Assembly (NCBI GenBank): GCA_030765065.1
Contig: CM060975.1
Span: 168,798,993 to 168,862,992 of the forward strand
Source: Deroplatys truncata
Taxonomy: Eukaryota > Arthropoda > Insecta > Mantodea > Mantidae
DNA: 64,000 nucleotides
Direction: 5' to 3'
Every line of letters begins with the position of its first letter. Positions within the stretch are counted from its first letter, which is position 1. Under the pieces are notes generated by a model. That model was not told the DNA's origin, ran no database searches, and saw only the letters and a list, made by a program, of their open reading frames with translations. Of this stretch, positions 1-64,000 are shown piece after piece. The position numbers and the translations under genes are program-made.

Positions 1-153
1 TTGGCGCGTTTTTCTTAGAATTTGCTGGAACATTTCCCTAGAGCATATGTATTCATAATTTTCATTGGATATAAAAATAGACGCTAATGTTGGCGCGTTT
101 TATTAGCCAATTGCAGTTCAGTTATAATCTTTAGGCATATCTGGGTGAATGAG

Positions 154-164
154 TATAAAAAGAG
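154..164 (+). promoter_or_regulatory. TATA box of the LTR-like repeat
   Basis: TATAAAAAGAG lies about 30 bases upstream of the first TCAGTT initiator-like motif of the tandem array at 181-352. This is the usual metazoan TATA-to-initiator spacing. Inferred from sequence only. Confidence 0.45.
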
Positions 165-180
165 TAGGTTAGAGGTAGAC

Positions 181-352
181 CCCGTCAGTTCATCAAAATT
201 CTTTATACATTACACGTCGTCTTCCCGTCAGTTCATCAAAATTCTTTGTACACTACACGTCGCATTCCAGTCAGTCCATCGAAAATATTTGTAAAGTACA
301 CGTCGCCTTCAGTCAGTCAGTTCGACGAAAGTATTTGTACGGCACACGTCGG
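181..352 (+). repeat. Four tandem 43-bp units
   Basis: Units begin near 181, 224, 267 and 310. Each carries a GTCAGTYCATC-like start and ends in a TACACGTCG-like block (CACACGTCGG in the last). The first two are nearly identical and the last two more diverged. The array sits directly downstream of a TATA box, so each unit repeats an initiator-like TCAGT. Confidence 0.8.
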
Positions 353-867
353 ATATCAATTTGCAGGTTACGCGTAACAGAGTTATGAAAAATCTCAAGT
401 GTGATAAAGTTAATTATACAAAAAGTTGAAGTACGCGAATTAAGAAATATCAGTAATGAAGTTATTATAACAGTTTGGCGAGTGTCTAGATCAATGTGTA
501 AATGTGATAGTGAAAGTGTTCGACAATAAAAGTATAAAAGAAATTCTTTCATCAGTGTTATCTTTGGATAAAAGATTGCTTTCCGTTTACACAACCTGTA
601 TAAAGAGAAGTGCTCGACCCAAAAGCTAGCCGGAGGACAAAGAACCAAAATTAAATAAAATAACTAGCATTTTTTTAAACAAAAAAACTAATACTGCCGC
701 AAATTGCAAATACCAGATGGAGCTAAAAAACCTAAAAATGAATGACGTCACAAAATGGCTTCAACGCGTGAAGTAAACACAAATACACAAACATTATAAT
801 AAATACCGCCGCAATAGCGACCGCACTTAACAATGACAAAGGTGTTCAAAATTTAAACAAAAAATTT

Positions 868-1380
868 ATATCTCGGAAATGGAGAAACAAAAAGTTATTT
901 GACGTAAATTGTGTGTTTTAAAGACATCTACGTTTTTTGTGTAGTATGGTTTTGTCTATCTCTTACCAATCTAATCTAATCTACCAATCGTAGAAAATTA
1001 TACAAAATTCCTTCCGAATGGAGAGGGTTTTACAAGCTATTCCCAGAAAATTACATTTTATTTGTCACGTTATCTTAACCATTTGGTACTTTATTCAAAG
1101 TCGTCAAGAACCATTTTTCAGAAAACAGAGAATCCCAAAATATCTTCCATGCAAGGGTAGTTTGGGGTGCGGGAATTTTCTAGACAATCTGTGTTCTTGG
1201 AAGATGCGGAGCCTAAACGTAAACCACAAATTTGGTATTCATCAGACGTTTCTTTTTTGAGTTATGTTCTTTACAGACACAGGAAATTTTCTAAAAGTTT
1301 CAGTTTTTAGATTCAGGGGGCCTCAAAACTTGTATTTCCGGAGAAATCTCGATATTGAATTTTTTGGAATGGAATATCTG
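868..1380 (+). repeat. Repeat family R1, copy 1 (B half)
   Basis: This stretch shares an ordered series of blocks with 10255-10800, 39235-39610, 40315-40810 and 63300-63810, and with minus-strand copies at 39620-40190 and 58238-58620. Blocks include ATCTCGGAAATGG, TGTGTTTTAAA, ACATCTACGTTTT, CCTTCCGAATG, CAAGCTATTCCCAGAAAAT and a terminal GAAATCTCGATATTGAATTTTT. The weak open frame at 1018-1260 is part of this repeat and not a gene. Confidence 0.7.
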
Positions 1381-4126
1381 CTCCACCTAATAGGTACGCG
1401 ATAAAGAAAGTGTAACACGGAATTTGTGTAATAAGTTAGGGCTTGAAGATTTACAGAGCAGTAGCTGAGGTATACATAAAAACACCGTTTAAACTTATTC
1501 TGACGTTTATAGAATTGACTAACTAAATCACAGAGATCAACTTGTTCCAATGTTAATCTCAGTCAAACGATCATAATAGGGACAGGGGATTTATGATGTA
1601 ATAATCCCCGTAATATGTATGCATTAATGCATTGAAAACTTCCACAATAAGCTCATAAATATGCCCATATTAAAAGTATTAAGACATAACATTAACGTAA
1701 AATAAGCATTTAAGGAATACTATGCAATCTAAGTTTAAAGTCAGAACTTTTACGAGCCTAAAGGAATATTTTGGGAATTAATTTTTAAATTAAATTATTA
1801 AATGTTAACTGTTTTAAAATGCTTTTTATGTAAAATATAAGAGTACATTTTTATAAACTTTAAGAGGTATTAAACAATACAATTTAAAGCAAAGTGCAAG
1901 TCGCGTGTAAGTATAAACACTACACCTGAACTCTATTCCAAGAACTGCTTAACAGTCACCATCATACGTAAGGGAACGGTTATGACCAGATAAGACGGAG
2001 ATTCGCCGATGTGACGTGAATTGATTGTATTGCGTGTGAGCTATTATCAATGTTGACAAGTTTCAAAACTGACACGATAACACATATTATTCCGAAATAT
2101 CGTATTTGTAAATCAAATAGGATGATAAAATAAAAATACATTATAACGGTTATATCTAATTTTACAAAAATATGATGCATCTAATTTTATAAACTTCGAG
2201 ATATTCATAACGCAATTTGTTCGAAAACTCAGAACTCCATTAAATTGCCTTTGGAATTCTGGGGAGTCATTTCCCGGATGCTTATATAAAAAGGGATCTA
2301 TGTTTTTTAGGGAAAGTGAGCACCTGAGGTTAATGGAAATTCGACACTGAGTGGATTTTACAAATCATGCTAACACCGCTTACGTCAGTGCTATCTAAAG
2401 CACTGGTCAGCATAATCCTCGGTATTTAAACTTAAAGAGTTTGGGTTCTGGTAAAGACGTGCTAATAGGAATCTGCGACACTCAGTCTTTTAATCTTTAA
2501 TCCAATTCTCAGCTACGCCACAAGATCACCGGAACCCGGAAAGCCTAACCTTCTTCGCACCCAGGTACATTTGTCTCTTGCAGTATATCATTTGTAGACG
2601 TGATTGTAGTAATGTAGAGTAGAACTTTAGCCATCTAGATCTTACTGACATGTTTATTGTGATGTAGAGTAGTGCTGGAGATAATTAAACTAAATTTGGA
2701 ACCAACGTTACACATCAATAATTTGCTCCTTCACGGCCACCTCTCTGCCAAATTTTTCTCTCCTGTTTGGATACCTGAACTAGTCTCCGTTCTCGTCCAA
2801 TCCCAAAAAGACGCCATGGTGTCGTCACAAAATTTATAAAATATACATATAAAACAAGCACATACGCAGCATAACTTGGAATCTTCTTAAATATTATAAT
2901 CGTTAACAAAAGAGGCAAAATACGCATTTTATTCAACATTGGCATTAAAATACTAATCTGGTTAAAATCATAACCAACTTTAAACATGCTTAGAATATGC
3001 AGCGCATACAAATAGTGGTGTGAGTCCCTTAGCGCAAACCTCTGCCTCATACGTACTTAATATTCGCCTTTACATTGTCTAAGACTATGGCGCTACAAGA
3101 TATTTAGGAAAGGAACGAGCGTGTATACATTTTTACATTTTCCATGAGATACTTATACTACTTCCATTTGGAGGAAAGCTTTTAAAACGCAATTTCAACT
3201 GAGTTTTCAAAATCCGATTTAAAATTGTCTTCTATTGATGATTTTTAAATTTTAGATTTATGGTGTCTGTCTAAGCAAAGACCGAAGATATAAACATATT
3301 TAATTTGTTCATCAGTACATGACATCAAATATCGCTCACTGAAAATGCTGGTTTGTTAAATGACAAATTATATGTATAAAGAAAATACTGGAGAAAATTG
3401 CTACTCTTCACCTAATAGCATGCATATTAATTGTAGTAAACAGGTTCTAAACTTTAATTAAATTAAAGTGCAAGTTGTTAAATAAGTTTAAAACATAAGC
3501 TGGGCAAAATGTTGCAGCTTACCATTATTGATTCATTATAAGAATTGAAAATACGTGTATCTTTAAACTTCCGTTCCGTATATTTCATCAACTATAAGAC
3601 TCTACTTGAGTTTAATGAGGCACTGGGACCATAATAGGCAGAAAATATAAGTACTTGTATGTATAGACCTATATTCAAATATTATATTTACATCCTTTAC
3701 AGGATTATTGAGCATAGCGAAAATTTAGTCAGACTTTTCGCATAAAAGGAGTACAAAACACTCTACAGAGGGATTCTAAAATGCCATTAGCATGCAGGGA
3801 ATTCTGAACATCTACGGGCTTAGAACTTGACTTAAAAAAAGAAAAGCTCTCTTCAACTATCTCGGATATGGAAGAGCAATCTCTATACTCAAAGCAGGAA
3901 TAAGGAAATTTAAGCATTTACATATGTAGGTAATTGAAATATGTTTATTATTTCCATTCCTAGGATTTAAAAAGTTAACATTATATTTATTTATTTTACT
4001 TTGATTCAGAAAACTTTACCGATTCCTAAAAGTCACTTCTAAGTTAGTACCATAGATTTTGCATACCAGAAATGTTATACTTTCTACACTGAATTGTTAA
4101 AACTATTACTATTTGAAACTAAGTCA
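1381..4126. other. Gene-free AT-rich stretch
   Basis: No recognisable protein, RNA gene or transposon was found on either strand. The only open frames, such as 2715-3050 minus and 3729-3917 minus, show no family resemblance and are interrupted by low-complexity sequence. Confidence 0.6.
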
Positions 4127-4650
4127 GGTGGTGCCGCGGTAACTTATGCGATTCGCATTCGGGAGCTCCTAGGTTTGATCCCCGGTGGCCACCCACTCTG
4201 ACTATGGATTTTGTGTGCTTTTCCCTGGTTGACATAGGCGAATGCCGGGGAGGCGTATTCTACCACGGATTTCCTCTCTAACATTTTTTCTCATTTCGTT
4301 TTCCTTTCATGTTTCAGGTTGACTCCGGGGCTGTGGTTTGGTCGGTGTCGGGCAGATGGCCCAGAGGCTTGCGATTTGGAGCTTCTTCTCGGCCCCTCTA
4401 AAGGGAAGCCTGTTGTGCGTCCACAAGACGGACGTCTCCGAGCGATTCTCCCATGGCCGGGCGGTCAAGATTGGAACTATTAGGGAACTCTGCGCGTCTC
4501 CGTTGACTTGCGCCGGCTGTTATGCAGTCCATACCTCTCCTGCGGTTCCCTCACCTCACCCGTTTCTCCCGGGGATGCGTACACAAAATAGGTGTACAAA
4601 TTATTATAGGTGTACATATTATTATTATAGGTGTACAAATTATTATTATT
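4127..4650 (+). mobile_element. tRNA-derived SINE or composite short retroelement
   Basis: A GGTTTGATCCCCGGT B-box-like motif at about 4172 follows an A-box-like start near 4130. This is followed by a GC-richer body that ends in a simple tail of three GGTGTACAWATTATTA-type units at about 4590-4650. Such a tail of short direct repeats is common for SINEs mobilised by RTE/CR1-type LINEs. The open frame at 4338-4676 runs through this body and is not considered a gene. The element abuts the truncated Gypsy gag, so it may have inserted at the break. Confidence 0.5.
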
Positions 4651-5044
4651 TTATATGCAGAACCGTGAACATCTAGTGTCTGCTCAATCTCAGGCTGCAG
4701 TGGTTACGCCACCCTCTGTTGTATTTAATAATGCATCTGTTCCTGCTGTTACTTTACCAGCTACTGCTCAGCTATCTCAGGCTTCTTCTCTTGTGGACGT
4801 ACCTATCGATCCTATGCATCAGCTGATTGATCGTGTAGAACAGTTATGTAACCGAGTTAACCAGTTTCAGTTACCATCTGCGGAAAGAACTTCACAGCTT
4901 CCACGGTCATCTGACTTCAACCGGCGGGACTCATCCATCACCTGCTATAGATGCAATAGGCAGGGCCACCTGGCTCGCTTTTGCCGTAGCCGCTTTCCGC
5001 AGTCAAAAAACGACTGGCGCCGAGCCTCATACGACGAGACGTAG
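4640..5044 (+). pseudogene. Gypsy-type Gag C-terminal fragment with CCHC zinc knuckle
   Basis: The frame encodes a proline/serine/glutamine-rich segment followed by one CCHC knuckle, CYRCNRQGHLARFC, near its C terminus. That is the nucleic-acid-binding motif at the end of retrotransposon Gag. The N-terminal matrix/capsid part and a 5' LTR are missing, because the frame starts directly after the tail of a SINE-like element. It terminates at 5042-5044, and the pol frame starts 23 bases later in a different frame, as in many Gypsy elements that use frameshifting or re-initiation. Treated as a dead fragment. Confidence 0.8.
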
Positions 5045-5067
5045 CAGCATCACCATCGCCCACCAGC

Positions 5068-7050
5068 ATGGCTGCACCTCAACGGGATATAGCTACACCT
5101 CAACGGGATGTGTCTGCATTATCAGGTCAGATCATAAAAGTTACTGGTCATATTGCCCAGACAGAGCTCCCCATCTTGCTCGATACAGGAAGCGCAGTGA
5201 GTATTGTGAATGCTGCACATGTTCTTGATCATTCTACATTGAAACCCACAGAGATGATGCTCCGCACTGCAGGAAATAAGTTACTTGATGCACCTTACCA
5301 CACTGTGTTAGATTTTTATATTAATGATGTTCTTTTTCAGGAGGATGTATTAGTTGTGAAAGATTTGTCCTTTGATTTAATTTTAGGCAATGACTTTTTG
5401 CATGCCCATGATGTTATTATTGACTATGCACATAACTTGATAACCCTGAACTCTTCTCAGAATGATGCTTTCAGTATACCAATAACCCTAGCACAAGGTC
5501 CTTTTGTTGATATGGCAGTAAATCCTTTGCAAGATAATGAACGTAGAGATTGTGGTGTTAAAATGGCAGTTATGAATGATGTAAAAATTCCACCTCTGTC
5601 TACATGTTATATATCAGTTAAGCCTTCGTCAGCTATTAGCAATGAGGTTATGTTTGAACCTGCTCTTAATATAATGCAAAAGAAGAATCTTTCCATTCCA
5701 CCGTTGTTGTGTCATTCTGCATCTGAACTTACCATACCAGTGCACAATAATACTGCAGTTCCACAAACATTGTTTGCAAATACAGTTTTAGCTAACGCCT
5801 ATGATGTTGCACTAGTTCAGAGCAATTCTGTTTTATCATCAGATGTTACTCCTCTGCCAGCTCCAAATTGTAATTTTAATGTCAATGGTAAACTGCTGGA
5901 AACTCAAAAGGCTGAGTTGCATTCTTTATTATTGAAATATAGTGATCTTTTTGCCACCACATTACAAGAACTTGGTACTACTGATGTTGCTGAATTTGAT
6001 ATTAAAGTACATGACCCTAAACCAATTAAACAAAGACCATACAGAGTTCCTCATAAACAAAAGGAAATTATTGCGGAGCAAGTTAAAGAAATGCAAGACG
6101 CTGGAATTATTAAGGAATCGCAGTCCTCCTGGGCTTCTCCTGTAGTACTTGTTAAAAAGAAAGATGGCTCCATGAGATTTTGTGTTGATTATAGAAAATT
6201 GAATGCTGTTACAGAGACCACCTCTTTCCCTTTACCATTGATAGATGATTTGTTAAGTTATCTGGGGGAGGCTAAATGGTTTGTCTCATTAGATTTGCTG
6301 TCAGCATACTTACAAGTACCTATTGCAGAGGATAGCCAGAAATATACCTCTTTTGTTACTTTTCAGGGTCAATATCAATTCACACGCTTGAGTTTTGGGT
6401 TGGCGAATGCCCCTAGGTTTTTCAGTTACATCGCAGACAAGTTGTTGGGTGATTTGAACTTTAAAAAGGCTATTGCATATTTGGATGATATTGTTGTTTT
6501 TGCCAAAACCTTTGAAGAGTTGTTACAAAATCTTGAGGATGTTTTTCAACGTCTGGATCACCATAAGTTTAAACTCAAACCAGAAAAATGTTTCTTCGCG
6601 ATGCAAAAGATCAAGCTCTTAGGCTTTGAGGTTTCTAAAGATGGTATTTCCCCTGATTCTGATAAAGTTGTTTCCATTCAGAATTTGCCTCGTCCTAAAA
6701 ATGTTCGAGATGTGAGGAAAGCTTTGGGATTGTTTAATTTTTACAGGAAATTCATTAAGGACTATGCAAATATTGCTCAACCACTAATTCAGTTAACTAG
6801 AAAAAATCAAAGTTTCATTTGGGGATCTGATCAGGAAACTGCATTTCAAAATTTGAAGGACTTATTAGTTTCTGCCCCTGTCTTAGCTCACTATACTCCT
6901 GGTGCTTGGCATTGTCTTTCTGTTGTATTTGCCTTATGTCGACGGGGGCGTCGATCTCGGTGGCCAGGGGGAGATGTGACGTATGCAGAGATTATAGAAC
7001 ATACGTCTCTCTGGTCACCGGGATTCGAGATGGCAGTTAGTTTGGAGTAG
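5068..7050 (+). pseudogene. Gypsy-type Pol: protease and reverse transcriptase, C-terminal half deleted
   Basis: The 660-codon frame contains an aspartic protease active site, LLDTGSAVSIV, at about residues 36-46. A Ty3/Gypsy reverse transcriptase core follows: SPVVLVKKKDGSMRFCVDYR, the catalytic-aspartate motif VSLDLLSAYLQV, FGLANAPRFF, and YLDDIVVF carrying the two catalytic aspartates (about residues 471-478). The connection region GLFNFYRKFI and an IWGSD-type block come next. Near position 6903 the frame leaves Pol and runs into untranslated sequence just before the polypurine tract, so RNase H, integrase and chromodomain are gone. The RT itself has no stop codon, which suggests a fairly recent internal deletion. 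The element cannot transpose autonomously. Confidence 0.9.
6962..6974 (+). other. Polypurine tract of the Gypsy element
   Basis: GGCCAGGGGGAGA lies directly 5' of TGTGACG, the presumed start of the 3' LTR. This is the expected place for the plus-strand primer of a Gypsy retroelement. Confidence 0.6.
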
Positions 7051-7545
7051 GGAGAGTTAGGAACCTTAGGGAGGCGATAGCGTCCCCGACGCTTCAGGAA
7101 GTGTCGTTTGAGACGAGGAGTCAGTGGGTGACCTTAGAGCAGCTAGGACGTGAAACTGCCTTCTCCGTGCCAGGCGGGCATGATGACCTCGCCCGACAGA
7201 CAAGGACTTAACGTGAGGTAATATATCATCTTTTATCCAATAAACCAGTTGCCATCTATCCCTTTAGAGTCTTATTTATGGTAAAGTAAACTCCCGCCTT
7301 CCTATATTGAGCCATGTAGTGTTTCCCTTGCCAGCATTTCATAATATTTTTGTTTTACTTAGCTACGTCCCTCGTCGTAGCCTCACCGTGTAATAAGTTT
7401 TAGTAATTTCCCGATACCTCTGCAAGCGAGTTGCCCCATCAGTTAGAGCATATAAGAAGAGGCTACGACAATATTTACCTATTTATCAATTATTTTTCTT
7501 GTTCTGTGAATAGCGTAACCAGCTACAACTGATATTGGTTTTATT
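6975..7545 (+). mobile_element. 3' LTR of the truncated Gypsy element (3' limit uncertain)
   Basis: The LTR would begin TGTGACGTATGC right after the polypurine tract. AATAAA occurs near 7240 and CATATAAGAAGAGG, a possible TATA box, near 7449. Because the 5' LTR is missing there is no second copy to fix the right boundary, so the stated end is a guess from sequence character. Confidence 0.45.
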
Positions 7546-8689
7546 TATGCGGGACGCTAATCCTGCTGATCAGTTAAAAACGTAGTAGCGGCGGAGAGGG
7601 TGGTGGTGGTATTTTATTGTGAATAGTTTCAGTTTACACTTGGAAAATGCAACCAACTCATGAGCTTCAGGGTCCTATATGCTTTTCCTGTGCCTATAAT
7701 CTTACAGAAAGAATACAGCACTAAATATTATAAACAGGATGCATGGCGAGATATCAGGCGTGCATGTAAATGGTCATTCTACACAAGAATACAGAAGTAA
7801 AACAGTTGTCTTTCAGGCATCGTATCAGGAGTAAAACAAGGAAAAATAAAAGTAGATCAAGAAATAAATACTGAAACAACTGCTGAATAAAGTTATACAT
7901 TTTCTTAGGAGCCAAATGTTTACGACTAGATTATCTTCGAGTTTTCCTTCTCTTCCTGTTCTGTTGTTGCTTTATCACAGCAATTTCCGTGAATGACGGT
8001 ACGTAAATCTTCACTCATCGTTCTCGCACTCTGTCCGTGGCTGCAGATCCTGTAGATGAGACAACTAACATTCCACTGACTTATATGTAAATGAAAATAT
8101 GCAAAACAATGTGGAAATGGAGGGAGACTCGGGGCACTGAGCTGTGAATGAAGAGGTTTAGCCAACACACCACTTTGCAGTGATTCTGCAATCGCATTAC
8201 TTGGTAAGTAAGACGCTCTCAGTATTTACATCTACTTACTCCAGGGGCCAGAATTCAGCTAAAAGACCTGCTGCGCTCCTGCTGGTATTAAAGTTATCAT
8301 ATTTACGTAAAATGAGGCAAGTATTCATTCAATGAATCAATTTTTGTTGATTCATACATTCTTAACTGACAAAAAATTTCGAAATTGCAATTAACAATGT
8401 TGTTCAAGGTATACAGAACTTAGAAAGAAGTGATAGAAGAAATAAAATCCAAAAGCGTAGAATATGTCATCGTTACGTTACGTAAACAAGAGAATGGCGA
8501 GCCACAAGTTCTCCCATGGCGTTCGCGAAGAGATTATAAGGGAGAGATAGACGTAATATACTTTTTGTGATAGATGCGCAATGATTTTCCACTTCTGCAT
8601 GCATGTTCTAATGATTAAATGTTAGGAAATAGGTAATCCAATATAGCAATGAAAACAAATGTGTAATAAAAAGCGTAACATTTAAAAAT
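7546..8689. other. Gene-free; contains a fragment shared with 13240-13480
   Basis: Around 7546-7820 the blocks GCGGGACGCTAA, TGATCAGTT, ATGGCGAGATATCAG and TTTCAGGCATC recur in the same order at 13252-13386. This marks a dispersed repeat of unknown class. The remaining sequence to 8689 shows nothing recognisable; the minus frame 7926-8168 has no resemblance to a known family. Confidence 0.5.
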
Positions 8690-8960
8690 CTGACATTCGC
8701 ATGACCTTCTCTACCTTCTGTTGTTTATTACTGGGTATACAAATTATCTTTACGAAAGTTTATTTTCCTATTTATTTCATTTTAATCGAGATAAATATTT
8801 TCGGAAATAGCTGCATTGCACATTTCCTTATAGATACAAAGAGAATAGCGATAGTCAACGTTTTAGAACTGGATGCTATACACTGACCTTAAAATTCGAA
8901 GGTCTTTCCATGCAATGGCGAGAAAAAACTGAAAATTGTCAGGACTTCAAAAGAATTACT
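8690..8960 (+). repeat. Repeat family R1 fragment (A half)
   Basis: Blocks such as TATACAAATTATCTTTACGAAAG, ATTTTAATCGAGATA (shared with the 58.7-kb copy), CATTRCACATTTCCTTATAGATACAAAGA-like sequence and GGCGAGAAA match 38962-39230 and, in reverse, 58640-58810. The B half does not follow here, so this is a truncated copy. Confidence 0.65.
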
Positions 8961-9104
8961 TAAGGTAACGCATCCCTGAAACTTGGAAAATTCACAGCAT
9001 GCGTAAGATATATTGATGAAATGCATGCCAGTTGTTATCCACAATAACAGTAATGTTTCTGCCATTTTTCAACACTGTAACTTACGTGGTTATTTAAATA
9101 CTAT

Positions 9105-9705
9105 GATGGCAGCGACTATGGCCCGGGGTTATCGGGAGGTCGGCGCCGAGCGTTCCGAGTAAACAACGATATCGCCGCTTGCCAGCGTAAACACCGGCGT
9201 ACTTTCGGGTGATAACTTGAACTTTCTGGAAGTTTTATCTCCCGGCTCCTCCAGAAAGTTTGTCGAAATAGTTATAGAAGTTTCGGGAACCTTTCTTCGA
9301 AAATTACGCTGCCTATATAAGCGAGCGCTCTTGCGGGCAGTGAGTTAGTGCCACAGAGTGTTGTTGTGTCAGTGAGCGACTATGGTTTCTGGTGCTACAT
9401 TAAAAGCGATTCTCCGAGCTATTGGTGACGGCTTCTGTGACGTGGAGCGAGTGCTACCGCGGAGCGACGGTTGTGGAGGTCTTGTGTTCGACTCCTTAGT
9501 GAAGTGAACCGTCCGGCGTGAAGAGTCTGCCTCACGAAGGAAGTAAAGTGACGGAGAATTGAACTAGTTCACCTTAGTGACCTGAACTCTCAGGGAAGTT
9601 GAACTACATAAAACGAAACAGACAGTGAGAACTGAGTAACAGTTGTAAAACTGGACAAAGTCAAATTGTTCACTGTTCTAATAAAAGTGCTACACACATG
9701 TAAGT
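9105..9705 (+). mobile_element. Solo LTR, family 1, copy 1
   Basis: It begins near TGATGGCAGCGACTATGG and carries GTTATCGGGAGGTCGGCGCC. A TATA box, CTATATAAGCGAGCGCTC, lies near 9311, with TCAGT motifs about 30 bases downstream and a late AATAAAAG near 9680. The same ordered blocks occur reversed at 61005-61405 and 43560-44005, including TATAAGCGAGC followed by TCAGTGA- or GTGACCT-type sequence. Promoter plus poly(A) order and absence of flanking gag/pol indicate a solo LTR. Confidence 0.65.
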
Positions 9706-10254
9706 AATTTTAAAACTGTTCACATAAAAAATCAGGTTTTGCAGCAAATGAGTTTACAAAAATATATATAATATGAGAGTTTTTGTATTAATTCTTAATT
9801 ATTGTAGAAAAAATATTACTTTTATAATCTCGAAAATCCTTAATTTTGCAGAAGTTAATGATTTATTTCTCAAAATGGGAGCATTGTTTTAAAAAGTGTA
9901 TGGCCATTTTCTTTAATGTGTTTTTGAGAGGCAATATGAAAATTTTGAAACAAAGTAGTAAAAATCGTACCGTGTGAGTATCTTGGGTGTGATTAAAATG
10001 CTGAAAAAAAGGTTTGCGAGTAAACGAGATTCAAAGTTGGGCATGCCTATTAATAAGTATGCGCTGTCCGTTTATAGCTTCAGTAAATTGGTAGTTTAAG
10101 TGCACCAAGTGGAAAAACCGATATGATTTCTTAAAGTTTAGAATTCATATTATTTTACTATGAAAAACCTTAATATTTTTATTTTTTACAGTTTCTTTAG
10201 TCAAATTTTATAGAAGGATTACTGTAAGTATTGTCCAATTCGTACCCGTTATTA

Positions 10255-10800
10255 ACGGATATCTCGGAAATGGCTAATGCCACAAAAAAGTTATTTGAAA
10301 TAAATTTTGTGTTTTAAGGAGATCTACATTTTGTATAGTACGTTTTCGTCTATCACTTAACGTTTACCTATTATACAAGATTATACAAACTTCCTTTCGA
10401 ATGAAGTGGACTTCATAGGCTATTCCCAGAAAATTAAACATACATGCATGTGTTTAATAAATGGTACTTTAATGAAGATGGTTAGATACATTTTTCAGCA
10501 AATCAAAAGTTTCTAAAAATGTTCCATGTAAAGAGGAGTTAGTGGTGGGAGTATTATCTTGAAAATCTTCTTGTCGTATCTTTGAAAGTTACTGAACCTA
10601 AACACCAAATTTAATATTTATTCGACTTATTGTTTTTGAGTTATCCTGTTTACAGGCATAGACTACACACCATTTCCTGAAAATGCTTTTTGTGGATTCA
10701 GGGGGCCTCAAAACATGCGTTTTCGGTGAAAAATCTCCACTTTGTCCGTGGTAGGCAAAGTAAAAATTCAAGATTAGGTAGGTAAATACTTCAATTGTAT
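10255..10800 (+). repeat. Repeat family R1 copy (B half)
   Basis: The stretch starts with GGATATCTCGGAAATGGCTA and continues with TGTGTTTTAAGGAGATCTACA, CTTTCGAATGAAG and GGGGGCCTCAAAACATGCG-type blocks, in the same order as the copies at 868, 40315 and 63300. Confidence 0.7.
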
Positions 10801-12000
10801 TCTAAATCATTGTCCGTATTTATAGACGTTAATCCATCCTATTATGGTTTATAATGAATTTGCTTTCTTACCCCAATAGCAAAAAAGGCACTCTCTCGCA
10901 GAAAGCTGAGGACACTGGAAAATATGACTTGCAGTTATAAAACAGTAGTACACTAGGAACGAGTTTTTAATGAGTCATAAAACGCCAGCATAATGCTGAA
11001 TATTAAGAAATTGTTCCAGAAAAACATCTACTTTTTTTTATCAACAATCACTTATATAACTAACAGGTTGAATTGTATCGGCGTTGGCGAATAGAATTTT
11101 CAAAATCGTGTGAAAAGAATCGTGAAAAATAATTGTCACGGTGGCTATAGAAGTGAACAAATGGAAACACGAGTTGTGTTTTTGTAATCTAAATTTGATT
11201 TAAAAGCTTAGAGCAAAGTAAATGAACGATGGGGAACTAATTAAACACCTTTTGAAATCCCGGAGAAAAATGTGAGCGTGAGTAATTAATAGCTTGTGCA
11301 AGACCCTAATCTAAATGAAAATCTGGAAATAATTAATCCCTCATTGTGAAACAGATTTGCACACTATAAACTAGTGAATAAGTCAATATTAACTACGTCG
11401 CAGTTTACTGGTTATTTGGCGTATAAAATCGGCTGAAGATAAGAGTTTTGCTATAATTAGGGTCAGAGTTTGTAGATTATGAACGCTAAAGTAAATGTGA
11501 GTGCCTTGCAATTCGAAACAAATACGGCTCAGCGATATCTTAAGGTTGCAAGGAGTTTACTAACATCATCCTCCTATAAGTTGGTGTCTATGACAGTGAC
11601 AAAATAACCTGGAATATTTTCTTAACAGTTGTTAACAGTGTGATATTTTCGTGTAACATTCAATAACTATAGAACATAGAATTTGCTTGTTGTTGATACA
11701 TACAGAGCATGTTGCGAACCGCACATTTTGAACCTATCCATGAGCAAAATTCATTAAAAGAAGGATTGTGAGCACATTGCGATGCACTCACGAGTTATCC
11801 ACGAACCGTCCGTCTTACTCCATCTGAGTCAGTTTTTCCGCTAGCAAAAGAAATACTCGCCTTAGTTGGTCAACCTAGTGACAACTGTTGTTTGTAGCGA
11901 GTAGATGCAATGGCACAGTAAACTGAAAAGGAATCATTACAGCTAACTTAAATACAGCATATGCGCGACACTAGGTTTAGGATTAGGATTAGTTGATGGA
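10801..12000. other. Gene-free AT-rich stretch
   Basis: I see no coding potential, tRNA-like fold or recognisable transposon here on either strand. Confidence 0.55.
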
Positions 12001-12360
12001 GAGGACACCTAGCACCTCGACCCGCAAGGAATGTTTTGTGTATACACCCCTTCCGCCCCGGGAGGAACGGATGAAATGATGAAACTGCGGGAGACGTATG
12101 GGCGGCAGGTCCGACCGATGCAGGCAATAGAGAGGTTTAGAGTTCCCTAATAGTTACAGGTTTGAGCAACCGGTCGGAGAACGCTCGGCGGCGACCCTCC
12201 CAAGCCACCGGAGGATGAATCACAGGTTTCCTTGAGCGGAGACCGGGGAAAGCTCGATACAACAGTGTTGCCATCTGTACCGCACTTCCGCTACGCGTAG
12301 CGAAATTTGAGCATTTAGGAGACATAGCGGCGAAATGTAGCAACTTCTGTGAATTCCAAT
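12001..12360. other. GC-richer block of unknown nature
   Basis: This 360-base block contrasts in composition with its AT-rich surroundings, with runs such as CCCCTTCCGCCCCGGGAGG and GGCGGCGACCCTCC. The open frame 12137-12343 minus has no family resemblance. A SINE or LINE 3' fragment is possible, but no tRNA box or tail was found. Confidence 0.3.
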
Positions 12361-12559
12361 TTTAAAAAATTAAAAATATGAGTACTAAAATAAACATGTA
12401 AAATATTTCAATTATATTCCACAAAATTAATTTAGCCATTTTTAGTACTAATAAGTATATAATAAGTGATAAAGGGTACTCCACCCCTAAAAATGGGAAT
12501 TCCGCAGAGACTTGACAAAAGATAAGAAACTGGGAAAACATTTGTTTTCCGACAAGTGT

Positions 12560-12715
12560 TTGAAAGAGATGCTTTTTTTTTATAGTGCAAACGAAAAGTG
12601 CAGAGCATGTAATGTTGGATTGGCGGCAAAATGAAGTGATCTTTTAAAACACTCTGAGAGCCAGAAAGCCATGAAGAATCTAAAAACTACTGGCAGCACA
12701 ATAATTTATCAGGTA
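12560..12715 (+). pseudogene. Possible zinc-finger relic of a transposase
   Basis: In the plus frame the sequence reads a CRAC (Cys-x-x-Cys) pair followed, after an in-frame stop, by LLKHSESQKAMKNLK. This resembles the second half of CCHH/BED-like fingers found in hAT-type and related insect transposases (Cys-x-x-Cys...His-x-x-x-x-x-His). The second histidine is replaced. The match is short and the frame broken. Confidence 0.25.
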
Positions 12716-13119
12716 ATTATTAATCAATTTATTTGCATTCTACTAAGAAATGTATAATAATTAGATTTATTTTTACTTATAATTCATAATCAAAGCATAA
12801 ATTTCCGGGAATAAAATAGACCTAAATTACCAACAGCGAGTTTATAATAATTTTTTCTATGACATATTAATGATATAATATAGTATGTTAGTAGCGCAAT
12901 GTAGCGGAATTTTGTTCGATTTGTAGCGAGATTCAATGTTTTTAGTTGACAGCACTGCGACACACCAGCGGAGGCTCAAACGGCTGTCATCTGACAGGGC
13001 CGAGAAGGAGTTCCAAAGCGTTCCATTTTTTCCGCCGCCGACCGACACATAATCCCGAGTCAACCTGTAACATGAAAGAAGGAGATGAAATGAGGGGGAG
13101 AGGAGATCAGTGGTAGATA

Positions 13120-13258
13120 ACACTATCCCAGCATTCGCTTTCCAACCAGGGAATACTATGAAAAAACCTATGGCCAGAGTGGACGGTTACTAGGAGTCAA
13201 AACCGGGACCTCCCGAATGCACAAGTTAACGCCGCGCCACCTCGCTCTTTATGCGGGA
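13120..13258 (-). mobile_element. tRNA-derived SINE fragment
   Basis: Read on the minus strand it has GAGGTGGCGCGGCG, an A-box-like start, then CATTCGGGAGGTCCCGG and GTTTTGACTCC in the B-box position. A body with CCACTCTGGCCATAGG follows. Closely similar blocks occur at 59640-59790 (minus), which places both in one family. Confidence 0.6.
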
Positions 13259-13379
13259 CTCTAACTTTAATGATCAGTTTATAAAGTATATTAAACAGAA
13301 TGAGTGTATGGCGGGATATCAGACGCTCACTGAATGGTCGCACTGCAGAACAATCAGAAGTAACATAATTGACTTCAGG

Positions 13380-14650
13380 CATCATTTCACGGATGAAAAT
13401 AATGATAAGAAAAACACAACAGGAGCATTTGTTTATTGTTTGTTCAGTGATACAAAGGAGTAAAGTATAAGAGTGATGGTTTTGTTGAACATATCCTGCA
13501 TGATTTGTATATTTGTTATTGTGAAGTATTATACTTTTGTAATTTGAATAGCTCCATTTTATTCTTCTTGGGACTGTGTTGTTAAATATACAGAGTGAAC
13601 CATTTAAGTGGAGACTGCACAGAACGTTGCAGAATCTTTAACAAAGGTAGCTTGATATTATGTGGGAAAGTAAATGCCTAGTGGTGTTTTGTTTGAAGGA
13701 CGTTATGATGGTCATTTTAGGGTCAATTTAATTTTTTTTAATGGAACCTACATTTTGTATGTTGTTTTCACATTAGAAAATGGCTTATAAAAAGCTGTTT
13801 ATTTTGGGATGAGGAATAAGAAAACGAAATAAAAAATGTTGGTTCACAATTACGAAACGTAACTTGACCCTCAAATGACCATCTATGGATGGTCCAACCA
13901 ATCATTACCTCTTCGTAAACAGCCATTCAAAATTTTCGTTGTTATTCACGTGTTAAGAACAATTGCAAAGTGCTTTATATAAAATATGATGTTTAATTTT
14001 GTATGAGGAATAAGTAAACAACATAAAAAGGCAGGTTCCCATTAAAAAAACTAAATTTGCTCCAAAATGTCAATCACAAGGTCCTCCAAATAAAACACGA
14101 CTAATAGCATTTATCCCCCATAATACCAAGCAACTTTTATTCAAGAATAAAATAAAGAATTCTTTCTACAAGGCTTAGATTTGGAGATATTGTACAGTCC
14201 CAACTTAAATGGTCCACCCTGTATATCTTGGAAAATCCTACCGTGGTGCAAAGGACACCCTTTTTGCATGAAAGAAGCTTTAGATATAATGCAGGAAACA
14301 GGTTAGTTCTTAAATTAGGATAACATGTACCAACACTGAAAAAACGGAGAAAACAATGAAAAGAAAAATACAACATGAACATTTGTTTCATAACTGTTAT
14401 TTTCTCAGTGATATAAAAGAGTAAAATACAGAAGGTTATTAAACGAATGCTGTTTGATTTGTATATTTATGTTTTTGTGAAGTATTATGCTGTTGTAATT
14501 TGAAATACTCCATTTTATTATTTTCCTGACATGTGCTGGTAAATATATACCTTCAAAAATACTTAACATGGCGTAAAGTACTCTTTTTTGGATGAAAGAA
14601 GCTCTAGATATAATGCGGTTAGTTCTTAAATTAGGATAATATGTACGCAA
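13380..14650. repeat. Diverged tandem duplication (about 300-bp unit), one copy interrupted
   Basis: Sequence at 13390-13590 plus 14222-14340 is repeated at 14345-14650. Shared blocks include GTGAAGTATTATRCT, TTTGTAATTTGAA, CTCCATTTTATT, GATGAAAGAAGCT-like sequence and GGTTAGTTCTTAAATTAGGATAA. The first unit is split by the TIR element at 13588-14225, while the second shows the uninterrupted site. Confidence 0.75.
13588..14225. mobile_element. Non-autonomous DNA transposon (MITE-like), about 640 bp, TA-type target
   Basis: The ends form imperfect inverted repeats of about 30 bases: TATACAGAGTGAACCATTTA on the left, and on the right the reverse complement TATACAGGGTGGACCATTTA. The interior has no coding capacity. 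The paralogous site in the adjacent tandem copy reads GTAAATATATACC without the insert, which fits a TA or TATA target duplication as used by Tc1/mariner-type transposases. Confidence 0.75.
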
Positions 14651-16330
14651 GTTAGAAAGGTAGAATCAGAATGAAAAATTCAATGCCATAGCCGGAATGT
14701 GAAACACGGATCTATTGGTTTCCGTCCAGTTGCTATAACCAAATAAACTACCATAGCAACGTTTCGGCAAGACATTAAAATCCCCAGCTAACTCGTATTA
14801 TTCCCGGTAAACCATAAGGACATCTCAAACTCATATTTGAGATGATATAGCCCAAAGGCTGCTAAAAATTTAAAGATTTGAGCTTCCGGTTCTTCTGAAT
14901 TCTATCACAAACTTTAGGAATTGAAGGCGAGACATGCACCATTTCAAGAGAGAGAAGCACAAACTACAAATGAACATTTTTTTAACCTTATAATAAAACA
15001 TTCAAAGTAAAAAATTTATGTTATTGCGAAAATTACTGAAATGTGTTCTCATAAGATACAGAAATGTAATTCTCCTAGTTATACCAAAACATTTTTAATT
15101 TTTGTATGGATACTTTTGAGATGGAAGACAATAAACTCAAAAGTATCTCTTCTTTCCCACAATGACCGCAGCGGTACGGTATAATCGATAGCGGATCCTT
15201 CAGAGAAACCACCATCCCTGTTTCTCTGTTAACCCGATGTTTAACACTTCAAAGTGTCCGCGGAGAGAACCGACGTGCGTAGCTTTTCGTTAGGTTCTAC
15301 GGTTTAACACGCTCCATTGGACTGGTCTATCAGTTGGGCATTTTCCGCTTCAGTAGTTGAGGTACAGCCTGCAAGAAACTACGGACTTCCAGGTATTTTC
15401 ACTGGAGAAAATTTCACACATAGGGAACAATTTCTTCTCACAGAAGGATAAATGCTGTAAAATGAAGATGTATACATTTAACGTGTTCTAGTCTAGTGAA
15501 ATAAATCAATTCAGATAATGGTGGCTTAACTGGTTGCGATCAGTTCCAACATATTCTAAATCTCTAAATCTCATATACTCTCGCTTTATTCCGTCAATAT
15601 CTGACGGGGCTATTGCTTTCTGTTTTCATTTTTTTACTTTAGTTATGCAGTTTTTATTCTTGGCAATACGAGTTTATAGTCTGTGTGCACACTTTGATAA
15701 TTATTCCAATACTTACGAACAATGTATACACGAAGTGTTCAACTGACCTCATTTCTCTCTGTCTCTGCACGTAATCAAAATACCGGATGCATGCAATTTT
15801 GTAGATACGCAGCTTCGATAAATAGCAGACGAAATGGGGGATAAAAAAGTCAGTTTGTATACCACCTGTAATGAAATCTTAAGAGCTGTAGTTTCAAATC
15901 GCATTCATCCATTCATTCTTAAGTTTTTTGCATATACCAACTCGTCCGGGTGCTTTACAGGCATGCTAAACAGTCCTAAATACCCAGACCCCCTTTTGCC
16001 GAATTTTTATGTGTACGATTACGTAATTAGTTTTGTAGGGATATGACGTCTTATATACTTAATCCTAAATAACTACTGTACTACAATATATTGGGTTCGA
16101 TTTCCACAATCAGTATAAGTCGTGCTTGCAAAGTGAAATCGAATTTCCTTCTCTTTACCAAACATTTTACTTACGAGTGTCTTAAATTAATGGAGCTTGT
16201 ACCATTTTTGACTCTCTGCAATGTGTTGGAGCTGGTAACTGTCGAGTTTGGTCTGCATGAGCGAATATTGTGCCAATTCATACTCCCTTCATCGTCTGTC
16301 GCGCATGGAACTTAGAATATCTTATATGAC
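14651..16330. other. Gene-free stretch
   Basis: Open frames at 15534-15746, 15834-16046 and 16091-16315 (plus) show no recognisable domains or sensible composition. Nothing else was identified. Confidence 0.5.
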
Positions 16331-16620
16331 ATTCTAGCCTTAAAATTCGAGAACGCTCTCTCTAAGAAACAGGGGTCGCCCGCTGGAGGAGTGCGCCGAG
16401 TGTCTACAGCGCAGATGACGTAAAACGATTTGCTGCTTGATCGTCTTGATGCCACAACCACGCATCAAGAGGACGACGGGCACCTCCTGGGAAAAGCAAG
16501 CAAGCCTAGCTTGCAGACATACATCGACAGGAGCGAGACGAGCGCAGAGTTACTTCAGAGGCATGTAGCACCCCCGTCGCGAGGGTAGGCAAAATTCTAC
16601 TTTTGGACCAATATAAATTA
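16331..16620. other. GC-richer block of unknown nature
   Basis: The block contains GGTCGCCCGCTGGAGGAG and repeated GAGCGAGACGAGCGCAG-type sequence. It differs in composition from its surroundings. No coding region, tRNA box or terminal repeat could be shown. Confidence 0.25.
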
Positions 16621-16799
16621 CAATAAAATGGCAGCACAGAATGTAGTAAAGTTTTACGTTATTATTTCCAAAACATCACAAACTTGGACCTAATCATTGA
16701 TTTTCAATTCGTAATTCCTAGCGCATATTTTACGACCTGATGAGGGTTGTACATCTATACTTATTCTTGTTTAACGGATTACCTCCTCCTTGTAGGACT

Positions 16800-17062
16800 T
16801 ACAAAGCAATGCCTTGGGTCAGTAGCCGGTCTGCGTTATAGCATATCTAGGGTTGGTAACCGTCCCAATGCCTGGTATGCCGTGAAGGAAATAAAATGTG
16901 GTGATGAAAGGATGGATAGGAAAATTCGCGGATCAAATTATACCACCCAGCATTCGACTAGCGACCGTGGAAAACCGCGAAAAAACCTTCGGTTAGATTG
17001 GCCGGCCCCGGAGTGTTTCAATCAGACCTCCCGAATGGTTACAGCCTGAGCCATCTTGCTGG
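16800..17062 (-). mobile_element. tRNA-derived SINE
   Basis: The minus strand begins AACCCAGCAAGATGGCTCAG and has CATTCGGGAGGTCTGATTG (a B-box-like segment). Its body (TTTCATCACCACATTTTATT and CATACCAGGCATTGGGACGG) matches the body of the SINE at 17658-18042. Same family, opposite orientation, 200 bases outside the palindromic element. Confidence 0.65.
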
Positions 17063-17236
17063 GTTAAACATATATAGAGCTCTACTAAATAATATCTAGA
17101 GATGGTGCTTAATACGGGAGAAAAGCTCAAAATGCACAAATTACATTCTGAAAGTATAGAAGTATTATTTTATTAAATATAGCTTATATCATTTCATTAG
17201 AATAAATAAATGTGGGTATCAAAACATTTCCGAGTA

Positions 17237-17242
17237 CCTATC
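17237..17242. repeat. Left 6-bp target-site duplication
   Basis: CCTATC immediately precedes the element's first base, AGTAGGG. It is repeated exactly at 38024-38029 after the element's last base. A 6-bp duplication is characteristic of Polinton/Maverick integrases. Confidence 0.9.
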
Positions 17243-17550
17243 AGTAGGGTATAAAGGACAGACCTGGGCCACTTTTTTGCGTTTATATGGGAAAGGATAG
17301 GGAAAACGGGGGTATATGCGGAGGTTCACGGAGGAAAATGCGTTTATATGGCGAAGATAGGGACTACGAGGATCGATGCTAGGCTAGATAGAGGTTGAAG
17401 GAATGAGGATGTGCTTTATATGAGAGATTCGTGGAATACGAGGAGAAGTGTTGGACTAGATAGAGGTTGAGATATGGAATATGCATTTATATGGGAAAGA
17501 TAGGGAAAACGTGAACAGAGGCTAGGATAGACAGATGCTGAAGATTTATC

Positions 17551-18663
17551 ACTAAATCGGTTTATTTTTTTAGTATTAATGTTTGTATTGTCCATAATGT
17601 TTTTAATTATTAGTCCAAATTTGATTAGAATTTTAATATGAACATATTTACAGGAGAAGGCGGCGCCGTGGCCGAGCGGTTAGACCGCTCGCCTCCCATC
17701 TAGGCGGCCCGGGTTCAATCCCAGGGACCTGCATGTGGGATTTGTGGTGGACGAAGCGGCGTCTGGGCGGGTTTTCTCCGGGTTCTCCGGTTTCCCCCGC
17801 CATTCATTCCACCAACTGCTCCATCATCACCTTTCCTTTCATCCATTTCACCAACATTTCGTTTCATCTACTTCCTTCATCCCATACCAGGCATCGGGCT
17901 GATCACCCATCCTGGATGCTCTGTCTGATCCATGAGTGTCTGCTCCTCGACGGGCCTCTGACCCCAGGCACCTGCTTGTAAGTCCTGGGGGGTGTAAGTC
18001 CTACATAAGAGGAGGGTAAACAGATAATGAATGAATGAATGAATTTACAGGAGAGATAGGGGATACGTGGAGAGGTACTAGACTATTCAGGGTTTGAAGG
18101 GTAGAGTATGACTTTTTATATGAAGAGACGAGGAAAACGAGGGTATATGCTAGGTTGAGAGAACCTTCAAGGAGGAAACAATGCGTTTATATGGGAGAGA
18201 TAGGGAAAACGAGGAGAGTTCTGAGGTAAGGCAGGGACTGAAGGAGGGAGAGATATGCTTTATACGACAGAGATAGGGCATGCGAGGGGAGGTGCTAGTG
18301 CAGACACTAAATCGGTTTATTTTTTTAGTATTAATGTTTGTATTGTCCATAATGTTTTTAATTATTAGTCCAAATTTGATTAGAATTTTAATATGAACAT
18401 ATTTACAGGAGAGATAGGGGATACGTGGAGAGGTACTAGACTATTCAGGGTTTGAAGGGTAGAGTATGACTTTTTATATGAAGAGACGAGGAAAACGAGG
18501 GTATATGCTAGGTTGAGAGAACCTTCAAGGAGGAAACAATGCGTTTATATGGGAGAGATAGGGAAAACGAGGAGAGTTCTGAGGTAAGGCAGGGACTGAA
18601 GGAGGGAGAGATATGCTTTATACGACAGAGATAGGGCATGCGAGGGGAGGTGCTAGTGCAGAC
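17551..18663. repeat. Left-arm-only tandem duplication
   Basis: The segment beginning ACTAAATCGG and ending GTGCTAGTGCAGAC occurs at 17551-18305 and again at 18306-18663. The right arm has it once (about 37360-37717). The first copy is longer by 397 bases because it contains a SINE with its target duplication. Both events are absent from the right arm. Confidence 0.85.
17658..18042 (+). mobile_element. tRNA-derived SINE inserted in the left arm
   Basis: The head is tRNA-like: A box GTGGCCGAGCGG, an anticodon-arm-like stretch, and B box GGTTCAATCCC near 17713. The body contains GGTTTTCTCCGGGTTCTCCG and CATACCAGGCATCGGGC, and the element ends in a GAAT simple tail. It is flanked by a 12-base duplication, ATTTACAGGAGA (17646-17657 and 18043-18054). 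The adjacent duplicated copy lacks the insert and shows the empty site. Confidence 0.9.
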
Positions 18664-19529
18664 AGAGGTTAAGGAGTATGGTATACGTTTATATGAGGAA
18701 TATATGGAAAACGTGAACAGAGGCTAGGATAGACAGGTGCTGAAGCAGGGGGAATATGAACATATTTACAGGAGAGATAGGGGATACGTGGAGAGGTACT
18801 AGACTATTCAGGGTTTGAAGGGTAGAGTATGACTTTTTATATGAAGAGACGAGGAAAACGAGGGTATATGCGACAGTTCAAGGAGGAAAATGCGTTTATA
18901 GGGGAGAGATAGGGAATACGAGGGCTGATGCTAGGCTAGTCAGATGCTAAAGGAGGGAGGGATACGCTTTATACGAGAGAGATAGGGAATACAAGGAAAG
19001 ATGTTATACTAAACAGGACTTGAAGGGTAGAATATGGTGTTTTATATGAGCGAGATAGTGAACCGAGGAGAGGTATTAGGCTAGGAGTTTTGAATGATAG
19101 AGTAGGCGTTTATATGCGAGAGATAGGGAATACGAGGGTCGATGCTAGGCTAGACAGGGTTGAAGTAGGGAATGCGTCTTATATGAGAGAGGTAGGGGAA
19201 TATGAGGAGAGGTCCTAGTCTAGACGTGTCGAGGAGCAGAGTATACGTTTATAGGGGAGAAATATGGAAAACGGTAGAGATACAAGGATAAGCAGGGGTT
19301 GAAGGAGGAGGAATGTAGGTTTATACGGTAATATAGGAGTAATTCGATTATAAAACTTTTATCGTCCAACGTTACAACACTTTTATATACTTTTTCTAAA
19401 CCTTACAAACTTTTTATATGTTAAACATTAGCGCGCGAGGCGGCGAGGGACAAACTGAATATCGGTTTACAGTGAAGTATACGTCCTAACCTATGCTCAC
19501 CTTGTATGTTCTACATCTTCTCATTGTCT

Positions 19530-19735
19530 ATTCATTCCTAACAGACGTAACCAACAAACGTAACCACGTAACAAGACGTAACATAACGGTACGACAAGAC
19601 GTCATACTAAGCAACATAAGCACGTAACCACGCAACATCACGTGACATCTCGTAACCAGAAACGTTACACGACGTAACAACACGTAGCAACTATGTAACC
19701 AAGTAACAAAACGTAAGAACAACACGTAACCAATT
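19530..19735 (-). repeat. GTTACG-rich cluster, left arm
   Basis: On the minus strand, GTTACG or near variants (TTACGT, GTAACG) recur about every 10-20 bases through 200 bases. The array lies between the PolB 3' end and the subterminal repeats. The mirror copy is at 36287-36490. The open frame through it is a by-product of the repeat. Confidence 0.7.
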
Positions 19736-19975
19736 CATTGCTAAGGCGATCTAAACTAATTCATCCTTCATAACTTAGACAATAAGTACGAGAACCTAGC
19801 CTAGATTAACCCGGCCAATCCTAAACGTTCCTCTCATCATCCTTTCTAGTCAGGCATCGACTAACCTAATCTGGCTAACCAAAGATAACCTCAACTTTCT
19901 TTTAGGGAAATTGCAATGTTTTATTCAGGTTTTATTATTCGAGAGTTTTAATTGAAAAGTTTACGCCAACATACC

Positions 19976-19981
19976 TTTATT
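19976..19981 (-). terminator. Candidate poly(A) signal of left PolB
   Basis: AATAAA on the minus strand lies about 200 bases past the PolB stop codon and is the mirror of 36040-36045. It is the first canonical hexamer seen downstream of the gene; cleavage there is inferred. Confidence 0.4.
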
Positions 19982-20183
19982 TTAGTTCCTTGTAGATGTC
20001 TCTCCCCTTTTATCTAGGCTTGAGACTAGCACTAGGATTACTCCTAATGGCAGGGTTACCACCTTCCCTTCCATCTTCTTCTTTCTTCATCAGGCGTCAG
20101 CTATCTGCATATACAGCACACAGATAACCTTCTTTTAAGATTGTAGACTCACGAGAAACTCTTTATCTTTAACTTACATTCTT

Positions 20184-23100
20184 TTAAGCACTGTTTGTAA
20201 TGGCGTAATGTCCATATGCATATGTCGTTATCCCATCCTCAGCAATAATTCTTTTATCATCAAACGGAGTCAATGCAATTTTATTCACTTGCACTGTAGC
20301 AAGAGCATGCTTTCGTGATAGGATCAGATTCATAGGTGTTCTGATGATTTCACAGGTTTTAAGACAGTCTGTATAGCTGTCAAACGAAATATGGTGCTTA
20401 ATGGCGCTACGTTTTATACCTTTAATCTTTTTTATCATTGACCCTTGAATATCTAAGGCATACATCTTAGGACGTAGTCCAACAAAGCGTAGGATGATTT
20501 TGCTATTAGCCTCATCTTTAAATTTTCCCAATACCTTCTTGTTCTGGGTAGAGTAACATATATGGTTGACAGGGTAATCAGCTGTATCGAGATGCTCAAG
20601 AAAACGTAGCTTGTCCTGGTACACATCTTCAGTTGTAACACGATGAATGAACGAATCAGTGTCCATATACATAAGCTTCAGGTTTTCAGCTCCATAATAA
20701 GGCAACAAAACGTCGTAATGATAGTTATACATTAATGTGTTGGAGATGTCCAACACACTCATACCAATGTATATAGGCTTGTTGAATACAATCTGACGAG
20801 AGGCCATATGTACAGCAGCTAGATTATCAGCATATATCGTCCTGTCGATAAACGTAGGCTTGGCGATCAGCTTCTCTAGAGTTTTTTCATTGGTCACCAG
20901 TCGTATATCCATACGGTTACGCAGGTTCTCCATAGTTTTTCCAAACATAGCGTTGTTAAAGAGCTTGTAGAGATCCTTCTCGAAATCATTTGCAGCTTGT
21001 TGTCGTAACCTGTTGTTAAATTCCACATACGGTTTTAACCATCGAGACTGTCGGAATTGTAGCACACGATGGATTTTTGTTAACCGTAGCCCATGACTAA
21101 GAGCTTGCTTCAAAGCCATGTAATGTACTACATACTTCTTTCGAGGTCCAAGATGAGGTATCAGTTTCTTTGTAGATGATTCCAATGGTTTCATACACTC
21201 TGGCAGGAAAGGTAGATCGTTGTGTAGATCGTGAAGTTCTGCAGGATACTCGATGTCGACTTCTAATATGTAGCCGTAAGGATCATCTTCTTGTAGCGTT
21301 TCTAAGCTGATTTCTTCAGGCGACACCCACTGAAATCCACCATAAGGGAGAGCGTGACACATTGCCCACCCATATTGGTTATTAGCGTCGTCATATGTGA
21401 TAAATTGGGTTGGTCTCGACGGATCAAACTTCTCCATATATGTGTTATTAGCCTCTGCATACCGATGGGAAACTTGACATAAACCTCCTCTTATACCAGA
21501 TTCCACCATGAGTAATTGATCATAATCCTGTAACAGTTCCAGCTTAATTCCAGTGTACAGTAACATAGCGTCCCATGTAAGACCTGGAGAGGTAAAATAA
21601 TGTGCAGGATCAACTTTGTGTGTTTTGAGGGTTTGCTCTCTGAACGTCTCAAAGACATCAGCTAGGAGAAGTACATCCGAAGTTAAGTAGAGATCGCTGT
21701 ACTCTCCCAGGTTTCTCACATTAAACAGCTCCCATACATTTTTAGCATGATCGTAGTCAGCATCACTAATTTCTTCTTCATTTAATCTATTGTAGAAGGA
21801 GTCCTTAGGAGGTAAGCAGGTTTCGTTCAGGGCATCCCATGATGTAACAAAATCATATGGAAATACACCCTTACGGGTCATCAACTTCAATTTGTCTTCT
21901 CCAAAGTACTTTAGCGTTTCAGGATACGAGGTTAGATTTTTTACCAACTTATCCAAGCTTGTACTGAGGAATCGGAAGCTATCCACAAATCGAAGCTTTA
22001 TATCTCCTACATACTTGGTGAATGAGATATAGCTTTCTTCGGAGTTAGGAATTACCTCCACACGTTCACTTGTGCAACCCAGCTCCTTAACAATGAAATG
22101 AGAGTCATATCCGCTAAGGTTATGCATGAAGACTGGTACATATTTAGGTGTTTTACAGGCTAAATTACATTCATTATGAAGACTTCCACGATATTCACCG
22201 CTGATGTGATCATGGTCGCGTACTTTATAGTTCTCTTCTGTAAAGGGTTTTCCACACAAGTAGCATGCTGAAGAAGACTCAAAATCCAATTGCTCTTGAT
22301 CCGTAAGTTTCAGAGGCTTAGCAGATTTGTATATGTCCTCAATCATTTTTGCAAGAGATGTCAGGTACAGCATAAACTTCTGAGCAGCATCAGCACCACG
22401 ATACACATAGGGTTGCTTAGGAAGACCAGTTTCGAGATGTTCAACACAAGATGTAGGCTTCACGTAAACACAGAAGCTCATTGGTGTGTGCTCTTGATAA
22501 GGGATTGTATAGGAAGTTTCAGGATTGGGTATACACGTATGGCATGGAGTGAGAATACTCTCAAAATCAGCATAGATGACATAAGGTACTTTCAGCATCC
22601 TCTCAACATTTTTAAACCGTACAATTGCTTTCTCCTTTGTAGGCATAACTACCCTTGCAACACCATGCTGATTACAGATGGTTGCATGTTCTTGTAGTTT
22701 TTCCAGTCCACTTCGTCCATTTCGATTATCAAAATGTGTAAAGCAACGCTTGCAGGTATATATCACTCCATCATGCTTAGTTTTCTGGCGTCGAACGAGC
22801 TTCTCAAAATTCTTTATATACACGTAGTGATGTTTTCCACTACTGTCATTCAATAGTAGCAGGTCGCGATGTTCAGGTAGTTCAATATCAACAACCTTTA
22901 TCGGGTACACTTCATGCTTCTCATCCAACCCGAAAACGTTAATAGATATCTTGTTAAGCTTCTCAAATTTAGGTATTTGAGAAAGTGGAGTAGGGTAAGA
23001 AACACAGCTGAAGTCGTACTTATCTTGAAGTTGTTTGTATTTGCTGACGCGTTGTGGCTTGGTGCTCACGAATTTGGCCAATACAGAGTACATGAAACAT

Positions 23101-23837
23101 AGCTCATCAGTTAAGTTCTGGATGTTAATGCAGGCTTTTCTTGCTTCAACAGAGGGAGGTAGGGGTATGTAGCTACTTCCTCGCAACGGGTTGTACTTGT
23201 TAATACGAAGGCGTACCCCTTCCACAGTAAGCAAGGCCCAGCTGCTACCCTTAAGCTGAGACTCATCCATTTCAGTCACCAATTTCTTGAATTTCACTTC
23301 CAGCATAGAGTCCAGATCTGTTTCTAGGAAAACAGCTTGATTTCTGGTTTTAAATGTCTTGTCACAGGTTTCTCCGATACTGTTAACAAATCTACACTCA
23401 GCTAACAGATTAATTTTAACACTCTTATGAACGCTAAGCTCTTTATGCACAGCCTGGATTATACGTTGTTTTGCCTCTTGCAGATACATATTTAGGTCCT
23501 TAGCTGATTCGCATCGTATAAAATACGATTTCAATCGTCCTTCGAATGAAGTTTCGTATTCCTTCATATCACAGTCCTCCATTGTTGACAGTAACTGATG
23601 TTTAGTTGGCTCCAATCTTCTTTTCTTCTGAGGGCTGCTTATTTCACATATATCTTCGTGTCGCCGCCCCTTATAACCATCTTTGAAGGTTACATTACAA
23701 TGTTTACATTTGAAGAGCTTCTTGCAGCTCATCTCGTGTCTTCTCTTGTCATAACCTCGGAGGAACTTCTTCCCACATTTTCCGCATGCATATCCAGTAG
23801 CGCTTGGAATAATATCCTTATACGCTGAGTTATTCAT
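20184..23837 (-). CDS. polB: Protein-primed family-B DNA polymerase, left-arm copy
   Basis: This 1217-residue frame has the same translation as the right-arm copy at 32184-35837. It has two N-terminal Cys2-His-Cys-type fingers, a full 3'-5' exonuclease (YADFES, HNLSGYDSHF, YLTSDVLLLAD) and polymerase motifs YDDANNQYG, NNAMFGKTMEN, MYMDTDS and KMY. A zinc/HNH-like insertion lies between the first two exonuclease motifs. It is transcribed toward the left terminus, away from the centre. There is no stop, frameshift or visible loss of a catalytic residue, so the copy appears functional. It is about the size of Polinton PolBs (roughly 1,100-1,200 residues). The right copy's entry gives domain positions. 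A bidnavirus-type PolB is an alternative relative, since that family is thought to derive from Polintons. Confidence 0.93.
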   Translation of the reverse strand: MNNSAYKDIIPSATGYACGKCGKKFLRGYDKRRHEMSCKKLFKCKHCNVTFKDGYKGRRHEDICEISSPQKKRRLEPTKHQLLSTMEDCDMKEYETSFEGRLKSYFIRCESAKDLNMYLQEAKQRIIQAVHKELSVHKSVKINLLAECRFVNSIGETCDKTFKTRNQAVFLETDLDSMLEVKFKKLVTEMDESQLKGSSWALLTVEGVRLRINKYNPLRGSSYIPLPPSVEARKACINIQNLTDELCFMYSVLAKFVSTKPQRVSKYKQLQDKYDFSCVSYPTPLSQIPKFEKLNKISINVFGLDEKHEVYPIKVVDIELPEHRDLLLLNDSSGKHHYVYIKNFEKLVRRQKTKHDGVIYTCKRCFTHFDNRNGRSGLEKLQEHATICNQHGVARVVMPTKEKAIVRFKNVERMLKVPYVIYADFESILTPCHTCIPNPETSYTIPYQEHTPMSFCVYVKPTSCVEHLETGLPKQPYVYRGADAAQKFMLYLTSLAKMIEDIYKSAKPLKLTDQEQLDFESSSACYLCGKPFTEENYKVRDHDHISGEYRGSLHNECNLACKTPKYVPVFMHNLSGYDSHFIVKELGCTSERVEVIPNSEESYISFTKYVGDIKLRFVDSFRFLSTSLDKLVKNLTSYPETLKYFGEDKLKLMTRKGVFPYDFVTSWDALNETCLPPKDSFYNRLNEEEISDADYDHAKNVWELFNVRNLGEYSDLYLTSDVLLLADVFETFREQTLKTHKVDPAHYFTSPGLTWDAMLLYTGIKLELLQDYDQLLMVESGIRGGLCQVSHRYAEANNTYMEKFDPSRPTQFITYDDANNQYGWAMCHALPYGGFQWVSPEEISLETLQEDDPYGYILEVDIEYPAELHDLHNDLPFLPECMKPLESSTKKLIPHLGPRKKYVVHYMALKQALSHGLRLTKIHRVLQFRQSRWLKPYVEFNNRLRQQAANDFEKDLYKLFNNAMFGKTMENLRNRMDIRLVTNEKTLEKLIAKPTFIDRTIYADNLAAVHMASRQIVFNKPIYIGMSVLDISNTLMYNYHYDVLLPYYGAENLKLMYMDTDSFIHRVTTEDVYQDKLRFLEHLDTADYPVNHICYSTQNKKVLGKFKDEANSKIILRFVGLRPKMYALDIQGSMIKKIKGIKRSAIKHHISFDSYTDCLKTCEIIRTPMNLILSRKHALATVQVNKIALTPFDDKRIIAEDGITTYAYGHYAITNSA

Positions 23838-23987
23838 CTTTATTCTTGATGTAATAACGTATTAATCACTGATCAATGAAATGTACGCCTTGATACCACT
23901 TTAGAAAGCTGATTATTCTTGGAGAGAACACGATGTTAACACCTCAGAGATGATCAACAGAATGAATTTCAATACTCAAGTTCGCTC

Positions 23988-23995
23988 TATTTATA
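23988..23995 (-). promoter_or_regulatory. TATA box of left PolB
   Basis: TATAAATA on the minus strand, about 150 bases upstream of the start codon, mirrors 32026-32033. It fits a short 5' UTR of about 120 bases. Confidence 0.6.
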
Positions 23996-24277
23996 GAGAA
24001 AGCACGAACCTTTTTAATCAATTATATCCTGATTATTAATACTAAAAACGGTGATGAAGCGTGTAAGCTCTTATACATTTCAATTCGTGTTACACTGTTG
24101 TTCGAGCGTCTCCGTATAGCTTCGTATGTTTAGAGAGAAAGTGTAAAGTATTGTGAAGATGTTATGTATTGTTCGGCTATAATCGTACAGATTCGGAGAG
24201 CTTGACTGGTGAAGGTGATGAACGATCCGTCAACCGAGCAGGAGGCAAGCAGCCTCAGTCTAGAGACAGGATGTTTA

Positions 24278-24285
24278 TGACGTCA
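24278..24285. promoter_or_regulatory. CRE/ATF-like palindrome upstream of left PolB
   Basis: TGACGTCA lies between two copies of ATCCTGTCTCT (minus strand), about 290 bases upstream of the TATA box. The mirror site is 31736-31743. Confidence 0.4.
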
Positions 24286-24638
24286 CACCCAGAGACAGGA
24301 TGTCTGCCAGTATCAAACACGTTTAAACTCGTCTCGTAACTACCTGTATATGCTGTCACATCAACAAGAGAAGTATTCCCACACGCTCATTCAGTCAGAT
24401 GTTACATTCAAAGCCTACCACCACCCATTACACCGAAGCTAGCACAATCTCAAAAGCTTAAAAGGTCACGTAGAAGATTTTCCCCCTTACTTACTTAAAT
24501 GTGTGTATATACTACATTATTTCATGTTTTCATTCCCTTTTCAATTCTTCCTTTCCATCTTGTTCTAGAAAGACCATTACATTTCACTACAATCATGAGA
24601 AAAGCAATTTTTCCAGAGTTACAGAGATTCTAAGCTTC

Positions 24639-25071
24639 TAGAATCGAACTCGGTAATACTTTTAATAAATGGGTTTTAGTAATTTAGCTTCCCCGCATCA
24701 GCATCTACCATTTAATCTTTACTCGAACCTGATAGGATTCATAGGCTTGAAGATATATGAAATCACCCCTTCGGGATTCGATCTGAGTACTTTAAAGTAG
24801 TTATCGTCATAATAACGATATTTAGGAACTAGGTACTCTGTTTACGTTTACCTTGACATGTCTATCTAAATTAAATTACGAGTTATTAAATGTTTACAAG
24901 TAAATTTCATTAAATCGGTATTCGAACCCAGAACACCAGGAACAAAATAATTTATAATATTAGCTTGACATGTTAAACAAAGCTGTATGCAGTTACATCA
25001 TCGATCTAAGCGATATATTCTAGTGTACAGAGGAAAATTAAGGAAGTCATTAAAAAATCGGGATTCGAACT
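24639..25071 (-). repeat. B-box-like motif series, left arm
   Basis: Mirror image of 30951-31382, where four GTTCGAATCCC-like motifs occur about 140 bases apart. See the right-arm entry. Confidence 0.45.
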
Positions 25072-25329
25072 AGAGACAACTGATACAGTAAAAACAGACC
25101 TCATTAGTACTCATCATGCTTAAGCATGTTAACTTTCACCATATGACGTCACAGTCGGGGACAGTTTGACTATCGCAGCCATGTCAGGAAATGCATATTT
25201 TAGTCATCTCATATTTTAGAGTCATATACAGAAACCAGGCAAAACCATGAAAAATATGTCAGAGTGAACAACCATCGACAATCGAACGAGGGAAACCATC
25301 AGATTACTCTAGGAGCATAAAGTGCAACT

Positions 25330-25580
25330 GAAAGAAAATCGTGATAGCTGAGAAACCACTCCAGCATTCGCGTGCAGACCAGGGGAAACTATGAAAAAAT
25401 CAAAGGGCCGAGCGAGTGGCTGATAGAGTGTGCGACCAACAGGAAATCAAGCAAAAGGTCTCTAGAGGCAAAAAGATGCAATTGAAATGGAATCATGATA
25501 GCAAATGCCGCTACAGCATTAGGTAGCAGACCGGCGAAAATCATGAGAAACGTAAGGTCAGAGTAAACAATTGATTGAAA
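25330..25580 (-). mobile_element. Old SINE-like remnant in the left arm
   Basis: Blocks CCAGCATTCGCGTGCAGACC, AGGGGAAACTATGAAAAAA and GGGCCGAGCGAGTGG parallel the minus-strand SINE fragment at about 13130-13190 (CCAGCATTCGCTTTCCAACC, AGGGAATACTATGAAAAAA). An identical copy lies in the right arm (30441-30691), so the insertion predates formation or last homogenisation of the palindrome. Confidence 0.45.
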
Positions 25581-26218
25581 TCTAACCCCTGAACCCTAGA
25601 AATTCACGACAACTGAAAAACGAAACCCAGATGTAGAGGAAATTTTGTACACCCTTGACGAAAAAACCCCGTCCGCTGGGGAAGTAACCTTTAAGTATAC
25701 AATTGACGTCTGTCATACCGATAAGGGACGGTTTGAAAGGCTTCCTAATTGCTCTACGCAAGTCACCTGAGCAAACACAGGAAATTCCTAAACCAGACAA
25801 TTACAAGCCTGCTAAAACATTTTTTCCTACAATAAGTAATTTAAATTCTACATGAAGATTATTCCAAAAGTTTCATATCTCTTATTTCCTTCAATAAAAT
25901 ATCGAATATGACTCTAGCACCAGGGAAAAAAATTAAACGGAGGGAAGCGATATTTTCTTTTTACGCTGAAATTATAATTAAATGCATAGCATTCTTGCAT
26001 GAAAACACTGTCCATATAGATTATAGGAATGGACTCTGTTTAAAACATGTATTTTTTCACGCGTGGTGTATAGATTGTCTCAGTAAGCATTCGTGACTAT
26101 TACAATTATCGCCAAGTATTATTTTACAAAAAGATTGGCTTATTCTCTTAGTAAACATAGGACGAAATCGTTTTTTAAACAACTCTCCATTCGAGAGATA
26201 TTGTTTGATTATTCCAGC

Positions 26219-26219
<1 letters not shown>

Positions 26220-26251
<32 letters not shown>

Positions 26252-26258
26252 GAGAGAT
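26220..26258. repeat. (GA)n microsatellite, left arm
   Basis: Pure GA dinucleotides with one GGGA interruption. The mirror tract at 29763-29801 has the same length and the same interruption. Since microsatellites mutate fast, this supports very recent arm identity. Confidence 0.85.
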
Positions 26259-27724
26259 CGAGCCATATTTGTTTAAAAGCTTTTTTTTCATTCACAGGAA
26301 ATCTTCGAGAAAATTCGAGGAATTATTCAGTTGGACACCATTGCTAAAATAGTTTGTACACCCTTTGAAGAATGTTTACCTGACTGGCGGAGTCTCGGAA
26401 ATACCTCTCTCGACAGGCTGTCGCCCGCATGCCTTTGTGTGCCATTTATACATTAGGGAGACTATTGTGCTTTAAAATGGGATAGCTATGTTTTAAGCTT
26501 TCCACAACAAATTTTTTTCCCGATAATTAATATAATTCTACATGAAGAATATTAATGATTTAAGTTTTCAATTAAACGTATACTGTATAGATTCTGTACT
26601 TAAACATTCGATTGTATCTTAGTCATTATTTAAATACTCGATTACGAGAATTGCTAGCATATCAAAAATTGTAGAAGTTTTTCCACCCTTATTTAATTAA
26701 ATTCATGTATATACTCTATTATTTAGTGATTTTTTCAATAATTTCTCTCATGTCCATCATTCGTCAAAAAATCAGTGTACAATACGCATTTTTATACGTT
26801 TTAATGTTCGTTTATTTTTAAAACCGCTACATTTGCCCGTAATTACGAACAATTAGATTTCAGATTTACTCAGATGTGTAGCTTGTAGAATAGAAATGTT
26901 TTAATAAATGTATTCTATTTTTAGACGAAAAACAACGATCTGCTTCTGACTGTGTATAATTATAATCAAGACCGATTTGTATTTAGTATAAAGTTTGTTT
27001 ATTTTCATTTTTAAGACTTCCTTTGTTAAAGATATCTTGCAATCTATTTTTAAATTTCTTTTAAAACCAGAGCGAACATTATCAAATATAACGCCTGCCT
27101 TCACGTGTCGGGAAGCTAACATGGTCACAGTCATCTTTTAGTAGCTTGCCTTTCATGTCGGCCTCGGGCGGAGGCGAGCACCTGGCGGGGAGGAGAAGCC
27201 TTGCGAAAGGCGGCTGAGGGGTGGCACCTGGAGGGAGAAAGACCGGCATCACGAGTCGCTGAGAGTCCAGCCCTCAGTACGGTCCTGCATGCCGTAAGGT
27301 CCGGTCCTATTCGTAGCAGCATGCTATACCACCGCAGCTCGCGCCAGCGTCTTACGTAATCTAGTTTTTTACGCTCACTATACCATTTAAATATACATTC
27401 ATCTAAGAGATATAATATTCGTCAGGATGACAGATGTCCAAATATACATAACAAAGAAATTAGTTACTGATATAAATGTAATATCGTACATTCACCATTT
27501 TATTTTATTCGGGGGATGAAATTTGTATTCATGTCACGGTTTTCAATCCTAGTCCTCCAACCCTACTTGGAACGACAATCAATAACGAGCTACAATCCAA
27601 GGATATAATCGATAATAATACAAATATTTTGATAAAGAATATCAAATGTAGATCTCTATAAACGTATGTATTTCCCCTCACTTCCCCTCTTTCCCCCACC
27701 ACGCAGTAGAAATATAATGGCGAC

Positions 27725-28296
27725 TCCAGCGCAGAGAGATGCCGCCATCTGATAAGGTTCTTTGATCTATGCCGACAAGCTCCGCCCCCTCCCTTTGTGC
27801 GCTACTATTTGCCGCCCTGACGGCACGTGCCACTAGCCCCGCCCCCTCCCCCATGTGGTCTGGTCACGTGCTGGCGGCCACCCCTCCCCCACCCCTTCCC
27901 TTGTGACCTCACCCTTAAAAGCTACTGGACACCCGATCTCCCTACCCCATCCTTTCTAATCCTATCCCGTACACTGGGCCCGCCCTCTCTTTGTGCTCTA
28001 CTCCCACGCTGACCTCGGTATTGGAGAACAATGGACTATTGTTCAAATCGTCTAAGCCAGCGTGGGAGTAGAGCAGAGAGGAGGGGGTATCATGCTCCAG
28101 TAGCTTTTAAGGGCGAACCCACAAAGGTTAAGTGTTTTCACGTGTGCTATTCTTTCACCGCAAATCAGAGATACAGGACAATGCATTATTGTTCTCATCG
28201 TAAATGGCGGTGTCGGAATAGCAAAAATCGGGGGTGGGGGTCGGCGGCATAGAAGAAAGGAACTTATCAGTGGTTGCATCGGCTTTGAAGCTACGT
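27725..28296. other. Central spacer: a diverged inverted repeat
   Basis: Beyond AATGGCGAC the two arms stop matching, but clear islands of inverted homology persist. These are CCCTTAAAAGCTACTGGA (27913-27930 against the reverse of about 28094-28111), CTGATAAGGTTCTTT against CTGATAAGTTCCTTT, and CTATGCCG. The left half is GC-rich with CCGCCCCCTCCC boxes and two CACGTG E-boxes, while the right half is less so. No credible coding region. It may hold the divergent regulatory region or a replication-related structure. Confidence 0.75.
27995..28074. repeat. Central hairpin: 17-bp perfect stem with nested palindrome
   Basis: GCTCTACTCCCACGCTG at 27995-28011 is the exact reverse complement of 28058-28074. 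Within the loop, GAACAAT (28026-28032) pairs with ATTGTTC (28038-28044). A related mini-palindrome, GGACAAT...ATTGTTC, occurs again at 28176-28194. The axis here is about 28034.5, offset from the arm axis 28010.5 because of indels in the spacer. Confidence 0.85.
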
Positions 28297-29762
28297 GTCG
28301 CCATTATATTTCTACTGCGTGGTGGGGGAAAGAGGGGAAGTGAGGGGAAATACATACGTTTATAGAGATCTACATTTGATATTCTTTATCAAAATATTTG
28401 TATTATTATCGATTATATCCTTGGATTGTAGCTCGTTATTGATTGTCGTTCCAAGTAGGGTTGGAGGACTAGGATTGAAAACCGTGACATGAATACAAAT
28501 TTCATCCCCCGAATAAAATAAAATGGTGAATGTACGATATTACATTTATATCAGTAACTAATTTCTTTGTTATGTATATTTGGACATCTGTCATCCTGAC
28601 GAATATTATATCTCTTAGATGAATGTATATTTAAATGGTATAGTGAGCGTAAAAAACTAGATTACGTAAGACGCTGGCGCGAGCTGCGGTGGTATAGCAT
28701 GCTGCTACGAATAGGACCGGACCTTACGGCATGCAGGACCGTACTGAGGGCTGGACTCTCAGCGACTCGTGATGCCGGTCTTTCTCCCTCCAGGTGCCAC
28801 CCCTCAGCCGCCTTTCGCAAGGCTTCTCCTCCCCGCCAGGTGCTCGCCTCCGCCCGAGGCCGACATGAAAGGCAAGCTACTAAAAGATGACTGTGACCAT
28901 GTTAGCTTCCCGACACGTGAAGGCAGGCGTTATATTTGATAATGTTCGCTCTGGTTTTAAAGGAAATTTAAAAATAGATTGCAAGATATCTTTAACAAAG
29001 GAAGTCTTAAAAATGAAAATAAACAAACTTTATACTAAATACAAATCGGTCTTGATTATAATTATACACAGTCAGAAGCAGATCGTTGTTTTTCGTCTAA
29101 AAATAGAATACATTTATTAAAACATTTCTATTCTACAAGCTACACATCTGAGTAAATCTGAAATCTAATTGTTCGTAATTACGGGCAAATGTAGCGGTTT
29201 TAAAAATAAACGAACATTAAAACGTATAAAAATGCGTATTGTACACTGATTTTTTGACGAATGATGGACATGAGAGAAATTATTGAAAAAATCACTAAAT
29301 AATAGAGTATATACATGAATTTAATTAAATAAGGGTGGAAAAACTTCTACAATTTTTGATATGCTAGCAATTCTCGTAATCGAGTATTTAAATAATGACT
29401 AAGATACAATCGAATGTTTAAGTACAGAATCTATACAGTATACGTTTAATTGAAAACTTAAATCATTAATATTCTTCATGTAGAATTATATTAATTATCG
29501 GGAAAAAAATTTGTTGTGGAAAGCTTAAAACATAGCTATCCCATTTTAAAGCACAATAGTCTCCCTAATGTATAAATGGCACACAAAGGCATGCGGGCGA
29601 CAGCCTGTCGAGAGAGGTATTTCCGAGACTCCGCCAGTCAGGTAAACATTCTTCAAAGGGTGTACAAACTATTTTAGCAATGGTGTCCAACTGAATAATT
29701 CCTCGAATTTTCTCGAAGATTTCCTGTGAATGAAAAAAAAGCTTTTAAACAAATATGGCTCG

Positions 29763-29769
29763 ATCTCTC

Positions 29770-29801
<32 letters not shown>
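29763..29801. repeat. (CT)n microsatellite, right arm
   Basis: Mirror image of the GA tract at 26220-26258, with identical length and interruption. Confidence 0.85.
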
Positions 29802-29802
<1 letters not shown>

Positions 29803-30440
29803 GCTGGAATAATCAAACAATATCTCTCGAATGGAGAGTTGTTTAAAAAACGATTTCGTCCTATGTTTACTAAGAGAATAAGCCAATCTTTTTGTAAAAT
29901 AATACTTGGCGATAATTGTAATAGTCACGAATGCTTACTGAGACAATCTATACACCACGCGTGAAAAAATACATGTTTTAAACAGAGTCCATTCCTATAA
30001 TCTATATGGACAGTGTTTTCATGCAAGAATGCTATGCATTTAATTATAATTTCAGCGTAAAAAGAAAATATCGCTTCCCTCCGTTTAATTTTTTTCCCTG
30101 GTGCTAGAGTCATATTCGATATTTTATTGAAGGAAATAAGAGATATGAAACTTTTGGAATAATCTTCATGTAGAATTTAAATTACTTATTGTAGGAAAAA
30201 ATGTTTTAGCAGGCTTGTAATTGTCTGGTTTAGGAATTTCCTGTGTTTGCTCAGGTGACTTGCGTAGAGCAATTAGGAAGCCTTTCAAACCGTCCCTTAT
30301 CGGTATGACAGACGTCAATTGTATACTTAAAGGTTACTTCCCCAGCGGACGGGGTTTTTTCGTCAAGGGTGTACAAAATTTCCTCTACATCTGGGTTTCG
30401 TTTTTCAGTTGTCGTGAATTTCTAGGGTTCAGGGGTTAGA

Positions 30441-30691
30441 TTTCAATCAATTGTTTACTCTGACCTTACGTTTCTCATGATTTTCGCCGGTCTGCTACCT
30501 AATGCTGTAGCGGCATTTGCTATCATGATTCCATTTCAATTGCATCTTTTTGCCTCTAGAGACCTTTTGCTTGATTTCCTGTTGGTCGCACACTCTATCA
30601 GCCACTCGCTCGGCCCTTTGATTTTTTCATAGTTTCCCCTGGTCTGCACGCGAATGCTGGAGTGGTTTCTCAGCTATCACGATTTTCTTTC
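30441..30691 (+). mobile_element. Old SINE-like remnant in the right arm
   Basis: Exact mirror of 25330-25580. Blocks include CCACTCGCTCGGCCC, TTCCCCTGGTCTGCACGCGA and ATGCTGGAGTGG. Confidence 0.45.
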
Positions 30692-30950
30692 AGTTGCACT
30701 TTATGCTCCTAGAGTAATCTGATGGTTTCCCTCGTTCGATTGTCGATGGTTGTTCACTCTGACATATTTTTCATGGTTTTGCCTGGTTTCTGTATATGAC
30801 TCTAAAATATGAGATGACTAAAATATGCATTTCCTGACATGGCTGCGATAGTCAAACTGTCCCCGACTGTGACGTCATATGGTGAAAGTTAACATGCTTA
30901 AGCATGATGAGTACTAATGAGGTCTGTTTTTACTGTATCAGTTGTCTCTA

Positions 30951-31382
30951 GTTCGAATCCCGATTTTTTAATGACTTCCTTAATTTTCCTCTGTACACTA
31001 GAATATATCGCTTAGATCGATGATGTAACTGCATACAGCTTTGTTTAACATGTCAAGCTAATATTATAAATTATTTTGTTCCTGGTGTTCTGGGTTCGAA
31101 TACCGATTTAATGAAATTTACTTGTAAACATTTAATAACTCGTAATTTAATTTAGATAGACATGTCAAGGTAAACGTAAACAGAGTACCTAGTTCCTAAA
31201 TATCGTTATTATGACGATAACTACTTTAAAGTACTCAGATCGAATCCCGAAGGGGTGATTTCATATATCTTCAAGCCTATGAATCCTATCAGGTTCGAGT
31301 AAAGATTAAATGGTAGATGCTGATGCGGGGAAGCTAAATTACTAAAACCCATTTATTAAAAGTATTACCGAGTTCGATTCTA
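30951..31382 (+). repeat. Series of four tRNA B-box-like motifs at about 140-bp spacing
   Basis: GTTCGAATCCC (30951), GTTCGAATACC (31094), GATCGAATCCC (31238) and GTTCGATTCTA (31372) are spaced 143, 144 and 134 bases. At least two are preceded by CATGTCAAGSTAA-type sequence. No full tRNA cloverleaf could be drawn. They may be relics of a tandemly repeated tRNA-derived unit or of internal pol III promoters. Confidence 0.45.
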
Positions 31383-31735
31383 GAAGCTTAGAATCTCTGT
31401 AACTCTGGAAAAATTGCTTTTCTCATGATTGTAGTGAAATGTAATGGTCTTTCTAGAACAAGATGGAAAGGAAGAATTGAAAAGGGAATGAAAACATGAA
31501 ATAATGTAGTATATACACACATTTAAGTAAGTAAGGGGGAAAATCTTCTACGTGACCTTTTAAGCTTTTGAGATTGTGCTAGCTTCGGTGTAATGGGTGG
31601 TGGTAGGCTTTGAATGTAACATCTGACTGAATGAGCGTGTGGGAATACTTCTCTTGTTGATGTGACAGCATATACAGGTAGTTACGAGACGAGTTTAAAC
31701 GTGTTTGATACTGGCAGACATCCTGTCTCTGGGTG

Positions 31736-31743
31736 TGACGTCA
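31736..31743. promoter_or_regulatory. CRE/ATF-like palindrome upstream of right PolB
   Basis: TGACGTCA lies between two ATCCTGTCTCT repeats. Another TGACGTCA occurs at 30870-30877 in the same arm. Function inferred from motif only. Confidence 0.4.
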
Positions 31744-32025
31744 TAAACATCCTGTCTCTAGACTGAGGCTGCTTGCCTCCTGCTCGGTTGACGGATCGTT
31801 CATCACCTTCACCAGTCAAGCTCTCCGAATCTGTACGATTATAGCCGAACAATACATAACATCTTCACAATACTTTACACTTTCTCTCTAAACATACGAA
31901 GCTATACGGAGACGCTCGAACAACAGTGTAACACGAATTGAAATGTATAAGAGCTTACACGCTTCATCACCGTTTTTAGTATTAATAATCAGGATATAAT
32001 TGATTAAAAAGGTTCGTGCTTTCTC

Positions 32026-32033
32026 TATAAATA
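32026..32033 (+). promoter_or_regulatory. TATA box of right PolB
   Basis: TATAAATA lies 151 bases upstream of the ATG at 32184. The intervening sequence has no upstream long frame, fitting a simple pol II promoter with a short leader. Confidence 0.6.
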
Positions 32034-32183
32034 GAGCGAACTTGAGTATTGAAATTCATTCTGTTGATCATCTCTGAGGTGTTAACATCGTGTTCTCTCC
32101 AAGAATAATCAGCTTTCTAAAGTGGTATCAAGGCGTACATTTCATTGATCAGTGATTAATACGTTATTACATCAAGAATAAAG

Positions 32184-35100
32184 ATGAATAACTCAGCGTA
32201 TAAGGATATTATTCCAAGCGCTACTGGATATGCATGCGGAAAATGTGGGAAGAAGTTCCTCCGAGGTTATGACAAGAGAAGACACGAGATGAGCTGCAAG
32301 AAGCTCTTCAAATGTAAACATTGTAATGTAACCTTCAAAGATGGTTATAAGGGGCGGCGACACGAAGATATATGTGAAATAAGCAGCCCTCAGAAGAAAA
32401 GAAGATTGGAGCCAACTAAACATCAGTTACTGTCAACAATGGAGGACTGTGATATGAAGGAATACGAAACTTCATTCGAAGGACGATTGAAATCGTATTT
32501 TATACGATGCGAATCAGCTAAGGACCTAAATATGTATCTGCAAGAGGCAAAACAACGTATAATCCAGGCTGTGCATAAAGAGCTTAGCGTTCATAAGAGT
32601 GTTAAAATTAATCTGTTAGCTGAGTGTAGATTTGTTAACAGTATCGGAGAAACCTGTGACAAGACATTTAAAACCAGAAATCAAGCTGTTTTCCTAGAAA
32701 CAGATCTGGACTCTATGCTGGAAGTGAAATTCAAGAAATTGGTGACTGAAATGGATGAGTCTCAGCTTAAGGGTAGCAGCTGGGCCTTGCTTACTGTGGA
32801 AGGGGTACGCCTTCGTATTAACAAGTACAACCCGTTGCGAGGAAGTAGCTACATACCCCTACCTCCCTCTGTTGAAGCAAGAAAAGCCTGCATTAACATC
32901 CAGAACTTAACTGATGAGCTATGTTTCATGTACTCTGTATTGGCCAAATTCGTGAGCACCAAGCCACAACGCGTCAGCAAATACAAACAACTTCAAGATA
33001 AGTACGACTTCAGCTGTGTTTCTTACCCTACTCCACTTTCTCAAATACCTAAATTTGAGAAGCTTAACAAGATATCTATTAACGTTTTCGGGTTGGATGA
33101 GAAGCATGAAGTGTACCCGATAAAGGTTGTTGATATTGAACTACCTGAACATCGCGACCTGCTACTATTGAATGACAGTAGTGGAAAACATCACTACGTG
33201 TATATAAAGAATTTTGAGAAGCTCGTTCGACGCCAGAAAACTAAGCATGATGGAGTGATATATACCTGCAAGCGTTGCTTTACACATTTTGATAATCGAA
33301 ATGGACGAAGTGGACTGGAAAAACTACAAGAACATGCAACCATCTGTAATCAGCATGGTGTTGCAAGGGTAGTTATGCCTACAAAGGAGAAAGCAATTGT
33401 ACGGTTTAAAAATGTTGAGAGGATGCTGAAAGTACCTTATGTCATCTATGCTGATTTTGAGAGTATTCTCACTCCATGCCATACGTGTATACCCAATCCT
33501 GAAACTTCCTATACAATCCCTTATCAAGAGCACACACCAATGAGCTTCTGTGTTTACGTGAAGCCTACATCTTGTGTTGAACATCTCGAAACTGGTCTTC
33601 CTAAGCAACCCTATGTGTATCGTGGTGCTGATGCTGCTCAGAAGTTTATGCTGTACCTGACATCTCTTGCAAAAATGATTGAGGACATATACAAATCTGC
33701 TAAGCCTCTGAAACTTACGGATCAAGAGCAATTGGATTTTGAGTCTTCTTCAGCATGCTACTTGTGTGGAAAACCCTTTACAGAAGAGAACTATAAAGTA
33801 CGCGACCATGATCACATCAGCGGTGAATATCGTGGAAGTCTTCATAATGAATGTAATTTAGCCTGTAAAACACCTAAATATGTACCAGTCTTCATGCATA
33901 ACCTTAGCGGATATGACTCTCATTTCATTGTTAAGGAGCTGGGTTGCACAAGTGAACGTGTGGAGGTAATTCCTAACTCCGAAGAAAGCTATATCTCATT
34001 CACCAAGTATGTAGGAGATATAAAGCTTCGATTTGTGGATAGCTTCCGATTCCTCAGTACAAGCTTGGATAAGTTGGTAAAAAATCTAACCTCGTATCCT
34101 GAAACGCTAAAGTACTTTGGAGAAGACAAATTGAAGTTGATGACCCGTAAGGGTGTATTTCCATATGATTTTGTTACATCATGGGATGCCCTGAACGAAA
34201 CCTGCTTACCTCCTAAGGACTCCTTCTACAATAGATTAAATGAAGAAGAAATTAGTGATGCTGACTACGATCATGCTAAAAATGTATGGGAGCTGTTTAA
34301 TGTGAGAAACCTGGGAGAGTACAGCGATCTCTACTTAACTTCGGATGTACTTCTCCTAGCTGATGTCTTTGAGACGTTCAGAGAGCAAACCCTCAAAACA
34401 CACAAAGTTGATCCTGCACATTATTTTACCTCTCCAGGTCTTACATGGGACGCTATGTTACTGTACACTGGAATTAAGCTGGAACTGTTACAGGATTATG
34501 ATCAATTACTCATGGTGGAATCTGGTATAAGAGGAGGTTTATGTCAAGTTTCCCATCGGTATGCAGAGGCTAATAACACATATATGGAGAAGTTTGATCC
34601 GTCGAGACCAACCCAATTTATCACATATGACGACGCTAATAACCAATATGGGTGGGCAATGTGTCACGCTCTCCCTTATGGTGGATTTCAGTGGGTGTCG
34701 CCTGAAGAAATCAGCTTAGAAACGCTACAAGAAGATGATCCTTACGGCTACATATTAGAAGTCGACATCGAGTATCCTGCAGAACTTCACGATCTACACA
34801 ACGATCTACCTTTCCTGCCAGAGTGTATGAAACCATTGGAATCATCTACAAAGAAACTGATACCTCATCTTGGACCTCGAAAGAAGTATGTAGTACATTA
34901 CATGGCTTTGAAGCAAGCTCTTAGTCATGGGCTACGGTTAACAAAAATCCATCGTGTGCTACAATTCCGACAGTCTCGATGGTTAAAACCGTATGTGGAA
35001 TTTAACAACAGGTTACGACAACAAGCTGCAAATGATTTCGAGAAGGATCTCTACAAGCTCTTTAACAACGCTATGTTTGGAAAAACTATGGAGAACCTGC

Positions 35101-35837
35101 GTAACCGTATGGATATACGACTGGTGACCAATGAAAAAACTCTAGAGAAGCTGATCGCCAAGCCTACGTTTATCGACAGGACGATATATGCTGATAATCT
35201 AGCTGCTGTACATATGGCCTCTCGTCAGATTGTATTCAACAAGCCTATATACATTGGTATGAGTGTGTTGGACATCTCCAACACATTAATGTATAACTAT
35301 CATTACGACGTTTTGTTGCCTTATTATGGAGCTGAAAACCTGAAGCTTATGTATATGGACACTGATTCGTTCATTCATCGTGTTACAACTGAAGATGTGT
35401 ACCAGGACAAGCTACGTTTTCTTGAGCATCTCGATACAGCTGATTACCCTGTCAACCATATATGTTACTCTACCCAGAACAAGAAGGTATTGGGAAAATT
35501 TAAAGATGAGGCTAATAGCAAAATCATCCTACGCTTTGTTGGACTACGTCCTAAGATGTATGCCTTAGATATTCAAGGGTCAATGATAAAAAAGATTAAA
35601 GGTATAAAACGTAGCGCCATTAAGCACCATATTTCGTTTGACAGCTATACAGACTGTCTTAAAACCTGTGAAATCATCAGAACACCTATGAATCTGATCC
35701 TATCACGAAAGCATGCTCTTGCTACAGTGCAAGTGAATAAAATTGCATTGACTCCGTTTGATGATAAAAGAATTATTGCTGAGGATGGGATAACGACATA
35801 TGCATATGGACATTACGCCATTACAAACAGTGCTTAA
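32184..35837 (+). CDS. polB: Protein-primed family-B DNA polymerase (Polinton/Maverick type), right-arm copy
   Basis: The product is 1217 residues and would replicate a linear genome from a terminal protein primer. The N terminus has two Cys2-His-Cys fingers (C18/C21/H34/C38 and C44/C47/H60/C64), with another at about 362-388. Exonuclease motifs are YADFES (about 422-427), HNLSGYDSHF (572-581) and YLTSDVLLLAD (717-727). A zinc/HNH-like insertion, CYLC (525-528) with RDHDHISGEYRG and HNECN (540-558), lies between Exo I and II. Polymerase motifs are YDDANNQYG (815-823), NNAMFGKTMEN (961-971), MYMDTDS (1056-1062) and KMY (1124-1126). All catalytic acidic residues appear present. The ATG at 32184 is the first in frame, in an AAGATGA context. 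It is transcribed outward toward the right terminus. A separate terminal-protein gene was not found. Confidence 0.95.
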   Translation: MNNSAYKDIIPSATGYACGKCGKKFLRGYDKRRHEMSCKKLFKCKHCNVTFKDGYKGRRHEDICEISSPQKKRRLEPTKHQLLSTMEDCDMKEYETSFEGRLKSYFIRCESAKDLNMYLQEAKQRIIQAVHKELSVHKSVKINLLAECRFVNSIGETCDKTFKTRNQAVFLETDLDSMLEVKFKKLVTEMDESQLKGSSWALLTVEGVRLRINKYNPLRGSSYIPLPPSVEARKACINIQNLTDELCFMYSVLAKFVSTKPQRVSKYKQLQDKYDFSCVSYPTPLSQIPKFEKLNKISINVFGLDEKHEVYPIKVVDIELPEHRDLLLLNDSSGKHHYVYIKNFEKLVRRQKTKHDGVIYTCKRCFTHFDNRNGRSGLEKLQEHATICNQHGVARVVMPTKEKAIVRFKNVERMLKVPYVIYADFESILTPCHTCIPNPETSYTIPYQEHTPMSFCVYVKPTSCVEHLETGLPKQPYVYRGADAAQKFMLYLTSLAKMIEDIYKSAKPLKLTDQEQLDFESSSACYLCGKPFTEENYKVRDHDHISGEYRGSLHNECNLACKTPKYVPVFMHNLSGYDSHFIVKELGCTSERVEVIPNSEESYISFTKYVGDIKLRFVDSFRFLSTSLDKLVKNLTSYPETLKYFGEDKLKLMTRKGVFPYDFVTSWDALNETCLPPKDSFYNRLNEEEISDADYDHAKNVWELFNVRNLGEYSDLYLTSDVLLLADVFETFREQTLKTHKVDPAHYFTSPGLTWDAMLLYTGIKLELLQDYDQLLMVESGIRGGLCQVSHRYAEANNTYMEKFDPSRPTQFITYDDANNQYGWAMCHALPYGGFQWVSPEEISLETLQEDDPYGYILEVDIEYPAELHDLHNDLPFLPECMKPLESSTKKLIPHLGPRKKYVVHYMALKQALSHGLRLTKIHRVLQFRQSRWLKPYVEFNNRLRQQAANDFEKDLYKLFNNAMFGKTMENLRNRMDIRLVTNEKTLEKLIAKPTFIDRTIYADNLAAVHMASRQIVFNKPIYIGMSVLDISNTLMYNYHYDVLLPYYGAENLKLMYMDTDSFIHRVTTEDVYQDKLRFLEHLDTADYPVNHICYSTQNKKVLGKFKDEANSKIILRFVGLRPKMYALDIQGSMIKKIKGIKRSAIKHHISFDSYTDCLKTCEIIRTPMNLILSRKHALATVQVNKIALTPFDDKRIIAEDGITTYAYGHYAITNSA

Positions 35838-36039
35838 AAGAATGTAAGTTAAAGATAAAGAGTTTCTCGTGAGTCTACAATCTTAAAAGAAGGTTATCTG
35901 TGTGCTGTATATGCAGATAGCTGACGCCTGATGAAGAAAGAAGAAGATGGAAGGGAAGGTGGTAACCCTGCCATTAGGAGTAATCCTAGTGCTAGTCTCA
36001 AGCCTAGATAAAAGGGGAGAGACATCTACAAGGAACTAA

Positions 36040-36045
36040 AATAAA
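36040..36045 (+). terminator. Candidate poly(A) signal of right PolB
   Basis: AATAAA about 200 bases after the stop codon, mirrored at 19976-19981. Confidence 0.4.
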
Positions 36046-36286
36046 GGTATGTTGGCGTAAACTTTTCAATTAAAACTCTCGAATAATAAAACCTGAATAA
36101 AACATTGCAATTTCCCTAAAAGAAAGTTGAGGTTATCTTTGGTTAGCCAGATTAGGTTAGTCGATGCCTGACTAGAAAGGATGATGAGAGGAACGTTTAG
36201 GATTGGCCGGGTTAATCTAGGCTAGGTTCTCGTACTTATTGTCTAAGTTATGAAGGATGAATTAGTTTAGATCGCCTTAGCAATGA

Positions 36287-36490
36287 ATTGGTTACGTGTT
36301 GTTCTTACGTTTTGTTACTTGGTTACATAGTTGCTACGTGTTGTTACGTCGTGTAACGTTTCTGGTTACGAGATGTCACGTGATGTTGCGTGGTTACGTG
36401 CTTATGTTGCTTAGTATGACGTCTTGTCGTACCGTTATGTTACGTCTTGTTACGTGGTTACGTTTGTTGGTTACGTCTGTTAGGAATGAA
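36287..36490 (+). repeat. GTTACG-rich cluster, right arm
   Basis: About ten GTTACG-type hexamers in 200 bases, for example TTGTTACGTGGTTACGTTTG. Mirror of 19530-19735. Confidence 0.7.
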
Positions 36491-36689
36491 TAGACAATGA
36501 GAAGATGTAGAACATACAAGGTGAGCATAGGTTAGGACGTATACTTCACTGTAAACCGATATTCAGTTTGTCCCTCGCCGCCTCGCGCGCTAATGTTTAA
36601 CATATAAAAAGTTTGTAAGGTTTAGAAAAAGTATATAAAAGTGTTGTAACGTTGGACGATAAAAGTTTTATAATCGAATTACTCCTATA

Positions 36690-38005
36690 TTACCGTATAA
36701 ACCTACATTCCTCCTCCTTCAACCCCTGCTTATCCTTGTATCTCTACCGTTTTCCATATTTCTCCCCTATAAACGTATACTCTGCTCCTCGACACGTCTA
36801 GACTAGGACCTCTCCTCATATTCCCCTACCTCTCTCATATAAGACGCATTCCCTACTTCAACCCTGTCTAGCCTAGCATCGACCCTCGTATTCCCTATCT
36901 CTCGCATATAAACGCCTACTCTATCATTCAAAACTCCTAGCCTAATACCTCTCCTCGGTTCACTATCTCGCTCATATAAAACACCATATTCTACCCTTCA
37001 AGTCCTGTTTAGTATAACATCTTTCCTTGTATTCCCTATCTCTCTCGTATAAAGCGTATCCCTCCCTCCTTTAGCATCTGACTAGCCTAGCATCAGCCCT
37101 CGTATTCCCTATCTCTCCCCTATAAACGCATTTTCCTCCTTGAACTGTCGCATATACCCTCGTTTTCCTCGTCTCTTCATATAAAAAGTCATACTCTACC
37201 CTTCAAACCCTGAATAGTCTAGTACCTCTCCACGTATCCCCTATCTCTCCTGTAAATATGTTCATATTCCCCCTGCTTCAGCACCTGTCTATCCTAGCCT
37301 CTGTTCACGTTTTCCATATATTCCTCATATAAACGTATACCATACTCCTTAACCTCTGTCTGCACTAGCACCTCCCCTCGCATGCCCTATCTCTGTCGTA
37401 TAAAGCATATCTCTCCCTCCTTCAGTCCCTGCCTTACCTCAGAACTCTCCTCGTTTTCCCTATCTCTCCCATATAAACGCATTGTTTCCTCCTTGAAGGT
37501 TCTCTCAACCTAGCATATACCCTCGTTTTCCTCGTCTCTTCATATAAAAAGTCATACTCTACCCTTCAAACCCTGAATAGTCTAGTACCTCTCCACGTAT
37601 CCCCTATCTCTCCTGTAAATATGTTCATATTAAAATTCTAATCAAATTTGGACTAATAATTAAAAACATTATGGACAATACAAACATTAATACTAAAAAA
37701 ATAAACCGATTTAGTGATAAATCTTCAGCATCTGTCTATCCTAGCCTCTGTTCACGTTTTCCCTATCTTTCCCATATAAATGCATATTCCATATCTCAAC
37801 CTCTATCTAGTCCAACACTTCTCCTCGTATTCCACGAATCTCTCATATAAAGCACATCCTCATTCCTTCAACCTCTATCTAGCCTAGCATCGATCCTCGT
37901 AGTCCCTATCTTCGCCATATAAACGCATTTTCCTCCGTGAACCTCCGCATATACCCCCGTTTTCCCTATCCTTTCCCATATAAACGCAAAAAAGTGGCCC
38001 AGGTC
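36690..38005 (+). repeat. Subterminal degenerate tandem repeats, right arm
   Basis: About 15 units of 57-75 bases with CCTATCTCTCCCATATAAAC, CCTCGTTTTC and CTAGCCTAGCA blocks. This is the inverse of the left array, with a single copy of the 107-base AT-rich insert (about 37611-37717). The array runs to within about 20 bases of the terminus. Confidence 0.85.
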
Positions 38006-38023
38006 TGTCCTTTATACCCTACT

Positions 38024-38029
38024 CCTATC
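38024..38029. repeat. Right 6-bp target-site duplication
   Basis: CCTATC follows the element's last base (...CCCTACT) and matches 17237-17242 exactly. The predicted empty site reads GAGTA-CCTATC-GCCAGAG. Confidence 0.9.
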
Positions 38030-38960
38030 GCCAGAGAAGCACGGTTTATTGATGGGTAGGATAACGTCGGCATTATACAAAACAATACAAATAGCACATT
38101 AACGACTTAATTTAAGTCATTGGTGACTTATATAATGCAGCAAAGATTGGAATGAAACTTAAAATAAAATTATTAAAACATAAAATAAACCTAGCACTCA
38201 GCGGAAATTTGCAGTTATAATCTTGTGTTTTATTTACAGTTTATACGGGTTATACCATAACTAAATGCTATACGGACGCTCCCAAAGAATTACATTTTGA
38301 TAAGAATTTTGCTTTAGTATTTAAATGTTTGTACACCACTTTGTGAAAGCTATAACATTTTCAAAGATCAAGTTCTAAAATCATAATCAAATTTTCTCTG
38401 AAGGAATACATTATTATTAGAATATGCCTCTGAAATTAGTGAGTTTTAAGTAAGTAATAAATAACATATTAAGGCGTTAAAGAATTACAAAATAAATTAG
38501 GGGCATATTAATACACACGTGAGCATATTATGAAATACCTAAACATATGAAACTCATAAAACTACGTTTTTAAATTACTATAATGCAATGGAAAATTATT
38601 ATTAATGTATAGAATTCATATCAACTAACTTTCTTGGCTAGAATATATCATACAATTTTGATAATAATATCTATTAAAACAAATTTGCGGAAAGAAAGAA
38701 AAATAAAATCATACAAAACACTTGCGCTTCCCAAAGCTGAAATGTAAACCCTCAAAACTGCTGATGAAAGAAGACTCAAGACAACGGCAGTAGGTTTTTA
38801 AGAAATATAGAAGGCATAAATAGAAAGAATCAAAAATTGGTTTATAAGAAGTCGTTTAGATGTGGAGAATGTTATATAATGAAGCGGAGAAATGAATGGT
38901 GGGACCATTTAAATCAAAGTATATAAATAGAATGCAAAAAGTCTCATTCGTTACATTCAG
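38030..38960. other. Gene-free AT-rich stretch
   Basis: Nothing recognisable on either strand. Confidence 0.55.
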
Positions 38961-38961
38961 A

Positions 38962-39610
38962 AAGCTTTCTCTACCCTATCGTTTAATAGTGTGTATACAA
39001 ATTATTCTTATTAAAGCTTATTTTTCCATCCATTTTAATCCAGATAGAGATTTGCAGAAATAGAACATTACACATTTCGTTATAGGTACAAAGAAAACAG
39101 CGGCAGTTAAATGCTTAAAAACTAGGCGCTATACGTTGGCCTTAAAATTCCATACTATTTCCATGCAATCACCAGAAAGAGCTGAATGTTGACAGGACTA
39201 AAAGAATGCTAAGTATTAAACAAATCGAAGCACTTATAACGGATATCTTGGAAATGGCCATAAAATAGTCATTTTAAATAGATTGTGTGGTTTAAAGACA
39301 TATACCTTTTTAAGTATTACGTTTTCGACTATTGCTTAACATTTATCAGTTATACAAAATTATACAAACCTCCTTCCAAATAAAGAGGACTTGATAGGCT
39401 ATTACCAGAAAATTTAAAATACACATTTTATTTGTCATGTAAATGTCCATAATATATGGCATTTTAATCAAAATCGTTAGAGCTACTTTTTATGAAATCA
39501 AAAACTTCGCAAAGTATTCCATGTAAAGGGTACTTTGGGATGGGGAACTTTCTTAAAAATCTTCTTCTTTCAAAGCTACTGAACCTAAACACAAAGTTAG
39601 ACATTTATCC
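38962..39610 (+). repeat. Repeat family R1, most complete copy (A plus B halves)
   Basis: The A half (TTTCTCTACC, TATACAAATTATTCTTATTAAAG, CCATGCAATCACCAGAAAG) runs directly into the B half (GGATATCTTGGAAATGGCC, AAAGACATATACCTTTT, CTTCCAAATAAAGAGGAC). This order defines the family, which is about 1 kb and non-coding. The class is unknown; a non-autonomous transposon is likely. Confidence 0.65.
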
Positions 39611-39619
39611 GACATTTCT

Positions 39620-40190
39620 TTTTTTACTTTCTCTACCAGGTACATAGCAGGTAGAGAAGGTATTGCATTCCACCCAAAAATTCGATAACAAGCTTTCACC
39701 GGAAAGACACGTTTTGAGGCTTCCTGAATCCAATAAAGTATTTTCGGAAACATGTATATGTTTTTAGTGTATGTGTGTCTGTGAACGGCATATCTCAAAA
39801 AGGAAAAGTGACTAAATACTTAACATAATATTTGATTCTGTATCTTCCAAGGATGCGACACGAAGATTTTGAAGAAAACCCCCAACCCCAACTACCCTTT
39901 GCATGGAACATTTAACGAAAATTTTGATTATCTAAAAATGCCTCTAACGATTTTTATTAAAATACTATGCTAAAATATATTTACATGACAAACAATATAT
40001 ATAGGTATATTGAATTTTCTGCGAAAAGCCTAGAAAGTCACCTTATTGAGAACGAATTTTGTATAATCTTGTATAACTGGTAAACCTTAAGCGATAGGCG
40101 ATAGGCGAAAACGTACCATACAGAAAAATGTAGATCTCGTTAAAACACACAATTTACTTAAAATAATTTTTTTGTTGCATTACATATTTA
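39620..40190 (-). repeat. Repeat family R1 copy, inverted
   Basis: The reverse complement contains the B-half blocks: AACACACAATTT in plus, GATCTACATTTTTCTG read on minus, and GGTTTTCTTCAAAATCTTCG-type sequence. It is inverted between two plus-strand copies. Confidence 0.6.
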
Positions 40191-40199
40191 GCATACAAA

Positions 40200-40810
40200 C
40201 TGAATCGCATTAATCAAATGTTTATCAACTGGACGCTATATGCTAGCCTTATAATTCCATACTCTTTCCAAAACATCCTGACTTTAAAGCAATGGCGAAA
40301 TATTGAACAATCCGAGCCATTAATAACGGATATCTCGGAAGTTGTTGATACCACAAAATAGTTCTTGGAAATAAATTGTGTTTTAAACACATCTTCATTT
40401 TTGTGTAGGACGCCTTCGTCTATCGCTTAACGTTTGCCAACATTATACAAAATTCCTTCCGAATGAAGAGGACTTCACAAGCTATTACCAGAAAATTCAA
40501 AATATACATTTTATTTGTCATGACAGTATCTTTAATATACGGTATTTTAATCAAAAATTTTAAAGCGATTTTTCAGAAAAACAAAACACCCTAAAAATGT
40601 TCCATGTAAAGGGTTGTTTGGGGTGGTGGGGATATTCTTGAAAATCTTCGTGTCACATCTTTGGAAGGCACTGAATTTAAATTTGGTATTTATCCGATAT
40701 TCCGTTTTTTGAGTTATGCTGTTCACACACCTTTTTCTAAACAATCTTTTTTTCTTGTACTCAGGAGCCGTCAAACATATATCTCCTGTGAAATCTAGAC
40801 ATCGAATTTT
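40200..40810 (+). repeat. Repeat family R1 copy
   Basis: It has the end of the A half (CTGGACGCTATATGCTAGCC, CAATGGCGAAA), then GGATATCTCGGAAGTTG and the rest of the B half, ending GAAATCTAGACATCGAATTTTTGG. The minus frame 40547-40774 is a by-product. Confidence 0.65.
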
Positions 40811-42409
40811 TGGGTGGAAAACAAAACTAACTACTACTTACAATTTTAAAAAAATACTCATTTTACTAAAAAAAATAAAAAGTATCGATTAAATATGTTT
40901 GTTCACCATAAGCACATTAATTCCCTTTAGAAGATTTTTGGTAGTAATGATTTATTTTTCAAGATTTACTAACCGCAGTTATTCTCCACTCTCTCTGAAG
41001 GAGATAAATAGACATTTGCCTTAAAATATAAAATTTAATTATAAAACGTTTGGTACTGTACATTGAAAATGTCCTACAAATTATCAGTGGTTCTAAATTT
41101 AATGGTACAAATCAATACTATTTCTGTAGGTATTAATCTTACTTATTTCTTACACATGGCGTTTCTTCCATTCTATGAGTAAATAAAGTATTTCATCAAT
41201 TAATCTTCATAAATTGTCACAGATATGCTTCACAACGGGAAATCAGGAACTTAATTGTGTTCCTGTATTCTTATTTAATGCACTTTGTTTAATTATTTCT
41301 TCCGAATTTAAATAGAAAACTTTGGTTTCTTCCTTTAATTTCGCCTTTGCAGTACAGCATTAGCTCGAGATCATTGTACATTGTCATTTAATTTTAAGCA
41401 ATATCCGAATACAAAATACTTAATTGGCCATGTCACGGACGTATCCGTGGTTCCAGATACATAAAATGTTGCAATATAGCTAATGTCATTGCTTCCTTTA
41501 CTGACGAAAAACTGAGTGTAAGAAAACACAACGTCTAAAGAGAAGATTATTCTAAACGAGAATGTAAATGTTCAAGGCACCCGTGTGTCCGAAGGATAAC
41601 ATATTTTCCTATTTTCCCTTTTCCTGCTATAGTCCTTAAATTTGAGAAAATCCGCGCTCATAAATATTGCATTTACTGTAGAAACAACTTATCTCCTTTT
41701 CTGAGAGAAAGCACCCACATATGTGAACGTTTCTCTTCAGAAGTTTGTAGTTCTTCCACTTTCAAATCCTTCTGAAGAGGGAAGAAGAAACTTGTGTGCA
41801 AGAATTCTCATTTTGCTGCCAACTAGTACCACTGTTAGCGAGGGAACGTTGAAAAACTACCATGTTCAGGACCAGATGCAGCTGCATAGCTTTACATCGA
41901 AATAGCTTTTTGCTGTGCTCGAGATTGTTGCAAATACTTATGCGAAGAAGTTGATACCCAACTTAGTAACAGAACAATTCACAAGGCATTCCTTTTTAGA
42001 TCCGATAAAGCAAAGATAATACTTGATAATTATTTGTAATATTCTTAAGGCGTATTGGTGGTTAAACTTTTAGCACTTTATTGCTTAAATTTTGAGTATT
42101 TTAGATACAGTGTTCTTAAATATATTGTGAATTTGTCCAGTTCTAACTGTCCCCTCACTGATGTCTCACTCTCATTTCGTAAATGTGATCTATGGAATGC
42201 TTTAATGGGATGTCCCACTTCTTAATTAGTTATAATTCTTGCGTCCTTACATGACTTTTAAATTGTACGTAGATTGCAATGATGCATGGAATCAGGAGTT
42301 TCAGTGGATGACAGCAAATGGTAGATTACCGTCGATTTTGATATATATTGATGTTTTCCTTCGATTTCGATACATATCGATATTTCCTGTTGTCACATAG
42401 GCTTTAAAA
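40811..42409. other. Gene-free AT-rich stretch
   Basis: No coding region, RNA gene or transposon recognised. The frame 41723-41905 plus has no family resemblance. Confidence 0.5.
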
Positions 42410-43427
42410 TGGAGTACATCAGTACACAATTCAACAGCGTGTATTTATGGTGAAGAATTATTGGCTTACAAATACTGTTACCACCACACAAAGAGCTTAC
42501 CGATGTGAGTACGTGTTTCGCGATGATCCTGATCGAAAGACAGTTCTAAGATTGGTGGAGAAGCTGGAAACAACTGGTTCATTAGTCAGTGATAAAGACA
42601 AGCGTCATCCGCCGCCATTAGTGCTACAGCGCTCTGGAGATGTTCGTGAGCATTGCTTTGCTCCCCACAAAAGTATTTACGCCGTCTGTCACAAGAGACC
42701 AGGTACTCGGTAACGATGTGCCAAAGAGCAGCAAAGCATGCAACACTCTAGCCATACAAGGTGACAGCAGTACACGAGCTGAAAGAACCTTATAAAGTGA
42801 AACGTGTGTGATACTGCAATTGGTTCCTCAATCTTGTGGAAAGAAACCAAGACATACTAAAAATGACGAAGAGTACCGAGAAGCTTGGTTTAACTCACAG
42901 GCTACTTAAATTCTCAAAGCCCAAGGATATGGGCTTCAGAAAATCCTCATGTGTACCACGAGACATCACCTCATCCAGAAAAAGTTAGAGTGTGTACAAT
43001 ATCCGGTCACAGTTTTTGGACCAATTTTCTTTGACGAAACTGTAAATACGGATAAGTATAAGAAAGAACATTTTCACGGATTTTGTGGAGCAGCATAGAT
43101 ATATTCAACAGGATAACGTCACATGCCACACCTCTAATGAATCCGTGGCACACATATGCAGCTTCTTCGAGAACCGTGTTATATTTAGAGGATTTGGCCT
43201 CCAATATCACCAGACTTGACGTCAACAGACTTTTTTTTTGGTGGGGCCATCTCAAGGAAAGAGTCTATAGAAACAGATAACGAACCATCCAGAATTTTCG
43301 GACAAACATCACAGCCGAAATAAAGAATATCGACGTAGACATGCTCAGACGTGTATCTGAAAATATGGTGAAACGGGCAAGAATGAGTCTCCAGGAGGAG
43401 GGAAGACACTTCCAGCACATCTTGTAA
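42410..43427 (+). pseudogene. Decayed Tc1/mariner-superfamily transposase with DUF4817-type N terminus
   Basis: The best frame (42447-42713) reads TTQRAYRCEYVFRDDPDRKT then VLRLVEKLETTGSLVSDK. This is the helix-turn-helix segment of the insect transposase group annotated with DUF4817. Later frames give FGPIFFDETVN, which resembles the mid-domain of this group. LDVNRLFFWWGHLKERVYRN corresponds to the usual 'PDLTPxDFFLWGxLKxxVY' segment with the catalytic aspartate region damaged. RRVSENMVKRARMSLQEEGR is the typical C terminus, closing at 43427. Multiple stops and frameshifts show it is dead. Terminal repeats were not located. Confidence 0.75.
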
Positions 43428-43559
43428 CTGTTGTTATTTCTCCAAGAGATGACATCTCATTTACATTTGGTACGTTTATTTGGTTATTTGGTCAAAGACT
43501 AGATCTAATTAAAAAGCGGGACATCCCGTTGAATCTTTCACTGTGATTGTTCTCACTAT

Positions 43560-44005
43560 CCCCTCACTTTCTTCGTGACGTAGCGGCGTAATGAAATACG
43601 CAGGACGTAGTCTCTTCTTTGGACAGTTCATCCACTGGGGAGTGAAACAGAAGACTTTTCTAATGTTTTGCAGGAGCAGCACCTCTGCAGTCGTCACAAA
43701 CTCGCTAAAAGTACAGCACTTTCCGTCACACGAGAAACGCACTCGCCAACGAGGTCACAGACTCCTCTCACGAGAAAGCTCGCTTATACAGCCAATGGAA
43801 TCTTCCAAAGAACATTCTAGAACTATCTGGATGCAGGTTCTATAGGCGGGGGAAAAGACACTTCCAGAAGATCCTGGTTTGTGATGATAGTTCTTTCGCG
43901 GTTTACGATGAGCGAGAACGTTATTTTTCCTTGTTTATCTCCGACTCCGAGGCGCCCACCTTCCGATAATCTTGTGCCATAGTCACTGCATCTGTCGCAG
44001 TTCTC
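43560..44005 (-). mobile_element. Solo LTR, family 1, copy 2
   Basis: The reverse complement shares with 9105-9705 and 61005-61405 the start GACTATGGCACAAGATTATCGG, AAACAAGG, TTCTGGAAGTG, GTATAAGCGAGC (TATA) and CTACGTCACGA. The gag/pol of this family is not present in the window. Confidence 0.6.
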
Positions 44006-44049
44006 AATGGCTTGTGTTATCTTATTTGTTGGATGCTTATTGTTTAATT

Positions 44050-44620
44050 ATTTTTTAATTTAGGTTCTTTATCCTCCGGCTAGCTATTATAACTCAGTCG
44101 AGCACGTGTCTCTAAGCATGACGTGTAAACGGAAAGGAGTTGTTACTAAAAGATAACACTGATAAAATAATTTGAATCTAGATTTTTATTGCCGTTACAC
44201 TTAATTAATAATTGACATGTTTAATTAATTGACATGCCTGACTGAAACTGTGATATTTACGAATGTAACTACAGTCGTTTTAGTTGCCGCGCACCAATTA
44301 CTTTGCGTACTTTACATTTTATTAACTAACTCTACGACGTGCACCTCGTGAGAGATTCTTCAGAACTGTGCGACACTTGCTTATGGCTCGAGAATATATA
44401 CTTCTTCACCTCGAATTGCCTAAACATTATAATATAGTTCCTATTGGTTACCAAATTGCGCCCACTTTAGCGTCTGTTTTGGTCAGCCAATCACTACTAC
44501 TAACATATATGCTCTAGGGAAGATATTCCCTCCATTTATAAAAAAAAGGCACGCTACCCTAACGTCATTTGTTTATCTCTTCTTAGTGATAAACAACTCA
44601 CCCCCTCGGCTTATTGTTAC
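44050..44620 (-). repeat. LTR-like repeat, family 2, copy 2
   Basis: Its reverse complement aligns with 25-655: CCCTAGAGCATATATG, GACGCTAAAGTGGGCGC, TGTTTAGGCAATTCG, CAGTGTTATCTTTTAG, GCTAGCCGGAGGATAAAGAAC. It lies end to end with the family-1 LTR at 43560-44005. Confidence 0.55.
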
Positions 44621-45935
44621 CCACTTCTATTGTCAGTTTCAGTTAGGCCGTGTAAACTTGTTTCCTAACAATACTTATGGCTAACAAACACCTAAAATCC
44701 TGTACATACAATATTATTAATTTACACTACAATCATTCTGGCATTCACAGCATGTTATGATATAAAATATTGCCTCACATCACAGTAGTAATCGCCTTCC
44801 TAAGTCGTGTATGAGCCCGGGTCTACTGCAGCATTTTTTGAGAGCGGTGTCCCCCTATCAGTGCATTCCTTTTGCTTTTCCTGTTCCAGCGCTCAGCATG
44901 ACCAGACGCAAGGGGAAGACTGAGTTTGTTTGCTTTACTGACTTTATTATGCAGCCTAATTTCACATTTTATTCTGGTATGGAGCGGTTGATACAAATAA
45001 AAATATTTTTTTTAATGAAAGGTTTTATCGGAGTGTAAAACTAGAAGATGCGATGTATGGAAGCGCTTTCATTGACTGCCTTTAAATGTATTAATTTTTA
45101 AAAGAAATTTTGTATTAAATTTATTTTAAATTTACTTAAGTAGTTTAAAATAAAATTAATACCATTATTTGTTTAATTTTTGGAGTGGAAATTGCTTTAA
45201 TTCCACCTATAACTATCATTTATTTCAGAGCAAATATAATCGGAAAAATTAGATTTGTCGAAAAAGCTAAATACATAAATAATTATAATAATATCTCAAA
45301 CCCTGAAGCAATACGCTATTATGTGAGTTGCCGAACCAGCGAATAGTCGAACGACTAAATGACCATTTCCCCCGAGAGTGCACGTGAAGCAGATGCTCAA
45401 CCACAGGTATATTCCTTGCTGCTTTTCGAACGAGTTGGGCTGGAAGAAATTAACGAGTCTCATGGTATATACCGGCGTACATAAAATGTGGCCCATAATG
45501 GAATGGAGCCGTTTAGGTTGGTACTGACAAATTTCAGCCCCCCCCCCCCAGTGTGACCACCTCTGTATTTCGAGCATATTCTAGCCACTGGATTGGCATT
45601 GTGTTTTACCTTCCCCAAAATATGGCGAACTGCCGAAGGGTAACATTATAACTTAAATCTACATAAGGATAATATTACAACTGAAAATTATGTTTTCCGT
45701 ACCTTACCGTTTTCTTATTGCCGTTTAGTAGCGGCAACAACTTAAACTTCGTCTCCATGTTTTTGATGAAAGCTCTTATATTTATAAATATCCTAATTGT
45801 CGTTCTGTTTAACCTCACATGCAAATAATTCTTCATCCTTTCCTCTAGAAGGCCGAATTAGACTTAATTGGTTTAACCTTTCCTTGTGTACCAATCGTAT
45901 CGAAACTCTTTCATGGAGGTGGTATCCGAAATACC
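44621..45935. other. Gene-free stretch
   Basis: Nothing recognised. A run of ten C bases lies at about 45540-45549. The minus frame 45296-45577 has no family resemblance. Confidence 0.5.
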
Positions 45936-45944
45936 CCTTCAATC

Positions 45945-46045
45945 CACATAGGCTATAAACAACGTTTATTGGTTAGTTTGATGTCCCTGTATTGTTTTTC
46001 AGGCCATTCACATAGAGGACTGATATCGGCTGGGCGGAGTAACCT
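45945..46045 (+). repeat. Direct repeat, copy 1 (pair with 47415-47525)
   Basis: The sequence GGCTATAAACAACGTTTATT GGTTAGTTTG ... CACATAGAGGACTGATA ... GCTGGGCGGAG recurs with modest divergence at 47424-47517. The pair is 1.5 kb apart. Class unknown. Confidence 0.6.
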
Positions 46046-46701
46046 TTATCGTGCTTCTATCCTTTTTTATTTATTATTTTTCTGCGTTACTTTACTTTAA
46101 TTAATCAGTACAGTTACTTCTGCTTTACTATGCCACTTTACATTCGTAGCCTACCGCTCCTTTAATACCATACAGCCTTGAGAGTAATTACCCCTACTTT
46201 AATGTTAACTGCAATAAATAACCATGAACGTAGTTAACAACCATAATTTAGGAATATAACAAATTCAAGGTGAACTAAAATGTTTCAGAATTTTTTTTTC
46301 ATGTATAGTATTGATACTAAACATTTTAGAATATTTAATATATTTTGATACTAATACAGTTCGTGTAAAAACTTTTAACTATTTAACAATGATCATTAAA
46401 ACTTGTGCTGCATAAGTCTTGTCCTTTTCCAAAATCCTGCACATGATATAAATGATTTATAAAGAAATAACATCACAATGTATGACCATATCAGAGATAC
46501 CAATGTCTTCAGTCATAACCAGTACATTGACAATACCTTTACTTTCTTTGTTTTAAAATGTTAATTGCATAATTAAAAGATGTAGAACTTGAGTTACTCA
46601 CAAAATACGGATATACTACATTTCTACACTCTTTCGTTAATGCATCCAAGCTCATTATTAAATTTCTGACGTAGTTCACCAGAAAGCTTTGTTCTATATA
46701 A

Positions 46702-46737
46702 TGGTTTTAAAAGATTTTTATAAATCTTTTAAAACCA
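46702..46737. repeat. Perfect 16-bp hairpin with 4-base loop
   Basis: TGGTTTTAAAAGATTT (46702-46717) is the exact reverse complement of 46722-46737, separated by TTAT. No flanking gene gives it a role. It may be a MITE remnant or chance in AT-rich DNA. Confidence 0.7.
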
Positions 46738-48365
46738 CTAAAATACGTAAATAAAAATGGAAATATCTCGCCACTTTATGATTATATAGCCAAAGATGAT
46801 ATTTTACTCATCCATCACTTTTGTGTTAAAACTAATTCTTCGGCGAGGTCCAAATATCAACGTGGAGATTCCAAAATACGGCGAGTTGCACCTCCTATCT
46901 TCACATGACTACAACATTCCACATGACTCCAAAATCCAATGCTGAATTCATTTCCATAGCTAAGTTGCAAAAACGTTTATACTCGAACTTCCTCTCCATG
47001 ACACTATAACTACACGCTGAATCACAGCTGATTTCTTCGCCGGTTCATGGCTTACCATTACTTTACATATAACAACGCTACATGTCATCTATCACCATTA
47101 GAAATTAATAATTAATTATTATTGAATTATTGAAGAGCATAACATGGCGTAGTGACGAACCATTTGTACCCATAATGGCAACTTATTTCAGGAATTCTTC
47201 CTGTACCTGTGACCTCATTACTCACACAACTATTAGTAGGAAACTCCCTTCTTCGATACGAAGAAGCTTGTGTTCTTACTTCAACCTTCCCACTCCTCAA
47301 AACAGAGAACCGGGTTATCAGTACAGCCAACCTGCTGAACCTCAGGTTGACCAACTTATACTCCTCTTGACGCCATGATGAAGGCAGGCGATATCGCACC
47401 CCTTGACGACATGTATCGTCACAGGTTATAAACATCGTTTATTAGTTAGTTTGTATGTTTATGTATTTTTTTCAACCCAGTCACATAGAGAACTAATACC
47501 TGCTGGGTGCAGTGAAAAGTTGATTATCTGAGGGTGGAAACGTTATGGAGGGAAAACACTTTGGTGATATAGGGAATGGGCCACCTTTTATGCACGACAA
47601 TGTACACACAAAACAAGCGAGTAAAACGCATGTCCCTGACAGCTCTAGTGATAACTAGCAAATTCAATCCCTTACGCGCAATTCTGTGAATTGGAGACCC
47701 TGCTGTTCAAATTGGTCCCTGGAATCCCTCGAGGTTGACTGTAATCTGTTCCAACCTCTATTTGTGAAAAACACCTAATGTAGCTATCTGCAGCCGAGCT
47801 AAGGTCTCTCACTATGCAGAAGATACACTTGAGCAATTTATAAGTTTAGCAAAAACCAAAATCATTTTTTCAATTTCATTCTCTCCGAGTTTCTGCTGAA
47901 AGTATGTACAAGACTGGTTACAAACTATATAACGCGGAACATTTTTAACGCGCAAAAGTATAAGAAAAACAAAAAAACTAGTAAGAGGCATTGGAATTAT
48001 ATACAGATCATTAGGCTGCGTACTGTTTGGTATTTAAATTGTCACGTTTTGGAGCTTTAAAATACTCTGAGAGCAAAAGTCCTAGTTTGTAATTGAAGCA
48101 AAGGTTTTCAAAGTATTTTGAAAATTTCAAAGCTTGACGACTGTTAAATTACACCAGATAATTTCTATTAGTGTGCTTTTTTCAGTTTTTAATTATGTTC
48201 TCGTAACTTGGAGGTTTACAAAGTTTTATACTACAGCATCAAAACTAAAACACAATGCCTTTATAATTTATTGATAATATGAGCGGCGTTCTAAAAGTTC
48301 TCCAAGTGACTCAGAGATATCATGAATATAGCCAAATTATTTTGATAATTGTTAAGGGCCATCCT
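46738..48365. other. Gene-free stretch holding the second direct-repeat copy
   Basis: Apart from the repeat at 47415-47525, no feature is recognisable. Overlapping opposite-strand frames at 47127-47435 have no family resemblance. Confidence 0.5.
47415..47525 (+). repeat. Direct repeat, copy 2 (pair with 45945-46045)
   Basis: GGTTATAAACATCGTTTATT AGTTAGTTTG ... CACATAGAGAACTAATA ... GCTGGGTGCAG parallels the first copy. Confidence 0.6.
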
Positions 48366-48369
48366 TTAT

Positions 48370-49280
48370 ATGGTCAGCTTTAAAGTTTAGACGCGTAAGT
48401 GCAGTCGTTTGTGAGAATCGTGTAAATTCTCCTCCTTCGTTTTCGATGGTTAACAAGTGGCTGTTGAATTTAAGCGTGGTCCATTGAAAATGATCAGCGC
48501 TTAGGGCGTCCGAAACTGCTACGACCAGAAACATTGCGAAAAAAATTCATAACGCCCATTCAGTAATCACCAATTCAAGGTAAATGAATTTGTTGGCATT
48601 ACAAAAACCTCGATAGGCCGTGTGGTTCCTTTTTCGCACTGAACCAAAACGCATTCCAATGCACATTTCTGAAGATTGTTTAGACTTGTTTAAACGCAAT
48701 TCCAGTGAGTTTCTCAGACGTTTCCTAACAGTTAATGATTCATCACTACACGCCAGAGACGAAGTAGTTCAAACAGTGAGTAGCAGCAGGTGTAAGTGCA
48801 CCAAAGAAAATAAAACCTGTTCCATCTGCAAGAAAATTCTTAGCCACGTCTTTCTGGGTTCTTATAGTAGATAGACTGCCTCCTACCCACAAGAGAGTAT
48901 TACATGTGCTTCAACCCACTGAGTGGATTATATGTCCACACCTTGCAAGAAAGAATGTTCTGTTTCATCACAATGAAACGTTCGTCATCGGCAATGCGCC
49001 TTTACAATGTCAGGGATTGTGGCTGCAAAATTGCATGACCTTTGTTTCTGAGTGCTTTCACATCCACCACACTTGCAGGATTTGGGTCGCAGCGACTAAG
49101 GTTTGTTCTCAAGCCTGAAGAAATTCCTGGGAGGGCGAAAATTCCCATCAAATCATGGAGTTTGAAGCCCAAATTGTACCTTTATTTAGCACACTTAGAC
49201 AAATCATATGTTACTTAGGTACTATAAACGTCAAAATCATTGAACAAAATGTATTGATTTATAAAATGAGTAAATAGATA
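48370..49280 (+). pseudogene. Decayed mariner transposase
   Basis: Successive frames give GRPKTATTRNIAKKIHNA, the mariner linker region, and SIGRVVPF-like HTH residues. Next comes SEPKRIPMHISEDCLDLFKR, then FLRRFLTVNDSSLHAR, where the first catalytic aspartate block (normally V-D-E-T-W) has lost its acidic residues. LARKNVLFHHNETFVI matches the second catalytic block, with the aspartate replaced. These belong to the mariner (mellifera/irritans-like) group. Stops and frameshifts between blocks prove it is inactive. Ends were not defined. Confidence 0.75.
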
Positions 49281-52200
49281 AAAAGTACAAAAATCTAAAT
49301 TCAAGTAAAAAGTAATTTCTTTAAATCTTGTATTTTCTGCGTCAGGCATAGAGCATATAGAACACCCCTCATAATCTTCGTTACTTTAAAGCCAATTGTG
49401 TCATTTTGAAACAAACTTGTTAAACAATAATTTTCTCTAAATCGAACCAAAAAAGGCCTAACGGTTTTGGTTTGTCAACTATAGATACGTTAGTATCGTG
49501 TGGAAGCGGATTAAAAGGGCATCCATGAAACAATTGATGTTATTTCTATTTCAAATAAAATTTTTATTTACATTTACGGGACGTTTAGCTACATTTTTGC
49601 AAAGCTAGATTCGAATTTTAAGTAAAAAACGCTTGTTCTATTGACGCCCAGTTAAATCCTTTTATCTTTCCCATATTCAAGAAATTGCACTAACTGGTAG
49701 CACTTTGTTGGAATATGAGCTTCATGTTACCTCTGTAGATTTAAAACCGTCAATCTACCATTCTTACTTTGCGAGGTAAAGAACAATGAATTGAAATAAA
49801 ATGCAATTATATATTTCTCATGGCAGAAAGGTATATGAACTTTTGTCTTAAAGGAGCTGTAGGCATAGTATTTATTTGCACATTGTTTCACCTTGGATAT
49901 CTAAAGGGATTTAAAGACCTTTCAGAGGTGCTACTTACTGAAGCTACGTACGTATTTTTGGAAATCCAAACATAATCCGTTAGACAAATAAAGTGAAGAT
50001 CCATACAATATGAAAGCATTCTTACAATGAAAGCATACAGTATGAAAGGTTAAGGTATAGGTAATTACGTTGTATAAATTATTAAAGTATAGTATGTGAT
50101 ATATACGGTATTTGCATATGGCACTTACTGCATTCCATTTTGAAAGAGTTGGCAACGCCGATTGCCAGTAAAATGTTTTGCTGTGAACTTCGAAGGCTTT
50201 TTTTTTACCCGTGCACGAAACCAAAACTGGGATTCGAAGGAAAAGGCCAAGACGCCAAACTAAAGTGTATCTGATCGAAAATCGGAAATTGCTTCGTACC
50301 CTGAAGAAAAATATTCACATTTCGCTTCATGAATTATAATATAACTCGACACATGGGCGCCCGACCTGAAGAAAAATCTTGAATTAATTCTTGTTCAAAC
50401 CTTCAGCAGAACCTGAGAGAAAACGAACTTGAAAATGAACTTGAAAAAGTGATATTGGTTTTTGTTGAACTTTTAAGTTGCTAAAGGTATAACATAACTA
50501 ATTCTTTGATATAATTAGTTTCTGGTATCTGTCGCGTAGTTAACATGACGCGGCAGGTACCAAAAACCAGTTATATCAAAGAAGCTGGCCGCGGAAGTCT
50601 GACAACATAACTAACTCTTGTTCAGACCTTCAGCAGAAACTCAGAGGAAAGGAACTTGAAAAACTAATAAGCTTTTGCCACACTTTTAAATTCTTCAAGA
50701 TAGAACACGAATCAGATATTAGTAACAGGATCGAAAATAATGTGTAAAACTTGCTAAGGAGTATTAAGACGAAAATTCTATGGAATGGATGAAGTACTCG
50801 TAATTTGATACATTGTATATTTGTGTATGTATTGTGTATCACAATTATTAATGTATTATTACTTTAAAATAATAAAAATGTATAATAATAAAATTAATGT
50901 CATTAGGTTTGTCTTCAGCATTTATTTTGTATTTTAAATTTAATTAGAATTGTATTTATGAGATAATACTGAGAAAAGATGAATAACGTTAAAAATACGT
51001 TAATTGAAATGATCGAAAGAGATTTACTTCACAATAAAAAGAAATATTGTGATAATACAAAATATGTAACAAAACGTGATAATGTAAGTAGTAATGTGTT
51101 TTATATATAATATGATTCTAAATACGTTATCCATGTAAACATTTCGAACTATATGAATTTGTTTTACGATCGATAGCAACTAGAAAATGATTGAATAAAC
51201 AAGATTCAACTATTGTGAAAATTATCATTCTGTTAGGAGAACGCTTACAGGGAAAGTAAAAAAAAGGTGTATTTAGTTCGTTACGCGAATATTCACAACC
51301 GGAAGTAGCAAAGAATTGATTATTATAATACAAAGAATGTCTACAAGTAATTAAAGTAAGTATATAAGCAAATATTTTATTCAGTTGTCATATATTGTTA
51401 GTCGTTAAAAGCAAATTGCGTAAAAAATAAATAAAATACGTTATAGTGAAAGTTTACTTATGTAACTTATTTATTTTTATAATAAATATCTTACCTTCCA
51501 AAAACGAAAACCTTAGATAAGATTCAACATTATCACAACTAACAGCTAGTAGAAATTTAAGTGTTTTTTAAAATATAAGGGACAAAAATAAACACTCAAA
51601 TATTTTGCTACACGTAGGACATGCTAGAATCAACAACAATTACTGAATAAGAATTATCGGCCGGGAAGTCAATTCTAACACGCTAGATATTAGCTTGACA
51701 TAACAACTATGTGAGAGACACAGTTAATTTACATCAAGCATTGCAGAGTACATATCTTGCATATCTACATGAACTTCCAGAACATCCACCAGAATCCGTG
51801 GCGACTCTACCCACACCCACACCTTTCTAAAACTTCCTCAAACATAACTTATTCGATCACCGAGGATAGATCGTTACAAACTTTATAATCAAGGTTTGTG
51901 TCGGATTTGCCTAATTCGCCACATGTTTTGTTTTTCCTGCGTACGGTTCATATATTCTCAGTTAGTTAGCCGATTCGCCACCGTGATTCACCGTGCTGTT
52001 CCTGCCTATTGTTTGTTCGTGGGTGGGGGCAGCACGACCGATGCTCTGGCGTTCGGGCTAGATTGTCTGAAAAGTCAGGCACTAAATGAATGAATGAGTG
52101 CATATGTATATAAAACGGAGTGTGCTTTCGTACATTGTCCGGCGTGGTGTGCGATCTGGTAAATTTCCTCACAATTTTCATTTTTTTGCGCAAAGTGACC

Positions 52201-52785
52201 CTCTTCGGCCTGCATATTTAATACCGTCTTCTTTGCCCTTGCTCGATTCGTGTGTCAGCTCTCTTTGTGACTTTTTAATTCTTAGCCAGAAGTTTAATGC
52301 AATTAAGAATCACTAATTTAGAATGTGGATTTTTGGCTTTCTAATTTTTAGCCGGTGGGTAATTCATGGTTATCGCTGTAAACATTTATCAATGTGAAAC
52401 GATGGGTTCCTTAGCGATTTATGGCCTCTTATGTAAGAGTAATTTCTATCCCTTATTGTGTTTTTGCGACAAGAAAATGATACGGACCAAAGATCGTAAA
52501 TGTTCAGCAAGATGCCTCAAGATTACGCTTTGTAAATCTTATAATTATATTTGTTTGCTCCACATGTATTTATCATGAGGTAGAAACATATTTTCCGTGT
52601 TTTTGTGATGTCCTTTGGGTGAATTTTCCCTTTCTTAAAGGTGTTGGCGGTAGAACAGAAAGGTAGTGTAGGATATCAAAAAACTAAAACAAACAGCGGA
52701 GTTACCGATTTTTGTATTAGTATTTAAATAATTTGGTATTATTTTTGTTTTTTTCAAAGTTGCGATTTTTGCATACTCTGCTACA
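49281..52785. other. Gene-free AT-rich stretch
   Basis: Small open frames show no family resemblance. A local inverted repeat at 50502-50584 is listed separately. A partial direct repeat (TTGTTCARACCTTCAGCAGAA) flanks it at about 50391 and 50617. Confidence 0.5.
50502..50584. repeat. Imperfect inverted repeat, about 37-bp arms
   Basis: TTCTTTGATATAA...TGGTATCTGTCGCGT pairs, with a few mismatches, with ACGCGGCAGGTACCA...TTATATCAAAGAA, leaving a short loop. It may be a tiny foldback element. Confidence 0.7.
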
Positions 52786-53049
52786 CTAATTCTTCTTCGT
52801 CTTATGGCAAACAGCTCTTATAGTCCAGTTAGTCCTTAATGATGGCAGACCATTCTTCTCTGATTTCTGCCCTTCTCCTCCATTTTCTAATCCGCATGCT
52901 ATGTAAATCCCTCTCCACACAATCCAGCCATCTTAATCATCCCCACCTCTTCTCCCTTCAGGTTTGCCTTCAAAGATCTTTTTAACAGATCCATTCTATC
53001 CATCCTAATCACATGCCCAACCCATTGAATTCTTTTGGCTTTAAAGCCT

Positions 53050-53825
53050 TCTGTAAACGACCAAACCTTTTTTTTCAATTCAAAAGTTTACAAGAAAACT
53101 TGTCAAATATTTTTCAATGTGTGACAAGATCGGACAAAACTTGACAAGAACTGGTAAGGCTTGACAATGCATAAATGTGTATTTACTATTTGTCCCTTTG
53201 CCAAACTGAAACCCTTCAGAACACATTGATAGTTTATCACGCGTAAATCATTTTACCATTTGCATCAGGGTACAACAATTTGCAATAAAATATTGATTTT
53301 TTACTAATATTATGTAGCACTTTCACATATTACATCCAATGAAATCACATTTAGATTATGGAATACAATGGAAATAAGACAAATGATAGATTAACCACAC
53401 TGTATAACTTTGCATTAATGTTTACTAAGCTCGGAAATCTGCCTGGCAATCATTTCTACATATGCCTTTATCTGCTTCATCTTGTTGTGGTAATCCACGG
53501 AGCCCTCGACGTACAGACATGGTCAGCTTATGTATAACCTAATTAGTTCGCATACGACTTCGCCGGGTAGCCATTTTTGTTTAATTTTCGCTTTCAGCTG
53601 TACTGCAGATTTCGTGACGTACTGTAAGTACTCGCATTTCATTGGACAAAGCCATCAAATCATTGTGAAATCTTTGACCGTTTAGAACATGTCCTTATTT
53701 GCTTTCAAGATTTTCAAAGACTTTAAAAGTATTGGAATCAATTTGACAAGAAAGGTTGTAAAGTTGTGACAACTCTTGAAAAGTCTTGTAAAGTATTGAA
53801 TTTGACAAAAATTTGATCGTGCACA
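53050..53825. mobile_element. Non-autonomous insertion nested in the LINE, TTGACAAG-rich ends
   Basis: Both ends carry inverted clusters: left TTTACAAGAAAACTTGTCAAA and TTGACAAG-like words, right TTTGACAAGAAAGGTTGTAAAG and AAGTCTTGTAAAG. LINE-coding similarity stops at about 53830 and resumes at about 53045 on the other side. The interior has a weak minus-strand segment (RRGLRGLPQQDEADKGICR) of unknown origin. Exact ends and target duplication were not resolved. Confidence 0.5.
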
Positions 53826-53902
53826 AGGGGCTTAACAAGTATTACTAAATTAGGTTTTTTATATAGCAGATTTACCTCCATATTTGTGCGTATTCTCCAC
53901 CC

Positions 53903-54134
53903 TGCCTGCCTCCGTGGTGTAGTGGTTACCATGCTAACCTCCAGTTCCCGATTTCGCGGGTTCAAACAGGTGTACAAATCCTTCGGAAGGATAGTAAAGC
54001 CGGTGGCCCCTCAAGCCTGATAAAGAGGCCTCTGAGAAAAATTTCCGGTCTTTCATGCGCAATATGGAATGGAATACTAAGGACCACAGCAGTTAAAGAG
54101 CGTCCGTAAATAAAAAAAAAAAACGTAGTTTTCA
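53903..54134 (+). mobile_element. tRNA-derived SINE inserted in the LINE
   Basis: A box CGTGGTGTAGTGGTTA and B box GGGTTCAAACAGG lie at tRNA-like spacing. The element ends in an A-rich tail (54109-54123). It is flanked by a 13-base target duplication, GTATTCTCCACCC, at 53890-53902 and 54135-54147. Confidence 0.85.
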
Positions 54135-55370
54135 GTATTCTCCACCCCCTTTTATCCTTTATGGGTCCATAAATTTTCCTAATATTTGACTTTCAAACTT
54201 GATTTTATACCTTCTTTCATCACCCAGATTTCACATCTATACATCACAACGGATTCAATCATAGTGCTATAGATCTGTAGCTTAGTTTGCTTCGACAGAT
54301 ATCGTGTTTTCATAGTTTTAGCCAAAGCAAAGAAACTCCTATTATCTGCAGCTATTCTCTTTCTAATGTCTTTACTATAATCATTATCAAAAGTCACCAG
54401 TGAACCTAAATATCAACTTTAGCAACTTTGTTATATGTTACATAATTTGTCACAATTTCATTATCTTCATTTCTTGGTTTTACTTTAGTTTTCATATATA
54501 CAGTTTTTTGCACATTAAATTCTAAACCTAATCCTTTTGTTACATTCGTTGTTTGCTCATTAGGCACTTTAGGTGCCCATAAGGATTTAGCTACCATTAC
54601 TGGGTCATCTGCATAGACTAAGTATTGTATGGATCCATTCAAATACTTTCTCCTGGGTTGATCTGCATACTTCCATCTTTTCCAAGGCAAAGTCGACAAA
54701 GCGTTCCATTGTATGTTATTTTAGCCACATTTATTAGTTTTACTGGTATACTAAATTCTCTCACTACATTAAATATTTGCTGCCGGTTTATGCTATCATA
54801 CACTTGCTTAAAGTCAACAAAACAGCTGCAGCACCATATTATACTAATTGTTTTTTCCAATATTTGTCTCGCTGAAATAAATGGTCCGTAGTGGGGCGGG
54901 CTTTCCTAAAGCCCCACTAGTGATCACCTACAATATGTTCCGTGTATTCCCCTAAATACGCTCGTGAAGACTTTGTATGCCACATTTAGTAGAGAGATTC
55001 CTCTGTAATTCTCAAAAGACAGTTTTCCCCCTTTCTTATAGATTGGGCATATAATTGCTGTTTACCACTCATCTGGGATTTTCTGCTTCTCCCAAATCAT
55101 TGAAATCAATCCATGCATCCTGTCCTATAATACTCTACCACCATATTTCTGCAACTCACCAGCTATTCCATTTGTTTCCGGAGCTCTATTCATCTTAAGT
55201 CTTTTAATAAATTTCATACACCATACTTCTTGTGGGTAACGGTAGATATATCACTTTCCAATCTTTATCTTATTGTATCATTCTCCGCATTTGAGCTCGT
55301 TCTACTTAAAAGAGTTTTAAAACATTGAAGCCATCTTTCTATCCCCTATTCCTGATTAAATAGTACAGGT

Positions 55371-58234
55371 AATAAAGGTAAACTAATACTTTTTCTCAGA
55401 AACTGTTAAATAAGCCTGCATGAAAATTAAAACAGACTTATAATTGTGACAAACATCTTGTGACAAACTTTTGAAAAAAAGCAAATAAGAATCTAATATA
55501 ATGAAGATATGGGTACCGTTAAATAGGTTATACTCGAGTAAGACAGTTCCCAACTATGTACCCAAAGAATTGCACACGAAATCGAGAGTGTTGATGCTGA
55601 AGCTGTCCCGAACAGTTTGAATAGTCCTAACGAGAGTAAAAATGGCCAGAAAATTGCATTCTAGCCAACTCAAAAATATATCACAATACTTCAAACTGAA
55701 GAAAACAGAAAACAGTAAACTAGAACGAGGAAAGATACGACGATTGTCTACAAAAGATGTAAAACAAAAACTGTGATGAATCCGCATTTGGCACACGACT
55801 TCCATTGCCCTTGTTCTTGTTAAGATAAACTATCTATGAAGCGTCTTATCTTACTGGGAGAGGAGAAAGAGTACACTCAAAAACTGACAGAAACCATGAA
55901 AAATTTCCGTTTTTTTTTTTTGCATATGATTGAGTTATTCTTTGGTATATTAGAAACACTTAAATCTCTTCTGCCATTCTGGTGACTCACCAGGCAGCCA
56001 TTCGTCATCCAAGTAGCACCTTGTTTCAGCTTTAACACATTAAATTACGTATATAATTTCCCTTTGTGGGTGTTTTGAAACCAAAATTATTTTCTACTAA
56101 AAAGTAACTCGATTAAGCTGAAAAGCAGCTTAAACGTGTTGCCATAAATTAAAAAGGTAATTATAGCAATACATTCAGCAGCTTAACGTTTCTATGCCTT
56201 TCAATACTTGTAACTATTATAATACAAATCTCTAGCAGTTACATATAAAAAATATGCAGTAGAATAATCGAACCAATACTTCTAAAATTAAAGGGGCTGA
56301 AACATTTGAACAAGTGAATAAAATAAAGATAAAAGGAGCATACCTGAAAAACTATAAGAAATAAAGAAACGAAGCATCTCTTAGATAACTAAATTAAGCA
56401 TTCCAATATTTTTGCAAAATATTACATTTCTATCTTTAATGGCTCAAAAGTTGATATACATATATAACACACCCTCTTAATTATTACACGAGTATAAAAT
56501 ATCTATAGAATTACCTGGGCTGTCTTTCATATGTAGAACGTTCAGCGTAATATCAAAGCCGGATATTTAAAGACATTCCGGTGTGGACTATTCTTATAAT
56601 CTCGCTTAAAAAGTTACTTTTTTGCTTTCCTGCCTGAGTGCAGCATCCAAAGGGATAACTTTATTCAAAATACTTATAATAAGCAAATCGTATCCTGGGG
56701 TGCCTTAGTTCAACCAAAAATTGTACAACAGTTGTATACATTTTAACTGAATGTATTGCATCATATATCATCGTAAACATCAGTATCAATAAACGAACAT
56801 TAACAGGCTTTTGTTCCAGGTGTTAGAAAATAACAATCATCTTTTTACGGATGCATTAACAGTTCACTTTTGCGGACTAACCAGCAGTTCGCTCATTTGC
56901 TAAGAGGGCGTGGCAGATGTTTGTGAAGCCGCTTCTGTAGCACATTTAGTTGGATTAAGGTGCGGATAGCGAACTGAAACTGCATTGATTTGGGGGTCTT
57001 CCAGGGCTTCCGTGACTACATCAAGGGAAGTGAAATTCCCTGACCAATAGCATCAGGTTTGCCTGCAACCAATCTCCCAGAATTCCTTTCGATACCTTTG
57101 ACCTATGGTTAATGGTCCTTTCGTAATAAGATGGGATGATTAACCTAAGCTCACAGATGAGAGCTACTTGCTGAATATGATTATAATTGCAAATACATGC
57201 TCTTAGCAATACACGTGTATGCATCTCCATCTTCTACTAGTAACGCAAATTTGGATTCTTCGACAAATATACTAGAATGTTCACGAACTATACGATTATA
57301 TTCCTCAGCAATATCTACTTTAAGAACCTCCGACTTATTCTGCATTAGATATGTTTTATACGACCCGTTCGTTACAATAAAATGTGTGTCAGTAAATCTT
57401 CATATAGTAACTTTGGAGATTTGAATGGTAAGCCTAATGTTTTTCTAAGCTCTCTGTCTGCCAGAAATCAACATACTACGTTTATTAATCCACATTATCT
57501 TACAAGTTTTTATATGATGTGGTATAAACACATAAACACAAACCAATTTTTGCACAGCATTTCAGTTCAGGTGAATTCATTTAGGAGATAGAAATGTACT
57601 GCATTATTGCAAGTCCTTCCAGCACATTTTTACGTTATTATTCTCAATTATAACCTCTTTAATGTTCCTACGAATACAGAACTTAAATATGGAAAAACCT
57701 TCAATGTAATAAATAAAATAAATTTGACGAAGTTAAACTGAGAGACATCCATCCTGGGAGGTTCCAAGGAATTTGCCCAAAAAAAGGCTAATGAAGAAAG
57801 AAAATTAAGAAGCTGAAGAAGTTTGCTGAATACCATTAACATAATGGACTTCAAGGTAGCTACACAGAAGAGGCTGGAAGAGAAAAAACAAAAGTTAGTT
57901 TTATCTAAACAGCATCCAAAGAAGTTACAGACGTAAAGATATTTCCTTCCTATTCAAATTACTGACCAGCTTTTCATTCCAGGGCTTGAAAATACTAGTC
58001 AAAAATTTCTCAAAATCTTAATGTTATAATTTTATATTTTGTGCTCAAAACACAATAACATACACGATATCCTTGCTTATCTATAATATTTTGTACAAGC
58101 ATACGATTTTTGTCTTTAGATATCTATCTTCTTAAAATATGCTTTGCAACTTTTGTATTATCATTTATCTTATGTTCCTGTAACTAATACCCTAGTGAAG
58201 CATTTAACAGCCTTATTTGTGCTGCTTGTACACT
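55371..58234. other. Gene-free AT-rich stretch
   Basis: No recognisable gene, RNA or transposon. A poly-T tract lies near 55911. Open frames at 55554-55805 (minus), 57197-57424 (plus) and 57648-57854 (minus) have no family resemblance. Confidence 0.5.
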
Positions 58235-58237
58235 TTT

Positions 58238-58810
58238 TTTTACTCTCTCTACCAAAAATTCGATACCGAGATTTCACCGAAAATATATGTTTTGAGCTCT
58301 CCTGAACCCGTCCCCCTCCAAGAAAAGAATTTTAAGAAAAAGGTCCATGCGTGTCTCTGAGCAGTATTACTCAAATACGAAAAGTTGGATAAATATTAAA
58401 CTTGGTATTTGGATTTAGTACATCCAAAGATGCAACACGAAGATTTTCAACAAATCCTACCACCTTAAACAATCCACTTTCCCTTTACATGGAAGATTTT
58501 TCGAATTTTTTTTATTTTCTGGAAAATGGCTCTAACGATTTTGTTTAAAACAGCACATATCAAATATATTTTACTTGACAAATAAAACGTGTATGTTGAA
58601 TTTTCTGTGAATAGCTTGTGAAATCCAGTACATAATATTCAGTTCTTAAACAATTTAATATTGTTATTCTCTTTATATTTATAACGATATGTGTAATGTA
58701 GCTATTTCTGGAAAGTCTTATCTCGATTAAAATGAAAGAAGATAGGAAAATAAACTTTAGTAAGAATAATTTGTATACCGCTAATAAGCGCTAGAGGTTA
58801 GAGAAAGTCA
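58238..58810 (-). repeat. Repeat family R1 copy
   Basis: On the minus strand the A-half blocks (TATACAAATTATTCTTACTAAAG, ATTTTAATCGAGATAAGA, CATTACACATATCGTTATA) lead into B-half blocks (CACAAGCTATTCACAGAAAAT, TTGAAAATCTTCGTG). The copy ends at the CTCTCTACC/AAAAATTCGAT boundary near 58250. Confidence 0.65.
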
Positions 58811-59269
58811 TGTGAATTTAACACATCAGATTTTTTTCATTTAGTTCTCCAGGCCGTGATAGCCAGTTTGTAGAACTTCATTGTTTCTTTCTTAGCTTTT
58901 TCTATTCATGTTCGTTTTAGACTTCCTACTATCTGTAGGAATATAGAAGATGTAATTATTATATATTAATATACTAATCATAATATCTAACAGTAACTCT
59001 TATAAAGCTTCAGAAATAATGCGTTTGTTAATGTTTTTATGGTTGGTTTCCAAGTTATTCCAGAATAATTCTCTACAATCCTAGAGAAACACAAATTCAA
59101 ATTCGGAGATATTCCAAAGTGAGATATGTAACAGATGACTAAACAATGGTACTTGGCAAGGTTTATAATTGCAAATTAACAAAGGAAAACACAGTTTGAA
59201 ACTATAGGTTTGCATTCATAAACGTAGCTACAGAAGAAACACCAATAAAAATAAGTGTTTAAAGCTAAA

Positions 59270-59795
59270 GATGCATATCAAACCGGGAAAGAGGGTTTCA
59301 GAGAGGCCAATGTGGCCCTTTGTGCTTCGAACACGATCCCTGAAGTGAGGATGAGGGAGGGACCCGAAGGGCGACCAGATCCGGGAGACGCAAGCGTGTA
59401 GGGGGTCCCTAACGATTCTAAATTGAAAGCATCGATTCCGTAAAGCCTGCTCACAAGCCCCGAGTCCCCCAGGAGTCCCGTAAGGGAAGCCGCTCACGGA
59501 AGGTGAGTTTCAACAGCAGTACGATCGACGCCAGGGGGAAACCTTTAGAAAGCGCACCTCGCAACACGCCGAGCACCGTCACATGGCCCTCCAACACTGA
59601 AACAGATTATGATGAAGGAAATTATGTACAGGAAAGTCGTGGTAGAAGAGGAACCACCCCAGCATACGCCTACCGATCCGGAGAAACCACGAAGAACCCA
59701 TGGCCAGAGTGGTCGGTCCTCGGGAATCGGACTCGGGATCTCTCGAATGCGAGCCTCACACGTTACTGCAGAACCATCTCGCTCTGGAAACATCT
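59270..59795 (-). mobile_element. tRNA-derived SINE with an attached GC-rich segment
   Basis: The minus strand of 59590-59790 reads GCGAGATGGTTCTGCAGTAA, CGCATTCGAGAGATCCCGAG (B-box region) and CCACTCTGGCCATGGG, matching the SINE family at 13120-13258. The adjoining 59270-59590 is GC-rich and distinct from its surroundings; it may be the 3' body or a separate element. Frames across it on both strands are not considered genes. Confidence 0.55.
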
Positions 59796-61004
59796 CATAA
59801 TTGATCTTCTTGAAAGACTGTCGTTTAAAGTTCCTTTTTTATTCGGAACAATATCAACATTAGGGAGTAATGCTATCCTTTTGACAAAGAAAGGAAAATA
59901 CGTATTTAATGCATTTTCAGATATTTCTTTTCTGTGCACTTGACCTATCGCTATATTTATGTTATGTGCATGAGTAATTGGGTTTAGTTGCAAGACACAG
60001 ACTTTTATCAATGCTTGAACAGTTTGCTCCATATTATAGTTAAACCATTAAACGTGCACAGACAGAAGTTACCTCACGAAGAATATTTCTCAAAGAAAAC
60101 AAGAGACAAAATACTTGGAAGCACACTTTTCTAAAACATGTTACAAAAATGTGTTTAAGAAATATATAAAACTATTATGCCAACCATAATTTATAACCCT
60201 TGTTTAGAATAGAACCTTAATAAACTCATCGCTATAGCTTCTTAATCTACGAACAATTAGAGCCATAGATACATTTTTAGGATTTGCATGCAGTAACCTA
60301 CCCCTCCTCCTTAGACGGGCGCGATGCTTCTATTAGTTAGGAGCGCGAACTTTCTTAGTGGTTAATTCGCGGCGCTAATGGTTACAAATTGTGAACGGTC
60401 TGTATGTACATGCGCTATGTATCTACAGCGCGGACTATAGCAGATATCCTGCTGGAAGCTGAATAGATAGCGTGCGTTTATTGAGTTCCGCTCCCATCAC
60501 TCCATTCCTCGCACACAAAGTATTCAGCTCTCCCTGAGTTCTCTTCATACATCGCCAGCCATCGCTTCAGCTTCCAGCATTACATGACACTCAATGCCAA
60601 GTGGAAATTTCCGGACCAGAATTTTGTTTTTGATGCAATATAATATATATAGTATACCAAAATAATGTCAAGACTCAATTTGGAAATGCAACTTGAAACA
60701 GACAGACAATATTCACGAGAATATAGAAATAAATGGATTTTAGATTTGACGTTGCGGATACTAATTACATTAGTATCATAGTATTGCAATTGTTTGCTGG
60801 ATTTTATGCCGTTATGGTAATGCCTCTCTTTCCTGCCGTTTATTTTGTTAACAGATTCGTTTACAAATAATACTTAAATGGAAAAGACTATGATAATTAA
60901 TTCATTTAATAATGGGCTTCTTCCAATTCTGTCATCTCCCTAAGTTCTGACTTTAGTTCCAATTTTCACTTTCACTTTACTTAGGTTTTACTATCATTTC
61001 TGTT
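59796..61004. other. Gene-free stretch with a 13-bp inverted repeat
   Basis: TGCTGGAAGCTGA (60450-60462) is the exact reverse complement of 60567-60579, in a GC-richer block from about 60300 to 60580. Nothing else is recognisable. Confidence 0.45.
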
Positions 61005-61405
61005 CGTGACGTAGTGACGTAACGAAATACTACGAACGTAGCCTCTTCTTCAGGAAGGTCCACTCGCCGTTGAAATCGGACACAAGACTTCTACAATAAC
61101 TTGCGGAAGCAGCACTTACTGCACATCACAGCAGTTGTCACAAACTCCTTAAGAGTTTCTTCGAACCAGAAAGACACTCGCTAACTAGGTCACAATTCAC
61201 TGACTTACTCAACTTGCGAGAGCGCTCGCTTATAAAGCCGTTGGAAATGTTCATAGAGTTCAGGACGTTCGAGAAGGCGAAACATCCAGAACATTCCAGT
61301 TATCTGACGATAACGCTTTCTGCCTACGTAGAGCGCGCTGCTTATCCTTGTTTACCTCTCACTGGCCGGCGCCGATCTCCCGATAACTTTGGGGCATAGC
61401 TGCTG
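61005..61405 (-). mobile_element. Solo LTR, family 1, copy 3
   Basis: The reverse complement runs TGATGCAGCAGCTATG, GTTATCGGGAGATCGGCGCC, TTATAAGCGAGCGCTC (TATA box) and ACTACGTCACGAACAG, in the same order as 9105-9705 and 43560-44005. Confidence 0.65.
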
Positions 61406-62000
61406 CATCACAATATTAAATCTTTAATTAACTAGGCCATTTATAGATGAAGTTACTACACAGCACAAAGGCCTAACAATGTATGTTACAGCAGCTAAAC
61501 ACGAAGTAAATTAGAATGTATTTAAATGATCATGCTTTATACCAAGCCTTTATTACTTTTCTTATTTACTTAGTGCCTGCCAACTCTGAACGTTATTATA
61601 ACTCACGTAACTGTTTGTTATTATTTGTGAAATGGGACAAACGGGCTTATCGCACAACGAGTTTTGAAGAAATAAGTAATATAATCCTGATGTTTACATG
61701 GTATACCGTTTGTACCTTCTCTTCATACCCGTGGTCAGAAAAAAGTTTCCTGAACGCACGTAAATATTTTGCCATTACTGTTTTAGATAATCGTTTACAT
61801 CTGAAGGTTCGCCTTCCATCCCGCTTTCTTTAATCGGCTTGGTTCATAAATTTGAAGGTGACAGAGAGGAAACAGCAAAACAGATTCAATGATCCTTCGG
61901 CTATTCTGCATCATATATGCAAGTTTCAACTTGCACCCTATTTCCATCGTGTATGCCTTTTGTATAAAAAAGTGATAAACTTTCTGTTTGGAGAAATTAA
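61406..62000. other. No feature seen
   Basis: The plus frame 61516-61833 (105 codons) has no recognisable domain, and its composition suggests chance. Confidence 0.45.
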
Positions 62001-62369
62001 TTAGAGCCTCACAAACTGCGGCTTCAGTGCTGCAATTTGTTTGTGGCCAGTTTCGTCTAAGGAAGACGGCACAAACATACCACCTCCTGTTTTGTAAATT
62101 TTGACTTTGTCTTCTGCGTTTATTTTTTGTGCGCTTTTTAATGTTTTCGTAACAGAGTTTCAAACATTTCCAATCACGTGCAATAAAACTTCTTGAATTT
62201 AATTCCGAAGTTATTTCCTTCCACGCCTCTTCCTTATTCTTTGTGGTGTTGCTGTCTGTTTTTTTTTTTCTATTACACCTTTATATTTTAAAACAATGTC
62301 TACTAGCATATCCTTTTCTTCGCTTTTAAAATTGGAAGAAGGCGCTTTTTCCTTTCCCTGAACCTCCAT
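62001..62369 (-). pseudogene. Myb/SANT-like (zeste-type) DNA-binding protein with two homopolymer frameshifts
   Basis: From the in-frame ATG at 62369 the sequence reads SSNFKSEEKDMLVDIVLKYK then GVIEKKK, the first helix region of insect Myb/SANT-like DNA-binding proteins. After a frame change in an 11-T run (62259-62269) it continues with NKEEAWKEITSELNS and CLKLCYENIKKRTK, the remaining SANT helices. A second frame change in a 6-T run (62123-62128) restores AEDKVKIYKTGGGMF, the KTGGG motif usual just after this domain, and ends at TAA 62001-62003. The product would be about 122 residues. These proteins bind DNA and are often transposon-derived. Either a young pseudogene or an intact gene with sequencing errors. 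Confidence 0.7.
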
Positions 62370-62985
62370 TTTATGGTTATGTATTAATCTGTGGGTTATG
62401 CTTTGCAAGTCACAGTATTGCAAACAAACGAAATTAAAAAGAGGTACATTACAGGTTTAATGGAGATAAAGTAACAGAAATAACTTTTTTTTATGAATAG
62501 TATTTTAATTTTGAGTAAAATTCTATATTTTCCATATAAAATAACGCTGTTTCCGGTACTAAAAACTATAAAGAGACAGTTTAGTTTAGTTTTTGTTATG
62601 TCTATATTGGCTACCCTGTGCAGTTGAATCAAACAGAGTCGAATAGTCCCGATTATTCTCGAGTCCTTTCGATACAATACGAAAGTTGCCACATGTTTGG
62701 CGATGTTGCCGCGTTTGATTTTGTGTTCTCGGATCAACACTGAACGGAGTTCAACTGACCTAAGATCAGCATTATACAACCCGCGTCGAGAAACAAACTA
62801 AGTTCATTTCTGATCTTCGGTTATAATTGAACTGCAGTTAGCAGTTTTTATGCAACCGGGCCTAAGACTATCTTCATTCCATGCCTCTGCAACTCTTCTT
62901 GTGGCCTATATGTCGTATGACATTTTTTTCTAAAGCTCGCAATAAAACTCTTTGTTTTGGTTCATAAAAATGTCCTGTGTTACAT
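62370..62985. other. No feature seen
   Basis: The minus frame 62396-62779 has no recognisable domain. It lies upstream of the SANT-like gene and could contain its promoter, but no TATA box stands out. Confidence 0.4.
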
Positions 62986-62989
62986 TCAC

Positions 62990-63099
62990 ACGAATTTCTT
63001 TATTGTTCTACAAACGATTCTTAAAAAGGCTTATTCTTCTCTCTATTTCTTTTTAATGGAGATGAATTTTCAATACACACTTATATATTTCCTTGTAGG

Positions 63100-63168
<69 letters not shown>

Positions 63169-63810
63169 GTAGGCTAAAGCGATAGTCAGAAAACTGATCG
63201 CTATAAGTTGGCCTGGAAATTCCATACTCTTACTTTGACATCGCGAGAAACAACTGCAGTGCGAAAACACTAAAAAGATGACAAATATTGAAAAAGCAAA
63301 TCAAATATCTCGGAAATGGCTAATGCCACAAAAAGGTTATAGAAATAAATTATGTGTTTTAAATAGAACTACATCTTTTATGCACTACGCGCTTGTCTAC
63401 CTCTTATAATTTACCAGTTATATACAACTGTACAAAATTCCTTCCGAATGAAAAGGAATTCATAGCTATTCCAAGAAAATTCAAGATTTACATTTTGAGT
63501 GTGAAATAATTATTTTAAACTTACCGTATTTTAACCAAAATCGTTAGAGTCGTTTCTGAGAAAATTTTTAAAAATATTCCATTTAAAGGATAGTTTCGTG
63601 TGGGGAGGGGGGGTTTCCTTGAAAATCTTCGTGTCGCATCTATGGAAGGTGCTGAACCTAAATGCCAAGTTTATACATCGGACATTCCGTTTTCGAGTTA
63701 TTCTGTTCAAAGACACAAAGACAAAGTTTTCTAAAAACTTGTTTTTTTTATTTAGGTGACTGAAAACATGTGTTTACGGTGAAATCTCAACATCGAATTT
63801 TTGGTTGTAA
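62990..63810 (+). repeat. Repeat family R1 copy with internal microsatellite
   Basis: A-half blocks (TCTTTTTAATGGAGATGAAT, CTTATATATTTCCTTGTAGG) are followed by a microsatellite. Then come GCGATAGTCAGAAAACTGATCGC, ATATCTCGGAAATGGCTAAT and the B half, ending GAAATCTCAACATCGAATTTTTGG. Confidence 0.65.
63101..63168. repeat. (ATA)n microsatellite
   Basis: About 22 uninterrupted trinucleotide units inside a family-R1 copy, replacing the TACAAAGA segment of other copies. Confidence 0.95.
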
Positions 63811-64000
63811 GTATGCAGTAGCGAAGATCATAATAAATATAATATGTAAGAAAGAGTGACAAATAAATACTGTATCTCACAACAAACTTTATTTATTACG
63901 CGAAATGCCTTACAATCTGAGACAGAAACTTAGCCTTGCGCCTTTTATTGTTTATACAATAAATAAAGATAATTGGGCATATATAAGACAATATAATAAA

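What the first reader, a model, noticed from the sequence alone, without database searches (positions are those of the whole stretch)
17243..38023. A 20.8-kb palindromic Polinton-like element whose only genes are two mirror copies of protein-primed PolB
Seen: identical inverted termini (AGTAGGGTATAAAGG...), a perfect 6-bp target duplication CCTATC, two about 10-kb inverted arms and one intact 1217-codon PolB per arm pointing outward. Known: Polintons/Mavericks give 6-bp duplications, have AG-type ends and replicate with protein-primed PolB, but carry short to moderate inverted repeats and about ten genes. Inference: this is a distinct element type, a head-to-head, PolB-only derivative. It may have formed when a displaced strand snapped back during protein-primed replication and copied one end twice. 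Symmetrical deleted genomes of this kind are known for protein-primed replicons such as adenovirus. It kept the replicase and lost everything else.
Basis: partly seen in the sequence, partly recalled or inferred. Interest (0 to 1): 0.95.

Follow-up and report, generated by a model that had tools for sequence, protein, structure and literature searches.

The report
Mirror-image Polinton family carrying only PolB
This 20-kb piece of mobile DNA is one of many copies of a mirror-image virus-like transposon whose two halves, each carrying the same DNA polymerase gene, are kept identical from one jump to the next, so the element seems to copy one half into the other whenever it spreads.

Summary
The palindrome is real: identical termini, a perfect 6-bp target duplication, arms that differ at 1 of 9,420 aligned sites, one intact 1,217-codon PolB per arm. 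It is not a one-off. The host assembly (4.29 Gb) has 164 exact termini. Of 40 terminus pairs sampled (window included), 39 carry PolB at both ends; all 19 other copies whose ends were read have perfect 6-bp duplications. Arms evolve in concert: 0-5 differences per ~3.9 kb within a copy, 1.4% on average between copies, and 151 of 152 shared variable sites agree in both arms of every copy. PolB is under purifying selection between subfamilies (dS ~0.5, dN/dS ~0.10). The arms meet at an asymmetric, imperfect inverted repeat shared by most copies read. No integrase gene was found in the element, but the genome has many; the one read lies tail-to-tail with a different PolB, as in canonical Polintons. 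Best reading: an all-TIR Polinton lineage, replicated through a fold-back form in which one arm templates the other, and integrated by integrase supplied in trans. Replication route and helper are inferred.

The parts
17243..38023 (.). whole palindromic element
17237..17242 (.). target site duplication CCTATC, left
   Evidence: 19 of 19 other copies read also have a perfect 6-bp duplication
38024..38029 (.). target site duplication CCTATC, right
17243..27724 (+). left arm
   Evidence: 1 mismatch over 9,420 nt to the right arm plus 415 identical terminal nt
28297..38023 (-). right arm
20184..23837 (-). PolB, 1217 aa, left arm, pointing to the left end
32184..35837 (+). PolB, 1217 aa, right arm, identical DNA
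27725..28296 (.). asymmetric centre, imperfect inverted repeat, shared by most copies read
17282..19273 (+). subterminal degenerate tandem repeats (about 72-73 bp units), left
36814..37927 (-). subterminal degenerate tandem repeats, right
17658..18042 (+). SINE-like insertion in the left arm only (12-bp duplication 17646-17657 / 18043-18054)
   Evidence: tRNA-like head judged by eye, ARAGORN found no tRNA
17550..18662 (+). 358-bp tandem duplication, left arm only (first copy split by the SINE-like insertion)
26927..26975 (+). 49-bp fragment of a host Polinton integrase gene, left arm (47 of 49 identical)
29046..29094 (-). mirror copy of the same integrase fragment

Best explanation
The element is a member of a long-lived, multi-copy family of Polinton relatives in which the terminal inverted repeat has grown to take in nearly the whole element: two about 9.7-kb arms, each with replication terminus, subterminal repeats and PolB, joined at a short asymmetric centre. 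Shown: many independent insertions with 6-bp duplications, PolB at both ends of nearly every copy sampled, near-identical arms within a copy against divergence between copies, purifying selection on PolB, a centre shared by most copies read. Directly implied: arms were identical, or nearly so, when each copy inserted. Inferred: PolB replicates the linear DNA from protein-capped ends; a displaced strand folds back at the imperfect inverted repeat in the centre into a roughly 10-kb hairpin, so that one arm templates or corrects the other in every cycle; the double-stranded palindrome is then inserted by an integrase made by canonical Polintons of the same genome. How the first palindrome arose (most likely strand switching at the central inverted repeat) is also inferred.
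For: 164 exact 28-nt termini, 80 forward and 84 reverse, none for the reversed control pattern; 38 of 51 pairs listed span 19.0-20.9 kb. 19 of 19 copies read have perfect and different 6-bp duplications and PolB in both arms; 19 of 20 further pairs have PolB on both sides. Within-copy arm differences 0-5 per ~3.88 kb against a between-copy mean of 1.4%; the arms of a copy are sisters in 19 of 20 copies. Of 36 within-copy differences 35 have one state found in none of the other 38 arms; 151 of 152 sites variable between copies agree in both arms of every copy; 138 changes private to one copy are in both its arms. dN/dS about 0.10 at dS about 0.5 for 7 deep copies. Centre at 96-99% in 11 of 19 other copies, a second form (best piece 90-94%) in 6, and 78% over 691 bp in a copy whose PolB is 12% different. 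No integrase gene in the element with 120 integrases or their profile, PolB profile as positive control, nor with a host integrase apart from a 17-aa stretch. The host has 129 scored integrase matches; 0 of the 60 I checked lie inside a listed pair; the one read lies tail-to-tail with a PolB.
Against: No replication intermediate and no integrase dependence was observed. The helper's ends were not read, so shared termini between helper and palindrome are untested. Identity within a copy could also come from gene conversion in the chromosome. In one search, 1 of 36 differences does not fit the private-change pattern and 1 of 152 sites is discordant. L-R identity over 400 nt is 97.0% in C8_37 and 98.5% in C6_53, and C10_34 lacks PolB at the place read on one side. 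C2_131 and C16_215 do not show the shared centre at their midpoint. Centre type does not follow PolB clade, so lineages recombine and no single tree describes the element.
Confidence: 0.68

Rival explanations
1. A non-palindromic parent Polinton is the real lineage; its imperfect inverted repeat is a hotspot at which palindromes are formed anew by snap-back each time, and the palindromes are dead ends.
For: Also gives identical arms at insertion, purifying selection on PolB and a shared centre.
Against: Of 40 terminus pairs sampled none is a non-palindromic parent (39 with PolB at both ends, 1 rearranged). The host Polinton PolB read is only 36% identical over 212 aa. Roughly half of the ~80 pairs were not sampled, so a rare parent is not excluded.
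Confidence: 0.13
2. The element transposes as a fixed palindrome and the arms are kept alike after insertion by gene conversion in the chromosome, as in sex-chromosome palindromes.
For: 138 copy-private changes are in both arms; long inverted repeats are known substrates for conversion (recalled).
Against: 35 of 36 within-copy differences are private to one arm. The SINE-like insertion and the 358-bp duplication stay in one arm of the window copy. Two copies, C8_37 and the decayed C6_53 (9 in-frame stops), show 3.0% and 1.5% L-R divergence over 400 nt.
Confidence: 0.12
3. The arms carry an unrecognised, perhaps spliced, integrase or other gene in the 3.9 kb between PolB and the centre, so the element is autonomous.
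For: The inner arm is conserved: 98.1-99.9% to the window over 605-750 nt in 18 of 19 copies, although PolB dS reaches about 0.1 among them; it holds an integrase-gene fragment.
Against: No frame over 96 aa there; no Pfam family above its cut-off in the 20 scanned of 31 pieces of 45 aa or more; no tblastn or profile match to integrases.
Confidence: 0.05
4. Assembly artefact.
For: Palindromic reads occur in long-read data (recalled).
Against: Matching 6-bp duplications flank 20 of 20 copies read, all different; arms carry private differences.
Confidence: 0.01

Closest known systems
Polintons / Mavericks
   Same: Polinton-type PolB, 6-bp duplication, AGT...ACT ends, tandem subterminal repeats at the PolB end as in the related viral contig L001. 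PMC8097293 (passages read) reports perfect 6-bp duplications and (AG)3 or (AGT)2 ends for vertebrate Mavericks; the ends here, AGTAGG, are close to but not (AGT)2.
   Different: Intact vertebrate Mavericks have TIRs of 46-1,447 bp and seven or eight conserved genes (PMC8097293, passages); here the TIR is about 9.7 kb, the only genes found are two PolBs, and no integrase or capsid gene was found.
Adintoviruses (Polinton-type viruses of animals)
   Same: PolB is 46% identical over 1,140 aa to that of Ladona dragonfly adintovirus. PMC11071296 (passages) describes an OTU-like N-terminal domain in their PolB; D244, C247 and H337 are invariant in my alignments, which I read as such a domain.
   Different: PMC11071296 defines them by PolB plus hexon and gives them an rve integrase; neither hexon nor integrase was found here.
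Integrase-bearing Polintons of the same host genome (locus L152)
   Same: PolB, same genome, and a 49-bp integrase-gene stretch shared with the palindromes.
   Different: A 309-aa rve integrase lies tail-to-tail with PolB; that PolB is only 36% identical over 212 aa.
Snap-back defective genomes of AAV; symmetric hairpin derivatives of linear replicons such as adenovirus and yeast pGKL1
   Same: Self-complementary copies of one genome end (AAV: PMC8235507, abstract and passages; adenovirus and pGKL1 recalled).
   Different: Those are by-products of a complete genome; here the palindrome is a diversifying, chromosomally inserted family with a selected polymerase.

Membership tests
[quoted passage not shown]
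   best full-length hits 51-56% identical; 46% to an adintovirus PolB; 38% to L001 PolB, whose contig has an rve integrase and an A32-type ATPase. Pfam PF03175 itself did not hit the window PolB. That priming is by protein is inferred from the family
Polinton/Maverick | 6-bp target site duplication | tested here: met
   window and 19 of 19 other copies read
Polinton/Maverick | terminal inverted repeats with AG...CT ends | tested here: met
   but the repeat is the whole arm
Polinton/Maverick | retroviral-type (rve) integrase gene | tested here: not met
   only a 17-aa stretch; so it is not filed as an autonomous Polinton
Polinton/Maverick | capsid, ATPase and protease genes | tested here: inconclusive
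   no trace with the L001 proteins that I take for hexon, penton and ATPase and no frame over 96 aa in the inner arm; L001 is a distant query and a protease was not searched for
Adintovirus | hexon gene and integrase beside PolB | tested here: not met
   integrase; hexon only with the distant L001 protein
Adintovirus | OTU-like N-terminal domain of PolB | tested here: inconclusive
   invariant D, C, H; model pLDDT 86.5 but no Foldseek match at E <= 0.001
Snap-back / defective interfering genome | mirror copy of one genome end | tested here: met
Snap-back / defective interfering genome | arises anew from a complete parent and depends on it | tested here: inconclusive
   no parent with these termini among 40 pairs sampled; integrase must come from elsewhere (inference)

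The most novel reading that the evidence does not exclude
A lineage of Polinton relatives has become all terminal repeat. Its genome is half an element plus its mirror, re-made from one arm in every cycle by fold-back at a maintained quasi-palindromic centre, and it lives as a replicase-carrying parasite on the integrase of canonical Polintons in the same genome. The mirrored 49-bp integrase fragment in nearly every copy read shows that the two kinds have exchanged sequence and, if the palindrome is transcribed through, would give hairpin RNA matching the helper's integrase.
Probability: 0.5. Interest if true: 0.92.

Novelty: new variant of a known kind. Interest (0 to 1): 0.86.

Why it matters
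Palindromic genomes of protein-primed replicons are known as defective by-products. Here such a form appears to be a stable way of life, with a selected polymerase and chromosomal inheritance. The near-identity of the arms at insertion works like the two LTRs of a retrotransposon: it records how the element replicates and can date each insertion. It offers a fossil record for testing how protein-primed replication copies one end into the other, and a case of one Polinton kind probably parasitising another.

Tried and rejected
Viral contigs with the single PolB found no relative; with the alignment only L001 of 6 loci matched along most of PolB, the other 5 matched a short stretch around the endonuclease motif. 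PDB sequence search with PolB: nothing. Foldseek of the PolB N-terminus: nothing at E <= 0.001; the 50 listed hits have query TM-scores of 0.16-0.19. Rfam: nothing. The Gypsy-type ORF at 5068-7050 did not name the host. L001 ATPase in the host genome: no match, which the tool says shows nothing. Searches of the host genome with the L001 hexon, the L001 PolB, the Pox_A32 family, the window PolB, a PolB pattern and an integrase-fragment pattern did not complete. A script to find the arm edge in each centre by a fixed motif worked for only 5 of 19 copies; I rely instead.

Nine paper searches (open-licence library only) listed no paper that I recognised as describing a palindromic, PolB-only Polinton. 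I saw listings, and passages of 8 papers; no paper was read whole. This is not proof that none is in print. Adenovirus panhandle work and pGKL1 palindromes are recalled, apart from one title seen in a reference list.
Full report
What was claimed and what is there. The palindrome at 17243-38023 is real. The outer 415 nt are identical at both ends and CCTATC flanks both ends. Arms 18305-27724 and 28297-37716 differ at one site of 9,420. Each holds a 1,217-codon PolB pointing outward, identical at DNA level. The left arm alone has a 358-bp tandem duplication and a 385-bp SINE-like insertion with a 12-bp duplication. Symmetry stops sharply at a 572-bp centre whose halves are only 77% identical over 240 aligned columns with 92 gap columns. 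That is more than shuffled sequence gives (score 83; maximum 35 in 200 dinucleotide shuffles), though such imperfect inverted repeats are not rare in this genome: 6 of 838 scanned places, in two regions of this window, score at least as high.

The protein. The best full-length relatives of PolB are 51-56% identical (unplaced contigs, Halyomorpha, Rhodnius), and a partial protein listed under a bee, Hylaeus, is 67% identical over 56% of the query (120 of 4,113 matches listed). PolB is 46% identical to an adintovirus PolB over 1,140 aa. The host is therefore probably an insect, but no call named it. Pfam finds only the Endonuclease_7 insertion above its cut-off, not PF03175. D424, E426, D817, D1059 and D1061 are invariant among 19 aligned PolBs; I take them for exonuclease and polymerase motif residues, names recalled.

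It is a family. In the host assembly (4.29 Gb, 818 contigs) a search with the terminus gave 40 full-length matches = 20 facing pairs, the window included; only 40 of 2,709 candidates were scored. An exact 28-nt pattern gives 80 forward and 84 reverse matches against 0 for the reversed control; only the first places were listed. From both calls I listed 51 pairs; median span 19,669 bp, 38 of 51 between 19.0 and 20.9 kb. I sampled 40 of these 51. For 19 other copies I read both ends, both PolB regions and the midpoint: 19 of 19 have perfect 6-bp duplications, all different, one of them inside a TG run, and PolB in both arms. Their outer 100 nt are the same at both ends in 15 of 19, differ at one site in 2, and in 2 no longer line up position by position (41 and 20 mismatches without gaps). 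Some host flanks share repeats with one another. For 20 further pairs I read 2.5 kb on one side and 400 nt on the other: 19 of 20 carry PolB on both sides; the exception, C10_34 (10.9 kb), has inner-arm sequence where PolB was expected on the left. With the window: 39 of 40.

Arms evolve in concert. In ~3.88 kb around PolB the two arms of one copy differ at 0-5 sites (mean 0.047%), while copies differ by 1.4% on average and by up to 3.8% from the window. Arms of a copy are sisters in 19 of 20 copies; the exception, C10_237, groups with the arms of one other copy. Of 36 within-copy differences, 35 have one state seen in none of the other 38 arms, i.e. look like changes after insertion; 1 does not. 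At 151 of 152 sites where two alleles each occur in two or more copies, every copy has the same base in both arms. 138 changes are private to one copy and present in both its arms. In the second set, right and left PolB stretches of a copy are at least 99% identical over 400 nt in 17 of 19 (97.0% C8_37, 98.5% C6_53) though they are 88-99.8% identical to the window. This implies that both arms were identical, or nearly so, when each copy inserted: the logic of the two LTRs of a retrotransposon, applied to halves of a DNA element that contain its gene.

PolB is under selection. Among six lineages of the first set dN/dS is 0.14-0.34 at dS 0.03-0.14. Against seven deeper copies (C3_22, C3_116, C5_200, C6_73, C8_37, C10_142, C12_18) dS is about 0.5 and dN/dS about 0.10; C6_53, with 9 in-frame stops, gives 0.24 at dS 0.62. 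In six pairs compared within or between subfamilies the ratio is 0.10-0.54, and against near-identical copies it is higher or uninformative (0.37 for C2_217 at dS 0.010; 1.34 for C10_121 at dS 0.002), as expected when neutral changes after insertion are included. 24 of 40 arms have an uninterrupted PolB by a strict rule (at least 1,200 codons to a stop): both arms in 10 copies, one in 4, none in 6; this is a lower bound, as one piece was cut by its edge.

One centre, with exchange. The window's centre is found at 96-99% in 11 of 19 other copies and in a second form (best piece 90-94%) in 6; C2_131 and C16_215 lack it at their midpoint. The C16_215 midpoint lies in an arm, and C2_131 has a different, diverged inner mirror. 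A copy whose PolB is 12% different has the same asymmetric centre at 78% over 691 bp, another at 79% over 750 bp. Centre type does not follow PolB clade (C9_67 versus C10_237), and the inner arm is 98.1-99.9% identical to the window in 18 of 19 copies even where PolB dS is about 0.1, so lineages exchange parts or the inner arm is constrained.

No integrase of its own found. 120 integrases and their profile do not match the element, with the PolB profile as positive control; the best weak matches lie outside it, near 62 kb. Nor do the other genes of L001 match, a related viral contig with rve integrase, A32-type ATPase and genes that I take for hexon and penton. The host genome has 129 scored integrase matches (26-33% identity), 88 of them, by my count, with an open frame of 309 aa; 0 of the 60 I checked lie inside a listed pair. 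The one I read (L152) has an rve integrase (Pfam), with a C-terminal stretch that I read as a chromodomain, tail-to-tail with a PolB only 36% identical to the palindrome's over 212 aa, the same arrangement as in L001. So integrase-bearing Polintons coexist with the palindromes; that they are the helper is inference. Unexpectedly, 49 bp of that integrase gene (47 identical) sit in each arm of the window element, in both arms of 16 of 19 other copies, once in two more within the stretch read, and not in the stretch read of C2_131; 0 of 100 shuffled integrases gave a match as good. Two further copies, read over 700 nt at the centre, do not reach the place.

Mechanism. Shown or directly implied: a palindromic form that is inherited or constantly re-made, near-identity of arms at insertion, selection on PolB, a shared centre, 6-bp insertion. 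Inferred: protein-primed replication from the termini, fold-back at the centre so that one arm templates or corrects the other, integration in trans. In-place gene conversion is disfavoured by unconverted one-arm insertions in the window copy and by two copies with diverged arms, one of them decayed; it is not excluded. Recurrent formation from a rare unseen parent is not excluded because roughly half of the ~80 pairs were not read.

Place among known things. It works like a Polinton with an extreme terminal repeat and like a snap-back genome that became heritable. It is not filed as an autonomous Polinton because the integrase criterion was tested and not met. For comparison, intact vertebrate Mavericks have repeats of 46-1,447 bp (PMC8097293, passages), AAV snap-back genomes are subgenomic by-products to which a regulatory role is ascribed (PMC8235507, abstract and passages), and repair of an incomplete ITR through a panhandle is described for AAV (PMC11575299, passages).

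Noticed in passing
26927-26975 and 29046-29094: 49-bp fragment of a host Polinton integrase gene in each arm; in both arms of 16 of 19 other copies, once in two more in the stretch read. Could be templated filler DNA or a source of integrase-matching hairpin RNA.
   Followed up: partly
L152 (host C9:118550900-118553399): Integrase-bearing Polinton of the same host, integrase and PolB tail-to-tail; 88 of 129 scored integrase matches have the same 309-aa frame length (counted by eye).
   Followed up: partly
L099 (host C2:131479635-131482035): A 15.6-kb copy whose centre differs: inner mirrored sequences about 80% alike although its PolB arms are identical in 3,883 aligned nt.
   Followed up: partly
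L091-L109: Two centre types and several terminus variants that do not follow the PolB tree, pointing to recombination between subfamilies.
   Followed up: partly
17658-18042: SINE-like insertion with a tRNA-like head (by eye) and an (ATGA)n tail in the left arm only.
   Followed up: partly
13501-14172 and 39401-40572: Other imperfect inverted repeats in the window that score at least as high as the element's centre.
   Followed up: no
4631-7050: Gypsy-type retrotransposon ORFs (zinc knuckle, protease, reverse transcriptase).
   Followed up: no
host C2:236074883-236094785: A terminus pair with a second reverse terminus 272 bp further on, perhaps a tandem end.
   Followed up: no
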